A stretch of 57,961 nucleotides of DNA from Bacteroidaceae bacterium (lineage in GTDB: Bacteria; Bacteroidota; Bacteroidia; Bacteroidales; Bacteroidaceae). The DNA lies in contig JAFXGX010000046.1 of the NCBI GenBank assembly GCA_017536695.1, positions 1 to 57,961 of the forward strand, given 5' to 3'. How positions within the stretch are numbered: position 1 is the first letter of the stretch; every line of letters begins with the position of its first letter. Both the position numbers and the translations under genes were made by a program. Below are positions 1-57,961 of this stretch, one piece after another. The notes beneath the pieces were generated by a model that was not told the origin of the DNA, did not search any database, and saw only the letters and a program-made list of their open reading frames with translations.

Positions 1-410
1 ATATCCTGTTCAGCTGTAGCAAACCATAGACCTTTTGCTTCGGCCCATTGCTGAACTATTTTTTCCTGCAATTCATCTATTTCCCAGTTTGGTGGGTTTG
101 TTTTGCATGTTCCAACATCTGAACCTGCCTCAAGGCTTGCTCGCGCGTAGTTGCATACGATGTACGCCCCGATGAGCGCCTCACCTGCGCAGCAGAGGCC
201 CGCATGCTCTTGTTGATTGAATTGAATAATGTCTGTTTTTCCATCCAATATGTTGTTTATGTAGTTATCAAGTAGCTGAAGTGTATGTTCTGAAAAACCA
301 TTATTACCAATAGAAGCATATATGATGTCTAAAGTAATACCATTATTATCTTGAATCTGGTCGGTCATAAGTACAATCTGGCGACTTGATTTTCCGTTTA
401 GTTTACACAT
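1..410 (-). CDS. Hypothetical protein, 5' part (gene runs off the left edge)
   Basis: An open frame of about 136 codons starts at the ATG at 408-410 on the minus strand and continues past base 1, so the C-terminus is missing. The protein begins MCKLNGKSSRQIV and contains a Cys/Ala/Gly-rich stretch (EHAGLCCAGEALIGAYIVC) around residues 68-86 and a Trp-rich end. There is no signal peptide. I do not recognise the family. A TAGTTTTG sequence (440-447, minus strand) fits the Bacteroidetes -7 box and lies about 30 nt upstream of the start. The gene is divergent from the aspartate transporter and appears unrelated to it. Confidence 0.6.
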   Translation of the reverse strand, partial: MCKLNGKSSRQIVLMTDQIQDNNGITLDIIYASIGNNGFSEHTLQLLDNYINNILDGKTDIIQFNQQEHAGLCCAGEALIGAYIVCNYARASLEAGSDVGTCKTNPPNWEIDELQEKIVQQWAEAKGLWFATAEQD

Positions 411-548
411 TGTAAAAATAGCAAGATTATACAATAAAACAAAACTATTCAAACTATTTCTTCACATTTTCAAGATATTCCAGGTTTGCTCCCATTGATT
501 AAGAGGCGATTGGAGCGCGAGTTTCAGAAATTCATTGACTTGAATCCC

Positions 549-616
549 TACTCATTAAACAATACACGTTACACACAAAACGTTAAACATTAAACACTAC
601 ACATTGCACATTTAAA
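549..616. repeat. Low-complexity ACATTAAAC/ACACATT-type repeat
   Basis: The gap between the partial gene and the antiporter (411-664) holds an imperfect run of short ACGTTACAC, ACATTAAAC and ACACATT units. The same kind of sequence recurs at about 47895-48050. It is non-coding. I see no clear promoter for the downstream gene in it. Confidence 0.5.
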
Positions 617-664
617 CTTTTACCTCTTTATGTGTGTTTACCCGAAGAGATAAAAGTTTTCATT

Positions 665-2380
665 ATGGAGTGGATTACTGACCTTTTTCGTTCGCATCCT
701 GAGCTGGCGATTTATCTGGTGCTTGGGGTAGGTTTTCTTGTCGGGAGAATACATATCAAGGGGTTCAGCCTGGGTATTGTCACAAGTGTGCTGCTTGTGG
801 GTGTTGTTGTGGGGCAGCTGGATATTCCCATGACGGGGGCGCTTAAGCAGACGGCGTTCCTGCTGTTCCTGTTTGCCATAGGTTACAAGGTGGGACCGCA
901 GTTCTTTGCAGGACTGCGCAAAGAGGGGCTTCCGCAGGTGGGTTTTGCTGCATTGATGTGCCTGTTCATTCTGTTCTCAACCTGGGGCATAGCAGCCATA
1001 ATGGGCTACAACGTGGGCGAGGCGGCAGGGCTGCTGTCGGGCTCGCAGACCATAAGCGCGGTGATTGGTGTTGCCGATGATACGATACGTGGGATGGGGC
1101 TTCCGGCCGATGAGCAGAAGAAGGTGCTTGACATAATGCCTGTGGCATACGCGGTAACATATATTTTCGGCACGGCGGGGTCAGCATGGATTCTGGCGCG
1201 GTTGGGGCCGAAGATGCTGGGCGGCATAGAGAAGGTAAAGAGTGCGTGCCGCGACCTGGAGACGCGCATGGGACGCGAGGAGAGCGACAAGCCGGGGTTC
1301 ATGGAGGCAAGGCGCGAGGTGGAGTTCCGCTGCTACCGCATAGAGAACGAGTGGTTCAAGAAAGGACGTTCGGTGTTCGACCTGGAGCACTTCTTCGAAC
1401 GTCAGGGCAAGCGTCTGTTCGTGGAGCGCATACGCAAAGGCAAGATGATTATTGATGATGTAAGGCCGAAGGAGATTCTGCACCCGGGCGATGAGGTGGT
1501 GCTGAGCGGACGGCATGAGTACACGATTGGCGAGGAGAAATGGATTGGCGAGGAGGTTGAGGATGAGACTCTGCTTGCTTTCCCTGTGATGATGATAAAA
1601 AGCACAGTGGCGGGCAGGAGCTTCCGACGCGAGAAATCGTTCAACGGCAAGAGGGTAAGCGAGCTGCGTGCACAGCCGTTCATGCATGGCGTTGTGATAC
1701 AGCGCATCAGGCGCATGGGTGTGAACATACCTGTATTACCGAAGACTATACTTGACACAGGCGATGTGATTGAGCTTGTGGGACGCAAAGTAGAGGTGCA
1801 GCTGGCTGCCAAGGAGGTGGGTTATCCCGACCCTGCCACCAATGAGAGCGATGTGGTGTTCCTGTCGATGGGTATTCTCATAGGTGCCATAATAGGTACC
1901 CTGACGCTGCACATAGGCAACGTACCCATAAGCCTGAGCAGCAGCGGCGGCGCACTTATTGCGGGTCTTGTCTTCGGTTGGTGGCGTGCCCACCACCCTA
2001 CCATGGGTGCTATTCCCGAGGGTGCTCTGTGGGTGTTCAACAACATGGGGCTGAACATATTCATTGCCATTGTGGGAATATCGGCGGGACCGGGATTTGT
2101 CGAGGGGTTCCGCGAGGCTGGGCTGTCGCTGTTCCTGGCAGGAATAGTAGCCACATCGCTGCCGCTGTTCTTCGGTCTGTTCATTGCCACTAAGCTGTTC
2201 AAGTTCCACCCAGCCATAGCCTTGGGATGCTGTGCGGGAGCACGTACCACAACGGCTGCCATAGGTGCCATACAGGAGAGCCTGAGCAGCGAGACACCGG
2301 CACTGGGCTACACAGTGACATACGCTGTCGGCAATACGTTGCTGATTCTGTGGGGTGTGTTCATTGTGCTGATGATGTAG
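665..2380 (+). CDS. aspT: Aspartate:alanine antiporter (AspT/YidE-YbjL family)
   Basis: This is an integral membrane exchanger of about 571 aa. Two halves of hydrophobic segments (roughly residues 1-190 and 395-571) flank a cytosolic region of about 200 aa that looks like two RCK_C (TrkA-C) domains. The two halves carry related motifs, [10 protein letters not shown] in the first and [11 protein letters not shown] in the second, as expected for the duplicated AAE/AspT fold. The next gene is aspartate 4-decarboxylase. In characterised lactic acid bacteria this pair imports aspartate, decarboxylates it and exports alanine, consuming an intracellular proton. I chose the ATG at 665 (MEWITDLF) because the upstream in-frame start at 632 adds a non-hydrophobic tail just before the first membrane helix. 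Symbol assigned by family and context. Confidence 0.85.
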
Positions 2381-2408
2381 GCGAACGGAAAGGTGAAAGG
2401 TGAAAACG

Positions 2409-2513
2409 GAAAGCGGAAAACGGAAAACGGAAAACGGAAAAGTGAAATGATTTGTCATCTCGACGATTGAAATGAGGAGAGATCTCTCGTCGCAATGCTC
2501 GCTCGAGATGACA
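2409..2513. repeat. CGGAAAA microsatellite and REP-like inverted repeat
   Basis: The 203-bp gap between the antiporter and decarboxylase genes holds about four CGGAAAA units (2409-2441), then an inverted repeat with arms TGTCATCTCGA (2453-2463) and TCGAGATGACA (2503-2513). It resembles the TGTCAT-containing units at 47455-47826. There is no T-run, so it is not an obvious terminator; transcription may continue into the decarboxylase gene. Confidence 0.6.
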
Positions 2514-2583
2514 GAACCGTGAATAAGAGAATACTACAGGACATTAACCTACATTTAACTCAAAAACAACCAACAACAATTAT

Positions 2584-4248
2584 ATGAAACAATTACTTAA
2601 CGACCACAGTGAGGTAAACTCCTTTGAGAGGGAGATGGAGAGAATCAGTCCTTTTGAGCTGAAGAACAGACTGATTGAAATGGCTGATGAGAGCATACGC
2701 CGCATGATGCGCACGATGCTTAACGCGGGGCGCGGCAACCCGAACTGGGTGGCTACCCTGCCACGCGAGGCGTTCTTCATGCTCGGGCAGTTCGCTCTCA
2801 TGGAGTGCCGCAGGGATTGGGAGTGCCCCGAGGGATTGGCGGGCATTCCACAGAAGGAGGGCATTGCTGCACGCCTGGGCGAGTTCCTCAAGGAACGGCA
2901 CAGCGATGCGGCAGCGCAGTTCCTGGAGAAGTGTTTCCGCTACATGATTGATGAGCACTCGGTTGACGGCGATGCCATGGTGCATGAGTGGGCGGAATGT
3001 GTCATAGGCGACCAGTACCCTGTGCCCGACCGCATTCTCAAGCACTGCGAGATTGCAGTGCAAGACTACATCGCACAGGAGCTGTGCGACGGCAGGCCTC
3101 CGCAGGGGACAATTGACCTGTTCGCCACCGAGGGCGGCACGGCTGCCATGTGCTACATATTCGACAGTCTGCAGCAGAACCGTCTGCTGGAACGTGGCGA
3201 CAGCATCGCGCTGATGACGCCTGTATTCACGCCGTACATAGAGATTCCCAAACTATACCGCTACAACTACAGGGTAACTGAGATTCCCGCGGGGAGGATG
3301 AGCGAGGACGGCATGCATCTGTGGCAATATGACAGCAAGGAGCTTGGCAAACTACGTGACCCTGAGTACAAGGCACTGTTCATTGTCAACCCGAGCAACC
3401 CGCCGAGCTATGCCATGGCCGAAGAGACGGTCGACATGCTTGTGGACATAGTGAACAAATGGAACCCGAACCTGATGATTGTGACCGATGATGTGTATGC
3501 CACGTACGTGCCGGGCTTCCAGTCACTTATGGCCAGACTGCCGCACAACACTATTTGCGTATATTCGTTCTCCAAGTATTTCGGCGCTACAGGATGGCGT
3601 TCGGCGGTAATAGCCATGCATCGTGACAACATCTTCGACAAGCTCATCGAGCGTCTGCCACGCAAGCGCAAGACCGAGCTGAAGCAACGCTACGGCAGCA
3701 TAAGGAGCGACGTTGAGAACATGCGTTTCATTGACCGCATGGTGGCCGACAGCCGTCAGGTGGCACTGAACCACACTGCGGGCCTGTCATTGCCGCAACA
3801 GATGCAGATGACCTTGTTTGCGCTCTACTCTATCATTGACAAGCGCGAAGGCGACAGCTTCAGGCTGAAGATGCACGAGATTATACAGGAGAGACTGAAG
3901 ACGCTGTGGACAAGCATGGGATTCACTCTGCTGCCCGACCCGTTGCGTGCAGGCTACTACTCCGAGATTGACCTTCTTGTATGGGCACAGCGTTTCTACG
4001 GCAAGGACTTCGTTGAGTGGCTAAGGCTGAACTACAGCCCGCTGGATGTGGTGTTCCGTCTGGCAAGGGAGACATCGCTTGTGGTGCTCAACGGCGGCGG
4101 TTTCGACGGCCCTGAATGGAGCATACGCGTGTCGCTGGCGAACCTTAAGAAGAAGGATTACGACATCATTGGCAAGAGTGTCCGCGCAATTCTGGATTCG
4201 TATGCAGCGCGCTGGAAGAAGAGTCTGCCGGTTGTGGAGAATGAATAA
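2584..4248 (+). CDS. aspD: Aspartate 4-decarboxylase / aspartate aminotransferase
   Basis: A PLP-dependent fold-type I enzyme of 554 aa, close to the usual 530-550 aa of aspartate beta-decarboxylases and longer than simple aminotransferases. It converts L-aspartate to L-alanine and CO2 in the cytosol and has side transaminase activity in characterised homologues. The PLP-binding lysine is seen as Lys331 in SFSKYFGATGWR, the cofactor-binding Asp pair in IVTDDVYATYV (about residue 302), and NPSNPP around residue 269. It sits downstream of the antiporter, so the pair would form an aspartate/alanine exchange cycle that raises cytosolic pH and helps make a proton motive force. A strong terminator follows directly. 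Confidence 0.92.
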   Translation: MKQLLNDHSEVNSFEREMERISPFELKNRLIEMADESIRRMMRTMLNAGRGNPNWVATLPREAFFMLGQFALMECRRDWECPEGLAGIPQKEGIAARLGEFLKERHSDAAAQFLEKCFRYMIDEHSVDGDAMVHEWAECVIGDQYPVPDRILKHCEIAVQDYIAQELCDGRPPQGTIDLFATEGGTAAMCYIFDSLQQNRLLERGDSIALMTPVFTPYIEIPKLYRYNYRVTEIPAGRMSEDGMHLWQYDSKELGKLRDPEYKALFIVNPSNPPSYAMAEETVDMLVDIVNKWNPNLMIVTDDVYATYVPGFQSLMARLPHNTICVYSFSKYFGATGWRSAVIAMHRDNIFDKLIERLPRKRKTELKQRYGSIRSDVENMRFIDRMVADSRQVALNHTAGLSLPQQMQMTLFALYSIIDKREGDSFRLKMHEIIQERLKTLWTSMGFTLLPDPLRAGYYSEIDLLVWAQRFYGKDFVEWLRLNYSPLDVVFRLARETSLVVLNGGGFDGPEWSIRVSLANLKKKDYDIIGKSVRAILDSYAARWKKSLPVVENE

Positions 4249-4251
4249 AAA

Positions 4252-4284
4252 AACGGCTTCTTGCGACGCAGGAAGCCGTTTTTC
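4252..4284 (+). terminator. Rho-independent terminator after aspD
   Basis: A 13-bp stem with one G-U pair (AACGGCTTC...GAAGCCGTT) and a 3-nt loop spans 4252-4280 and is followed by TTTTTC. It starts four bases after the aspD stop codon. Confidence 0.9.
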
Positions 4285-4294
4285 AATCAATAAC

Positions 4295-4349
4295 TTACTT
4301 TCTCTTGTTGACCATTGCGTCGATGGAGTCCATGACGGTTACGTAGAGG
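4295..4349 (-). pseudogene. Detached duplicate of the maeB 3' end (left direct repeat of the island)
   Basis: Read on the minus strand, this stretch encodes [17 protein letters not shown] and a stop, matching the last residues of the malic enzyme gene ([17 protein letters not shown], ending at 7592). At the DNA level 4295-4325 matches 7592-7622 at 30 of 31 positions in the same orientation; beyond that the two copies diverge. No start codon or upstream coding sequence is attached. It marks the far edge of a 3.3-kb two-gene insertion and probably represents either the original maeB 3' end displaced by integration or a recombination scar. Confidence 0.8.
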
Positions 4350-4359
4350 TTTCCTTGAT

Positions 4360-5130
4360 TCAGAAACAAATAATGGTACCGCCCATACAGAAAAGCACAG
4401 CAACAAGAATTTCAAATACCAGCACCAGACAAATGGACTTCATAATAGGGAAACCAAAGACCAGACTTCCTACAATGCCAATAACAAACGACAGCATGAG
4501 TCCTGTTAGCATGCGTTTCCAGAACTTAGGCAAGTTGCTCTTACGCTCATCCCAAGCAGTCGCAAAAAAGAATGACGGAATCATCGCTATAATTACACAG
4601 ACTATATACAGCAAAAACTTGTCCCAACGGAAACTGTTGTCCACCGACTTGGCCGTCAGGTCCGCCAATGCAAAATCGCCAGAAGGGGATTCGGCCGAAA
4701 AGCTGATTATGCCATCTGTAAAGAATCCAATGTATTCACGCCGCAGCATACCGTCCTTATTCTTAACGGTAATGATACGGTCCAACTCCCCCTCAACAGG
4801 TTGTATCCTCTCAATGATTTCCAATTCCTTCAAAAAAGGCAACAGTACAGTATCAGGGACTGCAGTAGCCTTATCAATATCGACATTGGCTATTTCATAA
4901 AGATACACATAGAGTTTAAGCCCCTCTTCGGATGTGAAGAGATAACGAAATTCCCCATCTAAAACACGGTCATAAGTCTTGGCAGAGTCCACGGCATTGT
5001 ATACACAATCAAGACCATCGGGCACATTGAAAGTAATGTCTCTCAGAGTGGAACCTTCAAACTTAAAATCTTTTGCGCCAACCGTCATACTCATTATGAC
5101 AGTGGCAATCAGTACAAAAATCCTTCTCAT
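4360..5130 (-). CDS. Exported/membrane protein of unknown function in the maeB-linked island
   Basis: A 256-aa protein with an N-terminal signal peptide (MRRIFVLIATVIMSMTVGA), an extracytoplasmic domain of about 150 aa with predicted beta strands, and two or three C-terminal membrane helices (about residues 170-195, 210-230 and 233-253). I recognise no family. It starts 23 nt after the 807-aa P-loop NTPase gene and on the same strand, so the two form an operon. The context suggests a membrane partner or effector for the NTPase, but that is inference. There are no visible catalytic motifs. The stop codon lies about 10 nt from the duplicated maeB end. Confidence 0.75.
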   Translation of the reverse strand: MRRIFVLIATVIMSMTVGAKDFKFEGSTLRDITFNVPDGLDCVYNAVDSAKTYDRVLDGEFRYLFTSEEGLKLYVYLYEIANVDIDKATAVPDTVLLPFLKELEIIERIQPVEGELDRIITVKNKDGMLRREYIGFFTDGIISFSAESPSGDFALADLTAKSVDNSFRWDKFLLYIVCVIIAMIPSFFFATAWDERKSNLPKFWKRMLTGLMLSFVIGIVGSLVFGFPIMKSICLVLVFEILVAVLFCMGGTIICF

Positions 5131-5153
5131 TTTATTATTTAGTTAAATAGATT

Positions 5154-7577
5154 TCATTTCTTCATCTGATGCTGGCTATAATAGGCTATTCCCTCGGCAT
5201 TACGTAGGGCGTATGACACGAGCAACATCTTATCATACGTCTTCATATCAGGCTGAATAATGGATATGCCACCCTTATTCATAGCAACATTCCAACAGTC
5301 AATGACCACAGATGTCTGCCACACATAGTTGAGAACCTCGGGATTTGCAAGTTCATTACCAAGCTGTTTCCATAGTCCAGCCTCACGCAAAGCCTCTAAA
5401 TAGCAGGTCAGTTCCACAACTGTAGGCTGGCGATAATGGGCCATCCATTGCCAAAACTTATTATCCATATGGTTTGCAGACTCCTCCATGACCTCTTTAA
5501 AGTCAGTTCTTTTGCCACTGTTCTGTTCCTTTAGTGCGTCTTTGGCCTTTTTCATGGTTCGCTGCACTTGGTTAAATATCCGTGAGGATCTTACCTGTGG
5601 ATATATATACTCACGCACAAAGTCGATATTCAAGACCCCCAACCTTGTGATAAGCCCCAATAGTTGCATATCATCCATACTGCGTAGTTCCATAAGACTC
5701 ATGCCATACTTACGGGAAATAGCACTGAGAACATCACCCTTACACATCCACCAGTTTTTATGCAAGTATTCATGCAGTTTCTCTGGTGTGTACAGGTCTT
5801 TTATCTGATCAAAGAAGTAATTGCTGCATTCTTTGGCCAGTTGCTGGCGAAAACTGGTTTCTGATAGGCCATAAAAATTGTCTATGAAACGTCCGATAGA
5901 ATCATTTGCCCATCGTATACCTCCCGTGTTCGACTCTGACGTAAGACTGCTTAAGCAAGCCCACGCCCGATGGAAATCAATGTCGGGCAAACTTGCCAAT
6001 TCCTTAAGATGCCTTATCATCGGCCCGCATGAGAAGAGCGAGATGATACCAGCCAAGCGGCGCTGCTGCTGACGCGTAAGTATGGTATCAAGTTTGTCCA
6101 GATAGAGGTGATAGGTATCAGCAGTCGTGGTAAAGGTTGCCAGCGTTTTGATGAATGTTGGTAACTGTTCATGGCAGACATAGAGACGCATATATTTTAT
6201 CACGAGATTTACCGACCGTGGGTGCCTCATCAGCATACATGCTTTCAGTTGCTTTATCTGTTCAGTTCCAAGATTTTTTGAGTACCGTTTAAGATAGTTA
6301 TCAATGTACCTCCATCCGTCTTCTGGTTGTCTCATAGGCATCACGAACCGCTCATAAGCATCAGGCGTAGCGCTGTAGGGAGAACCAGAGTTCTGCACCA
6401 ACAGTACGCGATAGTCTATCTTAACCTTGAACTCCTTCTCAAGAAACAACACCGCGTTAGCAATGGGGTGTAACAGGTATCTTGTCGATGAGATAGTCTT
6501 CAGGCGCAGAGCGCATGTCTCATCAAGCACGAAACACCACTTCCGCTTGGCCAACTCTTCTACCAGGTTCTGGTCTGTGTTGAGATCTACCTTCTTGAAG
6601 TTGCGCGTAACCCAACCAGACCATCCTTTTTTTGAAGCCTGCGACTCATACTCCTCTTGGAGTTGGCGGCGGACTTCGTTGAGAAAGAATCCTACCATAA
6701 GCGAGTTTGTGGAAGGTAGCTGTGGTGTGTCGCCATAAACGTAGATAAAGCGGCGACCGCCATTAGCCGTTGCAAGGCGTGTTACAAGAGCAGACTTTCC
6801 TAATCCTTCAATACCCTCTAGCACAGCTACAGGTCTAGCACGTTCTATAACCACATGCAACTGCGAAATAATCTGTTGGTTATCACTATTCCAGTCATTC
6901 ATATTATAGAAGGTCTTGAATCTCTGGCTGTATGCCTGTATCATAGGAGGAATAGGGGACTTTGGGGACGTATTTCTCATTTCCTTGTCTACGCCGAGTT
7001 TTTCAAGAATAAACTCTTTTAGTTTGTCAAGGTCTTTCAAATCAGAATATTTATAAACAGGGAAGTCTTTCTGTGCCAAAACCTTACGTTTAAGTTCCTG
7101 CAGTTTCCTAAACTTTTCCATATCCTCTCCTGAACTTGGTCCTGCGGTCTCTTTGATGAAGAAAATGGCAACGGGCTGTTTGTCTTTAGGAGCGCGAAAC
7201 ACTCCGTTCATAATTTCTATCTCTGTTATGCTCAGTCTATTTTGCAAATCCTTAGTAACCTGTGGGTACACTTCCTCTACAAGAGGCGATAGCATCACGT
7301 CTTCGGGTGATATTATTGAACCGTAGCGTTCTCCAAGTATGCCAACAAAGAAAGGCTTTGATTGGTAGAGATATTGCAAGCATAGATCAACTACCCGTTT
7401 CTCCCTACTCTCCTCATCAGTAATTCCCCATCTCAAGTCTACTTCGCAAACTGTAATTCCGTTGAGGTTGTCACGTATCTCTGGAAACACTTTTTGCACA
7501 AGGTAGTCGCGTTCCTGATTTAGATCGCGGAACGTAGAGGAGATAAAGACTTTAATGTTATCAATGTGTTCATGCAT
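5154..7577 (-). CDS. DUF4062 domain plus P-loop STAND-like NTPase
   Basis: An 807-aa cytosolic protein. Residues 7-140 match the DUF4062 pattern (VFISSTFRDLNQERDYL, CEVDLRWGITDEES, FFVGILGERYG), a domain often fused to NACHT or related NTPases in bacterial signalling and conflict proteins. A P-loop follows with Walker A GIEGLGKS (residues 255-262) and a Walker B-like strand WCFVLDET (347-354). The C-terminal 400 aa are helical and probably sense or scaffold; I see no repeats with a clear consensus and no nuclease or TIR motif. The start is 14 nt beyond the maeB stop, so it could be read through from maeB. It heads a two-gene unit with the small membrane protein. Likely a defence or sensing NTPase; the trigger and effector are unknown. 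Confidence 0.8.
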   Translation of the reverse strand: MHEHIDNIKVFISSTFRDLNQERDYLVQKVFPEIRDNLNGITVCEVDLRWGITDEESREKRVVDLCLQYLYQSKPFFVGILGERYGSIISPEDVMLSPLVEEVYPQVTKDLQNRLSITEIEIMNGVFRAPKDKQPVAIFFIKETAGPSSGEDMEKFRKLQELKRKVLAQKDFPVYKYSDLKDLDKLKEFILEKLGVDKEMRNTSPKSPIPPMIQAYSQRFKTFYNMNDWNSDNQQIISQLHVVIERARPVAVLEGIEGLGKSALVTRLATANGGRRFIYVYGDTPQLPSTNSLMVGFFLNEVRRQLQEEYESQASKKGWSGWVTRNFKKVDLNTDQNLVEELAKRKWCFVLDETCALRLKTISSTRYLLHPIANAVLFLEKEFKVKIDYRVLLVQNSGSPYSATPDAYERFVMPMRQPEDGWRYIDNYLKRYSKNLGTEQIKQLKACMLMRHPRSVNLVIKYMRLYVCHEQLPTFIKTLATFTTTADTYHLYLDKLDTILTRQQQRRLAGIISLFSCGPMIRHLKELASLPDIDFHRAWACLSSLTSESNTGGIRWANDSIGRFIDNFYGLSETSFRQQLAKECSNYFFDQIKDLYTPEKLHEYLHKNWWMCKGDVLSAISRKYGMSLMELRSMDDMQLLGLITRLGVLNIDFVREYIYPQVRSSRIFNQVQRTMKKAKDALKEQNSGKRTDFKEVMEESANHMDNKFWQWMAHYRQPTVVELTCYLEALREAGLWKQLGNELANPEVLNYVWQTSVVIDCWNVAMNKGGISIIQPDMKTYDKMLLVSYALRNAEGIAYYSQHQMKK

Positions 7578-7591
7578 GACTATCCCTCTCT

Positions 7592-7622
7592 TTACTTTCT
7601 CTTGTTCACCATTGCGTCGATG
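7592..7622. repeat. Right 31-bp direct repeat (3' end of maeB)
   Basis: These 31 bp are the last codons of maeB and match 4295-4325 at 30 of 31 positions (mismatch at the 16th base). Together the repeats bracket the 3.3-kb NTPase/membrane-protein island, like attL/attR. No integrase lies between them. Confidence 0.8.
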
Positions 7623-9871
7623 ACTGCGACGGCGGTCACATTGAGAATCTCCTGCACGGAGCTCTCGAAGTCGATGAAGTGGATTGGTTTGTTCAATCCC
7701 ATCTGGATGGGGCCGATAATCTCGACATCAGGGCTTAGAGCCTGCAGCATCTTGTAGGATGATGTTGCTGAGTTGAGGTTGGGGAACACCAGTGTGTTGA
7801 CCTCCTTGCCCTTGAGCTTGGTGAACGGATACTTCTTGTCGCGCAGCTCGCTGTTCATGGCTACATTGACCTGTATCTCGCCGTCGATGACCCAGTCGGG
7901 GTACTGCTCGTGCAGATAGGCTATCGCCTTGCGCACGCGCTCGGCGCTGCCGCCCTGGTCGCTGCCGAAGTTCGAGTATGATGCCATGGCAATGACCGGT
8001 TCATGGTTGAAGAAGCGTACCGACTTCTCGGCAAGGCGGGCGATGTCAATGAGTGTCCCGAGTTCGGGGGCACGGTTGATGAGCGTGTCGGCAACAAAGT
8101 ATGTTCCTTTCTTCGAGTTGAGGATGTGCATTGTCGCAAAGGTGCTGTAACCCTCCTGCATGCCGATAACCTCCTTGGCTACCTTGATGGTATTGGAATA
8201 CTTTGTATAAAGACCTGTTACGAAAGCATCGGCATCGCCTGTCTCGACCATCATCATGCCGAAGTAGTTGCGCTCGAACATCTTGTCATTGGCTTCCTCG
8301 AAGGTATAACCCTCACGCTGGCGCTTGTCGGCAAGGATGTGCGCATAGCGCTCGCGACGCTCGCGCTCATCAGGATGACGCAGGTTGACAACCTCGACGC
8401 CTTCAAGGTTCAGGCCATTCTCGGCCGCTACATTGGCGATAATCTCATCGTTACCCAAAAGTACAGGATGACATATGCCCTCTTCCTTGGCCTGTATGGC
8501 AGCCTTCATCATTGAAGGGTGTGCACCCTCGGCAAAGACCACTCTCTTGGGCTCGGTACGTGCCATGTCATATATCTGCTGTGTAAGTTTTGAACTACGT
8601 CCCATGAACTCGAGCAGCTGCTCTTTGTAGACATCCCAATCGGTAATTGTCTTGCGTGCCACACCACTCTCGATAGCAGCCTTGGCTACAGCTGTAGAGA
8701 CCTCAACAAGCAGACGCGGGTCGACGGGCTTCGGTATGAAGTAGTCGCGCCCGAACGAGAGGTTGCCCACCTTGTATACTTTGTTTACAACCTCGGGGAC
8801 AGGTTGCTTTGCAAGGTCGGCGATGGCATGCACAGCAGCAAGTTTCATCTCCTCGTTGATTGCGGTAGCTGCCACGTCGAGTGCTCCGCGGAAAATATAC
8901 GGGAAACCGATGACGTTGTTTATCTGGTTGGGATAGTCGCTTCGGCCTGTGCTCATGAGAACATCGGGACGGCTCTCCATTGCATCCTCGTATGTAATCT
9001 CGGGCTCGGGATTGGCAAGGGCAAAGACAATAGGGTCCTTTGCCATTGAGCGTACCATATCCTTGGTGAGGACATTGCCCTTTGAGAGACCGAGGAACAC
9101 ATCGGCACCGACAATAGCCTCTTTGAGGGTGTGGATGTCGGTACGCGTTGTGGCGAACTCCATCTTCTCGGGGGTGAGGTTGGTGCGCTCGGTGCTTATG
9201 ACGCCGCGGCTGTCGAGCATAACGACATTCTCCTTCCTGACACCGAGGGCTATATACAGCTTGGTACATGAGATTGCCGCGGCACCTGCGCCGTTCACGA
9301 CGACTTTGACATCGGCGATATCCTTGCCGTTGACCTCGAGGGCGTTGAGATGACCGGCAGTCGAGATGATTGCTGTACCATGCTGGTCGTCGTGCATCAC
9401 AGGGATATCGAGTTCAGCCTTCAAACGACGCTCAATCTCGAAGCACTCGGGTGCCTTGATATCCTCAAGGTTTATACCGCCGAATGTGGGGGCGATAGCC
9501 TTGACTGCCTCGATGAACTTCTCGGGGTCCTCCTGGTCGACCTCTATGTCGAACACGTCAATACCCGCATAAATCTTGAAGAGAAGACCTTTACCCTCCA
9601 TGACAGGCTTACCCGCCACTGCACCGATGTTTCCCAGGCCGAGCACGGCTGTACCGTTGGAGATAACTGCGACAAGGTTGCCCTTGTCGGTATATTTATA
9701 GGCATTCTGCGGGTCGCTCTGAATCTCGAGACAAGGCTCGGCTACACCCGGAGAGTATGCCAATGAAAGGTCTGTTTGTGTGAAATATGGTTTGGTGGGA
9801 ACGACCTCAATCTTACCGGGACGCTTCCCTGCGTGATAATTCAACGCATCTTCTTTGGTTATTTTTGCCAT
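7592..9871 (-). CDS. maeB: NADP-dependent malic enzyme with phosphotransacetylase-like C-terminus
   Basis: A 759-aa cytosolic enzyme of the normal MaeB length. Residues 1 to about 430 form the malic enzyme part (SPGVAEPC near residue 40, the catalytic region [10 protein letters not shown], and the Rossmann motif [12 protein letters not shown]). Residues from about 430 form the phosphate acetyltransferase-like domain ([20 protein letters not shown]), which in this family is usually regulatory rather than catalytic. The enzyme oxidatively decarboxylates malate to pyruvate and makes NADPH. The 3' end is the junction with the NTPase island; the coding sequence is intact and its end is duplicated at 4295-4349. 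Confidence 0.95.
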
Positions 9872-9952
9872 TTTATTATCAATTAAGGATTTTAAGGGGG
9901 CTAAAGGATACTAAGGGATACGCACCCCCTTAAACATCATTGTTACATATTA

Positions 9953-9978
9953 TCGGGCGGGCCGACCCCGCCCCTACC
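9953..9978. repeat. Dispersed hairpin repeat (GGGCGGG/CCCGCCC type)
   Basis: The 142-bp gap between maeB and the TIGR02757 gene contains, on the minus strand, the sequence GGGCGGGGTCGGCCCGCCC preceded by GTAG. The same unit occurs three times at 47455-47826 and weakly at 13983-13994, so it is a genome-dispersed REP-like hairpin. A TAAATTTG box (9998-10005, minus strand) nearby could be the maeB -7 element, about 126 nt upstream of the start. Confidence 0.6.
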
Positions 9979-10013
9979 GTATTGTCGATGCTGAAAGCAA
10001 ATTTATTCATGAA

Positions 10014-10802
10014 TCATTCAACAAGAGTGCAGATGAACTGTTCGCCCGCCTCGCCCACACCGAAAAGGGCAAAGTCGTAACGCACAGGGTCTTCGGGCGA
10101 GAACTCGCGCAGACGGGCTGTAAGTTCCTCGACCGTGCGGCGATCGTTCTGTTTGCGGCTGACAAGCCCCAGAAGACGTGCCGTACGCGCTACATGTACA
10201 TCAATGGGAATCATAAGTCCGGACTGTGGCACACAATCCCATATTCCAAGGTCCACGATACCGTCCTTGCGGCATAGCCAACGCAACATCATGTGCATAC
10301 GTTTGCATGCCGATGCCGGCTTGCCTTTCGAAGCGATTGGATTGCTGATGTGACGTGTGAATGCACCGCCGTTGGCCGCTGCAAGTTCCTGACGCAGGTT
10401 AGCGATGCCGTCCCACACTGAACAGCCCGAAAAGAGCGGTTCCATGGAGCCAAACCTTGAGTAGATGCTCCTCAAGCCCCTGCATATATACTTGAAGTCG
10501 GAGGCGAAGAATGTGCGGTGGATATTCATGCGGTCATCGAGGCTCTCCCACTCGCCACTCATGACATATTCGTATGGACGTGAGTGCATTATCTCGTGGA
10601 ACATTCTGTTGCCCGAACGCAGAATCATCTTGCGGTTGCCCCACGCTATGACAGATGCCAGCAATGCGACAATCTCTACATCCTCCTTGCGGCTGAATGA
10701 ACGTGGGAAACTTATGGGGTCATCCACTATGAACCGAGGGCAGTTATACTGTGCCGCCTTCTCATCAAGAAGCGCCTTCAGACTCTCCATAGCCTCAGCC
10801 AA
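10014..10802 (-). CDS. TIGR02757 family protein
   Basis: A 262-aa cytosolic protein matching the conserved Bacteroidota family TIGR02757 (motifs DPISFPRSFSRKEDVEIVALLASVIAWGNR in segments, LRWLCRKDG, IPIDVHVARTARLLGL). No experimentally shown function is known to me. The helical content and the DVHV-RLLGL pattern recall HhH-GPD DNA glycosylases, which would suggest a DNA repair or nucleic-acid role, but this is only a resemblance. Its start overlaps the dapA stop by 8 nt, so it is translated with dapA. Confidence 0.8.
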   Translation of the reverse strand: MAEAMESLKALLDEKAAQYNCPRFIVDDPISFPRSFSRKEDVEIVALLASVIAWGNRKMILRSGNRMFHEIMHSRPYEYVMSGEWESLDDRMNIHRTFFASDFKYICRGLRSIYSRFGSMEPLFSGCSVWDGIANLRQELAAANGGAFTRHISNPIASKGKPASACKRMHMMLRWLCRKDGIVDLGIWDCVPQSGLMIPIDVHVARTARLLGLVSRKQNDRRTVEELTARLREFSPEDPVRYDFALFGVGEAGEQFICTLVE

Positions 10803-11679
10803 GGAATGTTATGGCCTGCTGAAGGTCACTGTATGTATCATCGCATGCAGGAACCAACGGCAGACGGAGGTTATTCTCCAACATGCCAAGAATCTCCATA
10901 AGAGCCTTGATGCCGCTCGGGTTGCCGTCAACGAATATAAGCTGGAACAGTTCGTTCAGTCTGCCATGGATGTTGCGTGCATCGCCTACACGACCCTCCT
11001 GCATTGCCTGTACAAGCTTTGTCATCTGCTTGGGGAACGCATTGCCGAAGACCGAGATTACACCGACACCACCGGCCTCCATGATATCGACAGTGAGGCC
11101 GTCATCGCCCGAGAAGACATCGAAGTGAGCAGGTTTCTTGGCAACGAGCTCCTTTACCTGGGCAAGGTTGCCTGAAGCAGCCTTGTAGCCTACGATGTTA
11201 GGGCAATCGTTGGCAAGGCGCACAACTGTAGAGGGAAGAATGTTCACTCCTGTACGGCCCGGGACATTGTACATGTAGATTGGAAGTTCTGTAGCCTCTG
11301 CTATCGCCTTATAGTGCTGATATATACCCTCCTGAACGGGTTTGTTATAGTACGGAGCAACTGAAAGGATTGCATCGACGCCTGTAAAGTCCTCGGTCTT
11401 GAGTTCCTCAACAACGGCGCGGGTGCAGTTGCCGCCCACACCCAACATGATAGGCATGCGACCATCGACCTGTTTTATGATGCGCTTTCGTATTTCACGT
11501 TTCTCTTCTATCGTCAATGTCGGAGTCTCGGCAGTGGTACCCTGCACACAGAGGAACGCAGTGCCACAGTCGATATGCATCTGTACCAGTTTCTCCAATG
11601 TAGCATAATCAACCTCGCCTGTGCTTGTGAATGGTGTAACAAGAGCTACACCCATACCTGAAAATTTCTTTCGCATCAT
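10795..11679 (-). CDS. dapA: 4-hydroxy-tetrahydrodipicolinate synthase
   Basis: A 294-aa TIM-barrel aldolase that condenses pyruvate with aspartate semialdehyde in the lysine/diaminopimelate pathway. The Schiff-base lysine is Lys166 (GYKAASGN), with GTTAETPTL at 47-55 and the Tyr/Arg pair in MYNVPGRTG (137-144). Length is normal. There are two possible start codons in a row (11679 and 11676). A TAATTTTG box (11706-11713, minus strand) lies close upstream as a likely -7 element. The 3' end overlaps the next gene. Confidence 0.95.
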   Translation of the reverse strand: MMRKKFSGMGVALVTPFTSTGEVDYATLEKLVQMHIDCGTAFLCVQGTTAETPTLTIEEKREIRKRIIKQVDGRMPIMLGVGGNCTRAVVEELKTEDFTGVDAILSVAPYYNKPVQEGIYQHYKAIAEATELPIYMYNVPGRTGVNILPSTVVRLANDCPNIVGYKAASGNLAQVKELVAKKPAHFDVFSGDDGLTVDIMEAGGVGVISVFGNAFPKQMTKLVQAMQEGRVGDARNIHGRLNELFQLIFVDGNPSGIKALMEILGMLENNLRLPLVPACDDTYSDLQQAITFLG

Positions 11680-11705
11680 ATTTTCTATATTTTTATTTCG
11701 GAGTG

Positions 11706-11713
11706 CAAAATTA
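11706..11713 (-). promoter_or_regulatory. Putative dapA -7 promoter box
   Basis: TAATTTTG on the minus strand matches the Bacteroidetes TAnnTTTG consensus and lies 27 nt from the dapA ATG. I did not find a convincing -33 TTTG at 19 nt, so this rests on the -7 box and position only. Confidence 0.45.
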
Positions 11714-11759
11714 CATCAATTTTCGCTATTTCGGTATATATATTTTATAAAAATATACT

Positions 11760-11799
11760 AAAAAAATATTCGGGGTCCGCACGTTGTATGCGGACCCCG
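11760..11799 (-). terminator. Rho-independent terminator after ligA
   Basis: An 11-bp perfect stem (CGGGGTCCGCA / TGCGGACCCCG, 11771-11799) is followed on the minus strand by AATATTTTTTT. It separates ligA from dapA. Confidence 0.9.
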
Positions 11800-11840
11800 A
11801 CACCATATACGGCATTATATGTAAAACATCAAACTATACA

Positions 11841-13856
<2,016 letters not shown>

Positions 13857-13997
13857 TCAACGCGAAGATAATAATTACCCGCGAGAAATGGTTGCATTTT
13901 CAAAAGCTGTTTACAATTTCTTATAAAAATTAAGTGTTTCAAATATGCCATAATCTATCGTAGGGCGAATGACGCAAGTATAGGGGCGAGCCCCGCA

Positions 13998-15956
13998 TTA
14001 ATTGGATTGTTCCGGGGTTTGGGGTAACTCCTCGACTTGCGGCATATCCTTCTGCTGAAGTTGTGAAAGCAGTTCGGGCGGAATGCCTTCCATTGCCTGC
14101 CCCTGCGCAGCCTGTTCCTCGTTGCGCTTGATAGCCTCAAGAATCTTGGTGGCGAAGGGATAGGAACTGTTTTCGAGCATTGTCTTGACATCAATGGCAT
14201 TGCTACGGAAAAGTTCCATAAGAAACTCATTTGCCACAAGCTGATAGGCAGGAGTGTTGTAACCGTCGGAAATTGTCAGGTCGAACTCGCTGTTCTGTAC
14301 CTTGTCGGGATTGTACCACTTGGCCTCTTCGCTGTAATGTGTACCCACGATGTCAATGTAATGTCTCTCGCCGTAGAACTGCTGAATTGTCTTCATTACC
14401 TTGCCGTCCCTACGACGGCGGAAGTTCCTGAAGCCGTCGAACAACCCTTTCAGGTTGAGCGATGAGTTCTGTATCTGCTGCGCATAGAGCGAAGCTGGTG
14501 TTCCCGCCTTGGGTGCCTGCCCCTGCATGGCCGAGTTGACACCGGAGATTTCGTTGATGAGCCTCAGCTGCAGATTGAGCAGTTCAAAGTCACCGGCAAC
14601 GGCTGCACCGCTGTTGTACTGACGCACTACACCGTCGATGCTCTGGCCCGGTTTCAGCTTGACAAAGAGCACACCGTTGTAACGTACATACTCATCGATT
14701 ACCTCTTCGCGAGACATGCTCTCGAAAGCCTCATCATCAACGACAAGCACACCTTTGGATGAGGTGCCTCGAATGAAGTCTATGAGCGTTGCCGTACGGT
14801 TTATGGCACGTTGCTGGTCAATGAACTGCTCCACGAAGTTACCGAGACGTCCTTGTATCAACGGGAAGAGATGCAACACATAATTGTGCTCGCCATGCCA
14901 ATAGGGGCTGCGCCCCTCCTGGAGCACATCGCCATAGGGTGTCATGTAGCGGTAGTACCAGTATCGTTCGGTGGCAAACTCATACTCCACAAGCAGCAGT
15001 TCATCTTCCTCCATTCCTTTCGCGGCACCCTCATCAATGCGACGACGGTTCTCGGCATCGAGCATCGCCTTGCTCTCATCATCATAAGGCAGATAGCCCC
15101 ATGTCCCGTTGCTGCTGTCATTCCAGCGGTAGGAGTCACGCGACTCGAGTTTCCAACCGAGGATTACACGACAGAGATTGGTGTGCGAGGGCGAATAGAA
15201 CGACATGTTCTTTGACTCTTCGCCCTGCATGGCCCTGCTGCCGGCAAAGACCGACTGAGAGACATTGCCGTATATATCCTTTATGCGTTGCTTCTTCTGC
15301 GGAGTTGTGCCAAAGTGGGCAAGGAGGTCCTCAAGCGGCAGGTCGAACAGTTCTCCAATGCAGGTAAGGTCCCACATACGAACATCCTCAATATTGGTAT
15401 TGAAGAAGAGACGCGACGGATTGACAGAATAGACCCACACGTCGCGACGTTCCTTGGAGGGGTTGACACCGTATTCTATCCTCTGTGCTGTCATACCGCC
15501 GTTGAGCAGCATGCGCATGCAGTCAGCATCGAGTTCCTCCATCTCATTGATGTCATGCACGTACTCAATGGCAACAGACATCATCTCGCCCAACTTGCTC
15601 TCGCTCTGGTCGCGGGCCACGCATACCGGGCGCATGAGGTTCTGACGCAGCTGACCGTCGATGTTGCCAAGGATGGGTGCAATCATATTGTTCTTGAGCG
15701 GAACCTTGCCGTTCTTCTTTATGAGTTCGCCCTCGGTTATCTGTGCAAGGGTATCGGGGTCTGTGACATAATCGCCCCACTGGTCGCCGTAGCTGTACAT
15801 GAGGCTACGGCGCAATTTGCGCCGTGCCTCGTCAAGAGCATTCCAGCAAGCAGCACACTCAGCGAGGAACTCCACCGCAGCGGCAGCGGTGCTGCCGGGA
15901 GAGTCTCTGCGACTTTTCTTATTTGCCTTTACCCTCTTATCTAAGAATTTGTTCAT
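13998..15956 (-). CDS. Phage portal protein
   Basis: A 652-aa protein of the size and pattern of P22-type portals: a basic N-terminus, then NNMIAPILGNIDGQLRQNLM, LLNGGMTAQRIEY, VNPSRLFFNTNIEDVRMWD, and a helical C-terminal tail rich in Gln. The portal would form the dodecameric DNA entry ring at one capsid vertex. It is the last gene of a minus-strand operon that starts at 22624 (small internal proteins, giant protein, portal). Base composition resembles neighbouring host genes rather than recent foreign DNA. The reading frame is intact. Its terminase and capsid partners lie 25 kb away, on the other side of the ATP synthase operon, which is unusual. Confidence 0.8.
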   Translation of the reverse strand: MNKFLDKRVKANKKSRRDSPGSTAAAAVEFLAECAACWNALDEARRKLRRSLMYSYGDQWGDYVTDPDTLAQITEGELIKKNGKVPLKNNMIAPILGNIDGQLRQNLMRPVCVARDQSESKLGEMMSVAIEYVHDINEMEELDADCMRMLLNGGMTAQRIEYGVNPSKERRDVWVYSVNPSRLFFNTNIEDVRMWDLTCIGELFDLPLEDLLAHFGTTPQKKQRIKDIYGNVSQSVFAGSRAMQGEESKNMSFYSPSHTNLCRVILGWKLESRDSYRWNDSSNGTWGYLPYDDESKAMLDAENRRRIDEGAAKGMEEDELLLVEYEFATERYWYYRYMTPYGDVLQEGRSPYWHGEHNYVLHLFPLIQGRLGNFVEQFIDQQRAINRTATLIDFIRGTSSKGVLVVDDEAFESMSREEVIDEYVRYNGVLFVKLKPGQSIDGVVRQYNSGAAVAGDFELLNLQLRLINEISGVNSAMQGQAPKAGTPASLYAQQIQNSSLNLKGLFDGFRNFRRRRDGKVMKTIQQFYGERHYIDIVGTHYSEEAKWYNPDKVQNSEFDLTISDGYNTPAYQLVANEFLMELFRSNAIDVKTMLENSSYPFATKILEAIKRNEEQAAQGQAMEGIPPELLSQLQQKDMPQVEELPQTPEQSN

Positions 15957-15973
15957 TGTAACATTTTATTTAG

Positions 15974-18900
15974 TTAGTTCATCTTGAGCCTTTTCTTTTC
16001 AAGTTCAAGCTCGCGTTTCTTTTCCTCTTTGGTCTTAGGCACCTTTATACCGTATTTCTCTTTTTCGGCCTTAATTTTGGCATCCCTGATGCGCTTGTAC
16101 TCCTCCCACCCTGTTGGGTCGCTTCGGATGGCCGGGTCAAACAGGCTGATGTCATGAAGCAATTTCGGGAACTCATATCTTAAGTAGGCTTTGTCATCGG
16201 CCTTGTCAAGACCGCTCTGCGGAGCCACACGTTCCTCATAGTCCTTCTTTGTCGCCACACGCAGCGGACCCTCGGCCTCTGCACCGCTTGCAGCATCAAT
16301 GATTATCTCCACAGGTCCCCAGAAGAAGCTGCGGTACTTCTTGATTTTGCTGTCGACAGCCTCATCAATCTCCTTCCTATACTCAGGATTATAACGTCCT
16401 CCTATGAAATGCCCCATGCTACGGGCAACCCTGTAAAGCAGATAGTCATCCATGTCGGGGAAGCGTCTCATGAACTCATCGGGCATGAAGCCAAACTCGC
16501 TGCGGTACATCTCGGCTATTCTGTTGTCAGCATCAAAACCTGGAATTTCTTCACGCATCTTGATAAGGTTACGGGCATAGGTAACCGCATCGCTATAACT
16601 TTTCTTGAAGTTTGAATTGAATTCATTCAGCTGACGTTTAACCGAGTTACGCCGTTCTTCAAAGTCACGCGCCACACTCCTAAGAGCACCATCGATGTAG
16701 AATCTTGACTGAGGATAGAGATATACTCTCCTGTCAAGGAGTATTCTGTTATTCTTCCTGTCGTACATCACGGGCATGGGCAGGTCCTTTTCAATACCGA
16801 CCGGCATCATCGCCAGTTCGGGATGTTCCATAAGGAAATCCTTATCGGTTACAATATCCTTCAGCACGAACCGTTCCACACCGCTCTCGGCCATTCCCAC
16901 AAGCGTGTTCCACAAGTCATGGTCATAGGCTTTCCAATCCTCGGGCGGCAGCCCACGCAGATGTTCATAGGCATAGGCATATGTGGGGGAGTTGGCTCTC
17001 AACGACCTGTAGAACGGGTCTTCGAGCAATGGTATTCCCGCTTCGGGGTCATGGGCCATACCACGCTCAAGCGCATCGCGCTCCAGGCTGCGGCGTTCTT
17101 CCTCACCACTTCCCTTGTAAATGTCATCGGGCAGACGGTAGCGAGTTTCTTTCCCTGTTAAGTCATCGGGCAAACGGTACTTCGTATCGCTACTTGGATA
17201 GTATTCCGGCAACGGTTCGCCATTCTCATCGAAATTTTTTAACACATTATATTTGGAGCCGGGCACTTCGCGTTGTATATTTGCAACATCTTCATGTGTA
17301 GCAAGTGAATAACGGCTTAGGTGTCCGCTGCTTCCTTGAAGTAGACCTCCGGATGATGAGTTGCCTGGGATCACACCGCTCCTCTCGCCGGAGGTTGTTT
17401 TTTCTTCATCGGGCAAACGGTACTTCGTATCGCTACTTGGATAATATTCCGGCAACGGTTCGCCATTCTCATCGAAATGTTTTAACACATTATATTTGGA
17501 GCCGGGCTCTTCGCGTTGTATATTTGCAACATGTTTTGGTTGTGCAAGTGGATAACGGCTTAGGTGCGCGCTGCCTCCCAAAATTAGACCTTCGGATGAT
17601 GGGCTGCCTGGAACCGCACCGCTCCTCTCGCCGGAGGTTGTTTTTTCTTCATCGGGCAAACGATAATGCAATTTACCATCATAGTAGTATGGGTATTGAT
17701 TCTTTTCCGCTTTCCCTGTATAATCAACAAACGTTCCATTTTCAATCAGATTCACAACACCATTGAGTATAGAATTTGCAGCATCGTTCAAAGACACTTT
17801 TACCGGGTCGTATATATACTCTATGTAACCATTATGCTCTCCTCTGCTTACATGCTCTCCGTTCTTATGGACAACAATGCTTATCTTGTCATCGGCTGGA
17901 TGGTTACCCATTCTATCCCCTGTTGCAGGATGAGTGGAAACACGCAAATGAAGCGTCTTTCCGTCAACGTCTATATCCCCTTCATACAAATCTCCATAAA
18001 ATGACTGAGAACTCTTTGACTTTCTTAAATTTAGGCTCTCGCCTAATTTCCGTACCGCATCTTCAGCCGTATATATATCATAAAAACCTCCTTCATTAAT
18101 TTTTTTTCTTGCAGAGAAGTAGGAATTATCGGTATTTTTCGCTATATTTGCAGCATCTTCTTGGGAAGTTAGCGCATAATGGCTTAGGTGTCCGTTGCTT
18201 ACTTGAAGTAGATCTCCGGATGATGAGTTGCCTGGAATCACACCGCTCCTCTCGCCGGAGGTTGTTTTTTCCCCTCTCCTGTACATGTTTTCCTCGACAG
18301 GGTTCTGCGCAGGCTCTTCTACAATGCCGTTACGTTCACGCACTCTCTTCTGCTGCTCAGGCGGCAAGAGGTCGTAGTGGGCAAGCTCTTTTGCGTTCCT
18401 GAAGAACTTGGGCGTTGAAACAAGGAATTCTCCTTCATCTATCTGAGATTTCAGTTCGTTCCTGTACAGGGCATTGTCATAGTAGGTCTTTGCGTCGCGG
18501 TAGGATGCATTGAAGCTGCCGAACACATCTTTCCTGTAGTCATCAGGAGACTCCTTTGTCTGCAGATACTCACAATGGCGCTGCATGATATCCCTCAGTT
18601 CCGATTCACTTATCTGACGGTTGCTTCCTGTGTAGATGTTCATTCTTATGAGCAGGCTCCTTATATAGTCCTTTATCCTTACATAAAGCGAACGCTCCTG
18701 TCTTGTAAGGCCAGTACCTTCGGCAAGATAGGCAAGATACTCCTCCATCACTGTGTAGTTATCGAAGCCCCGGTACTGGTACTTTATCCTGTTGATACCG
18801 CGCAGGACCTCGGGAGATGCCTTCCTGTATACATCCTCGAGGAAATCATTAAGATGCTCGCCAAAGACATGCATCAAGCCCTTATGACCCACGACTTCAT

Positions 18901-21637
18901 GAAGCACTGTCCTTTCCACATCCTCTATGTTCTTGGCGTTGGGAAGATTTATGAACACCCTGCCCACATTTACCCAGCCGCTTGAAACGACCTGCGCATT
19001 GTAGCGCGCCACAGCATCATAGTCTTCAGGGTCGGGACGCTCAATCTCACGCTCATCGAAGATAAAATGCGGCTTTACACCGAACTTGGCGGCAACCGCC
19101 TCGGCACGTTCCTTGTAGCGTTCAATATCCTCGCGGGTGTTCTTTGCCTCACCGTAGCTCCATACATAGCCGGAATTGTCTTCGGGCGGTATATATATGG
19201 GACGTGGAGGAGCCGGGGCATGGGGCTCCGAGTGCAGACCGACGCGGTCGGCATCGCGCACAGCCACCCAATCATAGTACTTCTGTATCTCATCGGCCTT
19301 GACCTCATCGTTAGACATGCCGAAATAGTCGCTGTCGAGTCCCTGCCTGAGCAGTCGTACCGAACGGCGCTTGTCTGTACCGCCCTTCAGGCGGTCGACC
19401 TCATCGCGCAACAATGCCTCATACTCATCGAGGGAGTTGTTCTGGGCCTTGGTCAAGTGAAAGAACGGCTTATGGATATCGATGAGCATGGTGCCTTTCT
19501 CAAGGCCATGACGTTTCTCAATTTTGCGGCGCACGTTAAAAAGCATCTGCACCATACCAGCCTCATCGTAGGCTGAGCGCACGAGAATATCATCGACAAT
19601 CTTCTTCTCTTCGGCACTCATCTCATGGCCCGCACTTTTCTTGTACACGGCTGTTGATATCTCCTCAATGTCCTTTCCGCTGCTCTTGGCATAGAGACCT
19701 GCCTGGCGTATGAAATTGGCCGAGCGCAGACCATCGGTCAGCTCTGCCTCAAAAAGAGCAATCCTGTTACGACGGAAATCGGCTGCCTTTACCATGAGAT
19801 AGCTTTTGGCATTGCCTGCGTGGTCAAAGATGTTGCGCGACACAGTCCTGCCAACCTCATCGACAGTCGTTATCTCCCACTTGCTGTCCTCCCTTTGCCT
19901 CACCGTAAAGTCAAATGGGACAGGCGGTGTGGATGTAACCTTGTTCTCGACAAGGAACAACAACTTGGCCCTTGCCGAAGCTGACAGCGCTTCGTTGGAC
20001 ATTATGCTGCTGTAGGTATCCTTTATATAACGCGACCTTTCGCCACCGAATGAGGGGAGTTTGAGCTCTTTCTCAATAGCATCGATGAACTGCTCAGGGT
20101 TGACATTAAGTTCCTTGAGTTCGGCCCGCTCGGAACTTGAAAGCGCGAACTTCTCCTTAATCTTGCCATTGGCTCCAAGTTTCAGCGACGCGCCTTTGGG
20201 ACGCCAGTGTGTCATCCTCATGACAAGTAGTGTTGCCGCGCTTTCGCCGAAATCCTTGACAAGGTCTATCGGCGCAATCTCGATATCGTTCTTCAGTTTC
20301 TCAAGCTCGGTACCGGCAGTGAAGACTGCCGACTCTGCAGAGAGGACACCCGATGAGGCGAGCACTTTCTTCGCACCGGTCAGTCCCTTGGATGCCTCGC
20401 GCAACGGTGTACCCACAACACCGAGCGCTGCACCGGTGAGCGTACCTTTGGCGAATGAACCGGCAGCCTTGCCTGCGTCGATATCGTTCTGATAGAGCAT
20501 GTCATCTACAATGCTGTTCATGGCATCGTAGTTACCCAGTGTCAGCCCCTGTGTACCCGCACTCTGCAGCATCTTGAATCCCAAGCGCTTGGCCACAACC
20601 CTTTCGGCCATATTCTTTGCAGCCTCGCGCGTCATCCCCTCACCAAATTTACGTGTAAGAATCCTGCCCGCGAGCTTGGAGGTAACTTTGTTTGCCACCT
20701 TACCCATGAGAATACCAGAGCCACCGCCCAGCAGCGAAAATACCGGAGCATCGACAAGCAACGAGCCCACATTGCCGGCAAACTGTTCAAGACGGCTGGC
20801 TTTGTAACTGCCAAGCCCTTCGCTCTGCAACATTGTCTGGTTACTATTGCCCAGCATTTTGTCTCTTGCAAAAAGAGCCACCTTACCGATAAGGGAGTTT
20901 GTCAGCGATGACCTGAGGATATACTCGGCACTGTTCTTGGGCCTCTCATCCTCTAATACCTCATCGAGAAGCGTGTCATACATCTTTGGCAATACACGTT
21001 CTTTTAGATACTCATCCACTCCATACCCGTTATACTTCGCCAATGGAGCTACACGCCTGGCAAGCTCGGCAACATCAGTCTCGGCAATGGTTTCCTCTAT
21101 ATCCTTTACGGCATCATCGGACTCCATGGCTCTGTAGGATGCGAACACAGGGTTACCGCCCATGACAGAGACCGCGTCCCTGTAGGCTTTCTCACTCCGT
21201 TTTTTCGACTCCTGACGCCGAGCTGCAAAACGTTGCTTCAGATTCTCGCCGAATGAGCCTCCAAGAGCCCTATCGAGTACATCCTTGTACTGATTCTGAG
21301 GCTCCGGTTCTTGAATGGGCACAGGAGCCATAACACCTGCACCTGTATCCGTGAAACCTTGGTTCGGTTTTCCTGCATTCGGGAACATGTTCCCAAGGAT
21401 TCTCCTTACACCGGAGATGTCGGCACTATCATTGTCCGATGGCTTCTTTGCGGAACCCGTGTATGCACCTTGGACAGCATCAGCTGTTCCTTCATAATAA
21501 CCGGTACTTTGCTTATGCGGTTTCTTCTCATCAAAGGCATTCTGCACATGATAATTCTGTTTCTCTTCATTGTCGGGAGTATACAATGGAGCCGCATAGG
21601 AAAGTTCCCCGCTGTCTTTTCTGTTGTACAAATTCAT
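15974..21637 (-). CDS. Giant polyvalent phage internal protein with zincin motif and repeats
   Basis: A 1,887-aa protein encoded between the small internal proteins and the portal. The N-terminal half is helical with hydrophobic glycine/alanine-rich stretches (about 280-470), as in ejected internal proteins. Near residue 911 there is a zincin motif, LHEVVGHKGL, with a downstream Glu-containing segment (VMEEYLAYLAEGTG), suggesting a metallopeptidase domain. Residues about 1110-1520 carry 81-aa repeats (KTTSGERSG, SKYNVLK, PLPEYYPSSDTKYRLPD) separated by a domain of about 150 aa. The C-terminus is highly charged (Lys/Glu). This layout matches the 'polyvalent protein' theme of phages, where one polypeptide entering the recipient cell carries several activities. 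Two small genes follow the same promoter upstream. The function of the individual domains is not established. Confidence 0.75.
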   Translation of the reverse strand: MNLYNRKDSGELSYAAPLYTPDNEEKQNYHVQNAFDEKKPHKQSTGYYEGTADAVQGAYTGSAKKPSDNDSADISGVRRILGNMFPNAGKPNQGFTDTGAGVMAPVPIQEPEPQNQYKDVLDRALGGSFGENLKQRFAARRQESKKRSEKAYRDAVSVMGGNPVFASYRAMESDDAVKDIEETIAETDVAELARRVAPLAKYNGYGVDEYLKERVLPKMYDTLLDEVLEDERPKNSAEYILRSSLTNSLIGKVALFARDKMLGNSNQTMLQSEGLGSYKASRLEQFAGNVGSLLVDAPVFSLLGGGSGILMGKVANKVTSKLAGRILTRKFGEGMTREAAKNMAERVVAKRLGFKMLQSAGTQGLTLGNYDAMNSIVDDMLYQNDIDAGKAAGSFAKGTLTGAALGVVGTPLREASKGLTGAKKVLASSGVLSAESAVFTAGTELEKLKNDIEIAPIDLVKDFGESAATLLVMRMTHWRPKGASLKLGANGKIKEKFALSSSERAELKELNVNPEQFIDAIEKELKLPSFGGERSRYIKDTYSSIMSNEALSASARAKLLFLVENKVTSTPPVPFDFTVRQREDSKWEITTVDEVGRTVSRNIFDHAGNAKSYLMVKAADFRRNRIALFEAELTDGLRSANFIRQAGLYAKSSGKDIEEISTAVYKKSAGHEMSAEEKKIVDDILVRSAYDEAGMVQMLFNVRRKIEKRHGLEKGTMLIDIHKPFFHLTKAQNNSLDEYEALLRDEVDRLKGGTDKRRSVRLLRQGLDSDYFGMSNDEVKADEIQKYYDWVAVRDADRVGLHSEPHAPAPPRPIYIPPEDNSGYVWSYGEAKNTREDIERYKERAEAVAAKFGVKPHFIFDEREIERPDPEDYDAVARYNAQVVSSGWVNVGRVFINLPNAKNIEDVERTVLHEVVGHKGLMHVFGEHLNDFLEDVYRKASPEVLRGINRIKYQYRGFDNYTVMEEYLAYLAEGTGLTRQERSLYVRIKDYIRSLLIRMNIYTGSNRQISESELRDIMQRHCEYLQTKESPDDYRKDVFGSFNASYRDAKTYYDNALYRNELKSQIDEGEFLVSTPKFFRNAKELAHYDLLPPEQQKRVRERNGIVEEPAQNPVEENMYRRGEKTTSGERSGVIPGNSSSGDLLQVSNGHLSHYALTSQEDAANIAKNTDNSYFSARKKINEGGFYDIYTAEDAVRKLGESLNLRKSKSSQSFYGDLYEGDIDVDGKTLHLRVSTHPATGDRMGNHPADDKISIVVHKNGEHVSRGEHNGYIEYIYDPVKVSLNDAANSILNGVVNLIENGTFVDYTGKAEKNQYPYYYDGKLHYRLPDEEKTTSGERSGAVPGSPSSEGLILGGSAHLSRYPLAQPKHVANIQREEPGSKYNVLKHFDENGEPLPEYYPSSDTKYRLPDEEKTTSGERSGVIPGNSSSGGLLQGSSGHLSRYSLATHEDVANIQREVPGSKYNVLKNFDENGEPLPEYYPSSDTKYRLPDDLTGKETRYRLPDDIYKGSGEEERRSLERDALERGMAHDPEAGIPLLEDPFYRSLRANSPTYAYAYEHLRGLPPEDWKAYDHDLWNTLVGMAESGVERFVLKDIVTDKDFLMEHPELAMMPVGIEKDLPMPVMYDRKNNRILLDRRVYLYPQSRFYIDGALRSVARDFEERRNSVKRQLNEFNSNFKKSYSDAVTYARNLIKMREEIPGFDADNRIAEMYRSEFGFMPDEFMRRFPDMDDYLLYRVARSMGHFIGGRYNPEYRKEIDEAVDSKIKKYRSFFWGPVEIIIDAASGAEAEGPLRVATKKDYEERVAPQSGLDKADDKAYLRYEFPKLLHDISLFDPAIRSDPTGWEEYKRIRDAKIKAEKEKYGIKVPKTKEEKKRELELEKKRLKMN
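17163..18271 (-). repeat. 243-bp in-frame repeat inside the giant protein gene
   Basis: Two full copies (17163-17405 and 17406-17648) have a period of exactly 243 bp (81 codons) and differ at a small number of positions. A third copy is split: its one end starts at 17649 and diverges within about 15 bp, and the other part lies at about 18165-18271, with an unrelated segment of about 500 bp between. This fits a tandem array into which a domain was inserted, or an array that grew around one. Confidence 0.85.
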
Positions 21638-21650
21638 AGTCTATAGTTTT

Positions 21651-22073
21651 TCAGTTGTAGTTGTTCCTGTAATCTTTAAGGGCCTTCTCGAACATGCCGT
21701 TTGAAAGCGGCTGTGCACTCCGGACTGAGCCATTGCCAATGAAACCGATTGGACGAGTACTGGCACTGCCCTTATTCTCTTTGACCTTCTTAAGCAAGGC
21801 AATCTCGGCTATCTTGCCATTGTAGTCATTCATTGCCTTGCGATAGTTCTGCTTCGACTGCAGATAAAGTGGCTGCTGCTTGCCAAGTAATGATGTTCCT
21901 GCCAAATACCGCGACCCCTTATTGTATCCCGCCAGAGAGAGAAGGTTCGTTGCAAAATCGACCATTGCAGCAATATTACGCTGTCGCTTTGCCTCCTTGA
22001 AACGTTTCTCCTGGGTATCCTTTGCCTTATTGATACGCTCGATAAGGTCATCATAATCCACAAAATTCTCCAT
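21651..22073 (-). CDS. Small phage-type internal/virion protein
   Basis: A protein of about 140 aa, largely helical and charged at the N-terminus (MENFVDYDDLIERINKAK), with a glycine-rich middle and an Asn/Tyr-rich end. I place the start at the ATG at 22073 (MENF) rather than 22082, which is equally possible. No named family is recognised. It lies between the 177-aa gene and the giant protein gene with gaps of about 15 nt, so it is part of the portal operon and probably of the particle interior or neck. Confidence 0.65.
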   Translation of the reverse strand: MENFVDYDDLIERINKAKDTQEKRFKEAKRQRNIAAMVDFATNLLSLAGYNKGSRYLAGTSLLGKQQPLYLQSKQNYRKAMNDYNGKIAEIALLKKVKENKGSASTRPIGFIGNGSVRSAQPLSNGMFEKALKDYRNNYN

Positions 22074-22090
22074 ATGCCACACTCCCCGGG

Positions 22091-22624
22091 TTAATTCTCA
22101 TCATGTTTTTCTTTTCCCCACTCTACACCAAGGAGTGCATTCTGAAGCAGATTGAGTCCGTTGGACGCAAGACCTGCTGCTCTCTTCTCGCTATTCTGCG
22201 ATGCCGACATGTCGTTTGCAAGCAGAGCCTGTCTGTTCTGCCTGTGGATGGCATCGACCCGCATCTTGTGGTCATCGGCTCTTGAAGCGAGGTTTGTATA
22301 GAGATTCTCGACAGTACGAAGCCCCTGCTCGTTGCGTGCCAAGACATTCTCGGGAGTAGTGCCATGTATTGCGCTGAAGGCACGGCTCTGTTCACTCTGT
22401 CTGCGCAGGCTGTTCTCCACTCTCTTGATTGCAGCGCGCGACGCGGAGTTGTCAAGATAGTTGCCGTAGTAGTTTCTCTTGTACCATCCGTCCTCCTCGG
22501 CCTTTGCCAATCTACGCAGTCTTTTCTGCCTTGAAGACTCTTTTGCGGAATCAAATATTCCCTTCACACTCGAATAGAGACCTAACGCTCCGTTAAGTCC
22601 TGCCAAAAACATTGATGCACTCAT
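22091..22624 (-). CDS. Small phage-type internal/virion protein, first gene of the portal operon
   Basis: A 177-aa protein with an N-terminal hydrophobic segment (MFLAGLNGALGLYSSVKGIF) and a long helical, Arg/Asn-rich body, similar in outline to podovirus internal proteins that help DNA cross the envelope. Family not certain. The ATG at 22624 is 15 nt downstream of the -7 box of a shared late promoter, giving a very short leader; an alternative ATG is at 22612. It opens the operon 22624-13998 that ends with the portal. Confidence 0.65.
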   Translation of the reverse strand: MSASMFLAGLNGALGLYSSVKGIFDSAKESSRQKRLRRLAKAEEDGWYKRNYYGNYLDNSASRAAIKRVENSLRRQSEQSRAFSAIHGTTPENVLARNEQGLRTVENLYTNLASRADDHKMRVDAIHRQNRQALLANDMSASQNSEKRAAGLASNGLNLLQNALLGVEWGKEKHDEN

Positions 22625-22638
22625 AACTTTTTTTGTTG

Positions 22639-22686
22639 CAAAGGAAACTGCATAAATGCCGCAGAAGGTTGCTGAAATGACAATTT
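22639..22686 (-). promoter_or_regulatory. Shared late promoter, copy 1 (portal operon)
   Basis: On the minus strand the box TGTCATTTCAGCAACCT (ends at 22666) is followed by 19 nt and the -7 box TTCCTTTG (22646-22639). The ATG of the 177-aa gene is 15 nt further on. The same box, spacing and -7 type occur at three other sites in the phage-type blocks. Confidence 0.8.
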
Positions 22687-22702
22687 GAATCCTTTTCGGT
22701 AT

Positions 22703-22749
22703 TTATGTCAATGCAGCAACCTTTAGAAAAGAAACGGTGTTTATCTTCG
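22703..22749 (+). promoter_or_regulatory. Shared late promoter, copy 2 (divergent small gene)
   Basis: On the plus strand TGTCAATGCAGCAACCT ends at 22722 and is followed by 19 nt and TATCTTCG (22742-22749). With copy 1 it forms a divergent pair whose boxes are an inverted repeat about 20 bp apart, so one bound regulator could serve both directions. Confidence 0.75.
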
Positions 22750-22766
22750 CCGATAAAGATGATGAT

Positions 22767-23006
22767 ATGGTAAAAAAGAGAAAAAGTGATGTCACTATCG
22801 ATGATGTCCACAATGAGACTCTCTCGCTCTTCCACAGACTTATTCAGCGGCTTGAGAAGCTGACGCTCAACTGCGAGGACCCCGGGACAATAAACCAGGC
22901 ACTGAAGACAACGGCCGATTTTCTGGTAAAACTGAACAAAGAGAGGGAGAACGGAGATGATGAGATTGGAGCACTGCTGCAACAGACCTTGCGGGGAATT
23001 GAATAG
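22767..23006 (+). CDS. Small helical phage-type protein
   Basis: A 79-aa acidic helical protein (MVKKRKSDVTIDDVHNETLSLF...). The ATG at 22767 is chosen because the earlier in-frame ATG at 22737 lies upstream of or inside the promoter -7 region. Its own copy of the shared late promoter and the divergent orientation link it to the particle genes. Size and helical character would fit a small terminase subunit or a regulator, but I have no specific match. It ends facing atpG across a strong terminator. Confidence 0.6.
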   Translation: MVKKRKSDVTIDDVHNETLSLFHRLIQRLEKLTLNCEDPGTINQALKTTADFLVKLNKERENGDDEIGALLQQTLRGIE

Positions 23007-23021
23007 CAGTGCACCGTCCAT

Positions 23022-23072
23022 TAAACGAAGAAAGCATTAGCGGCATAACACCGCTAATGCTTTCTTCGTTTA
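23022..23072. terminator. Bidirectional terminator between phage-type gene and atpG
   Basis: A perfect 22-bp stem (arms 23022-23043 and 23051-23072, core GAAAGCATTAGCGG) with a 7-nt loop lies between two convergent genes, with T-rich sequence on each side. It insulates the ATP synthase operon from phage-type block 1. Confidence 0.9.
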
Positions 23073-23085
23073 TCATGGTGAACAT

Positions 23086-23955
23086 TTACCCTTCGTGAGC
23101 ACTGCCCGCCACAATATCGAGTATCTCGCCCGTTATCGCCTGCTGACGTCCTTTATTGTATTCAAGAGTAAGCTCCGAGATAAGTTCATCGGCATTATCC
23201 GTCGCAAGCTGCATGGCTATCATACGCGACGCATGTTCCGACACTGCCGAATTCAGAAGCGAAGTAAAGAGATGCAGGGCTATTGTCTTTGGCAGCAAAG
23301 CCTCAAGCAGCCCTATGCGTCCAGGCTCAAAAATGACACCGTCACATGGAGACTCATCGGCAGAAGATGCAACCTGCGGAACAAGCGGGAGAAACGGTTC
23401 TGTGACAGGTACAAGCCTTGACATGGATTCAAAACGGGTATAGACAAGTTCTGCTTTGTCGATGTTGCCGTTGCGGAACTGCTCTACAAGCTCATAAGCA
23501 ACCGATGCAACCTCGTTATACCGTGGCGAGCCAGCCTGTGGCATCAGCGCGGTGCAAGGCTCTATGCCAAGACGCTTAACAGCATCGTACATCTTCTTGC
23601 CCACAGTATAGACTACAACCTCGGCACCGGCAGACCTGTGCTCGTTTACCGCCGCGGCCATGAGACGCGAGATATTGGAGTTGAACGCGCCGCACAGTCC
23701 CGTATCAGAAGATACAGCGACAAGCACCACCCTCTTGGGTTCACGTACGGCCGTAAGTTCATTCCCTGCACCCTGTACACCGCCAGAAAGGAGGGTATTG
23801 AGCATACCGTCGAGTTTGTACTGGTAAGGGCGCAGATTCTCCACAGCCGATTGTGTGCGGCGCAACTTGGCAGATGAGACAAGTTTCATTGCCGAAGTTA
23901 TCTTCTGCGTACTCTTCACAGAGAGTATCCTATGTTTTACCTCTTTCAGATTCAT
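23086..23955 (-). CDS. atpG: ATP synthase F1 gamma subunit
   Basis: A 289-aa central rotor stalk protein. The N-terminal helix ([27 protein letters not shown]) and the C-terminal helix ([34 protein letters not shown]) of the antiparallel coiled coil are typical, and the middle holds the Rossmann-like domain with DTGLCGAFN. It is the last gene of the operon and overlaps atpA by 4 nt. The terminator at 23022 follows. Confidence 0.96.
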
Positions 23956-25535
23956 GGCTGAACAAGTGTGTCACAGACCTCTTTCGCGACCTTTTCGATT
24001 ATCCCTGTCATATCATCGTTTATATTGCCTGCTGCAAGAGGGCCAATTACGGTGTCCTTATGGTTTGTGCGCATGATGTCAAGGAAGAGCGTCTCGAAAC
24101 CGGAGACCTTGTCAAGCGGGATATCAGCAAGCAGATTATGCATGGCACAATAGAGCACCGCGACCTGTTCGCCTACCGGCATAGGCGAATACTGCTGCTG
24201 AACAAGCAGGGCTTTGGTACGGCGTCCGCGTTCTATGAGCATTGTTGTGACAGGGTCCATCTCACTTCCGAACTTGGCAAAAGCCTCAAGTTCGCGATAC
24301 TGGGCCTGGTCAATCTTCAACGTTCCCGCAACCTTCTTCATGGACTTTATCTGAGCCTTGCCGCCGACGCGGGAGACAGAGATACCTACATTTACAGCAG
24401 GACGGAAGCCCTGGTTGAAGAGGTCACTCTCAAGATATATCTGACCATCGGTAATTGATATCACATTAGTAGGTATATATGCCGACACATCACCGGCAAG
24501 AGTCTCTATTATAGGCAGGGCTGTCAATGAACCGCCGCCCTTTACCCTACCGGCAAGGCTTGGAGGCAGGTCGTTCATCTTCTCGGCAACCTCTTGCTGT
24601 ACGATGATTTTCGCCGCACGTTCAAGAAGACGTGAATGGAGATAGAAGACATCGCCCGGATAAGCCTCGCGTCCTGATGGTCTGCGCAGGATGAGCGAAA
24701 TCTCGCGATAGGCTACAGCCTGCTTGGAGAGGTCATCATACACAACAAGTGCATGACGTCCTGTATCGCGGAAATATTCGCCTATCGCAGCACCGCTCAT
24801 GGGGGCATAATAGCGGAGTGCTGCCGTATCGGCGGCCGTCGCCACGACGACAGTAGTATAGTCCATGGCAGCATGCCGTCTGAGGGTGTTTACCGTAGAG
24901 GCGACAGTGGAGCCTTTTTGGCCTATCGCCACATAGATGCAATAGACAGGCTCGCCGGCCTCATATGCCGCACGCTGGTTGATGATTGTATCAATGGCAA
25001 CGGCACTCTTTCCTGTCTGGCGGTCGCCGATGATGAGCTCACGCTGCCCACGGCCGATGGGTATCATTGAGTCTATTGACTTTATTCCTGTCTGTAACGG
25101 CTCACTTACCGGCTGGCGGAAAATCACACCCGGAGCCTTACGGTCAAGAGGTATCTCGAACTTCTCGCCCTTGATGTCGCCTGCGCCGTCAAGAGGTTCG
25201 CCAAGAGGAGTTATGACACGTCCTACCATGCCATCGCCTACATCTATCGATGCTATTCGTCCTGTACGCCTTACAGTCATTCCCTCCTTTATCCTGTCTG
25301 TAGGACCAAGAAGGATTGCACCGACATTATCCTCTTCGAGATTCATGACTATGGCCTTTATGCCATTGTCGAACTCGAGCAGCTCTTCGGCCTCGGCATT
25401 GGCAAGACCGTATATGCGCACCACGCCGTCACTGACCTGAAGCACGGTACCTACCTCCTCATACTCGATGTTGCCTTTTATCTCCTGCAGCTGTTCGAGC
25501 AACATTCTGGAGACTTCACTTGGTTTTATACTCAT
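23952..25535 (-). CDS. atpA: ATP synthase F1 alpha subunit
   Basis: A 527-aa non-catalytic nucleotide-binding subunit of the F1 hexamer, with P-loop GDRQTGKSA, the signature [13 protein letters not shown] and normal length. It overlaps atpH by one base (TGATG) and atpG by four, so all three are translationally coupled. Confidence 0.97.
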
Positions 25536-26083
25536 CAGACTAATTTCCTGTTTGTTTTTAATATTTCTTTCCTTATGCGACGCAGCTGCCCTTCGACACT
25601 TGCATCGACACGACGCGATGAAGCCTCCATCCTGAAGCCTCCAATGATTGACTCATCAACAACATACTCCACCTCGATGCGTTTTGCTTCTTTACGTTCA
25701 AGGAGCCTCTCAACCGCACTCCTGGCATTGTCATCAAGCGGTGACGCAGTAATGAACCTGACCGCGTATACCCCTTTTCTCTCGCGATAGAGGGATATAT
25801 ACTCATAGGCAATGAAGATGAGCATATCAACACGTTCCATCTTCACTACCAGCCGTACAAAACGCCTGATAACCGGCGAAGGCTCCATTACCGAACATAT
25901 GAGGTCTACGCGCTCTGATGGCCGGAGTCCAGGGTTGCGCAGAATCACAGGGAACTCCTTAACCTCATGCAGAGTGCGCACAAGCGACTTCATGCTGTCA
26001 TATACAGCATCCTCGGCACCCTGCTCCATTGCATATGCAAGCAGGGCTCTGGCGTATCGTGCTGAGATTATTCCTGTGTTCAT
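25535..26083 (-). CDS. atpH: ATP synthase F1 delta subunit
   Basis: A 182-aa stator protein (OSCP homologue) joining F1 to the b-subunit stalk. It has an N-terminal helical domain ([17 protein letters not shown]) and the typical C-terminal segment ([26 protein letters not shown], in part). Four-base overlap with atpF. Confidence 0.94.
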
Positions 26084-26589
26084 TGCTCATCCTCTTTCAC
26101 GGCAAGAGCCTCATCGACAAGTTCCATGGTGTAGGCCTGACGGCTCTTGTCAGTCGACAACTCCTTGCGGATTACCTTTTCGGCTATTGCAAGCGAGAGT
26201 TCCGCGACCTGGGCCTGCACCTCACGTATAGCCTCATCCTTCTCGCGACGGATAGCGGCCTTGGCTTCCTCTATCATCTTTTCGCGTTCAGCAGCCGCCT
26301 TTCTGTGCGCATCGTCAAGCAGCTGCTCGCGTGTCTGCGCAGCCTCACGCAACAGACGCGCCTGCTCATCGCGTGCGCTCTTGAGAATGGCCTCGCTCTC
26401 CTGTTCTATGCGTGCAAGCCTTTCGTTCGCCTCGGCTGCATTGCGCAACGAGTCATCAATGAACTTCTTGCGTTCATCGAGCATTGAGGTTATGACAGGG
26501 AAACCATACTTATAGAGCACAAGAAAGACTATTCCGAATGAGAGCATCATCCAGAAGAGCAATCCTGCGTCTGGCAAAAGCAACGACAT
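26080..26589 (-). CDS. atpF: ATP synthase Fo b subunit
   Basis: A 169-aa peripheral stalk protein: one N-terminal membrane helix (LLFWMMLSFGIVFLVLYKYG) and a long charged coiled coil (residues about 35-150, rich in Ala/Glu/Arg). It follows atpE by 15 nt and anchors the delta subunit. Confidence 0.95.
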   Translation of the reverse strand: MSLLLPDAGLLFWMMLSFGIVFLVLYKYGFPVITSMLDERKKFIDDSLRNAAEANERLARIEQESEAILKSARDEQARLLREAAQTREQLLDDAHRKAAAEREKMIEEAKAAIRREKDEAIREVQAQVAELSLAIAEKVIRKELSTDKSRQAYTMELVDEALAVKEDEQ

Positions 26590-26604
26590 CTTGCAAAGTT
26601 TTGG

Positions 26605-26883
26605 TTACACGAACAGTACAAGGAAGCAGACCACCACCGCAAACATGGCAACACCCTCGATGAGCGCACCGGCAAGAATCATACTTGAGCGGATATCGCC
26701 GGCAGCCTCGGGCTGGCGCGCAATGGACTCTACTGCTGAACATCCTATGCGGCTGATACCCAACGACGCACCTATTACTGCAACACTCGCTGCGACTGCA
26801 GCTCCCACTTTTGCAAGGCTGGCCCCTGCTACGGCCTGTAGAAAAATTGTCAAAAACATAATTATAATATTTAGGTTAATCAA
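26605..26883 (-). CDS. atpE: ATP synthase Fo c subunit
   Basis: A 92-aa hairpin of two membrane helices forming the rotor ring. The ion-binding carboxylate is the Glu in GALIEGVAMF of helix 2. Helix 1 (GAAVAASVAVIGASLGI) lacks the Gln seen in sodium-binding rings, so proton coupling is more likely. An N-terminal hydrophobic extension may act as a signal. Confidence 0.94.
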   Translation of the reverse strand: MINLNIIIMFLTIFLQAVAGASLAKVGAAVAASVAVIGASLGISRIGCSAVESIARQPEAAGDIRSSMILAGALIEGVAMFAVVVCFLVLFV

Positions 26884-26885
26884 AG

Positions 26886-27968
26886 TTATTTATCTGATGT
26901 ATTACTGTGATGCTCCGGTTGTGACAACCCGATGAACACCGAAGAGAGCATGGTAAAGACAAAAGCCTGTATGAAGGCGACAAGCAGCTCCAGAAAGTTC
27001 ATGAATATTGTAAACACGACAGAAACAACGGTCATTCCACTGCCGATATAACGGTCTACCGACATTGTTATGAATATGATGCATACAAACGCCAGCAGAG
27101 CTGTGTGTCCTGCAAGGATATTTGCAAACAGACGTATTGTAAGCGCAAATGGTTTCACGAACACTCCGAAAACCTCAATCAGGGGCATCAGTGGCACCGG
27201 TATCTTGAGCCATGTGGGCACGTCGGGCCAGAAGAGTTCCTTATAGTACTCCTTATTACCGAAGAAGTTTACTGCTATGAAGGTACATATTGCCAGAGCC
27301 AATGTCACCGCAATATTTCCTGTCACGTTGGCACCACCGGGGAAGAACGGTATAAGACCCATCAGATTGCTCAGGAATATGAAGAAGAAGACAGTCAGCA
27401 GATAGGGAGTGTAACGTTTATATGCCGAGCCGACATTCGGCTTAATCACATCGGCAATAATCATTTCAATCATCATCTCCATGATACCGACAAAACCACC
27501 GGGAACCTCTTTACGGGCGTCGTGTCTGCGATACCAGCGTGCCGTCAGAAGCACTATTACAACCAGCAGAAGAGAATTGAGCATAAGGGCAAACGCATTC
27601 TTGGTTATCGAGAGGTCGAGTATCGGGCGGGACTCGTTGCCGAACTCATCATACTCGACAATCTTGCCCTCATTGACACCCTCGGCTGCTATCCTGAACC
27701 CTTTGTACTCCTGCTGTTCATGGAAGACCGCCGAAGAGAAGATTTCAAGGCCTGTACGCCTGGAATAGATTATCACAGGTAGACTTATCGCCACATGCCT
27801 GTCGCCGACAGTTGTCAGATGCCATTCATACGAATCCTTCACATGTCCGAAGATTACGCTCTTTACATCGACCTCGCCATTGCCGCCATCATGAGACGCG
27901 GCAGCGCACCATTGCACAGGCGCGAACAGCAATACGGAGAGCAGTAACAGTCGAAGTAAGTTTTTCAT
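26886..27968 (-). CDS. atpB: ATP synthase Fo a subunit
   Basis: A 360-aa membrane protein. It is longer than the E. coli protein because of an N-terminal signal peptide and a periplasmic domain of about 130 aa (residues 25-155), as in other Bacteroidota. The essential Arg of the proton channel lies in the helix LTIRLFANILAGH near residue 280. The 3' end is separated from atpE by 2 nt. Confidence 0.95.
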   Translation of the reverse strand: MKNLLRLLLLSVLLFAPVQWCAAASHDGGNGEVDVKSVIFGHVKDSYEWHLTTVGDRHVAISLPVIIYSRRTGLEIFSSAVFHEQQEYKGFRIAAEGVNEGKIVEYDEFGNESRPILDLSITKNAFALMLNSLLLVVIVLLTARWYRRHDARKEVPGGFVGIMEMMIEMIIADVIKPNVGSAYKRYTPYLLTVFFFIFLSNLMGLIPFFPGGANVTGNIAVTLALAICTFIAVNFFGNKEYYKELFWPDVPTWLKIPVPLMPLIEVFGVFVKPFALTIRLFANILAGHTALLAFVCIIFITMSVDRYIGSGMTVVSVVFTIFMNFLELLVAFIQAFVFTMLSSVFIGLSQPEHHSNTSDK

Positions 27969-27978
27969 AAATCAGGAA

Positions 27979-28356
27979 TCAGTTGACACGTCGGTTTTTC
28001 ATATAAAGCATTGCAATAGTCTCAATCATGAGCGTTGCCATCGAGAAGATGAGGAAGTTTATTATGACTGCCATTGCCTGGCTGCGGAAAACAAAGGCAA
28101 GCATCGCCAACAGCATAAGTGACAGGAATATCTTCGCGGCCTTGAACGCCATTATGTATTTGGGAGCAGATTTACCCGAAAAGGGGAACTTCACCAATAT
28201 AATGGCCACTGAATAGAGCCCCCAATAGAACAACGGTATAATATAACGTGCAGCAGAGCTGTAGAGCGGGAAGAAAAACGCTATACATAACTCACTCAAC
28301 AGAAAAAGAGCAAGCATCAACGCCGACAGGCACAACAGAGCCTTTATCTTGTCCAT
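27979..28356 (-). CDS. AtpI-like small membrane protein of the ATP synthase operon
   Basis: A 125-aa protein with four predicted membrane helices and a basic C-terminus (MKNRRVN). Its place between epsilon and a subunit genes is that of the AtpI-type protein in Bacteroidota operons, which is thought to help assemble the c-ring. Sequence alone would not identify it; context does. Confidence 0.7.
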   Translation of the reverse strand: MDKIKALLCLSALMLALFLLSELCIAFFFPLYSSAARYIIPLFYWGLYSVAIILVKFPFSGKSAPKYIMAFKAAKIFLSLMLLAMLAFVFRSQAMAVIINFLIFSMATLMIETIAMLYMKNRRVN

Positions 28357-28366
28357 AAAATCAGTA

Positions 28367-28621
28367 TTATAGTGTTTCTACGCAAAGCGTCACATTATTA
28401 TTCTTAACCTCGGCAAAGCCGCCTGAAACAGCAAGTTCGCCATTGCCTTCCGCCGAGCTCCAACGTACTGCACCGGCCTCTAGCAAAGTAATCAACGGAG
28501 CATGATTGTAAAGCACCGTAAAAGGAGCCTTCGTGCCGGGAAGACGTACCTGTGAGACCTTGCCCTTGAAAAGGGTTTTCTCGGGCGAAAGTATATGCAG
28601 CATTAAAACACCATTCTCCAT
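28367..28621 (-). CDS. atpC: ATP synthase F1 epsilon subunit (short form)
   Basis: Only 84 aa. The beta-sandwich domain is present (LHILSPEKTLFKGKVSQVRLPG, AVSGGFAEVKNNNVTLC), but the C-terminal helical hairpin, which in E. coli inhibits ATP hydrolysis, is absent. I understand this short form to be common in this phylum, so it is not a truncation unique to this genome. The start is 6 nt after the atpD stop. Confidence 0.92.
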   Translation of the reverse strand: MENGVLMLHILSPEKTLFKGKVSQVRLPGTKAPFTVLYNHAPLITLLEAGAVRWSSAEGNGELAVSGGFAEVKNNNVTLCVETL

Positions 28622-28627
28622 AAAGCA

Positions 28628-30157
<1,530 letters not shown>

Positions 30158-30292
30158 TTATATATTATGTAATGCGGAAAACACAAGATGGAACTGTATG
30201 TTCCGCACACGATTGTTCGGGAGGGAGATGCGATAAAGAAACCAAACAATAGATATTTGACTTCAGGCACACACTTTCCTCATGTTCCAATG

Positions 30293-30323
30293 CAAAGATA
30301 ATATAATTAATCACATTTCCAAA
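30293..30323 (-). promoter_or_regulatory. atp operon promoter
   Basis: On the minus strand TTTG (30323-30320) is followed by 19 nt and TATCTTTG (30300-30293), an exact fit to the Bacteroidetes consensus TTTG-N19-TAnnTTTG. It predicts a leader of about 135 nt before atpD, containing a GCGGAA/TTCCGC hairpin near 30171-30216. Confidence 0.8.
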
Positions 30324-30403
30324 AAAGCAGCAACTTATTGTATGTTAAAGAACAAAATAAAGAAAAAAGGTATCATATAGGATTGGTATTGAAAACAACG
30401 GAT

Positions 30404-30436
30404 AAAAAAAGTTGCGCCGGAGATCTCCGGCGCAAC
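30404..30436 (-). terminator. Terminator after the exported-protein gene
   Basis: A 26-nt perfect palindrome (30411-30436, half-site GTTGCGCCGGAGA) is followed on the minus strand by TTTTTTT. The rest of 30152-30611 holds only the atp promoter and leader; I see no gene in it. Confidence 0.85.
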
Positions 30437-30611
30437 AATCAAACAAACACCATAAATCACTTCTCATGCAGAACTACTTGAATTCCCATGAAAAACATTG
30501 CAATATTACTGCAAAAAATCTATGACGCTATTTTCATTAAGTAAGCAATTGTTTTCCTTTTCACAACCACCTTAACAGCACGGACTCACTATTCACACCA
30601 CCTTGATATTC

Positions 30612-31394
30612 TCATTCGAGATCAATGGAAATTGACTCTTTTGCAAGGGATGTGAAGCGCATGGCAAACTTGTAACCGTTGGCATGCGCGAGGTCAAGAA
30701 AAGACTTGAAATCCTTATCTTCGTTCATAGATGCGACATTTTCCTTCATAAGCTCAGCAAACATCGCCGGGTCGCTTGCATATGCATCCTTCAGCTCGGC
30801 AAAATCCTCGTTCGCAGCCTGCATTACAATATAAAGACGACCATTCTCACAAAGGAAATAATTGGATGAACCACGCATGAAAGTATTCACCATGTCAACA
30901 ATCTTGTTGAATGGAATATACTTGAATATAGCGCTTGACATATCCGAAGCGACATCAAGGCTTTCGAATGCATAAGCGCTGACAAACTCTTTTGCCGTAA
31001 AATCAACTTTATATTTTTTGCCCGAGGAAACATCTGTGACCGAGTAGCGGAATGAAACACCTTGGCTTTGAAGAGCGGCCAGAACCTTATTCATTTCGGG
31101 GGTAAAATCAACAGGATTGTCTAGCAAATACCTTTTTGAAGCACTCAACACCTCGCAATACAGTTCAGCGAACCCTTCATTGTCATATGCATCTATGACC
31201 ACGACATTACCTCTCCTCTCAACAGACCTTATTTCCATCTCCTCATCGGCAAGGAATTCGCTCCTGAGCCCTATTATAAAATCATTCACAATCTGAGCAT
31301 TATTCTGAGCAACAGCACTCTCACTGAATGAAGAAACGAGGAACAGCGCAACGAAGGCCGCTACAAAAACTTTAAATAAACCATTCTTTTTCAT
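30612..31394 (-). CDS. Exported protein of unknown function, downstream of the repressor
   Basis: A 260-aa protein with a clear signal peptide (MKKNGLFKVFVAAFVALFLVSSFSESAVA in part; cleavage after about residue 29) and an alpha/beta body of about 230 aa with no cysteine motif or known catalytic signature. I do not recognise the family. It starts 11 nt after the repressor stop codon, so it is probably co-transcribed with the repressor, the position of a lysogeny-expressed 'moron' gene in phages. It could equally be a host gene that lies there by chance. A terminator follows. Confidence 0.75.
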   Translation of the reverse strand: MKKNGLFKVFVAAFVALFLVSSFSESAVAQNNAQIVNDFIIGLRSEFLADEEMEIRSVERRGNVVVIDAYDNEGFAELYCEVLSASKRYLLDNPVDFTPEMNKVLAALQSQGVSFRYSVTDVSSGKKYKVDFTAKEFVSAYAFESLDVASDMSSAIFKYIPFNKIVDMVNTFMRGSSNYFLCENGRLYIVMQAANEDFAELKDAYASDPAMFAELMKENVASMNEDKDFKSFLDLAHANGYKFAMRFTSLAKESISIDLE

Positions 31395-31405
31395 AACTTA
31401 AGAAT

Positions 31406-32032
31406 TTAAAAAGTCTCTATTCTGTTTACGACACGGAACAACGCACATACATCGTTCTTGTGTATGGGGAACGAAGGATAATTGGGCGACACGCACCAAA
31501 TGAGGTCAGGGTCGTTGTTGTCGTGATAGCAACGCTTTATCATGCGGTTCTCGTTCGTAACCACCATATATACTGCACCATGCTCAATACCCTCGGAACG
31601 CTCTACCCTCTTCACGCCTACAATGTCGCCGTCGTTAATCTCGGGTTCCATAGAATTGCCCGATACTGGGAAGTAGAAGTCGGCATCCCTTGTAGGTAGC
31701 GAAATATAGGCCGTAGGATTCTCCCTTGCGGGGTCGAACGCGTCACGGTAACCGGCACTCACAGGAAGATCATAATAGAAAGGTGCTCCATCAAGGACCA
31801 CTTCCTCCTTGTCTTCAATCATCGAGCCCTCACCGGCAACAAGCCAAGCCGCTGAAATCTCGGGAAAACAGCCCAATATAGCATATACCAGGTCCATACT
31901 TATGTTGCCGTCTTCATTTACCTGGCGATTAAGTGTACGCTGCGGTATATCGAGGACTTTGCTTGCACGATTCACATTAAGCCCTTTATACTTGAGAATC
32001 TCTATCACTCTACTTTTAATATTCTTTTCCAT
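31406..32032 (-). CDS. LexA/CI-like repressor with S24 self-cleaving peptidase domain
   Basis: A 208-aa DNA-binding repressor (start taken as ATG at 32032; the frame is open to a TTG at 32068). Residues about 1-65 hold a helix-turn-helix domain (VNRASKVLDIPQRTLNRQVN). Residues about 85-208 form an S24 peptidase domain with the cleavage pair Ala93-Gly94 (PVSAGYRD), nucleophile Ser127 (FPVSGNSMEP) and base Lys166 (NRMIKRCY), at spacings like those of LexA. This predicts RecA-stimulated self-cleavage after DNA damage. The palindrome at 32131-32154 next to its gene recurs before the 40908 gene, so it probably controls both. It is the only regulator of phage type that I can recognise in the window. 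Confidence 0.88.
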   Translation of the reverse strand: MEKNIKSRVIEILKYKGLNVNRASKVLDIPQRTLNRQVNEDGNISMDLVYAILGCFPEISAAWLVAGEGSMIEDKEEVVLDGAPFYYDLPVSAGYRDAFDPARENPTAYISLPTRDADFYFPVSGNSMEPEINDGDIVGVKRVERSEGIEHGAVYMVVTNENRMIKRCYHDNNDPDLIWCVSPNYPSFPIHKNDVCALFRVVNRIETF

Positions 32033-32088
32033 ATCTAAAATATTTATACACATCATGTCCAACCGCAAGCGTTATTTAGAAACATTCC

Positions 32089-32101
32089 AAATAGCCTATT
32101 T
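32089..32101. promoter_or_regulatory. Small palindrome in the repressor leader
   Basis: The 13-nt palindrome AAATAGCCTATTT lies between the repressor start and the main operator and shares the TAGCC core. It may be a weak autoregulatory site. Confidence 0.35.
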
Positions 32102-32130
32102 TTACTAAAACAACCACTCGGATTTAAAAA

Positions 32131-32154
32131 TTTGGCTTTATATTTGTAGCCAAA
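32131..32154 (+). promoter_or_regulatory. Repressor operator overlapping a -7 promoter box (site O1)
   Basis: TTTGGCTT, then TATATTTG, then TAGCCAAA. The inverted arms TGGCTT/TAGCCA (one mismatch) enclose exactly eight bases that are a consensus TAnnTTTG -7 box facing right, toward the genes at 32369 and 32764. Binding here would block that promoter directly. The site is nearly identical to 40872-40891. Confidence 0.8.
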
Positions 32155-32166
32155 GTTGACTAAAGA

Positions 32167-32207
32167 GACAAGTCGTTTTAAAAAGGCTATATATACAGCC
32201 ACTTGTC
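32167..32207 (+). repeat. Nested inverted repeats in the leader of the 32369 gene
   Basis: GACAAGT (32167-32173) pairs with ACTTGTC (32201-32207), and inside it GGCT (32185-32188) pairs with AGCC (32197-32200). The remainder of the leader to 32368 shows no other clear element. It could be an RNA structure controlling translation or a further protein-binding site; the inner GGCT/AGCC spacing (8) differs from that of the operators (10). Confidence 0.5.
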
Positions 32208-32368
32208 ACCATAAACCCTTGCTTGGCAAACATAGCAAATTCTGGCGAAACGAGCAAACATTAAGGGATATTTATAGATACATTGATGAGATATCATGAC
32301 ATATGGAAAGGAGTGAGACATGTAAAAGAGACGGAGAACAAAAGAATAAAGGATAAAAAGCATCGACT

Positions 32369-32767
32369 ATGAAAAACAAGGCATTATGGGAAATCGGAAG
32401 ATTGATTGAGATATTCTGCGAAAAGTGCCTCGAGTGGGTGGAATACTTTTGGCACACTTTCGCGCGCAAACTCAATCGAAAGAAAGGGAGAAATCTACTG
32501 GAGGAGTATTCCATTAAAAAGGAGTACATAGGAAATGAGTATGTCAAGGAGTTCCTCGAAGAGAGAAAAAGAAACATTGAGAAAAACGGCTACAGAATGA
32601 GATTGCTCTACAGCTACTCATCGGACAAAGAAGAGGAAATTGGCTCTGTAACACTGTATTGTAGAGGCAGACATCTCGACCATGCAATACTTACAGCCGG
32701 ACAGGAAACAGGAAACGGCAAGAGACTGATATATTGGAATTTCAACAGACAAAAACATATACCATGA
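32369..32767 (+). CDS. Hypothetical protein under the repressor-controlled promoter
   Basis: A 132-aa basic protein, helical in the first half (LIEIFCEKCLEWVEYFWHTFARKLNRKKGR) with a small alpha/beta second half. No family is recognised. It lies about 220 nt downstream of the operator-promoter at 32131 and its stop overlaps the start of a small membrane protein by 4 nt. Early induction after repressor cleavage is predicted. The region is more AT-rich than the capsid genes. Confidence 0.6.
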   Translation: MKNKALWEIGRLIEIFCEKCLEWVEYFWHTFARKLNRKKGRNLLEEYSIKKEYIGNEYVKEFLEERKRNIEKNGYRMRLLYSYSSDKEEEIGSVTLYCRGRHLDHAILTAGQETGNGKRLIYWNFNRQKHIP

Positions 32768-32955
32768 AAGCGACGACACTTATATCACTACAATTGACAG
32801 CTCTTATAATAATGGCAGGAACGGCTGCCATGACATTCAGAAGCATCATAGCAACGATTCTTTTCCTTGCATCGTTCCTTGTATTCATACGATGCAGCAT
32901 ATACATCGAAAAGAACAAGAAGAGATTGTTGAGAGAGTATAACAGAGAGCAATAA
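32764..32955 (+). CDS. Small two-helix membrane protein (holin-like)
   Basis: A 63-aa protein starting at the ATG at 32764 (MKATTLISLQLTALIIM), overlapping the previous stop (ATGA). It has two membrane helices (about residues 5-24 and 28-46) and a basic tail (KKRLLREYNREQ), the outline of a class II holin or antiholin. There is no specific family match, so this role is tentative. Confidence 0.55.
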   Translation: MKATTLISLQLTALIIMAGTAAMTFRSIIATILFLASFLVFIRCSIYIEKNKKRLLREYNREQ

Positions 32956-32990
32956 AACAGGCGTCGGAATATTCCGACGCCTGTTTTATT
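32951..32990. terminator. Bidirectional terminator between convergent operons
   Basis: A perfect 40-nt palindrome (arms of 20 nt; half-site AATAAAACAGGCGTCGGAAT) with terminal A/T runs on both sides lies between the 32764 gene and the tail gene at 33002. Confidence 0.92.
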
Positions 32991-33001
32991 GCATTACATC
33001 A

Positions 33002-35854
33002 TCAAATCCTATTATTCCACGCTTGTTCAGCCTCAATCTCAAGCCCTGTAATCCAACTGTCGGCCGACATCTCGCCACACACGACAAACAGATAGTAGCG
33101 GTACGATTGAGTAGGGAAATATGGAAATTTAAGGTCCTTTATCTCCTTTTCAACCTCCCTACCCGCCAGCAGGCAGAAGTTCACGCCGTCATTGCTCCCA
33201 AACATGTAGCACGCAAGTGAAGGCATATAAGCGGTCTTTTCCTCTACGGGTTTTGAATAGGCATGCAACATGAGTTGCATGACACGTTTTGGAATTTTTG
33301 TACCAAACAATTGGGGGCGCGTAACGAAAAAGGTCCTGTTTTCTCCTGCATAATCATTACTCCAACGTACAACATGCGTCTGTTCCCCATCCACGAAGAA
33401 CATTCGTGATAATGGACAGCCTGGTACGAAACCTTTTATCGCAGCTGTCACATGGGTCCATGTACCGTAGCGTAACGAATAAAGATAACAATAACAGAAC
33501 TCCTCATTTGCAAATACCATCTCATCGTGTGCCGGAAGATACGCCACACAAGCACTTTCCATAAAACGGGAGAAATCCTCATTCCCGACAACATCGGGAA
33601 GATGCATCATCGTCCCTATCCTCTGGATTACGCTGTCGCCAGCGATGCATGCGAAAAGTCCCGATTCTCCCTCCATGGAGTCGGATATTCTTTTCATCTT
33701 TCCGCCATTCAGGAGCATTACACCCTGCCGGCCAACAAAAACGACTCCACCGTCAACACCGCACACCGAATTACTGTTCACGCACACCTGACGCGACAAA
33801 GGATAGGATGCCACATATGCGGTAGCACCTGATGAATCGACGGACATAGCCCAGATACCGTCACTGCAGAAAACATATAGGGGATGCTGTCCGAACTGCC
33901 CCTGCGAGAGAGCTACTGCATTGCTCGCAAGCGCCACGATGTTCCCCTGCGAAGGCGTATAGGTACATTTGGCCGGAAATGAGAAAAGATTGTCGACAGC
34001 CGAGACCTTGAGTACATTTCCACGCTCTTCATAAGGTTCTTTTTCGTTCACTTCCAATGTCCCGGTAACCAATGTCCAGGATTCATCCAACGGTATATTG
34101 CAGATATCCCTGAAACACGTATCATCATCGCATGCCGTTATCGTAAACACAATCGTATCGCCATCGGCAAGAGAAGTCCAATTCTTCACAAGCCTTATAT
34201 GAGAGAACTCTTCACTGGGGAAAGGCTCTCCTTTATACATCCACGTCGCCTCGCTCTTGGAGTATACCAGTTCATGGGCCCCTGCCTGACAGGAAAACAT
34301 CTCCACAACATCCTTCTCGCGCAACGCTGACATGCTTGCCGAACCCGAGAGATTGGCCGAACAGGAGTATTTGTAACCGAGAGACCACTTGTTTAGGTAC
34401 TGCGCCTGATTGAGATAACGATGCGGAACCAAAGGGAACACCTTACAGAACCAACTTCTGTCATTTTCAAGATAGACACACATCTCATACGCCCTTACAT
34501 CGGGATAAGAGAGCAATGGAGGCAGTTCGTAACGTCCGTTCCCGAACATCAGTTCCACATCACTATATTTGCGCACCACAAAAGATGTTCCCTTCAACGT
34601 GCGGATTCCGGTCTTCACGTATATCTCCCTCATGGTGACCTTTTTACCATGAGGCCCTTTGAGGAAGAGCGGGTCATATCCCTTGCAGAAATACTCCTTC
34701 AAAGCCCCGACATGCAGTCTGTTGTTGAACATATAACTGCAGGCTGGCACTAACGAAGTATAGGAACAATCATCATTCTCAAGCGACTGCTGCAGTACAA
34801 GATTTGTCTGTGAGACGTTATCAAGAGCCTCTATCAGATTCCCTTCAATATCATACTCAGCAATCCTGTAATAGTGTGCGGCATCAGCAATGTCAGCACA
34901 CAGTTCCTCGAGTTCCTTATCCACGTACACCTCATACTCTTTGTATTCACTGCCCGAGGATGAGGTCCTGCTGCGCCACCGTTGTGTCTTTACTTTCTTG
35001 CCCATTATCGAACCTGTCGTAAAGATATCTATCCCCACCACAATGTTTTTCCAATCGGCAAGTTCGATTCCCGAGAAACTGAATTGCGGTTTAAAACCAA
35101 GCACACTGACATCATATTTAGAAGAAGAATCCGTGTCTGTCTTTGTGGCTATCATATTATAGCAGTCCCTGCTTACTCCGTTTATGCGTCCCTCATCAGA
35201 CACATACACTGAAGGAGAGATTGCAATGTATGACCCGTCAAAAGCACGTAATGCGAACTTGAACAGCGCCCTGTCGATATAATGCCCCGACTCGTTCAGT
35301 ATTGAGATTGCCTCATCGAAATAGCCTTTGGAGTTATAACGCCACGACCCTTCAATATCCTCTGTCGAGCCCTCGGTAAACTCCGCTTCAGTGATTGTTC
35401 TCGACAATTTTGATGTAACAGTTATATCAAGCTCAGGCATAGGAGGACGCTCGCCGAGAATACGGTAGCGGCCGTCACTGTAAAGGAGATATATTATGCC
35501 TTTGTCACTCATGCAACAGGCCACATACCCCATAAACTCCACTTTACGCACGCCACCCAACCCCTCAAATAGAAGTGGGCTGCCGTCATCGCTGGGCATC
35601 CTGCTCCACGCACTGTCATAAATATGCAGGAGAGCATCGGCATCATCGGTCACACACAGATAGTGACGTGTCATCTCATGCCAATAGATTGCGGAGTAGC
35701 GATGCGCAAGTGTAACCTCATCGGACAACCTGGGCAACGGAACCATAACACCATCCTTTGCCCGCACATTGACCGCAGCTATGCACTCCCCATCGCCTGC
35801 AAGAAGATTGTCACTCTTTCTCGTTACGCCTTTAAATGAAAAAATCTTATGCAT
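33002..35854 (-). CDS. Podovirus-type tail nozzle / tubular protein B-like
   Basis: A 950-aa beta-rich protein. The sequence pattern (repeated strands with SDGIWAMSVDSSG, GVVFVGRQGVMLLNGGKM, KIFSFKG at the N-terminus) fits the beta-propeller nozzle proteins of short-tailed phages, such as T7 gp12 or P22 gp10 and the crAss-like 'muzzle'. It is the last gene of the capsid operon (40612 to 33002) and overlaps the spanin gene by 8 nt. No enzymatic motif is seen. An exact match to a named family is not claimed. Confidence 0.65.
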   Translation of the reverse strand: MHKIFSFKGVTRKSDNLLAGDGECIAAVNVRAKDGVMVPLPRLSDEVTLAHRYSAIYWHEMTRHYLCVTDDADALLHIYDSAWSRMPSDDGSPLLFEGLGGVRKVEFMGYVACCMSDKGIIYLLYSDGRYRILGERPPMPELDITVTSKLSRTITEAEFTEGSTEDIEGSWRYNSKGYFDEAISILNESGHYIDRALFKFALRAFDGSYIAISPSVYVSDEGRINGVSRDCYNMIATKTDTDSSSKYDVSVLGFKPQFSFSGIELADWKNIVVGIDIFTTGSIMGKKVKTQRWRSRTSSSGSEYKEYEVYVDKELEELCADIADAAHYYRIAEYDIEGNLIEALDNVSQTNLVLQQSLENDDCSYTSLVPACSYMFNNRLHVGALKEYFCKGYDPLFLKGPHGKKVTMREIYVKTGIRTLKGTSFVVRKYSDVELMFGNGRYELPPLLSYPDVRAYEMCVYLENDRSWFCKVFPLVPHRYLNQAQYLNKWSLGYKYSCSANLSGSASMSALREKDVVEMFSCQAGAHELVYSKSEATWMYKGEPFPSEEFSHIRLVKNWTSLADGDTIVFTITACDDDTCFRDICNIPLDESWTLVTGTLEVNEKEPYEERGNVLKVSAVDNLFSFPAKCTYTPSQGNIVALASNAVALSQGQFGQHPLYVFCSDGIWAMSVDSSGATAYVASYPLSRQVCVNSNSVCGVDGGVVFVGRQGVMLLNGGKMKRISDSMEGESGLFACIAGDSVIQRIGTMMHLPDVVGNEDFSRFMESACVAYLPAHDEMVFANEEFCYCYLYSLRYGTWTHVTAAIKGFVPGCPLSRMFFVDGEQTHVVRWSNDYAGENRTFFVTRPQLFGTKIPKRVMQLMLHAYSKPVEEKTAYMPSLACYMFGSNDGVNFCLLAGREVEKEIKDLKFPYFPTQSYRYYLFVVCGEMSADSWITGLEIEAEQAWNNRI

Positions 35855-36236
35855 TCCAAAATAATTTTAACAACCTTTTCAATAAACCAGGGATAAGAAG
35901 CGGCAGCAACAGTAACAGCCACCACCAATGAAAGCGCCCGCCTTCATTGCTTACATATTCTGTAATTACGCGCTCTTTGTAGAGAGTATCGCACACAAAC
36001 AACGTATCCCTTATAAGATTCTCCTTATAAAGGGTGCGGTACTTTGTCAGGAAGACCGTATCGCTCTTCTCCCGCACATAGATACTGTCATGTATGAAGA
36101 TGCTGTCACGTACAACATGCCAGGCACTGTTTGTCCTGATGTGTGCATCGGACATATTACACTCCTCTTTTGTAGTACGGCACGCGCACAGGAGTAGCAG
36201 CACAACACTAAACCATATTTTTCCTATCCCTTTCAT
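35847..36236 (-). CDS. Unimolecular spanin (u-spanin)-like lipoprotein
   Basis: A 129-aa protein with an N-terminal lipoprotein signal (WFSVVLLLLCAC; Cys17 or Cys19 as the lipidated residue), a periplasmic stretch of alternating strands, and a C-terminal membrane helix (WWWLLLLLPLLIPGLL, about 104-119). A lipid anchor in the outer membrane and a helix in the inner membrane within one chain is the u-spanin arrangement, used to fuse membranes in the last step of lysis. It follows the holin-like gene, overlapping by 29 nt. Confidence 0.65.
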   Translation of the reverse strand: MKGIGKIWFSVVLLLLCACRTTKEECNMSDAHIRTNSAWHVVRDSIFIHDSIYVREKSDTVFLTKYRTLYKENLIRDTLFVCDTLYKERVITEYVSNEGGRFHWWWLLLLLPLLIPGLLKRLLKLFWNA

Positions 36237-36690
36237 GTTCGAAATAACCTTTTAGAGATTCGCTCTTCTCAAGTACCCTGAGACTCAGTAGATAGTAGAG
36301 GAAATTGAGGACAGCAAACAGCGTGCTGCGTTCGTTGGTAAGCATGCGCGCATTGCGCAGGATATTTGTCCCGTAAAAATATATCGCCACGTATATCATG
36401 AACGACACACAATGCATCGCAGCCTCTTCCTCTCCTTTGAAGTGTCCGAGAAGATATATCGAGGAGACCATCACGAAATATATTGCAGCATCCCTGAAGA
36501 AGCGGAATGCCTTCTTGAAGCTCCACTCGCGGCGATTACACACATCGGCGAGCATGCCCATGATGAAATTGACCGTAAAAAGCAGTACAAGGCCGTATAT
36601 GTCATCCCTTATAGGGAAGAGCAGTCCCGCCACGTTGGCAAGCAACGTGGCAACCGTTAATCTGATGCTATCCATGGCATTACATTTCAA
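36208..36690 (-). CDS. Holin-like membrane protein
   Basis: A 160-aa protein with about four membrane helices. The core NFIMGMLADVCNRREWSFKKAFRF resembles the D-x-x-x-G-hydrophobic pattern of holin family 4 (Bacteroides prophage type). The start at 36690 overlaps the previous gene by 11 nt; ATG 36675 is possible. With the following spanin-like gene it makes a lysis pair; no endolysin gene is seen nearby. Confidence 0.6.
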   Translation of the reverse strand: MKCNAMDSIRLTVATLLANVAGLLFPIRDDIYGLVLLFTVNFIMGMLADVCNRREWSFKKAFRFFRDAAIYFVMVSSIYLLGHFKGEEEAAMHCVSFMIYVAIYFYGTNILRNARMLTNERSTLFAVLNFLYYLLSLRVLEKSESLKGYFEHERDRKNMV

Positions 36691-36961
36691 GACATTTCAG
36701 GAGCGTGAATTCACTGCGCGAGGCAAGCCTTATATGCTGCCCGCGTATTGCTCCTTCAATGGTTACCTCACACTTGAGTTCATCAAGGCCGAAATCATCG
36801 TACTTGATATACTCCTCCACTCCGTCAAGGCTCACAAGCACATCTACAGGGTAAGGCCCGCGTTTGTGGACACGGAGTCTCATGTCGCCACCGCCACACA
36901 CAACAGGAGCACTCTCCCATAAGTCGCCATTCTTTGCAAAATCAATAATCTTCACACCCAT
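36680..36961 (-). CDS. Small phage-type structural protein
   Basis: A 93-aa beta-rich protein (MGVKIIDFAKNGDLWES...). The ATG at 36961 is preceded by a clear AAAGGAGATGA ribosome-binding site, unusual in this phylum, which fixes the start. The gene lies between the head-completion protein and the holin and has no recognised family; a minor tail or head protein is likely. Confidence 0.65.
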   Translation of the reverse strand: MGVKIIDFAKNGDLWESAPVVCGGGDMRLRVHKRGPYPVDVLVSLDGVEEYIKYDDFGLDELKCEVTIEGAIRGQHIRLASRSEFTLLKCLEM

Positions 36962-36965
36962 AATG

Positions 36966-37625
36966 TCATCTCCTTTCAACATTTTTTCCATTACACAACA
37001 ACGTGGCAAGCGAGAGCAAGGAGTTCGCCTGCTCACGACGTTCAAAGACATTGTACAACAGCGCGGCGCAGTAATATGCCACGGCGTCTGCGAGAAGAGG
37101 GTTGCATCCCTCAAGGCCATGAGCCGTGTCGAACGCGGCCTCATACACAAAATGGTCGAGCTGCGGAGCCTTGCCGCCGGGAAGCGGAGAGAGGAGCACC
37201 ACCCTTGAGCCATCATCGGCTACACTCTCCACACACAGCGGGCGGCATACCCCGGCACGCACATAACCACTGTTCTGCGCTATTGACTCGCAACACCCCT
37301 CGACAAGCAGCTGACGGCATGGACGTTTCCACCCCTTCAGCTGCAGCGATACAAGAGCGGCAAAGTCATCAGGCAATACAATCATCGCCTTTCCGTCATC
37401 ACGCACCACTATTTCAGCAGTACCCACATCAAGAGCACGAGGATTGACGTTACCGTAATCTGGTGCCTTGTTCTTCTGCACCAGAGCGACCGCTTGTGGC
37501 AGCAGCCTCAATATATGTCCGTTTATTGAGCGAGTCTCTTCGTAAAGCAACGAGAGACGGGCATCCTCCTCGGCCTCATTCAGCAGACGCCTTACCCGCT
37601 TGACAAGTTCATCGGTCGAAATCAT
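36966..37625 (-). CDS. Head completion / head-tail connector protein (P22 gp4-like)
   Basis: A 219-aa mostly helical protein (MISTDELVKRVRRLLNEAEED..., ending in a helix with LLADAVAYYCAALLYNVFERREQANSLL). This profile is typical of adaptor proteins that bind the portal after packaging. It overlaps the 142-aa gene by 4 nt and is followed by the 93-aa gene. Confidence 0.6.
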   Translation of the reverse strand: MISTDELVKRVRRLLNEAEEDARLSLLYEETRSINGHILRLLPQAVALVQKNKAPDYGNVNPRALDVGTAEIVVRDDGKAMIVLPDDFAALVSLQLKGWKRPCRQLLVEGCCESIAQNSGYVRAGVCRPLCVESVADDGSRVVLLSPLPGGKAPQLDHFVYEAAFDTAHGLEGCNPLLADAVAYYCAALLYNVFERREQANSLLSLATLLCNGKNVERR

Positions 37626-38050
37626 AGCCAGTTAGGGAAAGAGACGCCCTTGCTCTGAGCCATGCTCTTTACAGCATTCTTGTTCTGCAGTTCAGAGAGG
37701 GCGCAGTTATAAGGTGCAGCCATAAGATAGGCGCGCGCCTGTTGCATATTGGTAACCTCACTCACGACAGATAGGGCATCATTGCCGCCACCGTTTTTAT
37801 CTTTGGCTTCAGGCTCACTGTCGCCTATTATATCTACCCTACCGCGCTTTATCTCACCGCTGCGGAAAGCCTCGCTGTTCTCGATAGCACGCTGGAAAAG
37901 AGGGTTGTCGGTCGTATACTGCGCAGGATATACCCCTGTGGAGTTTATCGCACCGCCTGTGAATTCTATTCTCATGAGCGCCTTCCCTATCCTGAAGTAA
38001 CTGTTACGCTCTATCTGTCCATGAATCTCGTAAGTAATTCTTTTTTTCAT
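37622..38050 (-). CDS. Phage-type virion protein downstream of the capsid gene
   Basis: A 142-aa protein with an N-terminal beta domain (YFRIGKALMRIEFTGG), an Asp/Gly-rich linker, and a C-terminal helical tail (NMQQARAYLMAAPYNC, NKNAVKSMAQSKGVSFPNWL) resembling a small HeH/LEM-like module. This pairing is familiar from Bacteroides prophage head genes. It may be a decoration or head-fibre protein. Confidence 0.6.
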   Translation of the reverse strand: MKKRITYEIHGQIERNSYFRIGKALMRIEFTGGAINSTGVYPAQYTTDNPLFQRAIENSEAFRSGEIKRGRVDIIGDSEPEAKDKNGGGNDALSVVSEVTNMQQARAYLMAAPYNCALSELQNKNAVKSMAQSKGVSFPNWL

Positions 38051-38080
38051 ATCGTTTAGTCATTTAGATAAATACTGAAA

Positions 38081-38124
38081 GGCTGCACCTGTCCGTGAGC
38101 ATTGTTCGGACCATAGGTGCAGCC
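38081..38124 (-). terminator. Intercistronic hairpin after the capsid gene
   Basis: GGCTGCACCTGTCCG (38081-38095) pairs with CGGAC and AGGTGCAGCC (38107-38124) with a 3-nt bulge. It lies 45 nt after the capsid stop, followed only by TTTCAGTATTT. A leaky terminator or RNA-stabilising element that raises capsid expression over downstream genes is likely. Confidence 0.65.
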
Positions 38125-38168
38125 CCGTGGCGAGAGGTGCTCACTCCCCCGCACGCCTGTCAGGCAAA

Positions 38169-39788
38169 TCAGATGAGAATCTCGCCTGTATATTCAACCC
38201 ATGTACTGCCGTTGAATGTAACCACGCTGCCCGCAGCAAACCATAGTTTCTGCTCGCCGTTGACAGTATGATTGACATCGGCTGTAAGCACTACCACATC
38301 GTTGATATTCGGTGACGCAGGCAATACAGCAGCACTTGTCACATGCGAAGCACCTGGAATGTCGCTCTCGGCAGCCGAGCCGTTTACCCAGATATGCGAG
38401 TAGCCCTTGAGACAGAGACAGTCGATTGTCATGACAACCTCGCGCTTTGCCTCCTCGCCGTCTACATTCTCGGTCTTTGCGTCCTCGTTCTTCATGTAGT
38501 AACGCACAAGGCCGTTCTCGTCAATGAGACCGCCGCAATGGGCATATCCGAGAGCATCGAGAGTCGGGTCGTGAATGAGGTCAATGTCTCCGAAGACAGT
38601 GTGAATCTTTGTACACTCGATGCCGAAGACCTTATCGCCGGTCATGCTGATGTTCTTGTGCAAGGTAAGGTCAATCTTCTGGATATCATTAAGCAGGTTC
38701 TTACCCAACAGCCAGATAGCCCTCTTGGTGCAATTGAACCCGGTGAACTTCACCATCGAGAGGTTAATCAAATCAGCAAAAGTAATCTTTGACGAGAGGT
38801 CATACTGACGTTTGAACTGCCAACGGATACCCTTTGAGAAGTAATCCCACTGATATCCCATAGCATTATCCATGGCCTGAACCTTGAACTTGCCAGGCTG
38901 ACCGACCCACGCCGTGCGGCAGCTCTCGAGACGGAACTGGCGAAGCACAGCCTCGGCAATCTGCGACTCACTGAACGGTATACGTTTCTTCTGTGCTGCG
39001 AAATAGTCGCTCACGATGCTGTTGCAGAGCTGTTTCTGCAGGTACATACGCTCAGGCACAGGCACAATTGTTGAGGGAGCGATGAACTTCTGTGTCTCAT
39101 ACGCAGCCGAAGAGAGAAGGATAATCTCGGTGCCTGCGGGGATTGTAGGTACCACGCAATAGTCATCGCTCGAGTTTACCTTCGGGCCATTGACCGCCAT
39201 TGCGATAGGAGCCTCGGTAGTACTGTTCTTGCCAACGAAGAAGAGCATGAGGTCAACACCCGGCAGCTCAACCTGCCCCGATGCGTCATAACCGTTTACA
39301 CCCTTACAGATTGCAGTGTAATACTCCTGGAAGATTTTTCTCTCGCCTGTGGTTGAGAAAGGAATCTCGGCACGTGTAGCACTGATGCCGGTGTATGTCT
39401 CATTGGTATATGCCTTAGAGCGCTTGTCATCAATGAGATAATGGTCGACCTCGAAAGAGCTCACACGCACCTGACGGCGTATCTTGCGTTTGATGGTATC
39501 GATGATGCTCTCATCGCTTGCGATGCCTATTATCTGGTCATCGACATCGGCATCAATCAAATCACTGCCGAGCTCACGCGCATTGGAGACGGTAGTAGCC
39601 TCGCCGGCTCCCTGTGTGGCAAGACCACCGATACCCTTGGATGCCTTAGGAGTGCCACCGGGTACCACATTGACAGCAGCAAGCATCATGCCCGCAACCT
39701 GGTCACAGAAGAAATAGAACGCCAGAGCTGCCAGCGAAACAATCACGAACAGAGGGTTCTCCCTCATAAAAGAAATGATTTTTCTCAT
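38169..39788 (-). CDS. Major capsid protein
   Basis: A 539-aa protein. It starts with a hydrophobic stretch (ENPLFVIVSLAALAFYFFC), then GEATTVSNARELGSDLID and IRRQVRVSSFEVDHYLID, a combination I associate with capsid proteins of Bacteroides phages. The size and its place right after a scaffold-like gene and before head-completion genes support the call. HK97 fold is assumed but not shown. The unusual N-terminal hydrophobic segment may be removed during maturation or target the scaffold. Reading frame intact. Confidence 0.75.
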   Translation of the reverse strand: MRKIISFMRENPLFVIVSLAALAFYFFCDQVAGMMLAAVNVVPGGTPKASKGIGGLATQGAGEATTVSNARELGSDLIDADVDDQIIGIASDESIIDTIKRKIRRQVRVSSFEVDHYLIDDKRSKAYTNETYTGISATRAEIPFSTTGERKIFQEYYTAICKGVNGYDASGQVELPGVDLMLFFVGKNSTTEAPIAMAVNGPKVNSSDDYCVVPTIPAGTEIILLSSAAYETQKFIAPSTIVPVPERMYLQKQLCNSIVSDYFAAQKKRIPFSESQIAEAVLRQFRLESCRTAWVGQPGKFKVQAMDNAMGYQWDYFSKGIRWQFKRQYDLSSKITFADLINLSMVKFTGFNCTKRAIWLLGKNLLNDIQKIDLTLHKNISMTGDKVFGIECTKIHTVFGDIDLIHDPTLDALGYAHCGGLIDENGLVRYYMKNEDAKTENVDGEEAKREVVMTIDCLCLKGYSHIWVNGSAAESDIPGASHVTSAAVLPASPNINDVVVLTADVNHTVNGEQKLWFAAGSVVTFNGSTWVEYTGEILI

Positions 39789-39826
39789 AGTAAATAGATT
39801 ATAGATTAATAAAGTTAAAAACGTCC

Positions 39827-40612
39827 TTATGCGTTCAACGCCTTGTCGATGAGGGAGTTGCGCCTGCGTTTGGGTGCAGCTACAGGAGCCACGCTCGACA
39901 GACCCTTTGGCAGACCATCGCCGAACTCCTCCTTCATGCGCATGATGTTGGTGTTGCGTCCCTTGATATCACCGGCGGCAAAGGCATCCTCAACATCCTT
40001 CTCATAGGTAAGCGCATGGTCAAGCGCAGTGCAAACGTCACCTGTGTACTTTCCCGCCATTATCGGGAAGATGATTTTCTCCCACACATTGTCCATGAAT
40101 TCCGACGGCTCATACCCGCGTTCGCGGCAGAAAGCCTCAATTACAGGCTGGCTCTCGCGGAGATTAGCCTCATACTCCTCGCGGTCATTCGACATACGGG
40201 CATTCTCAAGCTGCAGTTCCTCATCGGCACGCAGCATATCCTGGTACTCGGGCGAGTTCTCATCAAGTTCAACCAACGAACGTCCGAAGTAACGCGCCAC
40301 CGCGCTGCTTGCATTTCTCTTTCCGTTAATCATGTCAAGCAGCATCTGGGCAAGACGCGGGTCACTATCGAGGACCTCGGTCAGGAGTTCGTTCTGCTTT
40401 TTAGTCTGGAAGAGATAGTGTAACAGCATATCCTGCGACATGCGGTCATCAATGGAGAAGTCATCTCCGAAGATTTTCTTCAGTCCCATGCTCAGATAAG
40501 CGTAAGGAGTTTCAGCCACATCCTGCTGGCCGGCAACAGGCATCCCTTCATTCACGGGCGCACCTTCATAAGGTGCAGCCTCATTTTTCAAGTTCATTAA
40601 ATTCTGTTCCAT
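39827..40612 (-). CDS. Scaffold-like protein, first gene of the capsid operon
   Basis: A 261-aa acidic, mainly helical protein with a Gln/Met/Pro-rich N-terminus and a basic C-terminal tail (APKRRRNSLIDKALNA), the outline of capsid scaffolds whose basic end binds the capsid protein. It directly precedes the capsid gene. The -7 box of a shared late promoter ends 22 nt before its ATG. Confidence 0.65.
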   Translation of the reverse strand: MEQNLMNLKNEAAPYEGAPVNEGMPVAGQQDVAETPYAYLSMGLKKIFGDDFSIDDRMSQDMLLHYLFQTKKQNELLTEVLDSDPRLAQMLLDMINGKRNASSAVARYFGRSLVELDENSPEYQDMLRADEELQLENARMSNDREEYEANLRESQPVIEAFCRERGYEPSEFMDNVWEKIIFPIMAGKYTGDVCTALDHALTYEKDVEDAFAAGDIKGRNTNIMRMKEEFGDGLPKGLSSVAPVAAPKRRRNSLIDKALNA

Positions 40613-40633
40613 AATAAATCTGTTTTACGCCGG

Positions 40634-40680
40634 CAAAGGAACAACCGAATTTGCCCGACAAGGTTGCTGAAATGACATTT
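40634..40680 (-). promoter_or_regulatory. Shared late promoter, copy 3 (capsid operon)
   Basis: On the minus strand AAATGTCATTTCAGCAACCT (40680-40661) is followed by 19 nt and TTCCTTTG (40641-40634). The 17-nt box and -7 box are identical to those of copy 1 before the portal operon 18 kb away. Confidence 0.85.
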
Positions 40681-40839
40681 AGAGAGAAGAAACAGAGCAA
40701 GCCGCCATAATTGTCATAGTAACGTTTTAAAGGTACGCATGGCATGCACGCGAAGCGATATCCGATTATAAGTGGCATGCATCATCAACAACCTGTAATA
40801 AGTATACAGAGACAGCGACAATAGGTATTGTTGATAATT

Positions 40840-40891
40840 AAATGTTAAAACAGCATACTTTCAGCTTTTTTTGGCTATATTTTTGTAGCCA
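40840..40891 (+). promoter_or_regulatory. Promoter of the 40908 gene with repressor operator O2
   Basis: TGGCTA (40872-40877), TATTTTTG (40878-40885) and TAGCCA (40886-40891) form a perfect 6-bp inverted repeat around a -7 box, as at 32131. Upstream, AAATGTTAAAACAGCATACT (40840-40859) matches the late box at about 15 of 20 positions and is 18 nt from the -7 box. So the site may be repressed by the S24 repressor and perhaps weakly autoactivated. Confidence 0.75.
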
Positions 40892-40907
40892 CAAAAGCAG
40901 GAACATT

Positions 40908-41348
40908 ATGGGAAACACTATCAAGAATTCTGTCCGCGACATACGCAGACATGACGTTGTCAACAGCTTTTTTGGCTCACTGAAAGAGTTAAGGAAGACA
41001 AGACCTTTCGTCTCACAGAGTGAAGTAATCGAGCATGCATCAAAAAGCAGTGCACCGAGATTCTATGTGACCTTCGAGAATGCAAGGCGCTTTGTATCGC
41101 TTCTTATGCGCAAGAAAGAGCTCCCTATCACAAACAAGAACAAGATCGAGATGTACAAGGAGATATACCGCCGCTACCGCAAACAGGTACAGGGGTGCGA
41201 CTCGCGTTACAAATACCTCATCCTTGAAGACATCATTGAGGAGCCGGCACCTTCTTTCTACATCGATGAGGAGACCTTCAGAGGGATTGTCTACAGAGCC
41301 TTGCGCAACAACGGCAACAAGGACGACACGCACAGGGCTATGGCATGA
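40908..41348 (+). CDS. Candidate late-gene regulator (two PxFYv-type repeats)
   Basis: A 146-aa basic protein. It contains two related segments, APRFYVTFENARRFVSLLM and APSFYIDEETFRGIVYRAL, about 60 aa apart, suggesting an internal duplication. I have seen similar proteins near phage terminase genes but know no function. The ATG at 40908 is fixed by the operator-promoter just upstream. Because it is the one gene in block 2 with the repressor-type promoter right before the late promoters, I propose it as the activator of those promoters; small terminase is an alternative. It has its own terminators downstream. Confidence 0.6.
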   Translation: MGNTIKNSVRDIRRHDVVNSFFGSLKELRKTRPFVSQSEVIEHASKSSAPRFYVTFENARRFVSLLMRKKELPITNKNKIEMYKEIYRRYRKQVQGCDSRYKYLILEDIIEEPAPSFYIDEETFRGIVYRALRNNGNKDDTHRAMA

Positions 41349-41374
41349 AAATCCCCGGTTGTGGGACTTCACCA

Positions 41375-41481
41375 GCACCGGCAGAAACCCGCGCCACTGA
41401 ATGGCGCTATAAAAGCAGGCTGCCGGTGCGGGATTATCAACCACGGTATCTGCCACACACTGCAGGTGCCGTGGTTCTCTT
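41375..41481 (+). terminator. Double hairpin terminator after the 40908 gene
   Basis: First hairpin: GCACCGGCAG (41375-41384) with CTGCCGGTGC (41420-41429), enclosing GCGCCA/TGGCGC. Second: a 15-bp stem with two G-U pairs from AACCACGG (41439) to CCGTGGTT (41476), followed by CTCTTTTTATAC. It separates the putative regulator from the terminase operon, which therefore depends on its own promoter. Confidence 0.85.
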
Positions 41482-41502
41482 TTTATACAATCATTAGCCG
41501 GT

Positions 41503-41549
41503 AAATGTCAATTCAGCAACCTCATGGCATAATCATGCATCTATCTTTG
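41503..41549 (+). promoter_or_regulatory. Shared late promoter, copy 4 (terminase operon)
   Basis: AAATGTCAATTCAGCAACCT (41503-41522), 19 nt, then TATCTTTG (41542-41549), 13 nt before the ATG at 41563. Same box, spacing and -7 type as the other three copies. Confidence 0.85.
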
Positions 41550-41562
41550 CTGAAAAAAGAGA

Positions 41563-42069
41563 ATGAAAGAGGTTATAATCACTATCAACGGGGGCGACAT
41601 TGCCGACCGCATATTTTCGGAAAGCGCATATGCAGCCCTTGCACGTGCAAAGAGCGGCCTGCCGGAGCGCTTTACAGACATAGTCCAGGCAACAGAGGAT
41701 GACCGCAACCTGATTGAGAGATTCATCATTGAGAGTGTAAATGAAGTTGCGGGTATAATAAGCCGTTACATGTCATCATGTTCAATAACATACATGCAGA
41801 CAGAAGAGAACACTGGAGGAACGATATACATACGGTTTACAATTCCGCAGAATTGCCCCGACAGCATGGCTACATCATTAAAGGAGAGCATTACAAGCTT
41901 CGCGGCAGCACGCAGCCTTCAGCACTGGATGCTGACGGTGAAACCCGATGAGGCGAACATTCATATGTCAAAGGCGCAGAACGACATTGCACGCATCCGT
42001 GAACTGCTCTCTTTGCGCACGCGCCCTGTCATGGGAACCGCAGAAGATGAAAACATTATAGAGCTATAA
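41563..42069 (+). CDS. Phage-type neck/tail completion-like protein A
   Basis: A 168-aa protein that appears related to the next gene product: both have a middle block of about 100 aa ending in a W-h-L stretch (QHWMLTVKPDEANIHMSKAQND here, MHWLLLRQPQMAQANLSLRNAL there). Such pairs occur near terminase genes in Bacteroides prophages. The role is probably structural. First gene of the terminase operon. Confidence 0.6.
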   Translation: MKEVIITINGGDIADRIFSESAYAALARAKSGLPERFTDIVQATEDDRNLIERFIIESVNEVAGIISRYMSSCSITYMQTEENTGGTIYIRFTIPQNCPDSMATSLKESITSFAAARSLQHWMLTVKPDEANIHMSKAQNDIARIRELLSLRTRPVMGTAEDENIIEL

Positions 42070-42091
42070 AGAGCAACAAATTCGACTTACT

Positions 42092-42568
42092 ATGAAAAAC
42101 ACTATACTGATAAGGTGGAACGAACTGCAACAGCAGATTGATTTAAGGAACTATTACATGGGAGAGTCGGCCAAGCGTAAGGATATCGACGCCGACACCA
42201 TACAAAGCAGCAAGGATGAGAAAGAACTGCTCCTTATGTTTGCCGCACAGGCTGCTAACGGGCTGGTTACTGCTGTTGCTCTTCGTTTCCCTTATATTTC
42301 ATGCGAGATTGAAGATGAGTATATATCATTCATCTTTGAGGAGAGCTGTAGCAGCCGCAGCCATATGCTGCCCATGCTGCGTCAGGCGATAACCGACTAT
42401 CTTGTGAACGAGATTACCATGCATTGGCTGCTGTTGCGCCAGCCACAAATGGCACAGGCAAACCTTTCATTGAGGAATGCACTCTACAGCAACGTACAGC
42501 AGCTGTTCGCAAAGTTCTATAACAGCAGGAAGGTACGGCGCCGCCCAACCGACCTTGCAGGAATATAA
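42092..42568 (+). CDS. Phage-type neck/tail completion-like protein B
   Basis: A 158-aa protein, apparently a diverged paralogue of the preceding 168-aa protein, with a basic C-terminus (NSRKVRRRPTDLAGI). It lies 22 nt after the first and 11 nt before the terminase gene. No named family. Confidence 0.6.
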   Translation: MKNTILIRWNELQQQIDLRNYYMGESAKRKDIDADTIQSSKDEKELLLMFAAQAANGLVTAVALRFPYISCEIEDEYISFIFEESCSSRSHMLPMLRQAITDYLVNEITMHWLLLRQPQMAQANLSLRNALYSNVQQLFAKFYNSRKVRRRPTDLAGI

Positions 42569-42579
42569 GAAGTACAACA

Positions 42580-44580
42580 ATGGAAAAAGAAGACATCATC
42601 AAGGAGAATATACGACGGCTGGGAGAAATCTCAGCCGTTTACAATCCTGTCACAGGAGAAGGCTCGACATCCGTCGTGCGGCGGTGGGCTACGTTCGAAG
42701 GGTTTCCTGTCGAGAGAATAAACCTGCCCGCAACGATGCTCTCCGATGAACAGGTACAACAACTCTCATCCATGGGTGCCAGACGGTACCTTACCGACGT
42801 CATGCATACCGAGGCAAGTGACCGTAACATCATAAGGCTGTGGCTCGAGTTCTGCCTCAAGCGCATACGCCACGACTTCGAATACTGGGCACGCACGATG
42901 ACAACCATTGCCGACAAGGGCAAGGGACGCGATACGGCATTCACTCTCAACCGTCCGCAGCGCATATACCTGAAGGCAATGGAGCAGCTCCGCACAGAAG
43001 AGAAACCTATCGACATCATACTGCTAAAGGCACGACAATGGGGAGGCAGCACACTCACGCAACTCTACATGCTATGGATTCAGCTGGTACACAAACGCAA
43101 CTGGAACAGCGTCATCTGCGGTGACATCGAGAAACAGTCATCCATTGTAGCAGGAATGCTTGCCAAAGTCATCACACGCTACCCCACATGGGCGACAGGT
43201 GGTAAACGCCTTGTAACATCACCCTATCAGGGCGCACAGAAGACAAGAGTGATAAGCAGGAGCAACAGCCGTTACTCGCTCGGTTCGGCACAGAAACCCG
43301 ACTCATTGAGAAGCGAAGATATAAGCATGGCCCACCTTACCGAGGTAGGATTGTGGAAAGCGACACAAGGGCGCAAACCCGAGGACTTGGTACAATCAAT
43401 CTTCGGTTCCATAGCAAGCGGACCATACACGATGAAGGTAATTGAATCTACAGCAAAAGGCGTCGGCAATTTCTTTCACAGGACATGGATTGACGCCGTT
43501 GAGTTGCGAAATAATTTTACACCGGTATTCATTCCATGGTTTACGATAGACCTCTACAGCAAGCCACTCAGCCAAGCCGATTACGGCTCAATCATAGAGA
43601 GCATGAATGAGTATGAGCAGCACCTCTTTTCGTTGGGAGCGACACTTGAGGCCATTGCGTGGTACCGTGACAAGCGACGCGAGATGCCCGATGAATGGCG
43701 TCTGTTCAGCGAGTTCCCCTCTACACCCGAAGAGGCGTTCCAAAGTACAGGGCGGCGGGTATTCAAGATATCATACGTGAACAGCATGCGCAAGAACTGC
43801 GTGCCGCCGCCGTTCATCGGCGACATTGTCTGCAACGAGGGAGAGAGCGGAGCAAAAGGCAAATGCGAATTTGTTGCCGCGGCAGCAGGGGAAAAGGAGG
43901 AGAACAGCCTCAGTGTATGGCTTATGCCCGACAAAGAGAACCTCTTGCGTGACAGATACATAGTGACAGTGGATGTCGGCGGCACAGGCAACAAGGCGGA
44001 CTATTCATGTATTGTCGTTGCCGACAGGATTGCCATGCTCGACGGAGGGGTTCCGGAGATTGCCGCATGCTGGCATGGGCACATAGAGCATGACAAGCTT
44101 GCATGGAAAGCGGTAGAGATTGCACGCGCCTACGGCAATGCGTTGCTTGTCATCGAGTCGAACACATTGGAGACCGAAGGTACCGAGGGGAACAATTTCG
44201 AGTATATACTTAACGAAATTGCAGGCCGTTACAGCAACCTCTACTGCCGCACATCGCAACTTGAGATAAGACAAGGCAGGCCGAGACGTTGGGGATTCCA
44301 CACCAACAGTTCAACGAAACCCATGGTAATCAACTTCCTTATCAAAGCACTGCGCGATGACCTTTACATCGAAAGATGTTTACAGACAACATATGAGCTT
44401 GACCTGTATGAGTTCAAGGAAAACGGCAAGGAGATGGGTGCCATTGAGGGCAACCACGATGACCGCGTCATGGCGACAGCCATACTTGTATGGACCTGCT
44501 ACAACCACCCGCTGCCGACAAAGCCGACAGCCCACACTGGCAACAGGAGGAACAGGATTATAAGCGAAGCGAGCATATAA
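42580..44580 (+). CDS. Large terminase subunit (packaging ATPase/nuclease)
   Basis: A 666-aa DNA-packaging motor. The ATPase part has the Walker A-like motif KARQWGGST (150-158) and a Walker B region around DISMAHLTEV (Glu255 as catalytic residue). The RNase H-like nuclease has the expected acids: Asp465 (VTVDVGGTG), Glu526 (LLVIESN) and Asp627/628 (GNHDDRVMA). All are intact, which argues against decay. It follows two small paralogues under a shared late promoter, and base composition resembles host genes. The portal it must dock to is encoded at 13998-15956. Confidence 0.9.
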   Translation: MEKEDIIKENIRRLGEISAVYNPVTGEGSTSVVRRWATFEGFPVERINLPATMLSDEQVQQLSSMGARRYLTDVMHTEASDRNIIRLWLEFCLKRIRHDFEYWARTMTTIADKGKGRDTAFTLNRPQRIYLKAMEQLRTEEKPIDIILLKARQWGGSTLTQLYMLWIQLVHKRNWNSVICGDIEKQSSIVAGMLAKVITRYPTWATGGKRLVTSPYQGAQKTRVISRSNSRYSLGSAQKPDSLRSEDISMAHLTEVGLWKATQGRKPEDLVQSIFGSIASGPYTMKVIESTAKGVGNFFHRTWIDAVELRNNFTPVFIPWFTIDLYSKPLSQADYGSIIESMNEYEQHLFSLGATLEAIAWYRDKRREMPDEWRLFSEFPSTPEEAFQSTGRRVFKISYVNSMRKNCVPPPFIGDIVCNEGESGAKGKCEFVAAAAGEKEENSLSVWLMPDKENLLRDRYIVTVDVGGTGNKADYSCIVVADRIAMLDGGVPEIAACWHGHIEHDKLAWKAVEIARAYGNALLVIESNTLETEGTEGNNFEYILNEIAGRYSNLYCRTSQLEIRQGRPRRWGFHTNSSTKPMVINFLIKALRDDLYIERCLQTTYELDLYEFKENGKEMGAIEGNHDDRVMATAILVWTCYNHPLPTKPTAHTGNRRNRIISEASI

Positions 44581-44615
44581 TAATGATGGCGGCCAATGGC
44601 CGCCATCATTATTAT
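44577..44615. terminator. Bidirectional terminator after the terminase gene
   Basis: An 18-bp perfect stem (44577-44594 with 44598-44615; core GATGGCGGCC/GGCCGCCATC) overlaps the terminase stop codon and lies between convergent genes. Confidence 0.88.
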
Positions 44616-44618
44616 ATA

Positions 44619-45383
44619 TCAGTCACATTCCACCACCAACCCGTCATATGCCAGGTGTACCCCTTCGGGCAGACATTTCTCAATCTTCGCATGCAGCCCT
44701 ATGTGGTGCATCATGTGGGTGAAATAGGCTTTACGCGGTTTTAAGTAGTCGATTATAGCCAATGCCTCAAGCACCGTCTGATGAGTCTTATGAGGCTTCG
44801 AGAAACGCAGTGCATTGATGACCAGCACCTCGACCCCTTTAAGCTTCTCAAGCTCGGTAGGTTCAATGTAACTCATATCGGTAATATACGCAAGAGAGCC
44901 GAAGCGGTAGGCCGTAATAGGATACATACCATGGAAGACCCGCAACGGAACGACCTCTACACACCCGACCTTGAACGGCACCTTGTGGTCGACCGGACGT
45001 ATCGCAATATTTGCGACACCCGGGTATTTGACACGACCGAAGCAGTAAGGGAAGAAAGAGCGAATCTGCATCTCGGTCTCCCTGTCCGCATATATCGGCA
45101 GCTCTTTATCCCGGGTAAACGTGCGCAGGTCATCGATGCCTACAATATGGTCGTAATGCTTGTGCGTCATCAGCAGAGCATCAATTTTCTTTACATCAGC
45201 CCGCAGCATCTGCTCTCTGAAGTCAGGACCGCAATCTATGAGGATTGTGGTATCCCCCTCCTCTACCAGCGCCGAGCAACGCAGGCGCCTGTCGCGCGGG
45301 TCTGCAGATGTACAGACCTCGCACTTGCACCCAATCTCGGGCACACCCGTCGAAGTCCCCGTTCCTAAGAAAGTTATCTTCAT
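44619..45383 (-). CDS. PhnP-like metallo-beta-lactamase-fold hydrolase
   Basis: A 254-aa metal-dependent hydrolase. It has the MBL motif THKHYDHIVG (HxHxDH), a GTGTSTGVP start and the CKCEVC...RLRCS segment of the PhnP/lipoate-linked family, which suggests a cyclic phosphodiester or similar substrate. It lies 4 nt downstream of murB in the same operon. The exact substrate is not predictable. Confidence 0.85.
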   Translation of the reverse strand: MKITFLGTGTSTGVPEIGCKCEVCTSADPRDRRLRCSALVEEGDTTILIDCGPDFREQMLRADVKKIDALLMTHKHYDHIVGIDDLRTFTRDKELPIYADRETEMQIRSFFPYCFGRVKYPGVANIAIRPVDHKVPFKVGCVEVVPLRVFHGMYPITAYRFGSLAYITDMSYIEPTELEKLKGVEVLVINALRFSKPHKTHQTVLEALAIIDYLKPRKAYFTHMMHHIGLHAKIEKCLPEGVHLAYDGLVVECD

Positions 45384-45387
45384 TGCT

Positions 45388-46401
45388 CTAACTTATTACG
45401 TTTACCTCCATATTGAGCCGTACACCGAATTTCTCTTTTACGGACTCCACTACAGCCGCAGCGAATTCAAGCACATCGCGACCGGTTGCCGAACCGAGGT
45501 TCACGACAACAAGCGCCTGATGTCTGTATACACCGACGTTGGCATGCGGGTTGTCCTTCCATCCGCACTGCTCAATCATCCAGCCGGCCGACAGTTTCAC
45601 ATTTCCGTCAGCAAGAGGATACTGGGGCATATTCGGGTATTGCGAGAGCAACTGTGCGGCAAGCGGAGCAGGAACAACAGGATTCATGAAGAAACTGCCT
45701 GCGCTACCAATCTCCGCAGGGTCGGGAAGCTTCGCACGACGTATCTCACACACGGCACGACGCACATTACCGAGCGTAGCACCGCCAAGAGCCTCGACAC
45801 GCTCACGCAGATTGCCATAGTTGAGTTTGAAAGCAGCGCTCTTCTTCAGTCGGTATGTAACATAAGTGATGATGTTACGTCCTTTCTCCTCGGCCTTGAA
45901 AATGCTGTAACGGTAGGCGAAACAGCAATCATCATGAAAGAAAATGCGTTTCCCCGCATTCTCCAAAGCAATAGCCTCTACCCTCTCGATAAGGTCACCG
46001 GCCTCGACACCATAAGCACCGACGTTCTGCACAGCACTCGCACCCACCTCGCCAGGGATAAGCGACAGGTTCTCAAGGCCATGCCAACCATGCTCCACGC
46101 AATATGCAACCAGTTCATCCCAGTTCATGCCACTGCCTACGCGGATAAGCACATCATCATCATTCTCCTCAACCACCTCGACACCCATGATTCTTGAGTG
46201 GAAGACCGTACCGTCAAAATCATTGACAAAGAGCAGATTGCTGCCACCGCCAATGACAAGGCTCTTACCGTAGAATCCATTGCCGATGAAAGCAATTATA
46301 TCCTCCTCGCATGAGAACTCCACGAAACGACTTGCAGTAGCCTCGATACCGAAAGTGTTATGCTTCAGCAGCTGATATGTATTGTATTCGTTTATCATCA
46401 T
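45388..46401 (-). CDS. murB: UDP-N-acetylmuramate dehydrogenase
   Basis: A 337-aa FAD enzyme reducing UDP-GlcNAc-enolpyruvate to UDP-MurNAc in peptidoglycan synthesis. It shows the FAD-binding GGGSNLLF, SLIPGEVGASAVQNVGAYG in part, the GSAGSFFMNP active-site region, and the C-terminal catalytic Glu region; the length fits type I MurB. Two adjacent ATG codons (46401, 46398) are possible starts. Confidence 0.95.
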   Translation of the reverse strand: MMINEYNTYQLLKHNTFGIEATASRFVEFSCEEDIIAFIGNGFYGKSLVIGGGSNLLFVNDFDGTVFHSRIMGVEVVEENDDDVLIRVGSGMNWDELVAYCVEHGWHGLENLSLIPGEVGASAVQNVGAYGVEAGDLIERVEAIALENAGKRIFFHDDCCFAYRYSIFKAEEKGRNIITYVTYRLKKSAAFKLNYGNLRERVEALGGATLGNVRRAVCEIRRAKLPDPAEIGSAGSFFMNPVVPAPLAAQLLSQYPNMPQYPLADGNVKLSAGWMIEQCGWKDNPHANVGVYRHQALVVVNLGSATGRDVLEFAAAVVESVKEKFGVRLNMEVNVIS

Positions 46402-46482
46402 TAAAATTTAAAGCGCGCGAGAAATCGATATTCAGGCATCCTCCCAACCGGAGTAAGGAAATATCGCATTCCCGCAAGAATA

Positions 46483-47142
46483 TTACATCATCTCAAGAAT
46501 TTTCCATACAGCCATCATGTGACACACCGTACCGATGAGCACAAAAAGATGGAATATCGCATGGATATACTTTACCTTGTGGAGACTGTAGAGCACAGCA
46601 CCTATGATATATGCTACACCCTCGCCCACAACAAACAGAAAGACAAAAAGCGGAACAGCCTCATAGAACTGCTTCATCGCCACAACCACAGTCAGTCCCA
46701 TGAGCACATAGCACAGAGTCTCTATGCGGTTATGTTTCTTCATCGTGTTCACGCTTATGAAGGTTCCAATAATGGCAAAGAGCCAGCAGAAGATGAAGAT
46801 ACCCCATCCCCAATAGCCCACATCACGCATGGCTATGAGCGTTATCGGGGAGTAGCTTCCTGCTATGTACCAGTAGATTGCAGCATGGTCAAACTTGCGC
46901 AGAATACCACGCGCTTTTGTTCCCGGTTTTGATGAGTGGTAGGCCGTTGAACAGATGAACGAGCCCAACATACCCACAAGATAGAGCACTATACTTGTTA
47001 TATCCCAGGCATCGCCACCTTTTGCAATGACCATGTACATGAAATACACACCCACAGCCACAGCACCCGCAATACCGATGGCATGGGAGACAATATTCAG
47101 TCTCTCCTCCTCGGGAGAATAGATTTTGTCCTTGTCACTCAT
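46483..47142 (-). CDS. Hemolysin III / PAQR-family membrane protein
   Basis: A 219-aa protein with seven predicted membrane helices and the family's histidine/acid residues (NIVSHAIG, AYHS, FDHAAIYWYIAGSYSP, HAIFHLFVLIGT). ATG 47142 (MSDKDKIYS) is preferred to the upstream in-frame GTG at 47163. In this family the role is thought to be membrane or lipid related; the 'hemolysin' name is historical. Confidence 0.85.
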   Translation of the reverse strand: MSDKDKIYSPEEERLNIVSHAIGIAGAVAVGVYFMYMVIAKGGDAWDITSIVLYLVGMLGSFICSTAYHSSKPGTKARGILRKFDHAAIYWYIAGSYSPITLIAMRDVGYWGWGIFIFCWLFAIIGTFISVNTMKKHNRIETLCYVLMGLTVVVAMKQFYEAVPLFVFLFVVGEGVAYIIGAVLYSLHKVKYIHAIFHLFVLIGTVCHMMAVWKILEMM

Positions 47143-47174
47143 AATACACAACTTGTTTGGCACAAAATTAAAAA

Positions 47175-47342
47175 ATGATTGTCACAAACGAGCAAGAAAT
47201 ATGAAACTTGTTTCAATATTTTTCACAGCAAGTGCAGAAAATCTTCGCGTTTACCGCAATGATTGTCACAAACGAGCAAGAAATATGAAACTTGTTTCGA
47301 TATTTTTCACAGCGAGTGCAGAAAATCTTCGCGTTTACCGCA
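47175..47342. repeat. 84-bp tandem duplication
   Basis: Two direct copies (47175-47258 and 47259-47342) differ at two or three positions. The unit includes TTGTCACAAACGAG and GAAAATCTTCGCG. Because 84 is a multiple of 3 an open frame passes through, but it overlaps the start of the hemolysin III gene and has no other coding sign. Intergenic. Confidence 0.85.
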
Positions 47343-47454
47343 AAGATGTCAAATATCTTTATATTGAGAGAGATTAATTTCAAAAGCTGTATGAATTTCT
47401 GAAAAATATTTTCTTTATAGAAATCAGGTCGTTTGTTTCGCCCTTTGCTCACAT

Positions 47455-47826
47455 TGTCATCCCAACTGTAGGGGCGGGGTCGGCCCGCCCAAAAAACGAC
47501 GCGAGATAACAAAGCAACAGGACCTGTCATGCTGGAACGAAGTGATGCATCTCAAAAATCACGAAACTGTCATCCCAGCTGTAGGGGCGGGGTCGGCCCG
47601 CCCAAAAAACGACGCGAGATAACAAAGCAACAGGACCTGTCATGCTGGAGCGAAGTGAACCAACGGTCGACGCCCGAAGGGGCTAAAGTCAAGCATCTCA
47701 AAAACCGCAAAATTGTCACCCTAACTGTAGGGGCGGGGTCGGCCCGCCCAAAAAACGACGCGAGATAACAAAACAACAGGACCTGTCATGCTGGAGCGTA
47801 GCGAAGCATCCCAAAAACTGCGAAAT
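47455..47826. repeat. REP-like tandem array with GGGCGGG hairpins (3 units)
   Basis: Three tandem units start at 47455, 47568 and 47714 (113, 146 and 113 bp), with a fourth cut off at 47827. Each holds TGTCATCCCAACTGTAG, the hairpin GGGCGGGGTCGGCCCGCCC, AAAAAACGACGCGAGATAAC and CCTGTCATGCTGGAGCG. The middle unit carries a 33-bp extra segment. The hairpin is also at 9953-9978. Non-coding. Confidence 0.9.
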
Positions 47827-47894
47827 TGTCATCCATGTACTTCGGCCTATCCCAATCTGCTACAATTTCTCTGATTTATGGCATTTGAACTAAA

Positions 47895-48050
47895 ATTACA
47901 CACTACACATTACACATCACACATTAAAATCAATGAACGGGCAAAGATTCTTCCTCCCTTCGGTTGTCAGAATGACACATCCGTAGGTACACAATAAACA
48001 TTAAACGTTCAACATTACACATTAAACATTTCACATTACACCTTTCGCAT
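47895..48050. repeat. Low-complexity ACATTAAAC/ACACATT repeat
   Basis: Short imperfect units (TACACATTACACATC, AAACATTAAACGTTC, ACATTACACATTAAAC) fill the space before the regulator gene, as at 549-616. No gene or promoter is seen in 47143-48060 apart from the repeats listed. Confidence 0.55.
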
Positions 48051-48060
48051 TTATCTGGCA

Positions 48061-49518
48061 TCACAGTTCATTGAACTCACGCAATGGGATATTCTGCCCC
48101 AGGTTATTCCATGCAATGGCAAGTTCTCCGCTGTCCTTGTAACGCACTACCGAAGCAAATTCTGAGGGAGTAAGCTCCTCAAGGAAAGAATAGGAATCGA
48201 CAGGAATGGTATAACTCTTCTGCTCCACCTTTGCCTTCTCTTCCTCTTCATCATACTCACCGTCAATCTCCTTCTCAAAGGTAACAATCACATTCTTGCG
48301 GTCTATACATACATTTGTGACATCATACTCGGCAAGATACTCAATATTGCTGTTCATTGACAAGTTAGCCGCAGCAAGAATATACTTGAAACACTTTTCA
48401 CCGAGCAACCTTTCAATGATTCTTGACCAGACAGTCTCGTTCTTCCCTTTTGGTGAGGTATGATTCAAGCATTTCAGAACCGACGGCAAGTTCAATGTTC
48501 TTTCAGGCATCTCATCAAAATCGAGCTCCAGCAGGCGTTTCTCTTCATCATAAGAGAACAATGCATACTCAACCTTTCCTGTTGAAGTCTCATTGGCCCT
48601 GAAAACATGTATATCATCACAATTCTCATCAATGATAAACATAACATCATAAGCCCCGACCAATTCAAATGAGTCGGTCGCAGGGCTCTTGGCCCGCAGC
48701 CTCATAACCATATAAACACCTCTATGGGCCGACTTTGTAGGAATTACAACAAAGTACCACAATTCACTACCCTCATGGAATGTCTCACCCGGCACTGTCC
48801 AGAAAGACTCTTCGCCGACATTGAGCAAATGCCCCTTTTCACGCAGAAAAATCTCAAAGTAATCTTTATCAACATATCCCCTTATGATATGGCCGAATGT
48901 ATAAATAAGTTTCAGTATCGAGAGCCCTTCTGCGGCAAGCAAAATGTTTATTGACTCTTTTCCCGCCTCATATGAACGGTTGTTGCTAGGATAGAGCTCA
49001 TATAGGAAATCATTAAGTTCGTTCAGCTGTGCAGGGAGTACCTTCTGTCCCTTTTTGGTATAAGGGAAAATGCCCTTGCACAGGATAAAGAAATAAGCAA
49101 GCATTCCAAAATAGACCTCAGTCTCTTGCAGTTTCATCTCTTTAAGTTCATTGACCAGTTCCTCGCCAATCTCGGGGCGCACAGAGTAACTCTCCGTCAC
49201 GAAGATACCGAACAGCAGATTGTGCCACTCGTCACCGGTGCCGTAAACATCACGTATACCGGCATAGAGACTCTTGCCATAAGCAACGCTCCTGGCAATG
49301 GTTTCAATGTCAGCATCGCCAATCATGTACTCATCCTTTATCTTGCTGTAAAGTGTATCGAGCGTCCTGTCAGTCAACTCCCTTTCCCCACTCTTCACAC
49401 GTCCGATTGTGCTACGGCTGTCGCTCTCATAACCCAAAGTACGGGCAAGCCGGCTGAGGTTCCCGTCAAACACACAACTCTCAAAAAGTACCTGTAATAT
49501 CTCTTGTCGTGGATTCAT
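48061..49518 (-). CDS. Putative DNA-binding regulator with large unknown domain
   Basis: A 485-aa protein (ATG 49518, MNPRQEILQ; ATG 49536 would add six residues; the open frame extends further upstream without a likely start). Residues about 18-60 (NLSRLARTLGYESDSRSTIGRVKSGERELTDRTLDTL, seen in parts) look like an Xre-type helix-turn-helix. The rest (about 400 aa) has no recognised domain and an acidic stretch (DEEEEKAK) near residue 430. The palindrome TTGTACCAAA-N10-TTTGGTACAA lies 85 nt upstream, and an identical-arm copy occurs before the YbjN-like gene, so I infer that the protein binds these sites. The orientation is divergent from the GTPase/AAA+ operon. Confidence 0.65.
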   Translation of the reverse strand: MNPRQEILQVLFESCVFDGNLSRLARTLGYESDSRSTIGRVKSGERELTDRTLDTLYSKIKDEYMIGDADIETIARSVAYGKSLYAGIRDVYGTGDEWHNLLFGIFVTESYSVRPEIGEELVNELKEMKLQETEVYFGMLAYFFILCKGIFPYTKKGQKVLPAQLNELNDFLYELYPSNNRSYEAGKESINILLAAEGLSILKLIYTFGHIIRGYVDKDYFEIFLREKGHLLNVGEESFWTVPGETFHEGSELWYFVVIPTKSAHRGVYMVMRLRAKSPATDSFELVGAYDVMFIIDENCDDIHVFRANETSTGKVEYALFSYDEEKRLLELDFDEMPERTLNLPSVLKCLNHTSPKGKNETVWSRIIERLLGEKCFKYILAAANLSMNSNIEYLAEYDVTNVCIDRKNVIVTFEKEIDGEYDEEEEKAKVEQKSYTIPVDSYSFLEELTPSEFASVVRYKDSGELAIAWNNLGQNIPLREFNEL

Positions 49519-49602
49519 AGTCCAGATGTTTGCCATGAAAATAGTAATGACCCGGCTAATATACAAAATATAATGTACCAGACGGCGAACAAGCACAAAC
49601 AA

Positions 49603-49632
49603 TTGTACCAAAATCAATGACATTTGGTACAA
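49603..49632. promoter_or_regulatory. Split palindrome TTGTACCAAA-N10-TTTGGTACAA, left copy
   Basis: Ten-base arms 49603-49612 and 49623-49632 are separated by 10 nt (ATCAATGACA). Both arms and the spacing are identical to 56543-56572. A half site (TGTACCA, 49574-49580) lies closer to the regulator gene. Likely operator. Confidence 0.75.
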
Positions 49633-49722
49633 AATATCAAAAGGAGAATTTACAACACACCTGATAATTGACAAGGCATTTTGCTTGAAGTAAATTTACC
49701 CACAGAATAAAAACATTCACGT

Positions 49723-50037
49723 GGAGCGCTGTATTCAAAAAACAGTGTTATATTTGCATTGTCGGTAGTGAAACAGCCGGCATACATATTAACGCATTTT
49801 GCTTTGCCCAAGGACGAAACCTGGAAAATTTCGCACCCACAACGAGCAGAGGAATATGGCGCTCCTGTTTTGTTTATGTACAAAAGCGGGCCGACGGCTC
49901 GTATATATACATACGCAGAATGGCGTGAGTGTGTTATATTCACCTTTATCATCGTTGTAAGGTCTTTCCAGGTACCTGTCCTTGATTGATAAAGTGACGG
50001 ATATACCCATTTGCGCCTTTTATTATTTTTAGGCGCA
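49723..50037 (+). ncRNA. Candidate structured RNA, copy 1
   Basis: A closing stem of 14 pairs with two G-U joins 49723-49736 (GGAGCGCTGTATTC) and 49852-49865 (GAATATGGCGCTCC). Inside it are a CGG/CCG hairpin (49761-49781), the conserved TTTTGCTTTG and a CGAAA/TTTCG hairpin. Downstream are further hairpins and an end with TGCGCC followed by TTTTATTATTTTT and AGGCGCA. Copy 2 has the same order of elements with compensatory changes in the closing stem. A TATATTTG box (49749-49756) lies inside the stem, so the promoter is not settled. There is no reading frame of note. I do not recognise the family. Confidence 0.6.
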
Positions 50038-50077
50038 TGAGGTAAAAACAGGAATGATACAAAAAACTCACAAAAAA

Positions 50078-50376
50078 TGAGCGTTGTGTTAAGAAATGTG
50101 TTTATATTTGGAAATCGGCAGGATAAATAGCCGAATTTAATGTAAAGCGTTTTTTGCTTTGTCCCGAAATACGAAATCGCCAATTTCAAAAAAGAGAAGG
50201 GAGGAAGGAAACACAACGCTCACTGTTTTGTATAGCCACAATGCAGTATCGCATTGTTGTATATACCAGACGGCGTGGGTTTATTGTTTCTTTAACTCAT
50301 CTTCTCATAGGCGTTTGGCGATGCCTGTATTTCGATGATTGAAGACAGCAACAAGCCTGCGCCTTTTTTATTTTTT
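50078..50376 (+). ncRNA. Candidate structured RNA, copy 2
   Basis: A perfect 13-bp closing stem joins 50078-50090 (TGAGCGTTGTGTT) and 50210-50222 (AACACAACGCTCA). Inside are TCGGC/GCCGA (50115-50119, 50130-50134), the conserved TTTTGCTTTG, and a GAAAT/ATTTC hairpin. After the stem follow CTGTTTTGTAT, the hairpin ACAATGC/GCATTGT (50246-50269 region), GACGGCGTGGG and the end TGCGCCTTTTTTATTTTTT. Compared with copy 1, three stem pairs changed on both sides (G-C to U-A, C-G to U-A, A-U to G-C). It ends just before the promoter of the GTPase operon. Confidence 0.6.
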
Positions 50377-50382
50377 AATAAA

Positions 50383-50413
50383 TTTGTAAACAAATGTAAA
50401 AACGATATATTTG
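50383..50413 (+). promoter_or_regulatory. Promoter of the GTPase/AAA+ operon
   Basis: TTTG (50383-50386), 19 nt, TATATTTG (50406-50413): an exact Bacteroidetes promoter. The first ATG (50450) is 36 nt on and has an AAGGAGG ribosome-binding site. Confidence 0.82.
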
Positions 50414-50449
50414 CAGCAACAAACACAATTAATCAAGGAGGACACTATT

Positions 50450-50671
50450 ATGCCACTATTCAGAGTTACAGTAAAGCAATCAAAGTTATCGAGCGGCATA
50501 CGCATTGAGCGTGGAATGTCGGTAGATGTAGTTACAAACTCAATGAGCAACCCATTGACCACCAATGGCGGTCAGGCAGTTGCAGATGCCTTTATGCGTA
50601 TTTACGGAGTTGACATGAAGCGCCTTAATGCACTTAGTACGGTTTATTTGGATGTAGAAAGGATTGGGTAA
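50450..50671 (+). CDS. Small conserved-looking hypothetical protein
   Basis: A 73-aa protein (MPLFRVTVKQSKLSSGIRIERGMSV in part ... YLDVERIG) with a likely all-beta start and a helix in the middle. The start at 50450 is set by the strong AAGGAGG site. I recall similar short proteins in Bacteroides genomes, with no known function. First gene of the operon. Confidence 0.7.
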   Translation: MPLFRVTVKQSKLSSGIRIERGMSVDVVTNSMSNPLTTNGGQAVADAFMRIYGVDMKRLNALSTVYLDVERIG

Positions 50672-50699
50672 AAATGATATTAAAAACAAATCATATTAT

Positions 50700-50999
50700 A
50701 TGGAAAAAGGAGATATTTTAATTGACAAAATTAAATTTGTGAAATTCCACAAGGAGGAACGGATAATACAAGGAAATACATACGGGCAATATTCATCTTG
50801 TTATATTGCTTACTTATCAGAACATAGTAACAGTATTGTTGTCATTGATGAACTAGCAGAAAAGAAACATCCTGAATGGAAAAAGAAAACAATCAATAGA
50901 GCTGAAATCTTATCACAAGAACTAGCAGGAGAGAGCATTAAATTCAAAATTGTAGAAATGTTCACTGATGGAGCCTTTGAAGGGGAAATTACAAAATAA
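50700..50999 (+). CDS. Small hypothetical protein
   Basis: A 99-aa protein (MEKGDILIDKIKFVKFHKEERIIQG...), beta-rich at the N-terminus and charged. ATG 50700 is preferred to a TTG at 50664. No family recognised. It lies 28 nt after the first gene and 22 nt before the GTPase gene. Base composition is clearly richer in A and T from here to 56.5 kb than in the housekeeping genes. Confidence 0.6.
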   Translation: MEKGDILIDKIKFVKFHKEERIIQGNTYGQYSSCYIAYLSEHSNSIVVIDELAEKKHPEWKKKTINRAEILSQELAGESIKFKIVEMFTDGAFEGEITK

Positions 51000-51021
51000 A
51001 TTAACAAATAAATCTTATATT

Positions 51022-51732
51022 ATGGAAGACTATTCACTAGTATGTAATAGTATTACAGACTTATATGAAGTACATTATGCATTTGCTCCATGGTGGATGA
51101 TGGCAGCATCTTTAGGAGTATCACTTTTATGGGGGTTAAAAAAATGGCTTTGGGACACGAAACCTACATCACAGACCAAAAGCGTAGTGATTTTGGGCAG
51201 GAAAGCGTCTGGTAAGACAACACTATGGAATAGACTAAGAGGTTATAATTTTAATAAGAATTATGTAATAACTGCGTTAGATAAAATTGAACAATTTACT
51301 ATAAATAGAGATGACAAACAAGTAATTATACAAGCAACAAAAGATATTGGTGGAGATAAAAAATGGGTTCGCGAATACGAAGAGCTTATTAAGGAAAGAA
51401 CATTCATATTGTTTTTAGTAGATGCAACTGATTCTTGCGAAGATGCTCAAGCCGATATAAGAGCTAGAGTTCAGAAGATATTAAATATTGTCAATAACAA
51501 TAAACTGGATAACGTAGGTTTCCGTATATATATCACACATAGTGATGAATATTTAAGTAAGAATCCCCAAACGACCTATGCTATGATAATAGAACAAATA
51601 AAGAAATGGTTGGATTTGGATAGCATTAAAGCACCTAAAAAGGTAAAATACGAATACTACGCCGTAGACTTATCTTGCGACAAGGATATTGATACCATAA
51701 AAAAAGAAATAATAGATAGTGTGTATGAGTAA
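51022..51732 (+). CDS. Membrane-anchored Ras/Arf-like small GTPase
   Basis: A 236-aa protein. An N-terminal membrane helix (PWWMMAASLGVSLLWGL, about 23-39) is followed by a P-loop GTPase domain: G1 GRKASGKT (59-66), G3 DIGG (108-111), a strand FILFLVDATD (128-137), and ITHSDE (171-176) at the G4 position. G4 reads THSD rather than NKxD, so nucleotide specificity is uncertain. Anchored GTPases of this type occur in predicted bacterial conflict and membrane-signalling systems. Its 3' end overlaps the next gene by 8 nt. Confidence 0.8.
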   Translation: MEDYSLVCNSITDLYEVHYAFAPWWMMAASLGVSLLWGLKKWLWDTKPTSQTKSVVILGRKASGKTTLWNRLRGYNFNKNYVITALDKIEQFTINRDDKQVIIQATKDIGGDKKWVREYEELIKERTFILFLVDATDSCEDAQADIRARVQKILNIVNNNKLDNVGFRIYITHSDEYLSKNPQTTYAMIIEQIKKWLDLDSIKAPKKVKYEYYAVDLSCDKDIDTIKKEIIDSVYE

Positions 51733-52174
51733 AAGTTTATTATGGTATCAGCATCAAGACCCCAAACAGGACGATGTAATGTTCCTCAATGGAAAAATGC
51801 TGACAAAGCAATGTGATATTCAAGAAAACTTCAGTATAATCTCCTTTGTCGCAAATAAAGCTATTGAAAAGCCAACTCCATGGTGTGGCAGAATAAACAA
51901 TCTCTTTTTCTTAAAAGGATTTCTCAACTCAAATGACAATCTTGGGAGAATGATGAGTTTTATCTACATAACAGACAATAAAGACTACAGAGCATCTTGT
52001 ATAACAGAATTACGCGCAGCTGGATTAGCAATGTCCAAAGAAACAGAAAATTGTTTATCTGAAAAATATATAAGATATAGATGCAAGAAGTATTTGACAT
52101 ACATAATCTACATAGCTGGCATATTAACAATATTGACTTGCCTATGTACACTTTTTACTTGTTCAAGAATCTAG
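51725..52174 (+). CDS. Tail-anchored membrane protein next to the GTPase
   Basis: A 149-aa protein starting at ATG 51725, overlapping the GTPase stop. A soluble domain of about 120 aa is followed by one C-terminal membrane helix (YLTYIIYIAGILTILTCLCTLF, in part), so the domain faces the cytosol. No family recognised. The overlap suggests a direct functional pair with the GTPase. Confidence 0.7.
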   Translation: MSKSLLWYQHQDPKQDDVMFLNGKMLTKQCDIQENFSIISFVANKAIEKPTPWCGRINNLFFLKGFLNSNDNLGRMMSFIYITDNKDYRASCITELRAAGLAMSKETENCLSEKYIRYRCKKYLTYIIYIAGILTILTCLCTLFTCSRI

Positions 52175-52207
52175 TCAAACATAAAACACTCAAAAATAAC
52201 AAATACA

Positions 52208-52936
52208 ATGGATAATCTAACAGACATTTTAGTTGTAGTAGATAATGATATGGACTACGGTATCAAACATGGATTTTATGATTACCAAGGAGTACCTTCT
52301 TGCGAAGTAATATCAATTGATGAATTCAAATCCAGAAATCTTATAGCCCCAGCACCAACACTCTGCGGTAAGGACATATATATGCGCAACCCATATACAG
52401 GCTCATTTTTACCAATTACAGATACGGATATTGAAAGGAAAATGAGCGAGAGTAAAGCATTTGCTATACGAGAAGCATTAGTTATGATGGGCGCAAAAGA
52501 CATTGAATTAGTAGAGGACATATCCGACAACACAGCACAACAAATTAATACAGGTGCAAATGTTAAGGCAAATCCTATAGCTCAGGGAGAAGGAAAAGTG
52601 GAATATTCAAATAATATTTCTTTAAATCTAAAATCTATAATTGAAAGTCACGACCCCGAACGAAAGGCTCATTCAATAGACAAGGTGCAAGATTTCTTAA
52701 AGATGCATAGTCTGTTAGATGAGGACAATTTAATTATGCTTACAGAAAGATTTGCTAGGGACGGTAAACTTGCTGGTACTGAAACAGTTTGTATTACATT
52801 TTGTAGTGAGATCAAAAGTGCTCTCAACATTCTCTGTTCCGTTAATTATAAAGTATTTAGCTCAAATTTTGATTTTGAATCACAAAAAAGCAACATACAC
52901 ACAATAAAGAAAACCCTAACTGTCAACTTTGGATAA
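52208..52936 (+). CDS. Hypothetical protein of the GTPase/AAA+ operon
   Basis: A 242-aa cytosolic protein without signal peptide. The first 110 aa are alpha/beta (ILVVVDNDMDYGIKHG, CEVISIDEFKSRN); an Asn/Gln-rich linker follows, then a helical and beta C-terminal half that ends KKTLTVNFG. No known motif. It could be a substrate, sensor or effector of the GTPase; the sequence does not say. Confidence 0.65.
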   Translation: MDNLTDILVVVDNDMDYGIKHGFYDYQGVPSCEVISIDEFKSRNLIAPAPTLCGKDIYMRNPYTGSFLPITDTDIERKMSESKAFAIREALVMMGAKDIELVEDISDNTAQQINTGANVKANPIAQGEGKVEYSNNISLNLKSIIESHDPERKAHSIDKVQDFLKMHSLLDEDNLIMLTERFARDGKLAGTETVCITFCSEIKSALNILCSVNYKVFSSNFDFESQKSNIHTIKKTLTVNFG

Positions 52937-52963
52937 TGTGGCATAAACAATAATGAATCAACT

Positions 52964-53302
52964 ATGAATAACGAATTTGAAAAATTATTAACATCTCTAC
53001 TGGATAAGTATCAAGAATGTGGTGATGTAAATTCCGTAGTAGAGAAGGCTGTAAAAGAAAATGGTGCAACAAAAGAGTGTTCCGACAAAATAGAGAATGT
53101 AAACGACTTACTTGATGCATTTGCCCAAAAGGCTGAATCACTTCAATTGGCAAAAGACAAAGGAAAGAACCGCCGTCAATGGATGGTCTGCGAGTTGGAT
53201 AAGTTAACGGAGAGTCGCAGTGAGGAGGAAAAGACATTGCTTATATCAGAGATTCATAAGACCGGCGAAGAAATTCTCAAAAATTCAATAACACAAGAAT
53301 AA
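52964..53302 (+). CDS. Small helical protein
   Basis: A 112-aa acidic, all-helical protein with coiled-coil character (residues about 1-70) and a basic patch (DKGKNRRQWM). No family recognised. It lies between the 242-aa and 226-aa genes with short gaps, so it is part of the operon. Confidence 0.6.
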   Translation: MNNEFEKLLTSLLDKYQECGDVNSVVEKAVKENGATKECSDKIENVNDLLDAFAQKAESLQLAKDKGKNRRQWMVCELDKLTESRSEEEKTLLISEIHKTGEEILKNSITQE

Positions 53303-53308
53303 TTGGCT

Positions 53309-53989
53309 ATGAAATACGAATCATATAACGATGATAAGAAGTTTTTCGCTCAGGATTGTGAAGAACAAATGCGACTTATGGTGGCAGTTGGCGATGTGTT
53401 AACTGATGATATAACAGAAGAAACAATATCTGTAATAAAAGAGTTTGATTGCGTCAATAAATTCCTTGAATTGCCATTGAATTCACCTGAAGAGGTGAAC
53501 TTGAAAAAGATATTTGCGACAGCTGTGGTAATAGCAAATGAAAAAGACATTCTTCCTTTCAGATTACCAGAAAGTGCTGAGGAAATAGCAAGTTTGGTTG
53601 ATGAGGGTCTGACACGTGTAAAATTGGCTTTCAAACAACAAACAGGAGAAATGGATGAATACGAAGTCACCGACGCGTTAATAGACAAGGCGGCTTCGCT
53701 TGCTATAGCAATTCTTGATTCTGTCATCGATGAAGGTTTGCCAATTATTGCTGAATCCTTATCCAAATTGGCATTGAAACATCCATATACAGCCTCGTTG
53801 GCTCCTTTTATAGAAATTGTTGTTCCATATGTTGCAGAACCCGTAAAGAACGCAATATGTAAAGGAATAAGATTTATTGCAAATGAATCAAAACCAATTG
53901 TCCATAAGGCTATAGATTATGTAAAAGGTAAAGCAAAATCATTTGCTATAAACCTAACAAAAAAGCTGAATCCTGTTTTATTATCCTAA
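53309..53989 (+). CDS. Helical protein with amphipathic C-terminal half
   Basis: A 226-aa protein (ATG 53309; a TTG at 53303 is also in frame). The first 120 aa are acidic and helical. The second half consists of amphipathic helices with a hydrophobic face (LAIAILDSVIDEGLPIIAESL, in part; APFIEIVVPYVAEPVKN) and a basic tail (KGKAKSFAINLTKKLNP). This profile suits membrane surface association or pore formation. Such a role would fit an effector, but this is inference only. Confidence 0.6.
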   Translation: MKYESYNDDKKFFAQDCEEQMRLMVAVGDVLTDDITEETISVIKEFDCVNKFLELPLNSPEEVNLKKIFATAVVIANEKDILPFRLPESAEEIASLVDEGLTRVKLAFKQQTGEMDEYEVTDALIDKAASLAIAILDSVIDEGLPIIAESLSKLALKHPYTASLAPFIEIVVPYVAEPVKNAICKGIRFIANESKPIVHKAIDYVKGKAKSFAINLTKKLNPVLLS

Positions 53990-53999
53990 ATGATAATTT

Positions 54000-55019
54000 A
54001 TGATTCTGACATCAAGGCCCAAACCTGTACGTATAAGGATTACGGTAAGTGGCAAAGAGCATACAACGCTAGCTTCACTTAAAGAGAACATATCGCCCGA
54101 GATAATGGATTTTATTGACGGGCGTTTGCAGAGTTGGTTGGAGAGACAAAATAAGTTTGAGTTAAAGGATGGGATAAACAAAATTTCCGAAAACAGGAAA
54201 ATAAATCCTGAAACTCAATTGTTAGAACTGTACAACCTTTTGTTTTGCGAATCAAAAAGGACTATGTTGGAATTCATTGATTTGTGGGGAGATTACGATT
54301 TAAGGTCAAAGAAGATTGTATATCATTTTATTAAACATCCACATATTAATAATATCGCAAACATAAAGGGTTTATTGAAGTACCATTTACAACTTTTCCC
54401 TATTTGCGAGTGGACGGAACTAATTTGCCCACTTGAGAATTCTGAATTGGAATTTGAATTGGCAAAGAAGTGTGATGATTCAGACAATGTGGTAGAGGCA
54501 ATAAGATTATTTGAAAGAATAATAGCAAGGGATGACTTTCCTGAGGCAAAAGAGTATTATAACGAAAAATATGAGAGGCGTTATTTCTCTGCTAATACTG
54601 AAGAACAATTAAGAGAAATTGTTAAAAATTGGAGTAGATATGAAATACTCGAGCCTAAGACAGAACAAGAAATTAAGGTAAAAAATTTCATAGCAGTTTG
54701 TTACAAAATCATATATACAGAAATCAATGGAGGGAACTATAGAAAAAGCAAACTTTGTGAAACACTATTCCCTTCTGATATACCATATGATGATATTTTG
54801 CGAAATGAGAAGTACCATTTCAGAGCAATAGTCTTCTATTGTTATGGCCATTATAGATATGGAGGTAGTTTTATAAATCTTTTCGAAAGAGAAAAAGATA
54901 AAATTGATGGAGAATATAAATTACGGCATAAAGTTGTTAAGTGTGAAACATCCAATAGCTGTATAAATCAAATCAGTGAGATTATCAATTACATATTATT
55001 TGAAAAGTTTTCCAAATGA
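54000..55019 (+). CDS. Helical-repeat-like protein upstream of the AAA+ ATPase
   Basis: A 339-aa protein. The N-terminal 55 aa (IRITVSGKEHTTLASLKENIS... GRLQSWLERQ) carry the 'TLxSLKEN...GRLxxWL' pattern seen as a front module in several Bacteroidota proteins. The rest is helical and resembles TPR/HEAT-like repeats without a clear consensus. The stop overlaps the AAA+ start (ATGA), which indicates coupled synthesis and possibly an adaptor role. Confidence 0.65.
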   Translation: MILTSRPKPVRIRITVSGKEHTTLASLKENISPEIMDFIDGRLQSWLERQNKFELKDGINKISENRKINPETQLLELYNLLFCESKRTMLEFIDLWGDYDLRSKKIVYHFIKHPHINNIANIKGLLKYHLQLFPICEWTELICPLENSELEFELAKKCDDSDNVVEAIRLFERIIARDDFPEAKEYYNEKYERRYFSANTEEQLREIVKNWSRYEILEPKTEQEIKVKNFIAVCYKIIYTEINGGNYRKSKLCETLFPSDIPYDDILRNEKYHFRAIVFYCYGHYRYGGSFINLFEREKDKIDGEYKLRHKVVKCETSNSCINQISEIINYILFEKFSK

Positions 55020-56518
55020 ACAATACAATAATCGATCGTTTCCATAAATTGATAGATGTTAATACCCCTATTATATATATACAAGATTATGATTTTGTAC
55101 GGGTCGATGAATTAATAGGAAAATGTATCAGGGATAGTTCTGTAAAATACGAATGGAATCCGGCTGTTGGGACAATCAGGTTCAAGGATAAAGAGTTTGT
55201 AAAAAATAATGAACCTTTAACAGATTTCCTCATAAGACATCTCTATGAAGATGATGTCACTGAAGATAAATTCATTGTACTTAAAAACATACATGAATGC
55301 ATAAATGAATCTGCAATCAAGACATTATTGCAATTGATTGCACAAAGGCGATTATATGGGAGCGATTTCAATACTACCATAATCATTGTTTCGCCGGAGT
55401 ATAAAGTTCCACTGGAAATAGAAAAATATGTCTCGTACTTAGAAATTCCATTCCCTGAACCTGAAGAATTGGAAGAGATAATAGATTTACATCTTGATGT
55501 AAATAATTATAATAAAGACAATCTGACAGAAGAAGACCGCAGGGAACTTTTGCAATCATTAAAGGGAATGACTGCATTTGAGGTTGACCGTGTCATTGAT
55601 ATGGCCATGAGTAAGGATGGTTCTTTGAGTGCGAAGGATAAGAGTATGATTCTTGAGCAAAAAAAACAGATGGTCAAAAACTCAGGACTGCTCGAACTGA
55701 TAAACGTTAAAGAGAGTATTGAATCTATCGGTGGATTAGAAACTCTAAAGAAGTATTTAGGCAATAAAGCAAAAATCATAAAGGAACTTGTTAAAGCCAA
55801 TGAGTTTGGTGTCCCGACTCCCAAAGGTGTTTTTATTGTCGGGATGCCTGGTTGTGGCAAATCCTTGTGCGCTAAAGCAGCTGCCTCATTATTTGGGACA
55901 CCACTATTGAAACTTGAAATGGGGAGCATGCTTGGAAAATATGTAGGCGACAGCGAAAATAATTTGCGGCGTGCAATAAAGATTGCAGAGGCAGCTGCAC
56001 CTTGCATATTATGGATTGATGAGATTGAAAAAGGATTCTCGGGTGTTGGAGGCAATAATGATATCATGACAAGAATGTTTGGCTATTTCCTATCGTGGCT
56101 ACAAGACAAGGAGAGTTCTGTTTATGTTATTGCAACTGCAAACAATGCCGATTCCCTACCTCCTGAATTAAAAAGGAAAGGCAGATTTGATGAAATTTTC
56201 TGTGTAAACCTGCCAAGTGATGAAGAACGAAAAGCAATATTCAAAGTACATCTAAGCAAACGACAAGCACCAATTAAGGAAGCACCAGAAAAATTGATTA
56301 AAGAAACTGAAGGATTTAATGGCGCGGACATAGAGGCCGTAGTTTGTGAAGCTATTGAGGCTGCATTCCTGGATAATTGCAATAAAGATAAAAAGAATTT
56401 TGAAGGATTGCTATTAGATATTTCCAAACAAACCAAGAGTATATCAAAATCATGTAAAAAGCAGATTGAAGATATGGAAAAAGCGTTTAAAGAAAACTCT
56501 TTCACAGATGCTTCATAA
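55016..56518 (+). CDS. Ycf46-like AAA+ ATPase
   Basis: A 500-aa protein. Residues 1-215 resemble the degenerate N-terminal AAA-like region of Ycf46 proteins (TPIIYIQDYDFVRVDELI, FIVLKNIHECI, FPEPEELEEII). Residues 235-480 are a canonical AAA+ module: Walker A GMPGCGKS (276-283), pore-loop-like GKYVGDSE (307-314), Walker B ILWIDE (331-336), sensor-1 TAN (374-376) and Arg fingers near RKGRFDE (387-393). It is predicted to form a ring remodelling a partner protein. Last gene of the operon. Confidence 0.85.
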   Translation: MNNTIIDRFHKLIDVNTPIIYIQDYDFVRVDELIGKCIRDSSVKYEWNPAVGTIRFKDKEFVKNNEPLTDFLIRHLYEDDVTEDKFIVLKNIHECINESAIKTLLQLIAQRRLYGSDFNTTIIIVSPEYKVPLEIEKYVSYLEIPFPEPEELEEIIDLHLDVNNYNKDNLTEEDRRELLQSLKGMTAFEVDRVIDMAMSKDGSLSAKDKSMILEQKKQMVKNSGLLELINVKESIESIGGLETLKKYLGNKAKIIKELVKANEFGVPTPKGVFIVGMPGCGKSLCAKAAASLFGTPLLKLEMGSMLGKYVGDSENNLRRAIKIAEAAAPCILWIDEIEKGFSGVGGNNDIMTRMFGYFLSWLQDKESSVYVIATANNADSLPPELKRKGRFDEIFCVNLPSDEERKAIFKVHLSKRQAPIKEAPEKLIKETEGFNGADIEAVVCEAIEAAFLDNCNKDKKNFEGLLLDISKQTKSISKSCKKQIEDMEKAFKENSFTDAS

Positions 56519-56542
56519 GTGCACATTAGCAACAAACACTTT

Positions 56543-56572
56543 TTGTACCAAAACCCGCGGGTTTTGGTACAA
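56543..56572. promoter_or_regulatory. Split palindrome TTGTACCAAA-N10-TTTGGTACAA, right copy (also hairpin-forming)
   Basis: Arms identical to those at 49603-49632, spacer also 10 nt (ACCCGCGGGT), and here the spacer is palindromic too, making a perfect 34-nt palindrome (56541-56574). It could be an operator for the YbjN/Sel1 genes, the terminator of the AAA+ operon, or both; only AAAATTT follows, so it is a weak terminator. Confidence 0.75.
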
Positions 56573-56679
56573 AATTTATCACCCCATTTTTTCTGCTGGA
56601 AATCCACAAAGCATTGTAGAAAATTATCCCCAACTTCGCCACGGGAACGACAAACAACTAACTAAACACATTCAGAATT

Positions 56680-57228
56680 ATGGCGATTTCAACATTTTTT
56701 TCAGGTTTTTCTTTTGTGAAGAACGTAGGCAAGTTGCGCAAGACAGCGATTGATTATTTCAAAAGTGAAGGTATCAAGTGCGAAGTCAAGGATGGCGAAT
56801 TGCTCTTTTGGTTCAAGGACAATGTATATACCCTGCAACTTTACGAGGGTGATGATTATGCGGAATGTGGCATTGTATATGAGTGCAGTGCCGATGAATA
56901 CGCAGCGCTAAGCATTGAGGAGAAGACTTTCATCGCCGACAAGGTGAATACGGATCTGTATAACCATGCCACTGTATATGCTTATAATGATTCAATTAAA
57001 ATTGATTCGACATTCTATTTCACTTCAAAGAAGATGTGGACAGAACTGTTCATAAAGCACTTTAATGAGCTGAACGAGGCTGTTGCTATGGCAATGGATA
57101 TTATCTGTGACAAGATTGCAGATGACGATAAAGATGGTGCGGAAAAGCCCAGGCAAATAGGCTTCTGCGTGCCCGAACAGAACGAGAATACAAATGGCAA
57201 CGATGTTGCTGCAGTTGCTAAAAAATAA
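56680..57228 (+). CDS. YbjN-domain-like protein
   Basis: A 182-aa protein. Residues about 20-140 fit the YbjN/type III chaperone-like fold (AIDYFKSEGIKCEVKDGELLFWF, ALSIEEKTFIADKVNTDL, with a final long helix), and the C-terminus is a flexible acidic/Asn-rich tail. Usually a binding or chaperone module rather than an enzyme. It lies 106 nt after the shared palindrome and 11 nt before the Sel1 gene, so these two are one unit. Confidence 0.65.
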   Translation: MAISTFFSGFSFVKNVGKLRKTAIDYFKSEGIKCEVKDGELLFWFKDNVYTLQLYEGDDYAECGIVYECSADEYAALSIEEKTFIADKVNTDLYNHATVYAYNDSIKIDSTFYFTSKKMWTELFIKHFNELNEAVAMAMDIICDKIADDDKDGAEKPRQIGFCVPEQNENTNGNDVAAVAKK

Positions 57229-57239
57229 AAAGTATTACT

Positions 57240-57961
57240 ATGAATATCGAAGAACTTAAACAGCGCGCAGCCAGCGGCGATGCCGAGGCGCAATATAAGT
57301 TAGGAGAATGCTACTACAATGGCGATGATATAAAGCAGGATGATGAGGCAGCTGTTTTGTGGTTTAAAGAATCTGCCGGGCAGGGCTATACTCCGGCATA
57401 TAAAGCATTAGGGGATTGTTATATTTTTGGCTATGGTGTTGAGCAGGAGTATGAAGAGGCAGTTAAGTGGTGGCGTTTGGCAGCAAAGCAGGGTAACGCA
57501 GAGGCACAAAATAATTTAGCTATTGCTTATGCCAACGGTGACGGTGTTGAGCAAAACTATGAGGAGGCTGTAAAATGGTGGCGTTTGGCAGCAGAGCAAG
57601 GACTCGTTGAGGCACAACATAATTTGGGCTATGCTTATAAGCGCGGTGAGGGTGTTGAACAGAACTTTGAGGAGGCTGTAAAGTGGTATCGCTTGGCAGC
57701 AGAGCAAGGGCTCGTTGAGGCACAATATAATTTAGGCAATGCTTATAAGCGCGGTGAGGGTGTTGAACAGAACTTTGAGGAAGCTGTAAAGTGGTGGCAT
57801 TTGGCTGCAGAGCAAGAGCTCGTTGAGGCACAATATAATTTGGGCTATGCTTATAAGCGCGGTGAGGGTGTTGAACAGAACTTTGAGGAGGCTGTAAAGT
57901 GGTATCGCTTGGCAGCAGAGCAAGGGCTCGTTGAGGCACAATATAATTTAGGCAATGCTTA
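57240..57961 (+). CDS. Sel1-repeat protein (3' end outside the window)
   Basis: The ATG at 57240 opens at least 240 codons of Sel1-like repeats: 36-aa units such as GDAEAQYKLGECYYNGD, then five or more nearly identical units (EEAVKWWRLAAEQGLVEAQ, NLGYAYKRGEGVEQNF). From about 57520 the DNA repeat period is 108 bp with high identity, which suggests recent expansion. Sel1 proteins form superhelical scaffolds for protein contacts. The gene runs off the right edge; no signal peptide is seen. Confidence 0.9.
   Translation, partial: MNIEELKQRAASGDAEAQYKLGECYYNGDDIKQDDEAAVLWFKESAGQGYTPAYKALGDCYIFGYGVEQEYEEAVKWWRLAAKQGNAEAQNNLAIAYANGDGVEQNYEEAVKWWRLAAEQGLVEAQHNLGYAYKRGEGVEQNFEEAVKWYRLAAEQGLVEAQYNLGNAYKRGEGVEQNFEEAVKWWHLAAEQELVEAQYNLGYAYKRGEGVEQNFEEAVKWYRLAAEQGLVEAQYNLGNA

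What the first reader, a model, noticed from the sequence alone, without database searches (positions are those of the whole stretch)
13998..44580. Dispersed, intact phage particle gene set without integration or replication genes: candidate gene-transfer-agent-like system
Seen: portal, large terminase with all ATPase and nuclease residues, scaffold, capsid protein, head completion proteins, nozzle, internal proteins, holin and spanin, all with open frames, in two blocks separated by about 8 kb of host genes. No integrase, transposase, replication gene or att repeat bounding the whole set was found. Known: gene transfer agents such as RcGTA keep head, tail, packaging and lysis genes, lose integration and replication genes, and may be spread over several loci under host control. 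Inference: the locus may encode a domesticated particle that packages host DNA. To my knowledge no such agent is described for Bacteroidota. Alternative: a split, decaying prophage.
Basis: partly seen in the sequence, partly recalled or inferred. Interest (0 to 1): 0.9.

Follow-up and report, generated by a model that had tools for sequence, protein, structure and literature searches.

The report
Domesticated phage particle in ruminant Bacteroidales
A group of gut bacteria from ruminants appears to have turned an ancient virus into its own scattered, apparently jointly controlled set of particle genes, probably used to pass pieces of bacterial DNA between cells; our literature searches found no such system described for this bacterial phylum.

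Summary
The window encodes a short-tailed-phage particle set (portal, TerL, scaffold, capsid, adaptor, nozzle, holin, spanin-like, internal proteins) plus an S24 repressor, split by the ATP synthase operon. Of 44 held genomes of the genus, 42 carry this type of TerL, 42 the capsid, 42 the nozzle and 41 the portal. All 11 genomes at least 90% complete and at most 5% contaminated carry all four; rpoB was matched in 32 of 44. In the window's closest relative dN/dS is 0.012 (capsid), 0.020 (portal), 0.061 (TerL). Particle trees largely follow rpoB, with exceptions. Both blocks span 20 to 111 kb on one contig (10 genomes) or lie on different contigs (29). Viral contigs found are at most 64% identical.

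New here: one bipartite promoter element precedes the separated operons (four copies in the window, 0.15 expected). It co-varies between blocks, was not found in 12 phage/prophage loci, and led to a DUF5675 gene elsewhere. A separate TerL clade of dispersed particle genes exists in eight other Bacteroidales genera. DNA packaging and transfer are not shown; a PBSX-like killer particle is the main rival.

The parts
13998..15956 (-). portal protein (block B)
   Evidence: PF16510 E 1.6e-36, PHROG portal 4.3e-58; 41 of 44 genus genomes
15974..21637 (-). large internal/polyvalent-type protein next to portal (block B), HEVVGH motif at residue 913; role inferred
   Evidence: phrog_14770 E 2.5e-14, the family also hit by the large ORF beside the portal of prophage G008:C6; HExxGH in 31 of 39 genus copies; fast evolving
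21651..22082 (-). small internal (ejection-like) protein, role inferred
   Evidence: found in 26 of 44 genus genomes in fetched regions
22091..22624 (-). small internal (ejection-like) protein, first gene of the block B operon; role inferred
   Evidence: 37 of 44 genomes in fetched regions; homologues beside TerL in other genera
22639..22682 (-). shared promoter element, block B operon
22706..22749 (+). shared promoter element, divergent 79-aa gene
22767..23006 (+). 79-aa conserved protein, unknown (packaging or regulatory factor is a guess)
   Evidence: tblastn in 37 genus genomes, 59-92% identity where listed, no hit at E 1e-3 in the phage loci held
23086..30151 (-). F1Fo ATP synthase operon (host) between the two blocks
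31406..32068 (-). S24/LexA-CI-like repressor beside the particle genes
   Evidence: PF00717 E 6.7e-13; Ala-Gly site, Ser and Lys 18 of 18 complete copies
33002..35854 (-). tail nozzle-like protein, 950 aa
   Evidence: phrog_32516 5e-47 (unknown function) and weaker virion families; 42 of 44 genomes, some only in part; beta-rich model
35847..36236 (-). spanin-like protein
   Evidence: lipobox and C-terminal hydrophobic stretch read from sequence; 21 of 34 by script
36208..36690 (-). holin
   Evidence: PF05105 above cut-off
36966..37625 (-). head-tail adaptor-like
   Evidence: phrog_22135 2.1e-8, unknown function; SU10_adaptor E 0.0049, below cut-off
37622..38050 (-). head-completion/decoration candidate following the capsid; role inferred
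   Evidence: position after the capsid in phages and genus
38169..39788 (-). major capsid protein
   Evidence: phrog_26635 1.9e-21, unknown function; its homologue lies in the head cluster of phages; 42 of 44 genomes at 78-100%
39827..40612 (-). scaffold
   Evidence: phrog_22323 3.8e-14, unknown function; position before the capsid
40634..40677 (-). shared promoter element, scaffold-capsid operon
40842..41348 (+). small-terminase candidate (directly upstream of TerL in relatives), role inferred from position
   Evidence: helical model pLDDT 83.5, no PDB match at E 0.001
41506..41549 (+). shared promoter element, TerL operon
41563..42069 (+). conserved particle-operon protein
   Evidence: phrog_19255 2.6e-10; homologues in Bacteroides phages
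42092..42568 (+). paralogue-like partner of 41563
   Evidence: (weak)
42580..44580 (+). terminase large subunit
   Evidence: PHROG terminase 5.4e-21; TerL profile matches T4 gp17; 42 of 44 genomes

Best explanation
A domesticated, short-tailed-phage-derived particle system, most likely a gene transfer agent (GTA) of this Bacteroidales genus. Shown by sequence: a set of intact head, packaging, portal/nozzle, holin and internal genes is inherited mainly vertically through the genus under purifying selection, in two or three blocks among host genes; no viral contig above 64% identity was found; and a common promoter element sits before the separated operons. Inferred: the host keeps the set off through an S24 (LexA/CI-type) repressor and switches the operons on together through a factor that reads the shared element. 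Heads are then filled by the intact terminase with host DNA; where the blocks lie farther apart than a related phage genome is long, the packaged DNA cannot be the whole gene set. Holin, spanin and perhaps a DUF5675 protein encoded elsewhere release the particles by lysis of a few cells, and the portal/nozzle with the internal proteins deliver the DNA into relatives.
For: Presence and intactness; rpoB as a yardstick matched in 32 of 44. Selection; TerL residues 39 of 39, last Asp pair 38 of 38. Co-diversification: Mantel r 0.75 with rpoB, 0 of 2000 permutations; 10 of 21 splits shared against 0.27 by chance, 24 genomes. Dispersal: spans of 20.2 to 110.9 kb in 10 genomes, different contigs in 29 of 39; nozzle at a third place in 5 genomes. 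No viral contig above 64% identity found. Shared promoter: 4 sites in the window, 0 of 100 shuffles reach 4; a matrix trained on block A finds block B in 34 of 37; 99 sites in 1.61 Mb, 94 assigned by script to particle operons; within-genome A-B similarity above all 5000 permutations; 0 sites in 12 phage/prophage loci, two of which are the same prophage. Same element before DUF5675 genes elsewhere.
Against: No experiment: no particle, packaged DNA or transfer is shown. Exceptions: a TGA inside TerL in G017, probably the one row that lacks the last nuclease Asp pair; a short scaffold ORF as called in G004; a deletion in the G029 nozzle; an insertion in the G010 portal. Seven well-supported particle splits, several with G009, are absent from the rpoB tree, and two well-supported rpoB splits are absent from the particle tree. 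In the window's own genome the set spans only 30.6 kb and would fit a 64-68 kb phage head. Genomes are fragmented MAGs, so 'different contigs' is weak evidence of distance. The pattern counted was written after the sites had been seen. No endolysin was identified in the window's genome. Nozzle and large internal protein evolve fast, as they also would in an infectious phage.
Confidence: 0.76

Rival explanations
1. A domesticated PBSX-like killer particle: it packages host DNA but kills related strains instead of transferring genes.
For: The same gene set, vertical inheritance and lysis genes would be expected; nozzle, spanin-like and large internal protein are among the faster-evolving genes, as target-facing parts of a weapon might be.
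Against: Internal/ejection-like proteins are kept and capsid and portal are the most constrained; neither decides the matter.
Confidence: 0.13
2. A domesticated phage used to deliver a protein (the large polyvalent-type protein, HExxGH motif in most copies) into other cells, DNA being incidental.
For: The large protein lies next to the portal in 40 of the 41 genomes with a portal; HExxGH in 31 of 39 complete copies.
Against: TerL motor and nuclease residues are kept; large proteins of the same kind are ordinary in related phages.
Confidence: 0.05
3. A split, decaying prophage.
For: Split by host genes in the window; a few broken or shortened copies.
Against: Complete ORFs in 39 to 41 of 44 genomes for portal, TerL and capsid, dN/dS far below 1, shared promoters on the separated blocks. 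Prophage-like copies in the same genus (G008:C6, G015:C128) keep portal, TerL, scaffold and capsid in one stretch, and G008:C6 carries an antirepressor.
Confidence: 0.03
4. A mobile capsid-coding satellite (cf-PICI-like) or a recurrent prophage that spreads horizontally through the genus.
For: G009 and some inner nodes conflict with rpoB.
Against: Shared host neighbours in many species, no integrase family in the window proteins scanned, trees largely congruent, no close viral contig found.
Confidence: 0.03

Closest known systems
RcGTA and relatives (Rhodogtaviriformidae, Alphaproteobacteria)
   Same: Vertically inherited phage-derived particle genes, often at several loci, host-exapted (definition read in PMC9662315; other RcGTA details recalled)
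   Different: Different phylum and, by TerL, nearest relatives among Bacteroidales phages; P22-type portal with nozzle; shared promoter element and S24 repressor instead of the recalled CtrA/GafA control; RcGTA sequences were not compared here
BaGTA, BhGTA/VSH-1, Dd1 and other GTAs
   Same: Independent domestications of tailed phages (PMC9662315, passages and section 3)
   Different: No Bacteroidota member is named in the parts read (the word Bacteroidetes has 0 occurrences); sequences not compared here
Bacteroides temperate phages BF1-TP2, BKO1-TP3, BS-TP4 (64-68 kb)
   Same: TerL about 40% identical in all three and a distant capsid; in BF1-TP2 and BKO1-TP3 also portal, adaptor, nozzle and 40842 homologues, scaffold in BKO1-TP3, holin in BF1-TP2
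   Different: One phage genome; deposited annotation names replication initiation, methylases and endolysin in both records read, Erf and RusA in BF1-TP2; no shared promoter element in the stretches held
Unnamed IMG/VR phages (for example IMGVR_UViG_3300016722_000158, 61.7 kb) and prophage G008:C6
   Same: Nearest relatives: TerL 59-61%, capsid 61-64% (IMG/VR) and 73-75% (G008:C6)
   Different: Portal and TerL within one stretch of about 16 kb or less in the loci held, adjacent in most; G008:C6 carries an antirepressor
PBSX-type defective phages
   Same: Could package host DNA (recalled)
   Different: No homology tested

Membership tests
GTA (definition of Kogay et al. 2022, PMC9662315, section 3 read in full) | Caudoviricete-derived particle proteins | tested here: met
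   Portal, TerL, holin and virion families; solved relatives of portal and TerL
GTA (definition of Kogay et al. 2022, PMC9662315, section 3 read in full) | Mostly random host DNA in particles | not testable with these tools
   Needs purified particles
GTA (definition of Kogay et al. 2022, PMC9662315, section 3 read in full) | Fully endogenized, often at several loci | tested here: met
   Two blocks, three in 5 genomes, among host genes
GTA (definition of Kogay et al. 2022, PMC9662315, section 3 read in full) | Own genome cannot be fully packaged | tested here: inconclusive
   If heads are like those of the 64-68 kb relatives it holds for G002 (110.9 kb span, nozzle on another contig) and G062 (blocks at least 72 kb apart from contig lengths); the 30.6 kb span of the window's genome would fit; real head size unknown
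GTA (definition of Kogay et al. 2022, PMC9662315, section 3 read in full) | Vertical inheritance and co-diversification | tested here: met
   (24 genomes), with G009 and some inner splits in conflict; 11 genus rows one clade in the TerL tree
GTA (definition of Kogay et al. 2022, PMC9662315, section 3 read in full) | Delivery of the DNA to other cells | not testable with these tools
   Needs a transfer assay
Active or recent prophage | One continuous element with integration/replication genes and sporadic distribution | tested here: not met
   Genus-type TerL in 42 of 44 species, portal detached from TerL, host genes between; no integrase among the window proteins scanned
Active or recent prophage | Flanking att repeats | not tested
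   No repeat search was run
RcGTA-like family (Rhodogtaviriformidae) | Homologous TerL/capsid clade | not tested
   RcGTA sequences were not put in the tree

The most novel reading that the evidence does not exclude
Domesticated DNA-packaging particles are a widespread and repeatedly evolved trait of Bacteroidales. One arose in the window's genus from a phage close to the 61.7-kb IMG/VR type. A second, older one exists in at least eight other genera of seven families, where TerL, portal/nozzle and scaffold-capsid lie in separate recurring blocks up to hundreds of kb apart. Each carries its own shared promoter element that ties the scattered operons into one regulon.
Probability: 0.5. Interest if true: 0.96.

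Novelty: new variant of a known kind. Interest (0 to 1): 0.9.

Why it matters
Gene exchange in gut Bacteroidota is usually put down to conjugation and phages (general knowledge). A fixed, apparently co-regulated, phage-derived particle in all 11 good genomes of a ruminant-gut genus, with a second, separate lineage in other families, would add a host-controlled route of DNA exchange in a dominant gut phylum. It would also give a new independent case for why bacteria keep GTAs, and the shared promoter motif gives a direct handle on regulation and on missing components. It makes a testable prediction: nuclease-protected particle DNA from ruminant faeces should hold these genomes evenly, not as a prophage peak.

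Tried and rejected
Decaying prophage: rejected on genus-wide intactness, selection and shared promoters. Recent prophage in many hosts: rejected because viral contigs found are at most 64% identical while genus copies of TerL, portal and capsid are 73-100%. Small-terminase identity of 40842-41348: the structure model found no PDB match, so it rests on position alone. Nozzle fold comparison could not be run (server busy). The promoter pattern had the spacing one base too short (19 N instead of 20), so its genome-wide list is incomplete and mixes particle sites with matches of unknown standing (reversed-pattern control: 5 matches); it did not return the window's own four sites. Shared elements in the second clade rest on a word (TATCGCA, 10 of 40 regions; shuffled mean 0.7, largest 3; 4 on the opposite strand) chosen after looking, and are a lead only. 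Not done: att-repeat search, HMM scan of every ORF, dN/dS for the second clade, RcGTA sequences in the TerL tree, a search for the S24 gene or the DUF5675 gene away from the fetched regions.
Full report
WHAT IS IN THE WINDOW. The window is the whole 57,961-base contig C19 of a 2.63 Mb genome in 109 contigs, 97% complete. Block B, 13998-22624 (minus strand): two small internal proteins, a 1887-aa protein and a P22-type portal. Then the host F1Fo ATP synthase operon, 23086-30151, a host-like secreted protein and an S24 repressor (31406-32068). Block A, 33002-44580: nozzle, spanin-like, holin, adaptor, capsid and scaffold on the minus strand; a small-terminase candidate, two related small proteins and TerL on the plus strand.

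GENUS-WIDE PRESENCE. All 44 held genomes of the genus were searched. TerL is found in 43 of 44, portal in 41 of 44, capsid in 43 of 44 and nozzle in 42 of 44 (a few only in part). For TerL and capsid one genome (G015) has only a divergent copy in a prophage-like stretch, so the genus type is in 42 of 44. In the 11 genomes at least 90% complete and at most 5% contaminated each gene is found in 11 of 11. As a yardstick, rpoB is matched in 32 of 44 and in 9 of those 11, so the misses look like assembly gaps. Complete ORFs in fetched regions: capsid 41, TerL 39, portal 39, nozzle 29 of 44 (the nozzle's third locus in 5 genomes was not fetched). Exceptions: a TGA in the TerL of G017, a short scaffold ORF in G004, an insertion in the G010 portal, a deletion in the G029 nozzle. 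Three genomes of two other genera of the family lack capsid, portal and TerL. Named records of the genus type are MAGs called Bacteroidaceae or Bacteroidales bacterium; where the title names a source it is a ruminant (goat, sheep, deer, yak, cattle, water buffalo).

SELECTION AND DESCENT. In the window's closest relative (G000-G019, NG86) dN/dS is capsid 0.012, portal 0.020, holin 0.031, scaffold 0.036, 42092 0.052, TerL 0.061, 22091 0.065, adaptor 0.067, 40842 0.092, nozzle 0.128, large internal protein 0.166, 37622 0.174, spanin-like 0.232, 41563 0.249; S24 0.053; hosts for scale: atpA 0.050, murB 0.137. In the more distant pairs dS is often saturated or undefined and the values are only indicative; the highest there was 0.469 (41563, G004-G025). 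TerL residues K150-T158, E255, D465, D474 and E526 are identical in 39 of 39, and D627/D628 in 38 of 38, one row (probably the TGA-cut G017 copy) lacking them. Trees of 24 genomes: rpoB against TerL+capsid+portal, Mantel r 0.75 (capsid alone 0.84, portal 0.68, TerL 0.51), each with 0 of 2000 permutations as high; 10 of 21 splits shared against 0.27 by chance; TerL (block A) against portal (block B), r 0.65 and 14 of 21 splits. Seven particle splits with support of 95 or more are absent from the rpoB tree, three of them with G009, and two rpoB splits of 90 or more are absent from the particle tree. Vertical descent is the main but not the only signal.

DISPERSAL. In 10 genomes both blocks are on one contig, with portal-to-TerL spans of 20.2 (G018), 21.8, 27.9, 29.7, 30.1, 30.2, 30.6 (window), 31.5, 43.4 and 110.9 kb (G002); in 29 they are on different contigs. 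Contig breaks can explain some of these, but in G062 the contig lengths put the blocks at least 72 kb apart. In G030 and G018 the blocks are adjacent, with only the repressor region between them; in G030 the set is flanked by murB and an MBL-fold gene on the TerL side and by ligA-dapA on the portal side. In G002, G024, G028, G065 and G011 the nozzle sits at a third place. In most related phage and prophage loci held the portal lies beside TerL and the scaffold-capsid-adaptor row follows; exceptions include L241, L273 and the prophage G008:C6, where portal and TerL are 4 to 8 kb apart. The detached portal is thus most likely a derived trait of the genus.

ORIGIN. Best matches in the viral collection: capsid 64%, TerL 61%, portal 59%. 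Named free relatives are the Bacteroides temperate phages BF1-TP2, BKO1-TP3 and BS-TP4 (TerL about 40%); the two read carry annotated replication, methylase and endolysin genes. In the TerL tree (58 rows, quick method) the 11 genus rows are one clade (99) next to IMG/VR phages and prophage G008:C6. The G008:C6 copy (TerL 60%, capsid 75%) has an antirepressor and a tail-fibre-like protein, so prophages of this family coexist in the genus and look different.

ONE REGULON. Upstream regions of the scaffold operon and the block B operon are alike in the same genome: 25 of 36 genomes score above every shuffle. The same comparison with ten other upstream regions gives 0 of 21 (S24), 6 of 39 (40842, which shares the intergenic region), 1 of 22, 0 of 19, 0 of 38, 1 of 32, 3 of 40, 0 of 17, 1 of 41 and 0 of 13. 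A weight matrix built on block A (40 of 41 regions; its seed was the element first noticed in the window, so the window's own B site is not independent) finds block B sites above the 99% shuffle level in 34 of 37; controls: 1 of 21, 0 of 24, 0 of 21, 0 of 41, 0 of 42, 0 of 40, 2 of 33, 0 of 19, 0 of 19, 0 of 7, 0 of 14. In the window GCAACC-N23-YTTYG has exactly four matches (mean 0.15 in shuffles, 0 of 100 reach four): before block B, before a divergent 79-aa gene, before the scaffold operon and before the TerL operon; the pattern was written after these sites had been seen. Over 1.61 Mb of genus sequence, all of it fetched around the particle genes, there are 99 sites in 38 genomes, 91 with exactly this spacing: scaffold 33, 22091 23, 41563/TerL 17, 79-aa gene 17, 40842 4, five unlabelled, of which three lie before particle genes by position; none in 30 shuffled loci (roughly 0.47 Mb); none in 12 phage or prophage loci, two of them stretches of one prophage. 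The element differs between clades, and the A and B copies of one genome resemble each other more than copies from different genomes (14.97 against 13.64 of 19, 0 of 5000 permutations, 35 genomes), though few independent events may underlie this. This argues for one trans-acting factor. One search, whose pattern was one base off in spacing, still turned up the element before DUF5675 genes (PF18925; E 6.9e-16 and 4.4e-10) at separate loci in G031 (spacing 23) and G064 (spacing 22). Near-identical site DNA occurs in G036 and G004, whose downstream genes were not read. A lysis role for DUF5675 is inference.

REPRESSOR. The S24 protein keeps its Ala-Gly site, Ser and Lys in 18 of 18 complete copies, which suggests control by self-cleavage on DNA damage (inference; the site's meaning is recalled). 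It was found in 21 of 44 genomes, but only regions around the blocks were looked at, so its linkage is seen in these, beside block A or B, and not tested genome-wide. Its own upstream region lacks the shared element (1 of 21).

A SECOND CLADE. In 295 Bacteroidales genomes, the window's included, the capsid matches 22, in 11 of 184 genera. Of 24 genomes then searched for portal and TerL (the 21 other capsid-positive ones and 3 same-family ones), 21 have both and the 3 same-family ones neither. In many of them capsid, TerL and portal are far apart: in the one-contig genome G335 at 1.395, 1.427 and 1.149 Mb; in G057 on three contigs; in G278 TerL is 0.95 Mb from capsid and portal. In the 11 genomes read, blocks recur: 22091-homologue with TerL, portal with nozzle, scaffold-capsid-adaptor. 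In the genus of G335 the portal is in 9 of 9 genomes. Stops inside the portal match are reported for G111, G280, G340 and the second copy of G178. Eleven TerLs of these genomes (eight genera, seven families) form one side of a branch (support 90, below the star level; G278 is a long branch) apart from the window's genus, which points to a separate, older domestication. G178 also carries a contiguous prophage-like copy.

LITERATURE. Searches: 'gene transfer agent' with Bacteroidetes (25 of 74 papers listed), with Bacteroidota (9 of 9), with Bacteroidales (13 of 13), 'domesticated prophage' with Bacteroidales (none), a GTA domestication search (2), GTA with ruminant and Bacteroidetes (5), 'GTA-like' with Barnesiella (none). 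No listed title or abstract start describes a GTA of Bacteroidota; apart from two papers only listings were seen. PMC12946183 (abstract and passages) reports GTA-like packaging in Oscillospiraceae/Ruminococcaceae and lateral transduction in Bacteroides. PMC9662315 (passages and section 3) gives the GTA definition used here. The library holds open-licence papers only and no preprints.

VERDICT. Domestication of a particle set under joint control is very likely (about 0.95). That it is a GTA in function is likely (about 0.76) but rests on analogy until packaged DNA and transfer are shown.

Noticed in passing
window 49500-57961: A low-G+C stretch (0.33-0.39 in most 2-kb windows against about 0.50) with an AAA+ ATPase, a small GTPase-like protein and unknown genes; perhaps a defence or mobile island.
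   Followed up: no
window 5154-7577: DUF4062 plus AAA-like (STAND-like) protein beside housekeeping genes; possible defence gene.
   Followed up: no
L360, L361, L327 (G335) and L362, L363, L332 (G302): Dispersed single-copy TerL, portal and scaffold-capsid blocks in one-contig genomes of other Bacteroidales families (with a nozzle beside the portal in G302), one TerL clade apart from the window's genus.
   Followed up: partly
L371/L372 (G103), L332/L362/L363 (G302), L335/L373/L374 (G178): A different shared upstream element (TATCGCA) before dispersed particle blocks of the second clade, 10 of 40 regions, chosen after looking.
   Followed up: partly
L410 118-651 and L400 335-946: DUF5675 genes preceded by the genus's particle promoter element; candidate lysis genes.
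   Followed up: partly
L376/L377 (G278), L379/L378 (G068), L210: Family f26 genomes (G278, G068) and a Muribaculum contig (L210) with a shorter portal (459-498 aa) beside or near the capsid; TerL is about 0.95 Mb away in G278, on another contig in G068, and was not found in the stretch held for L210. Maybe another lineage of the same kind.
   Followed up: no
L115/L174 (G008:C6), L118 (G015:C128): Contiguous prophage-like relatives (TerL 60% and 44%) in the same genus as the dispersed system.
   Followed up: partly
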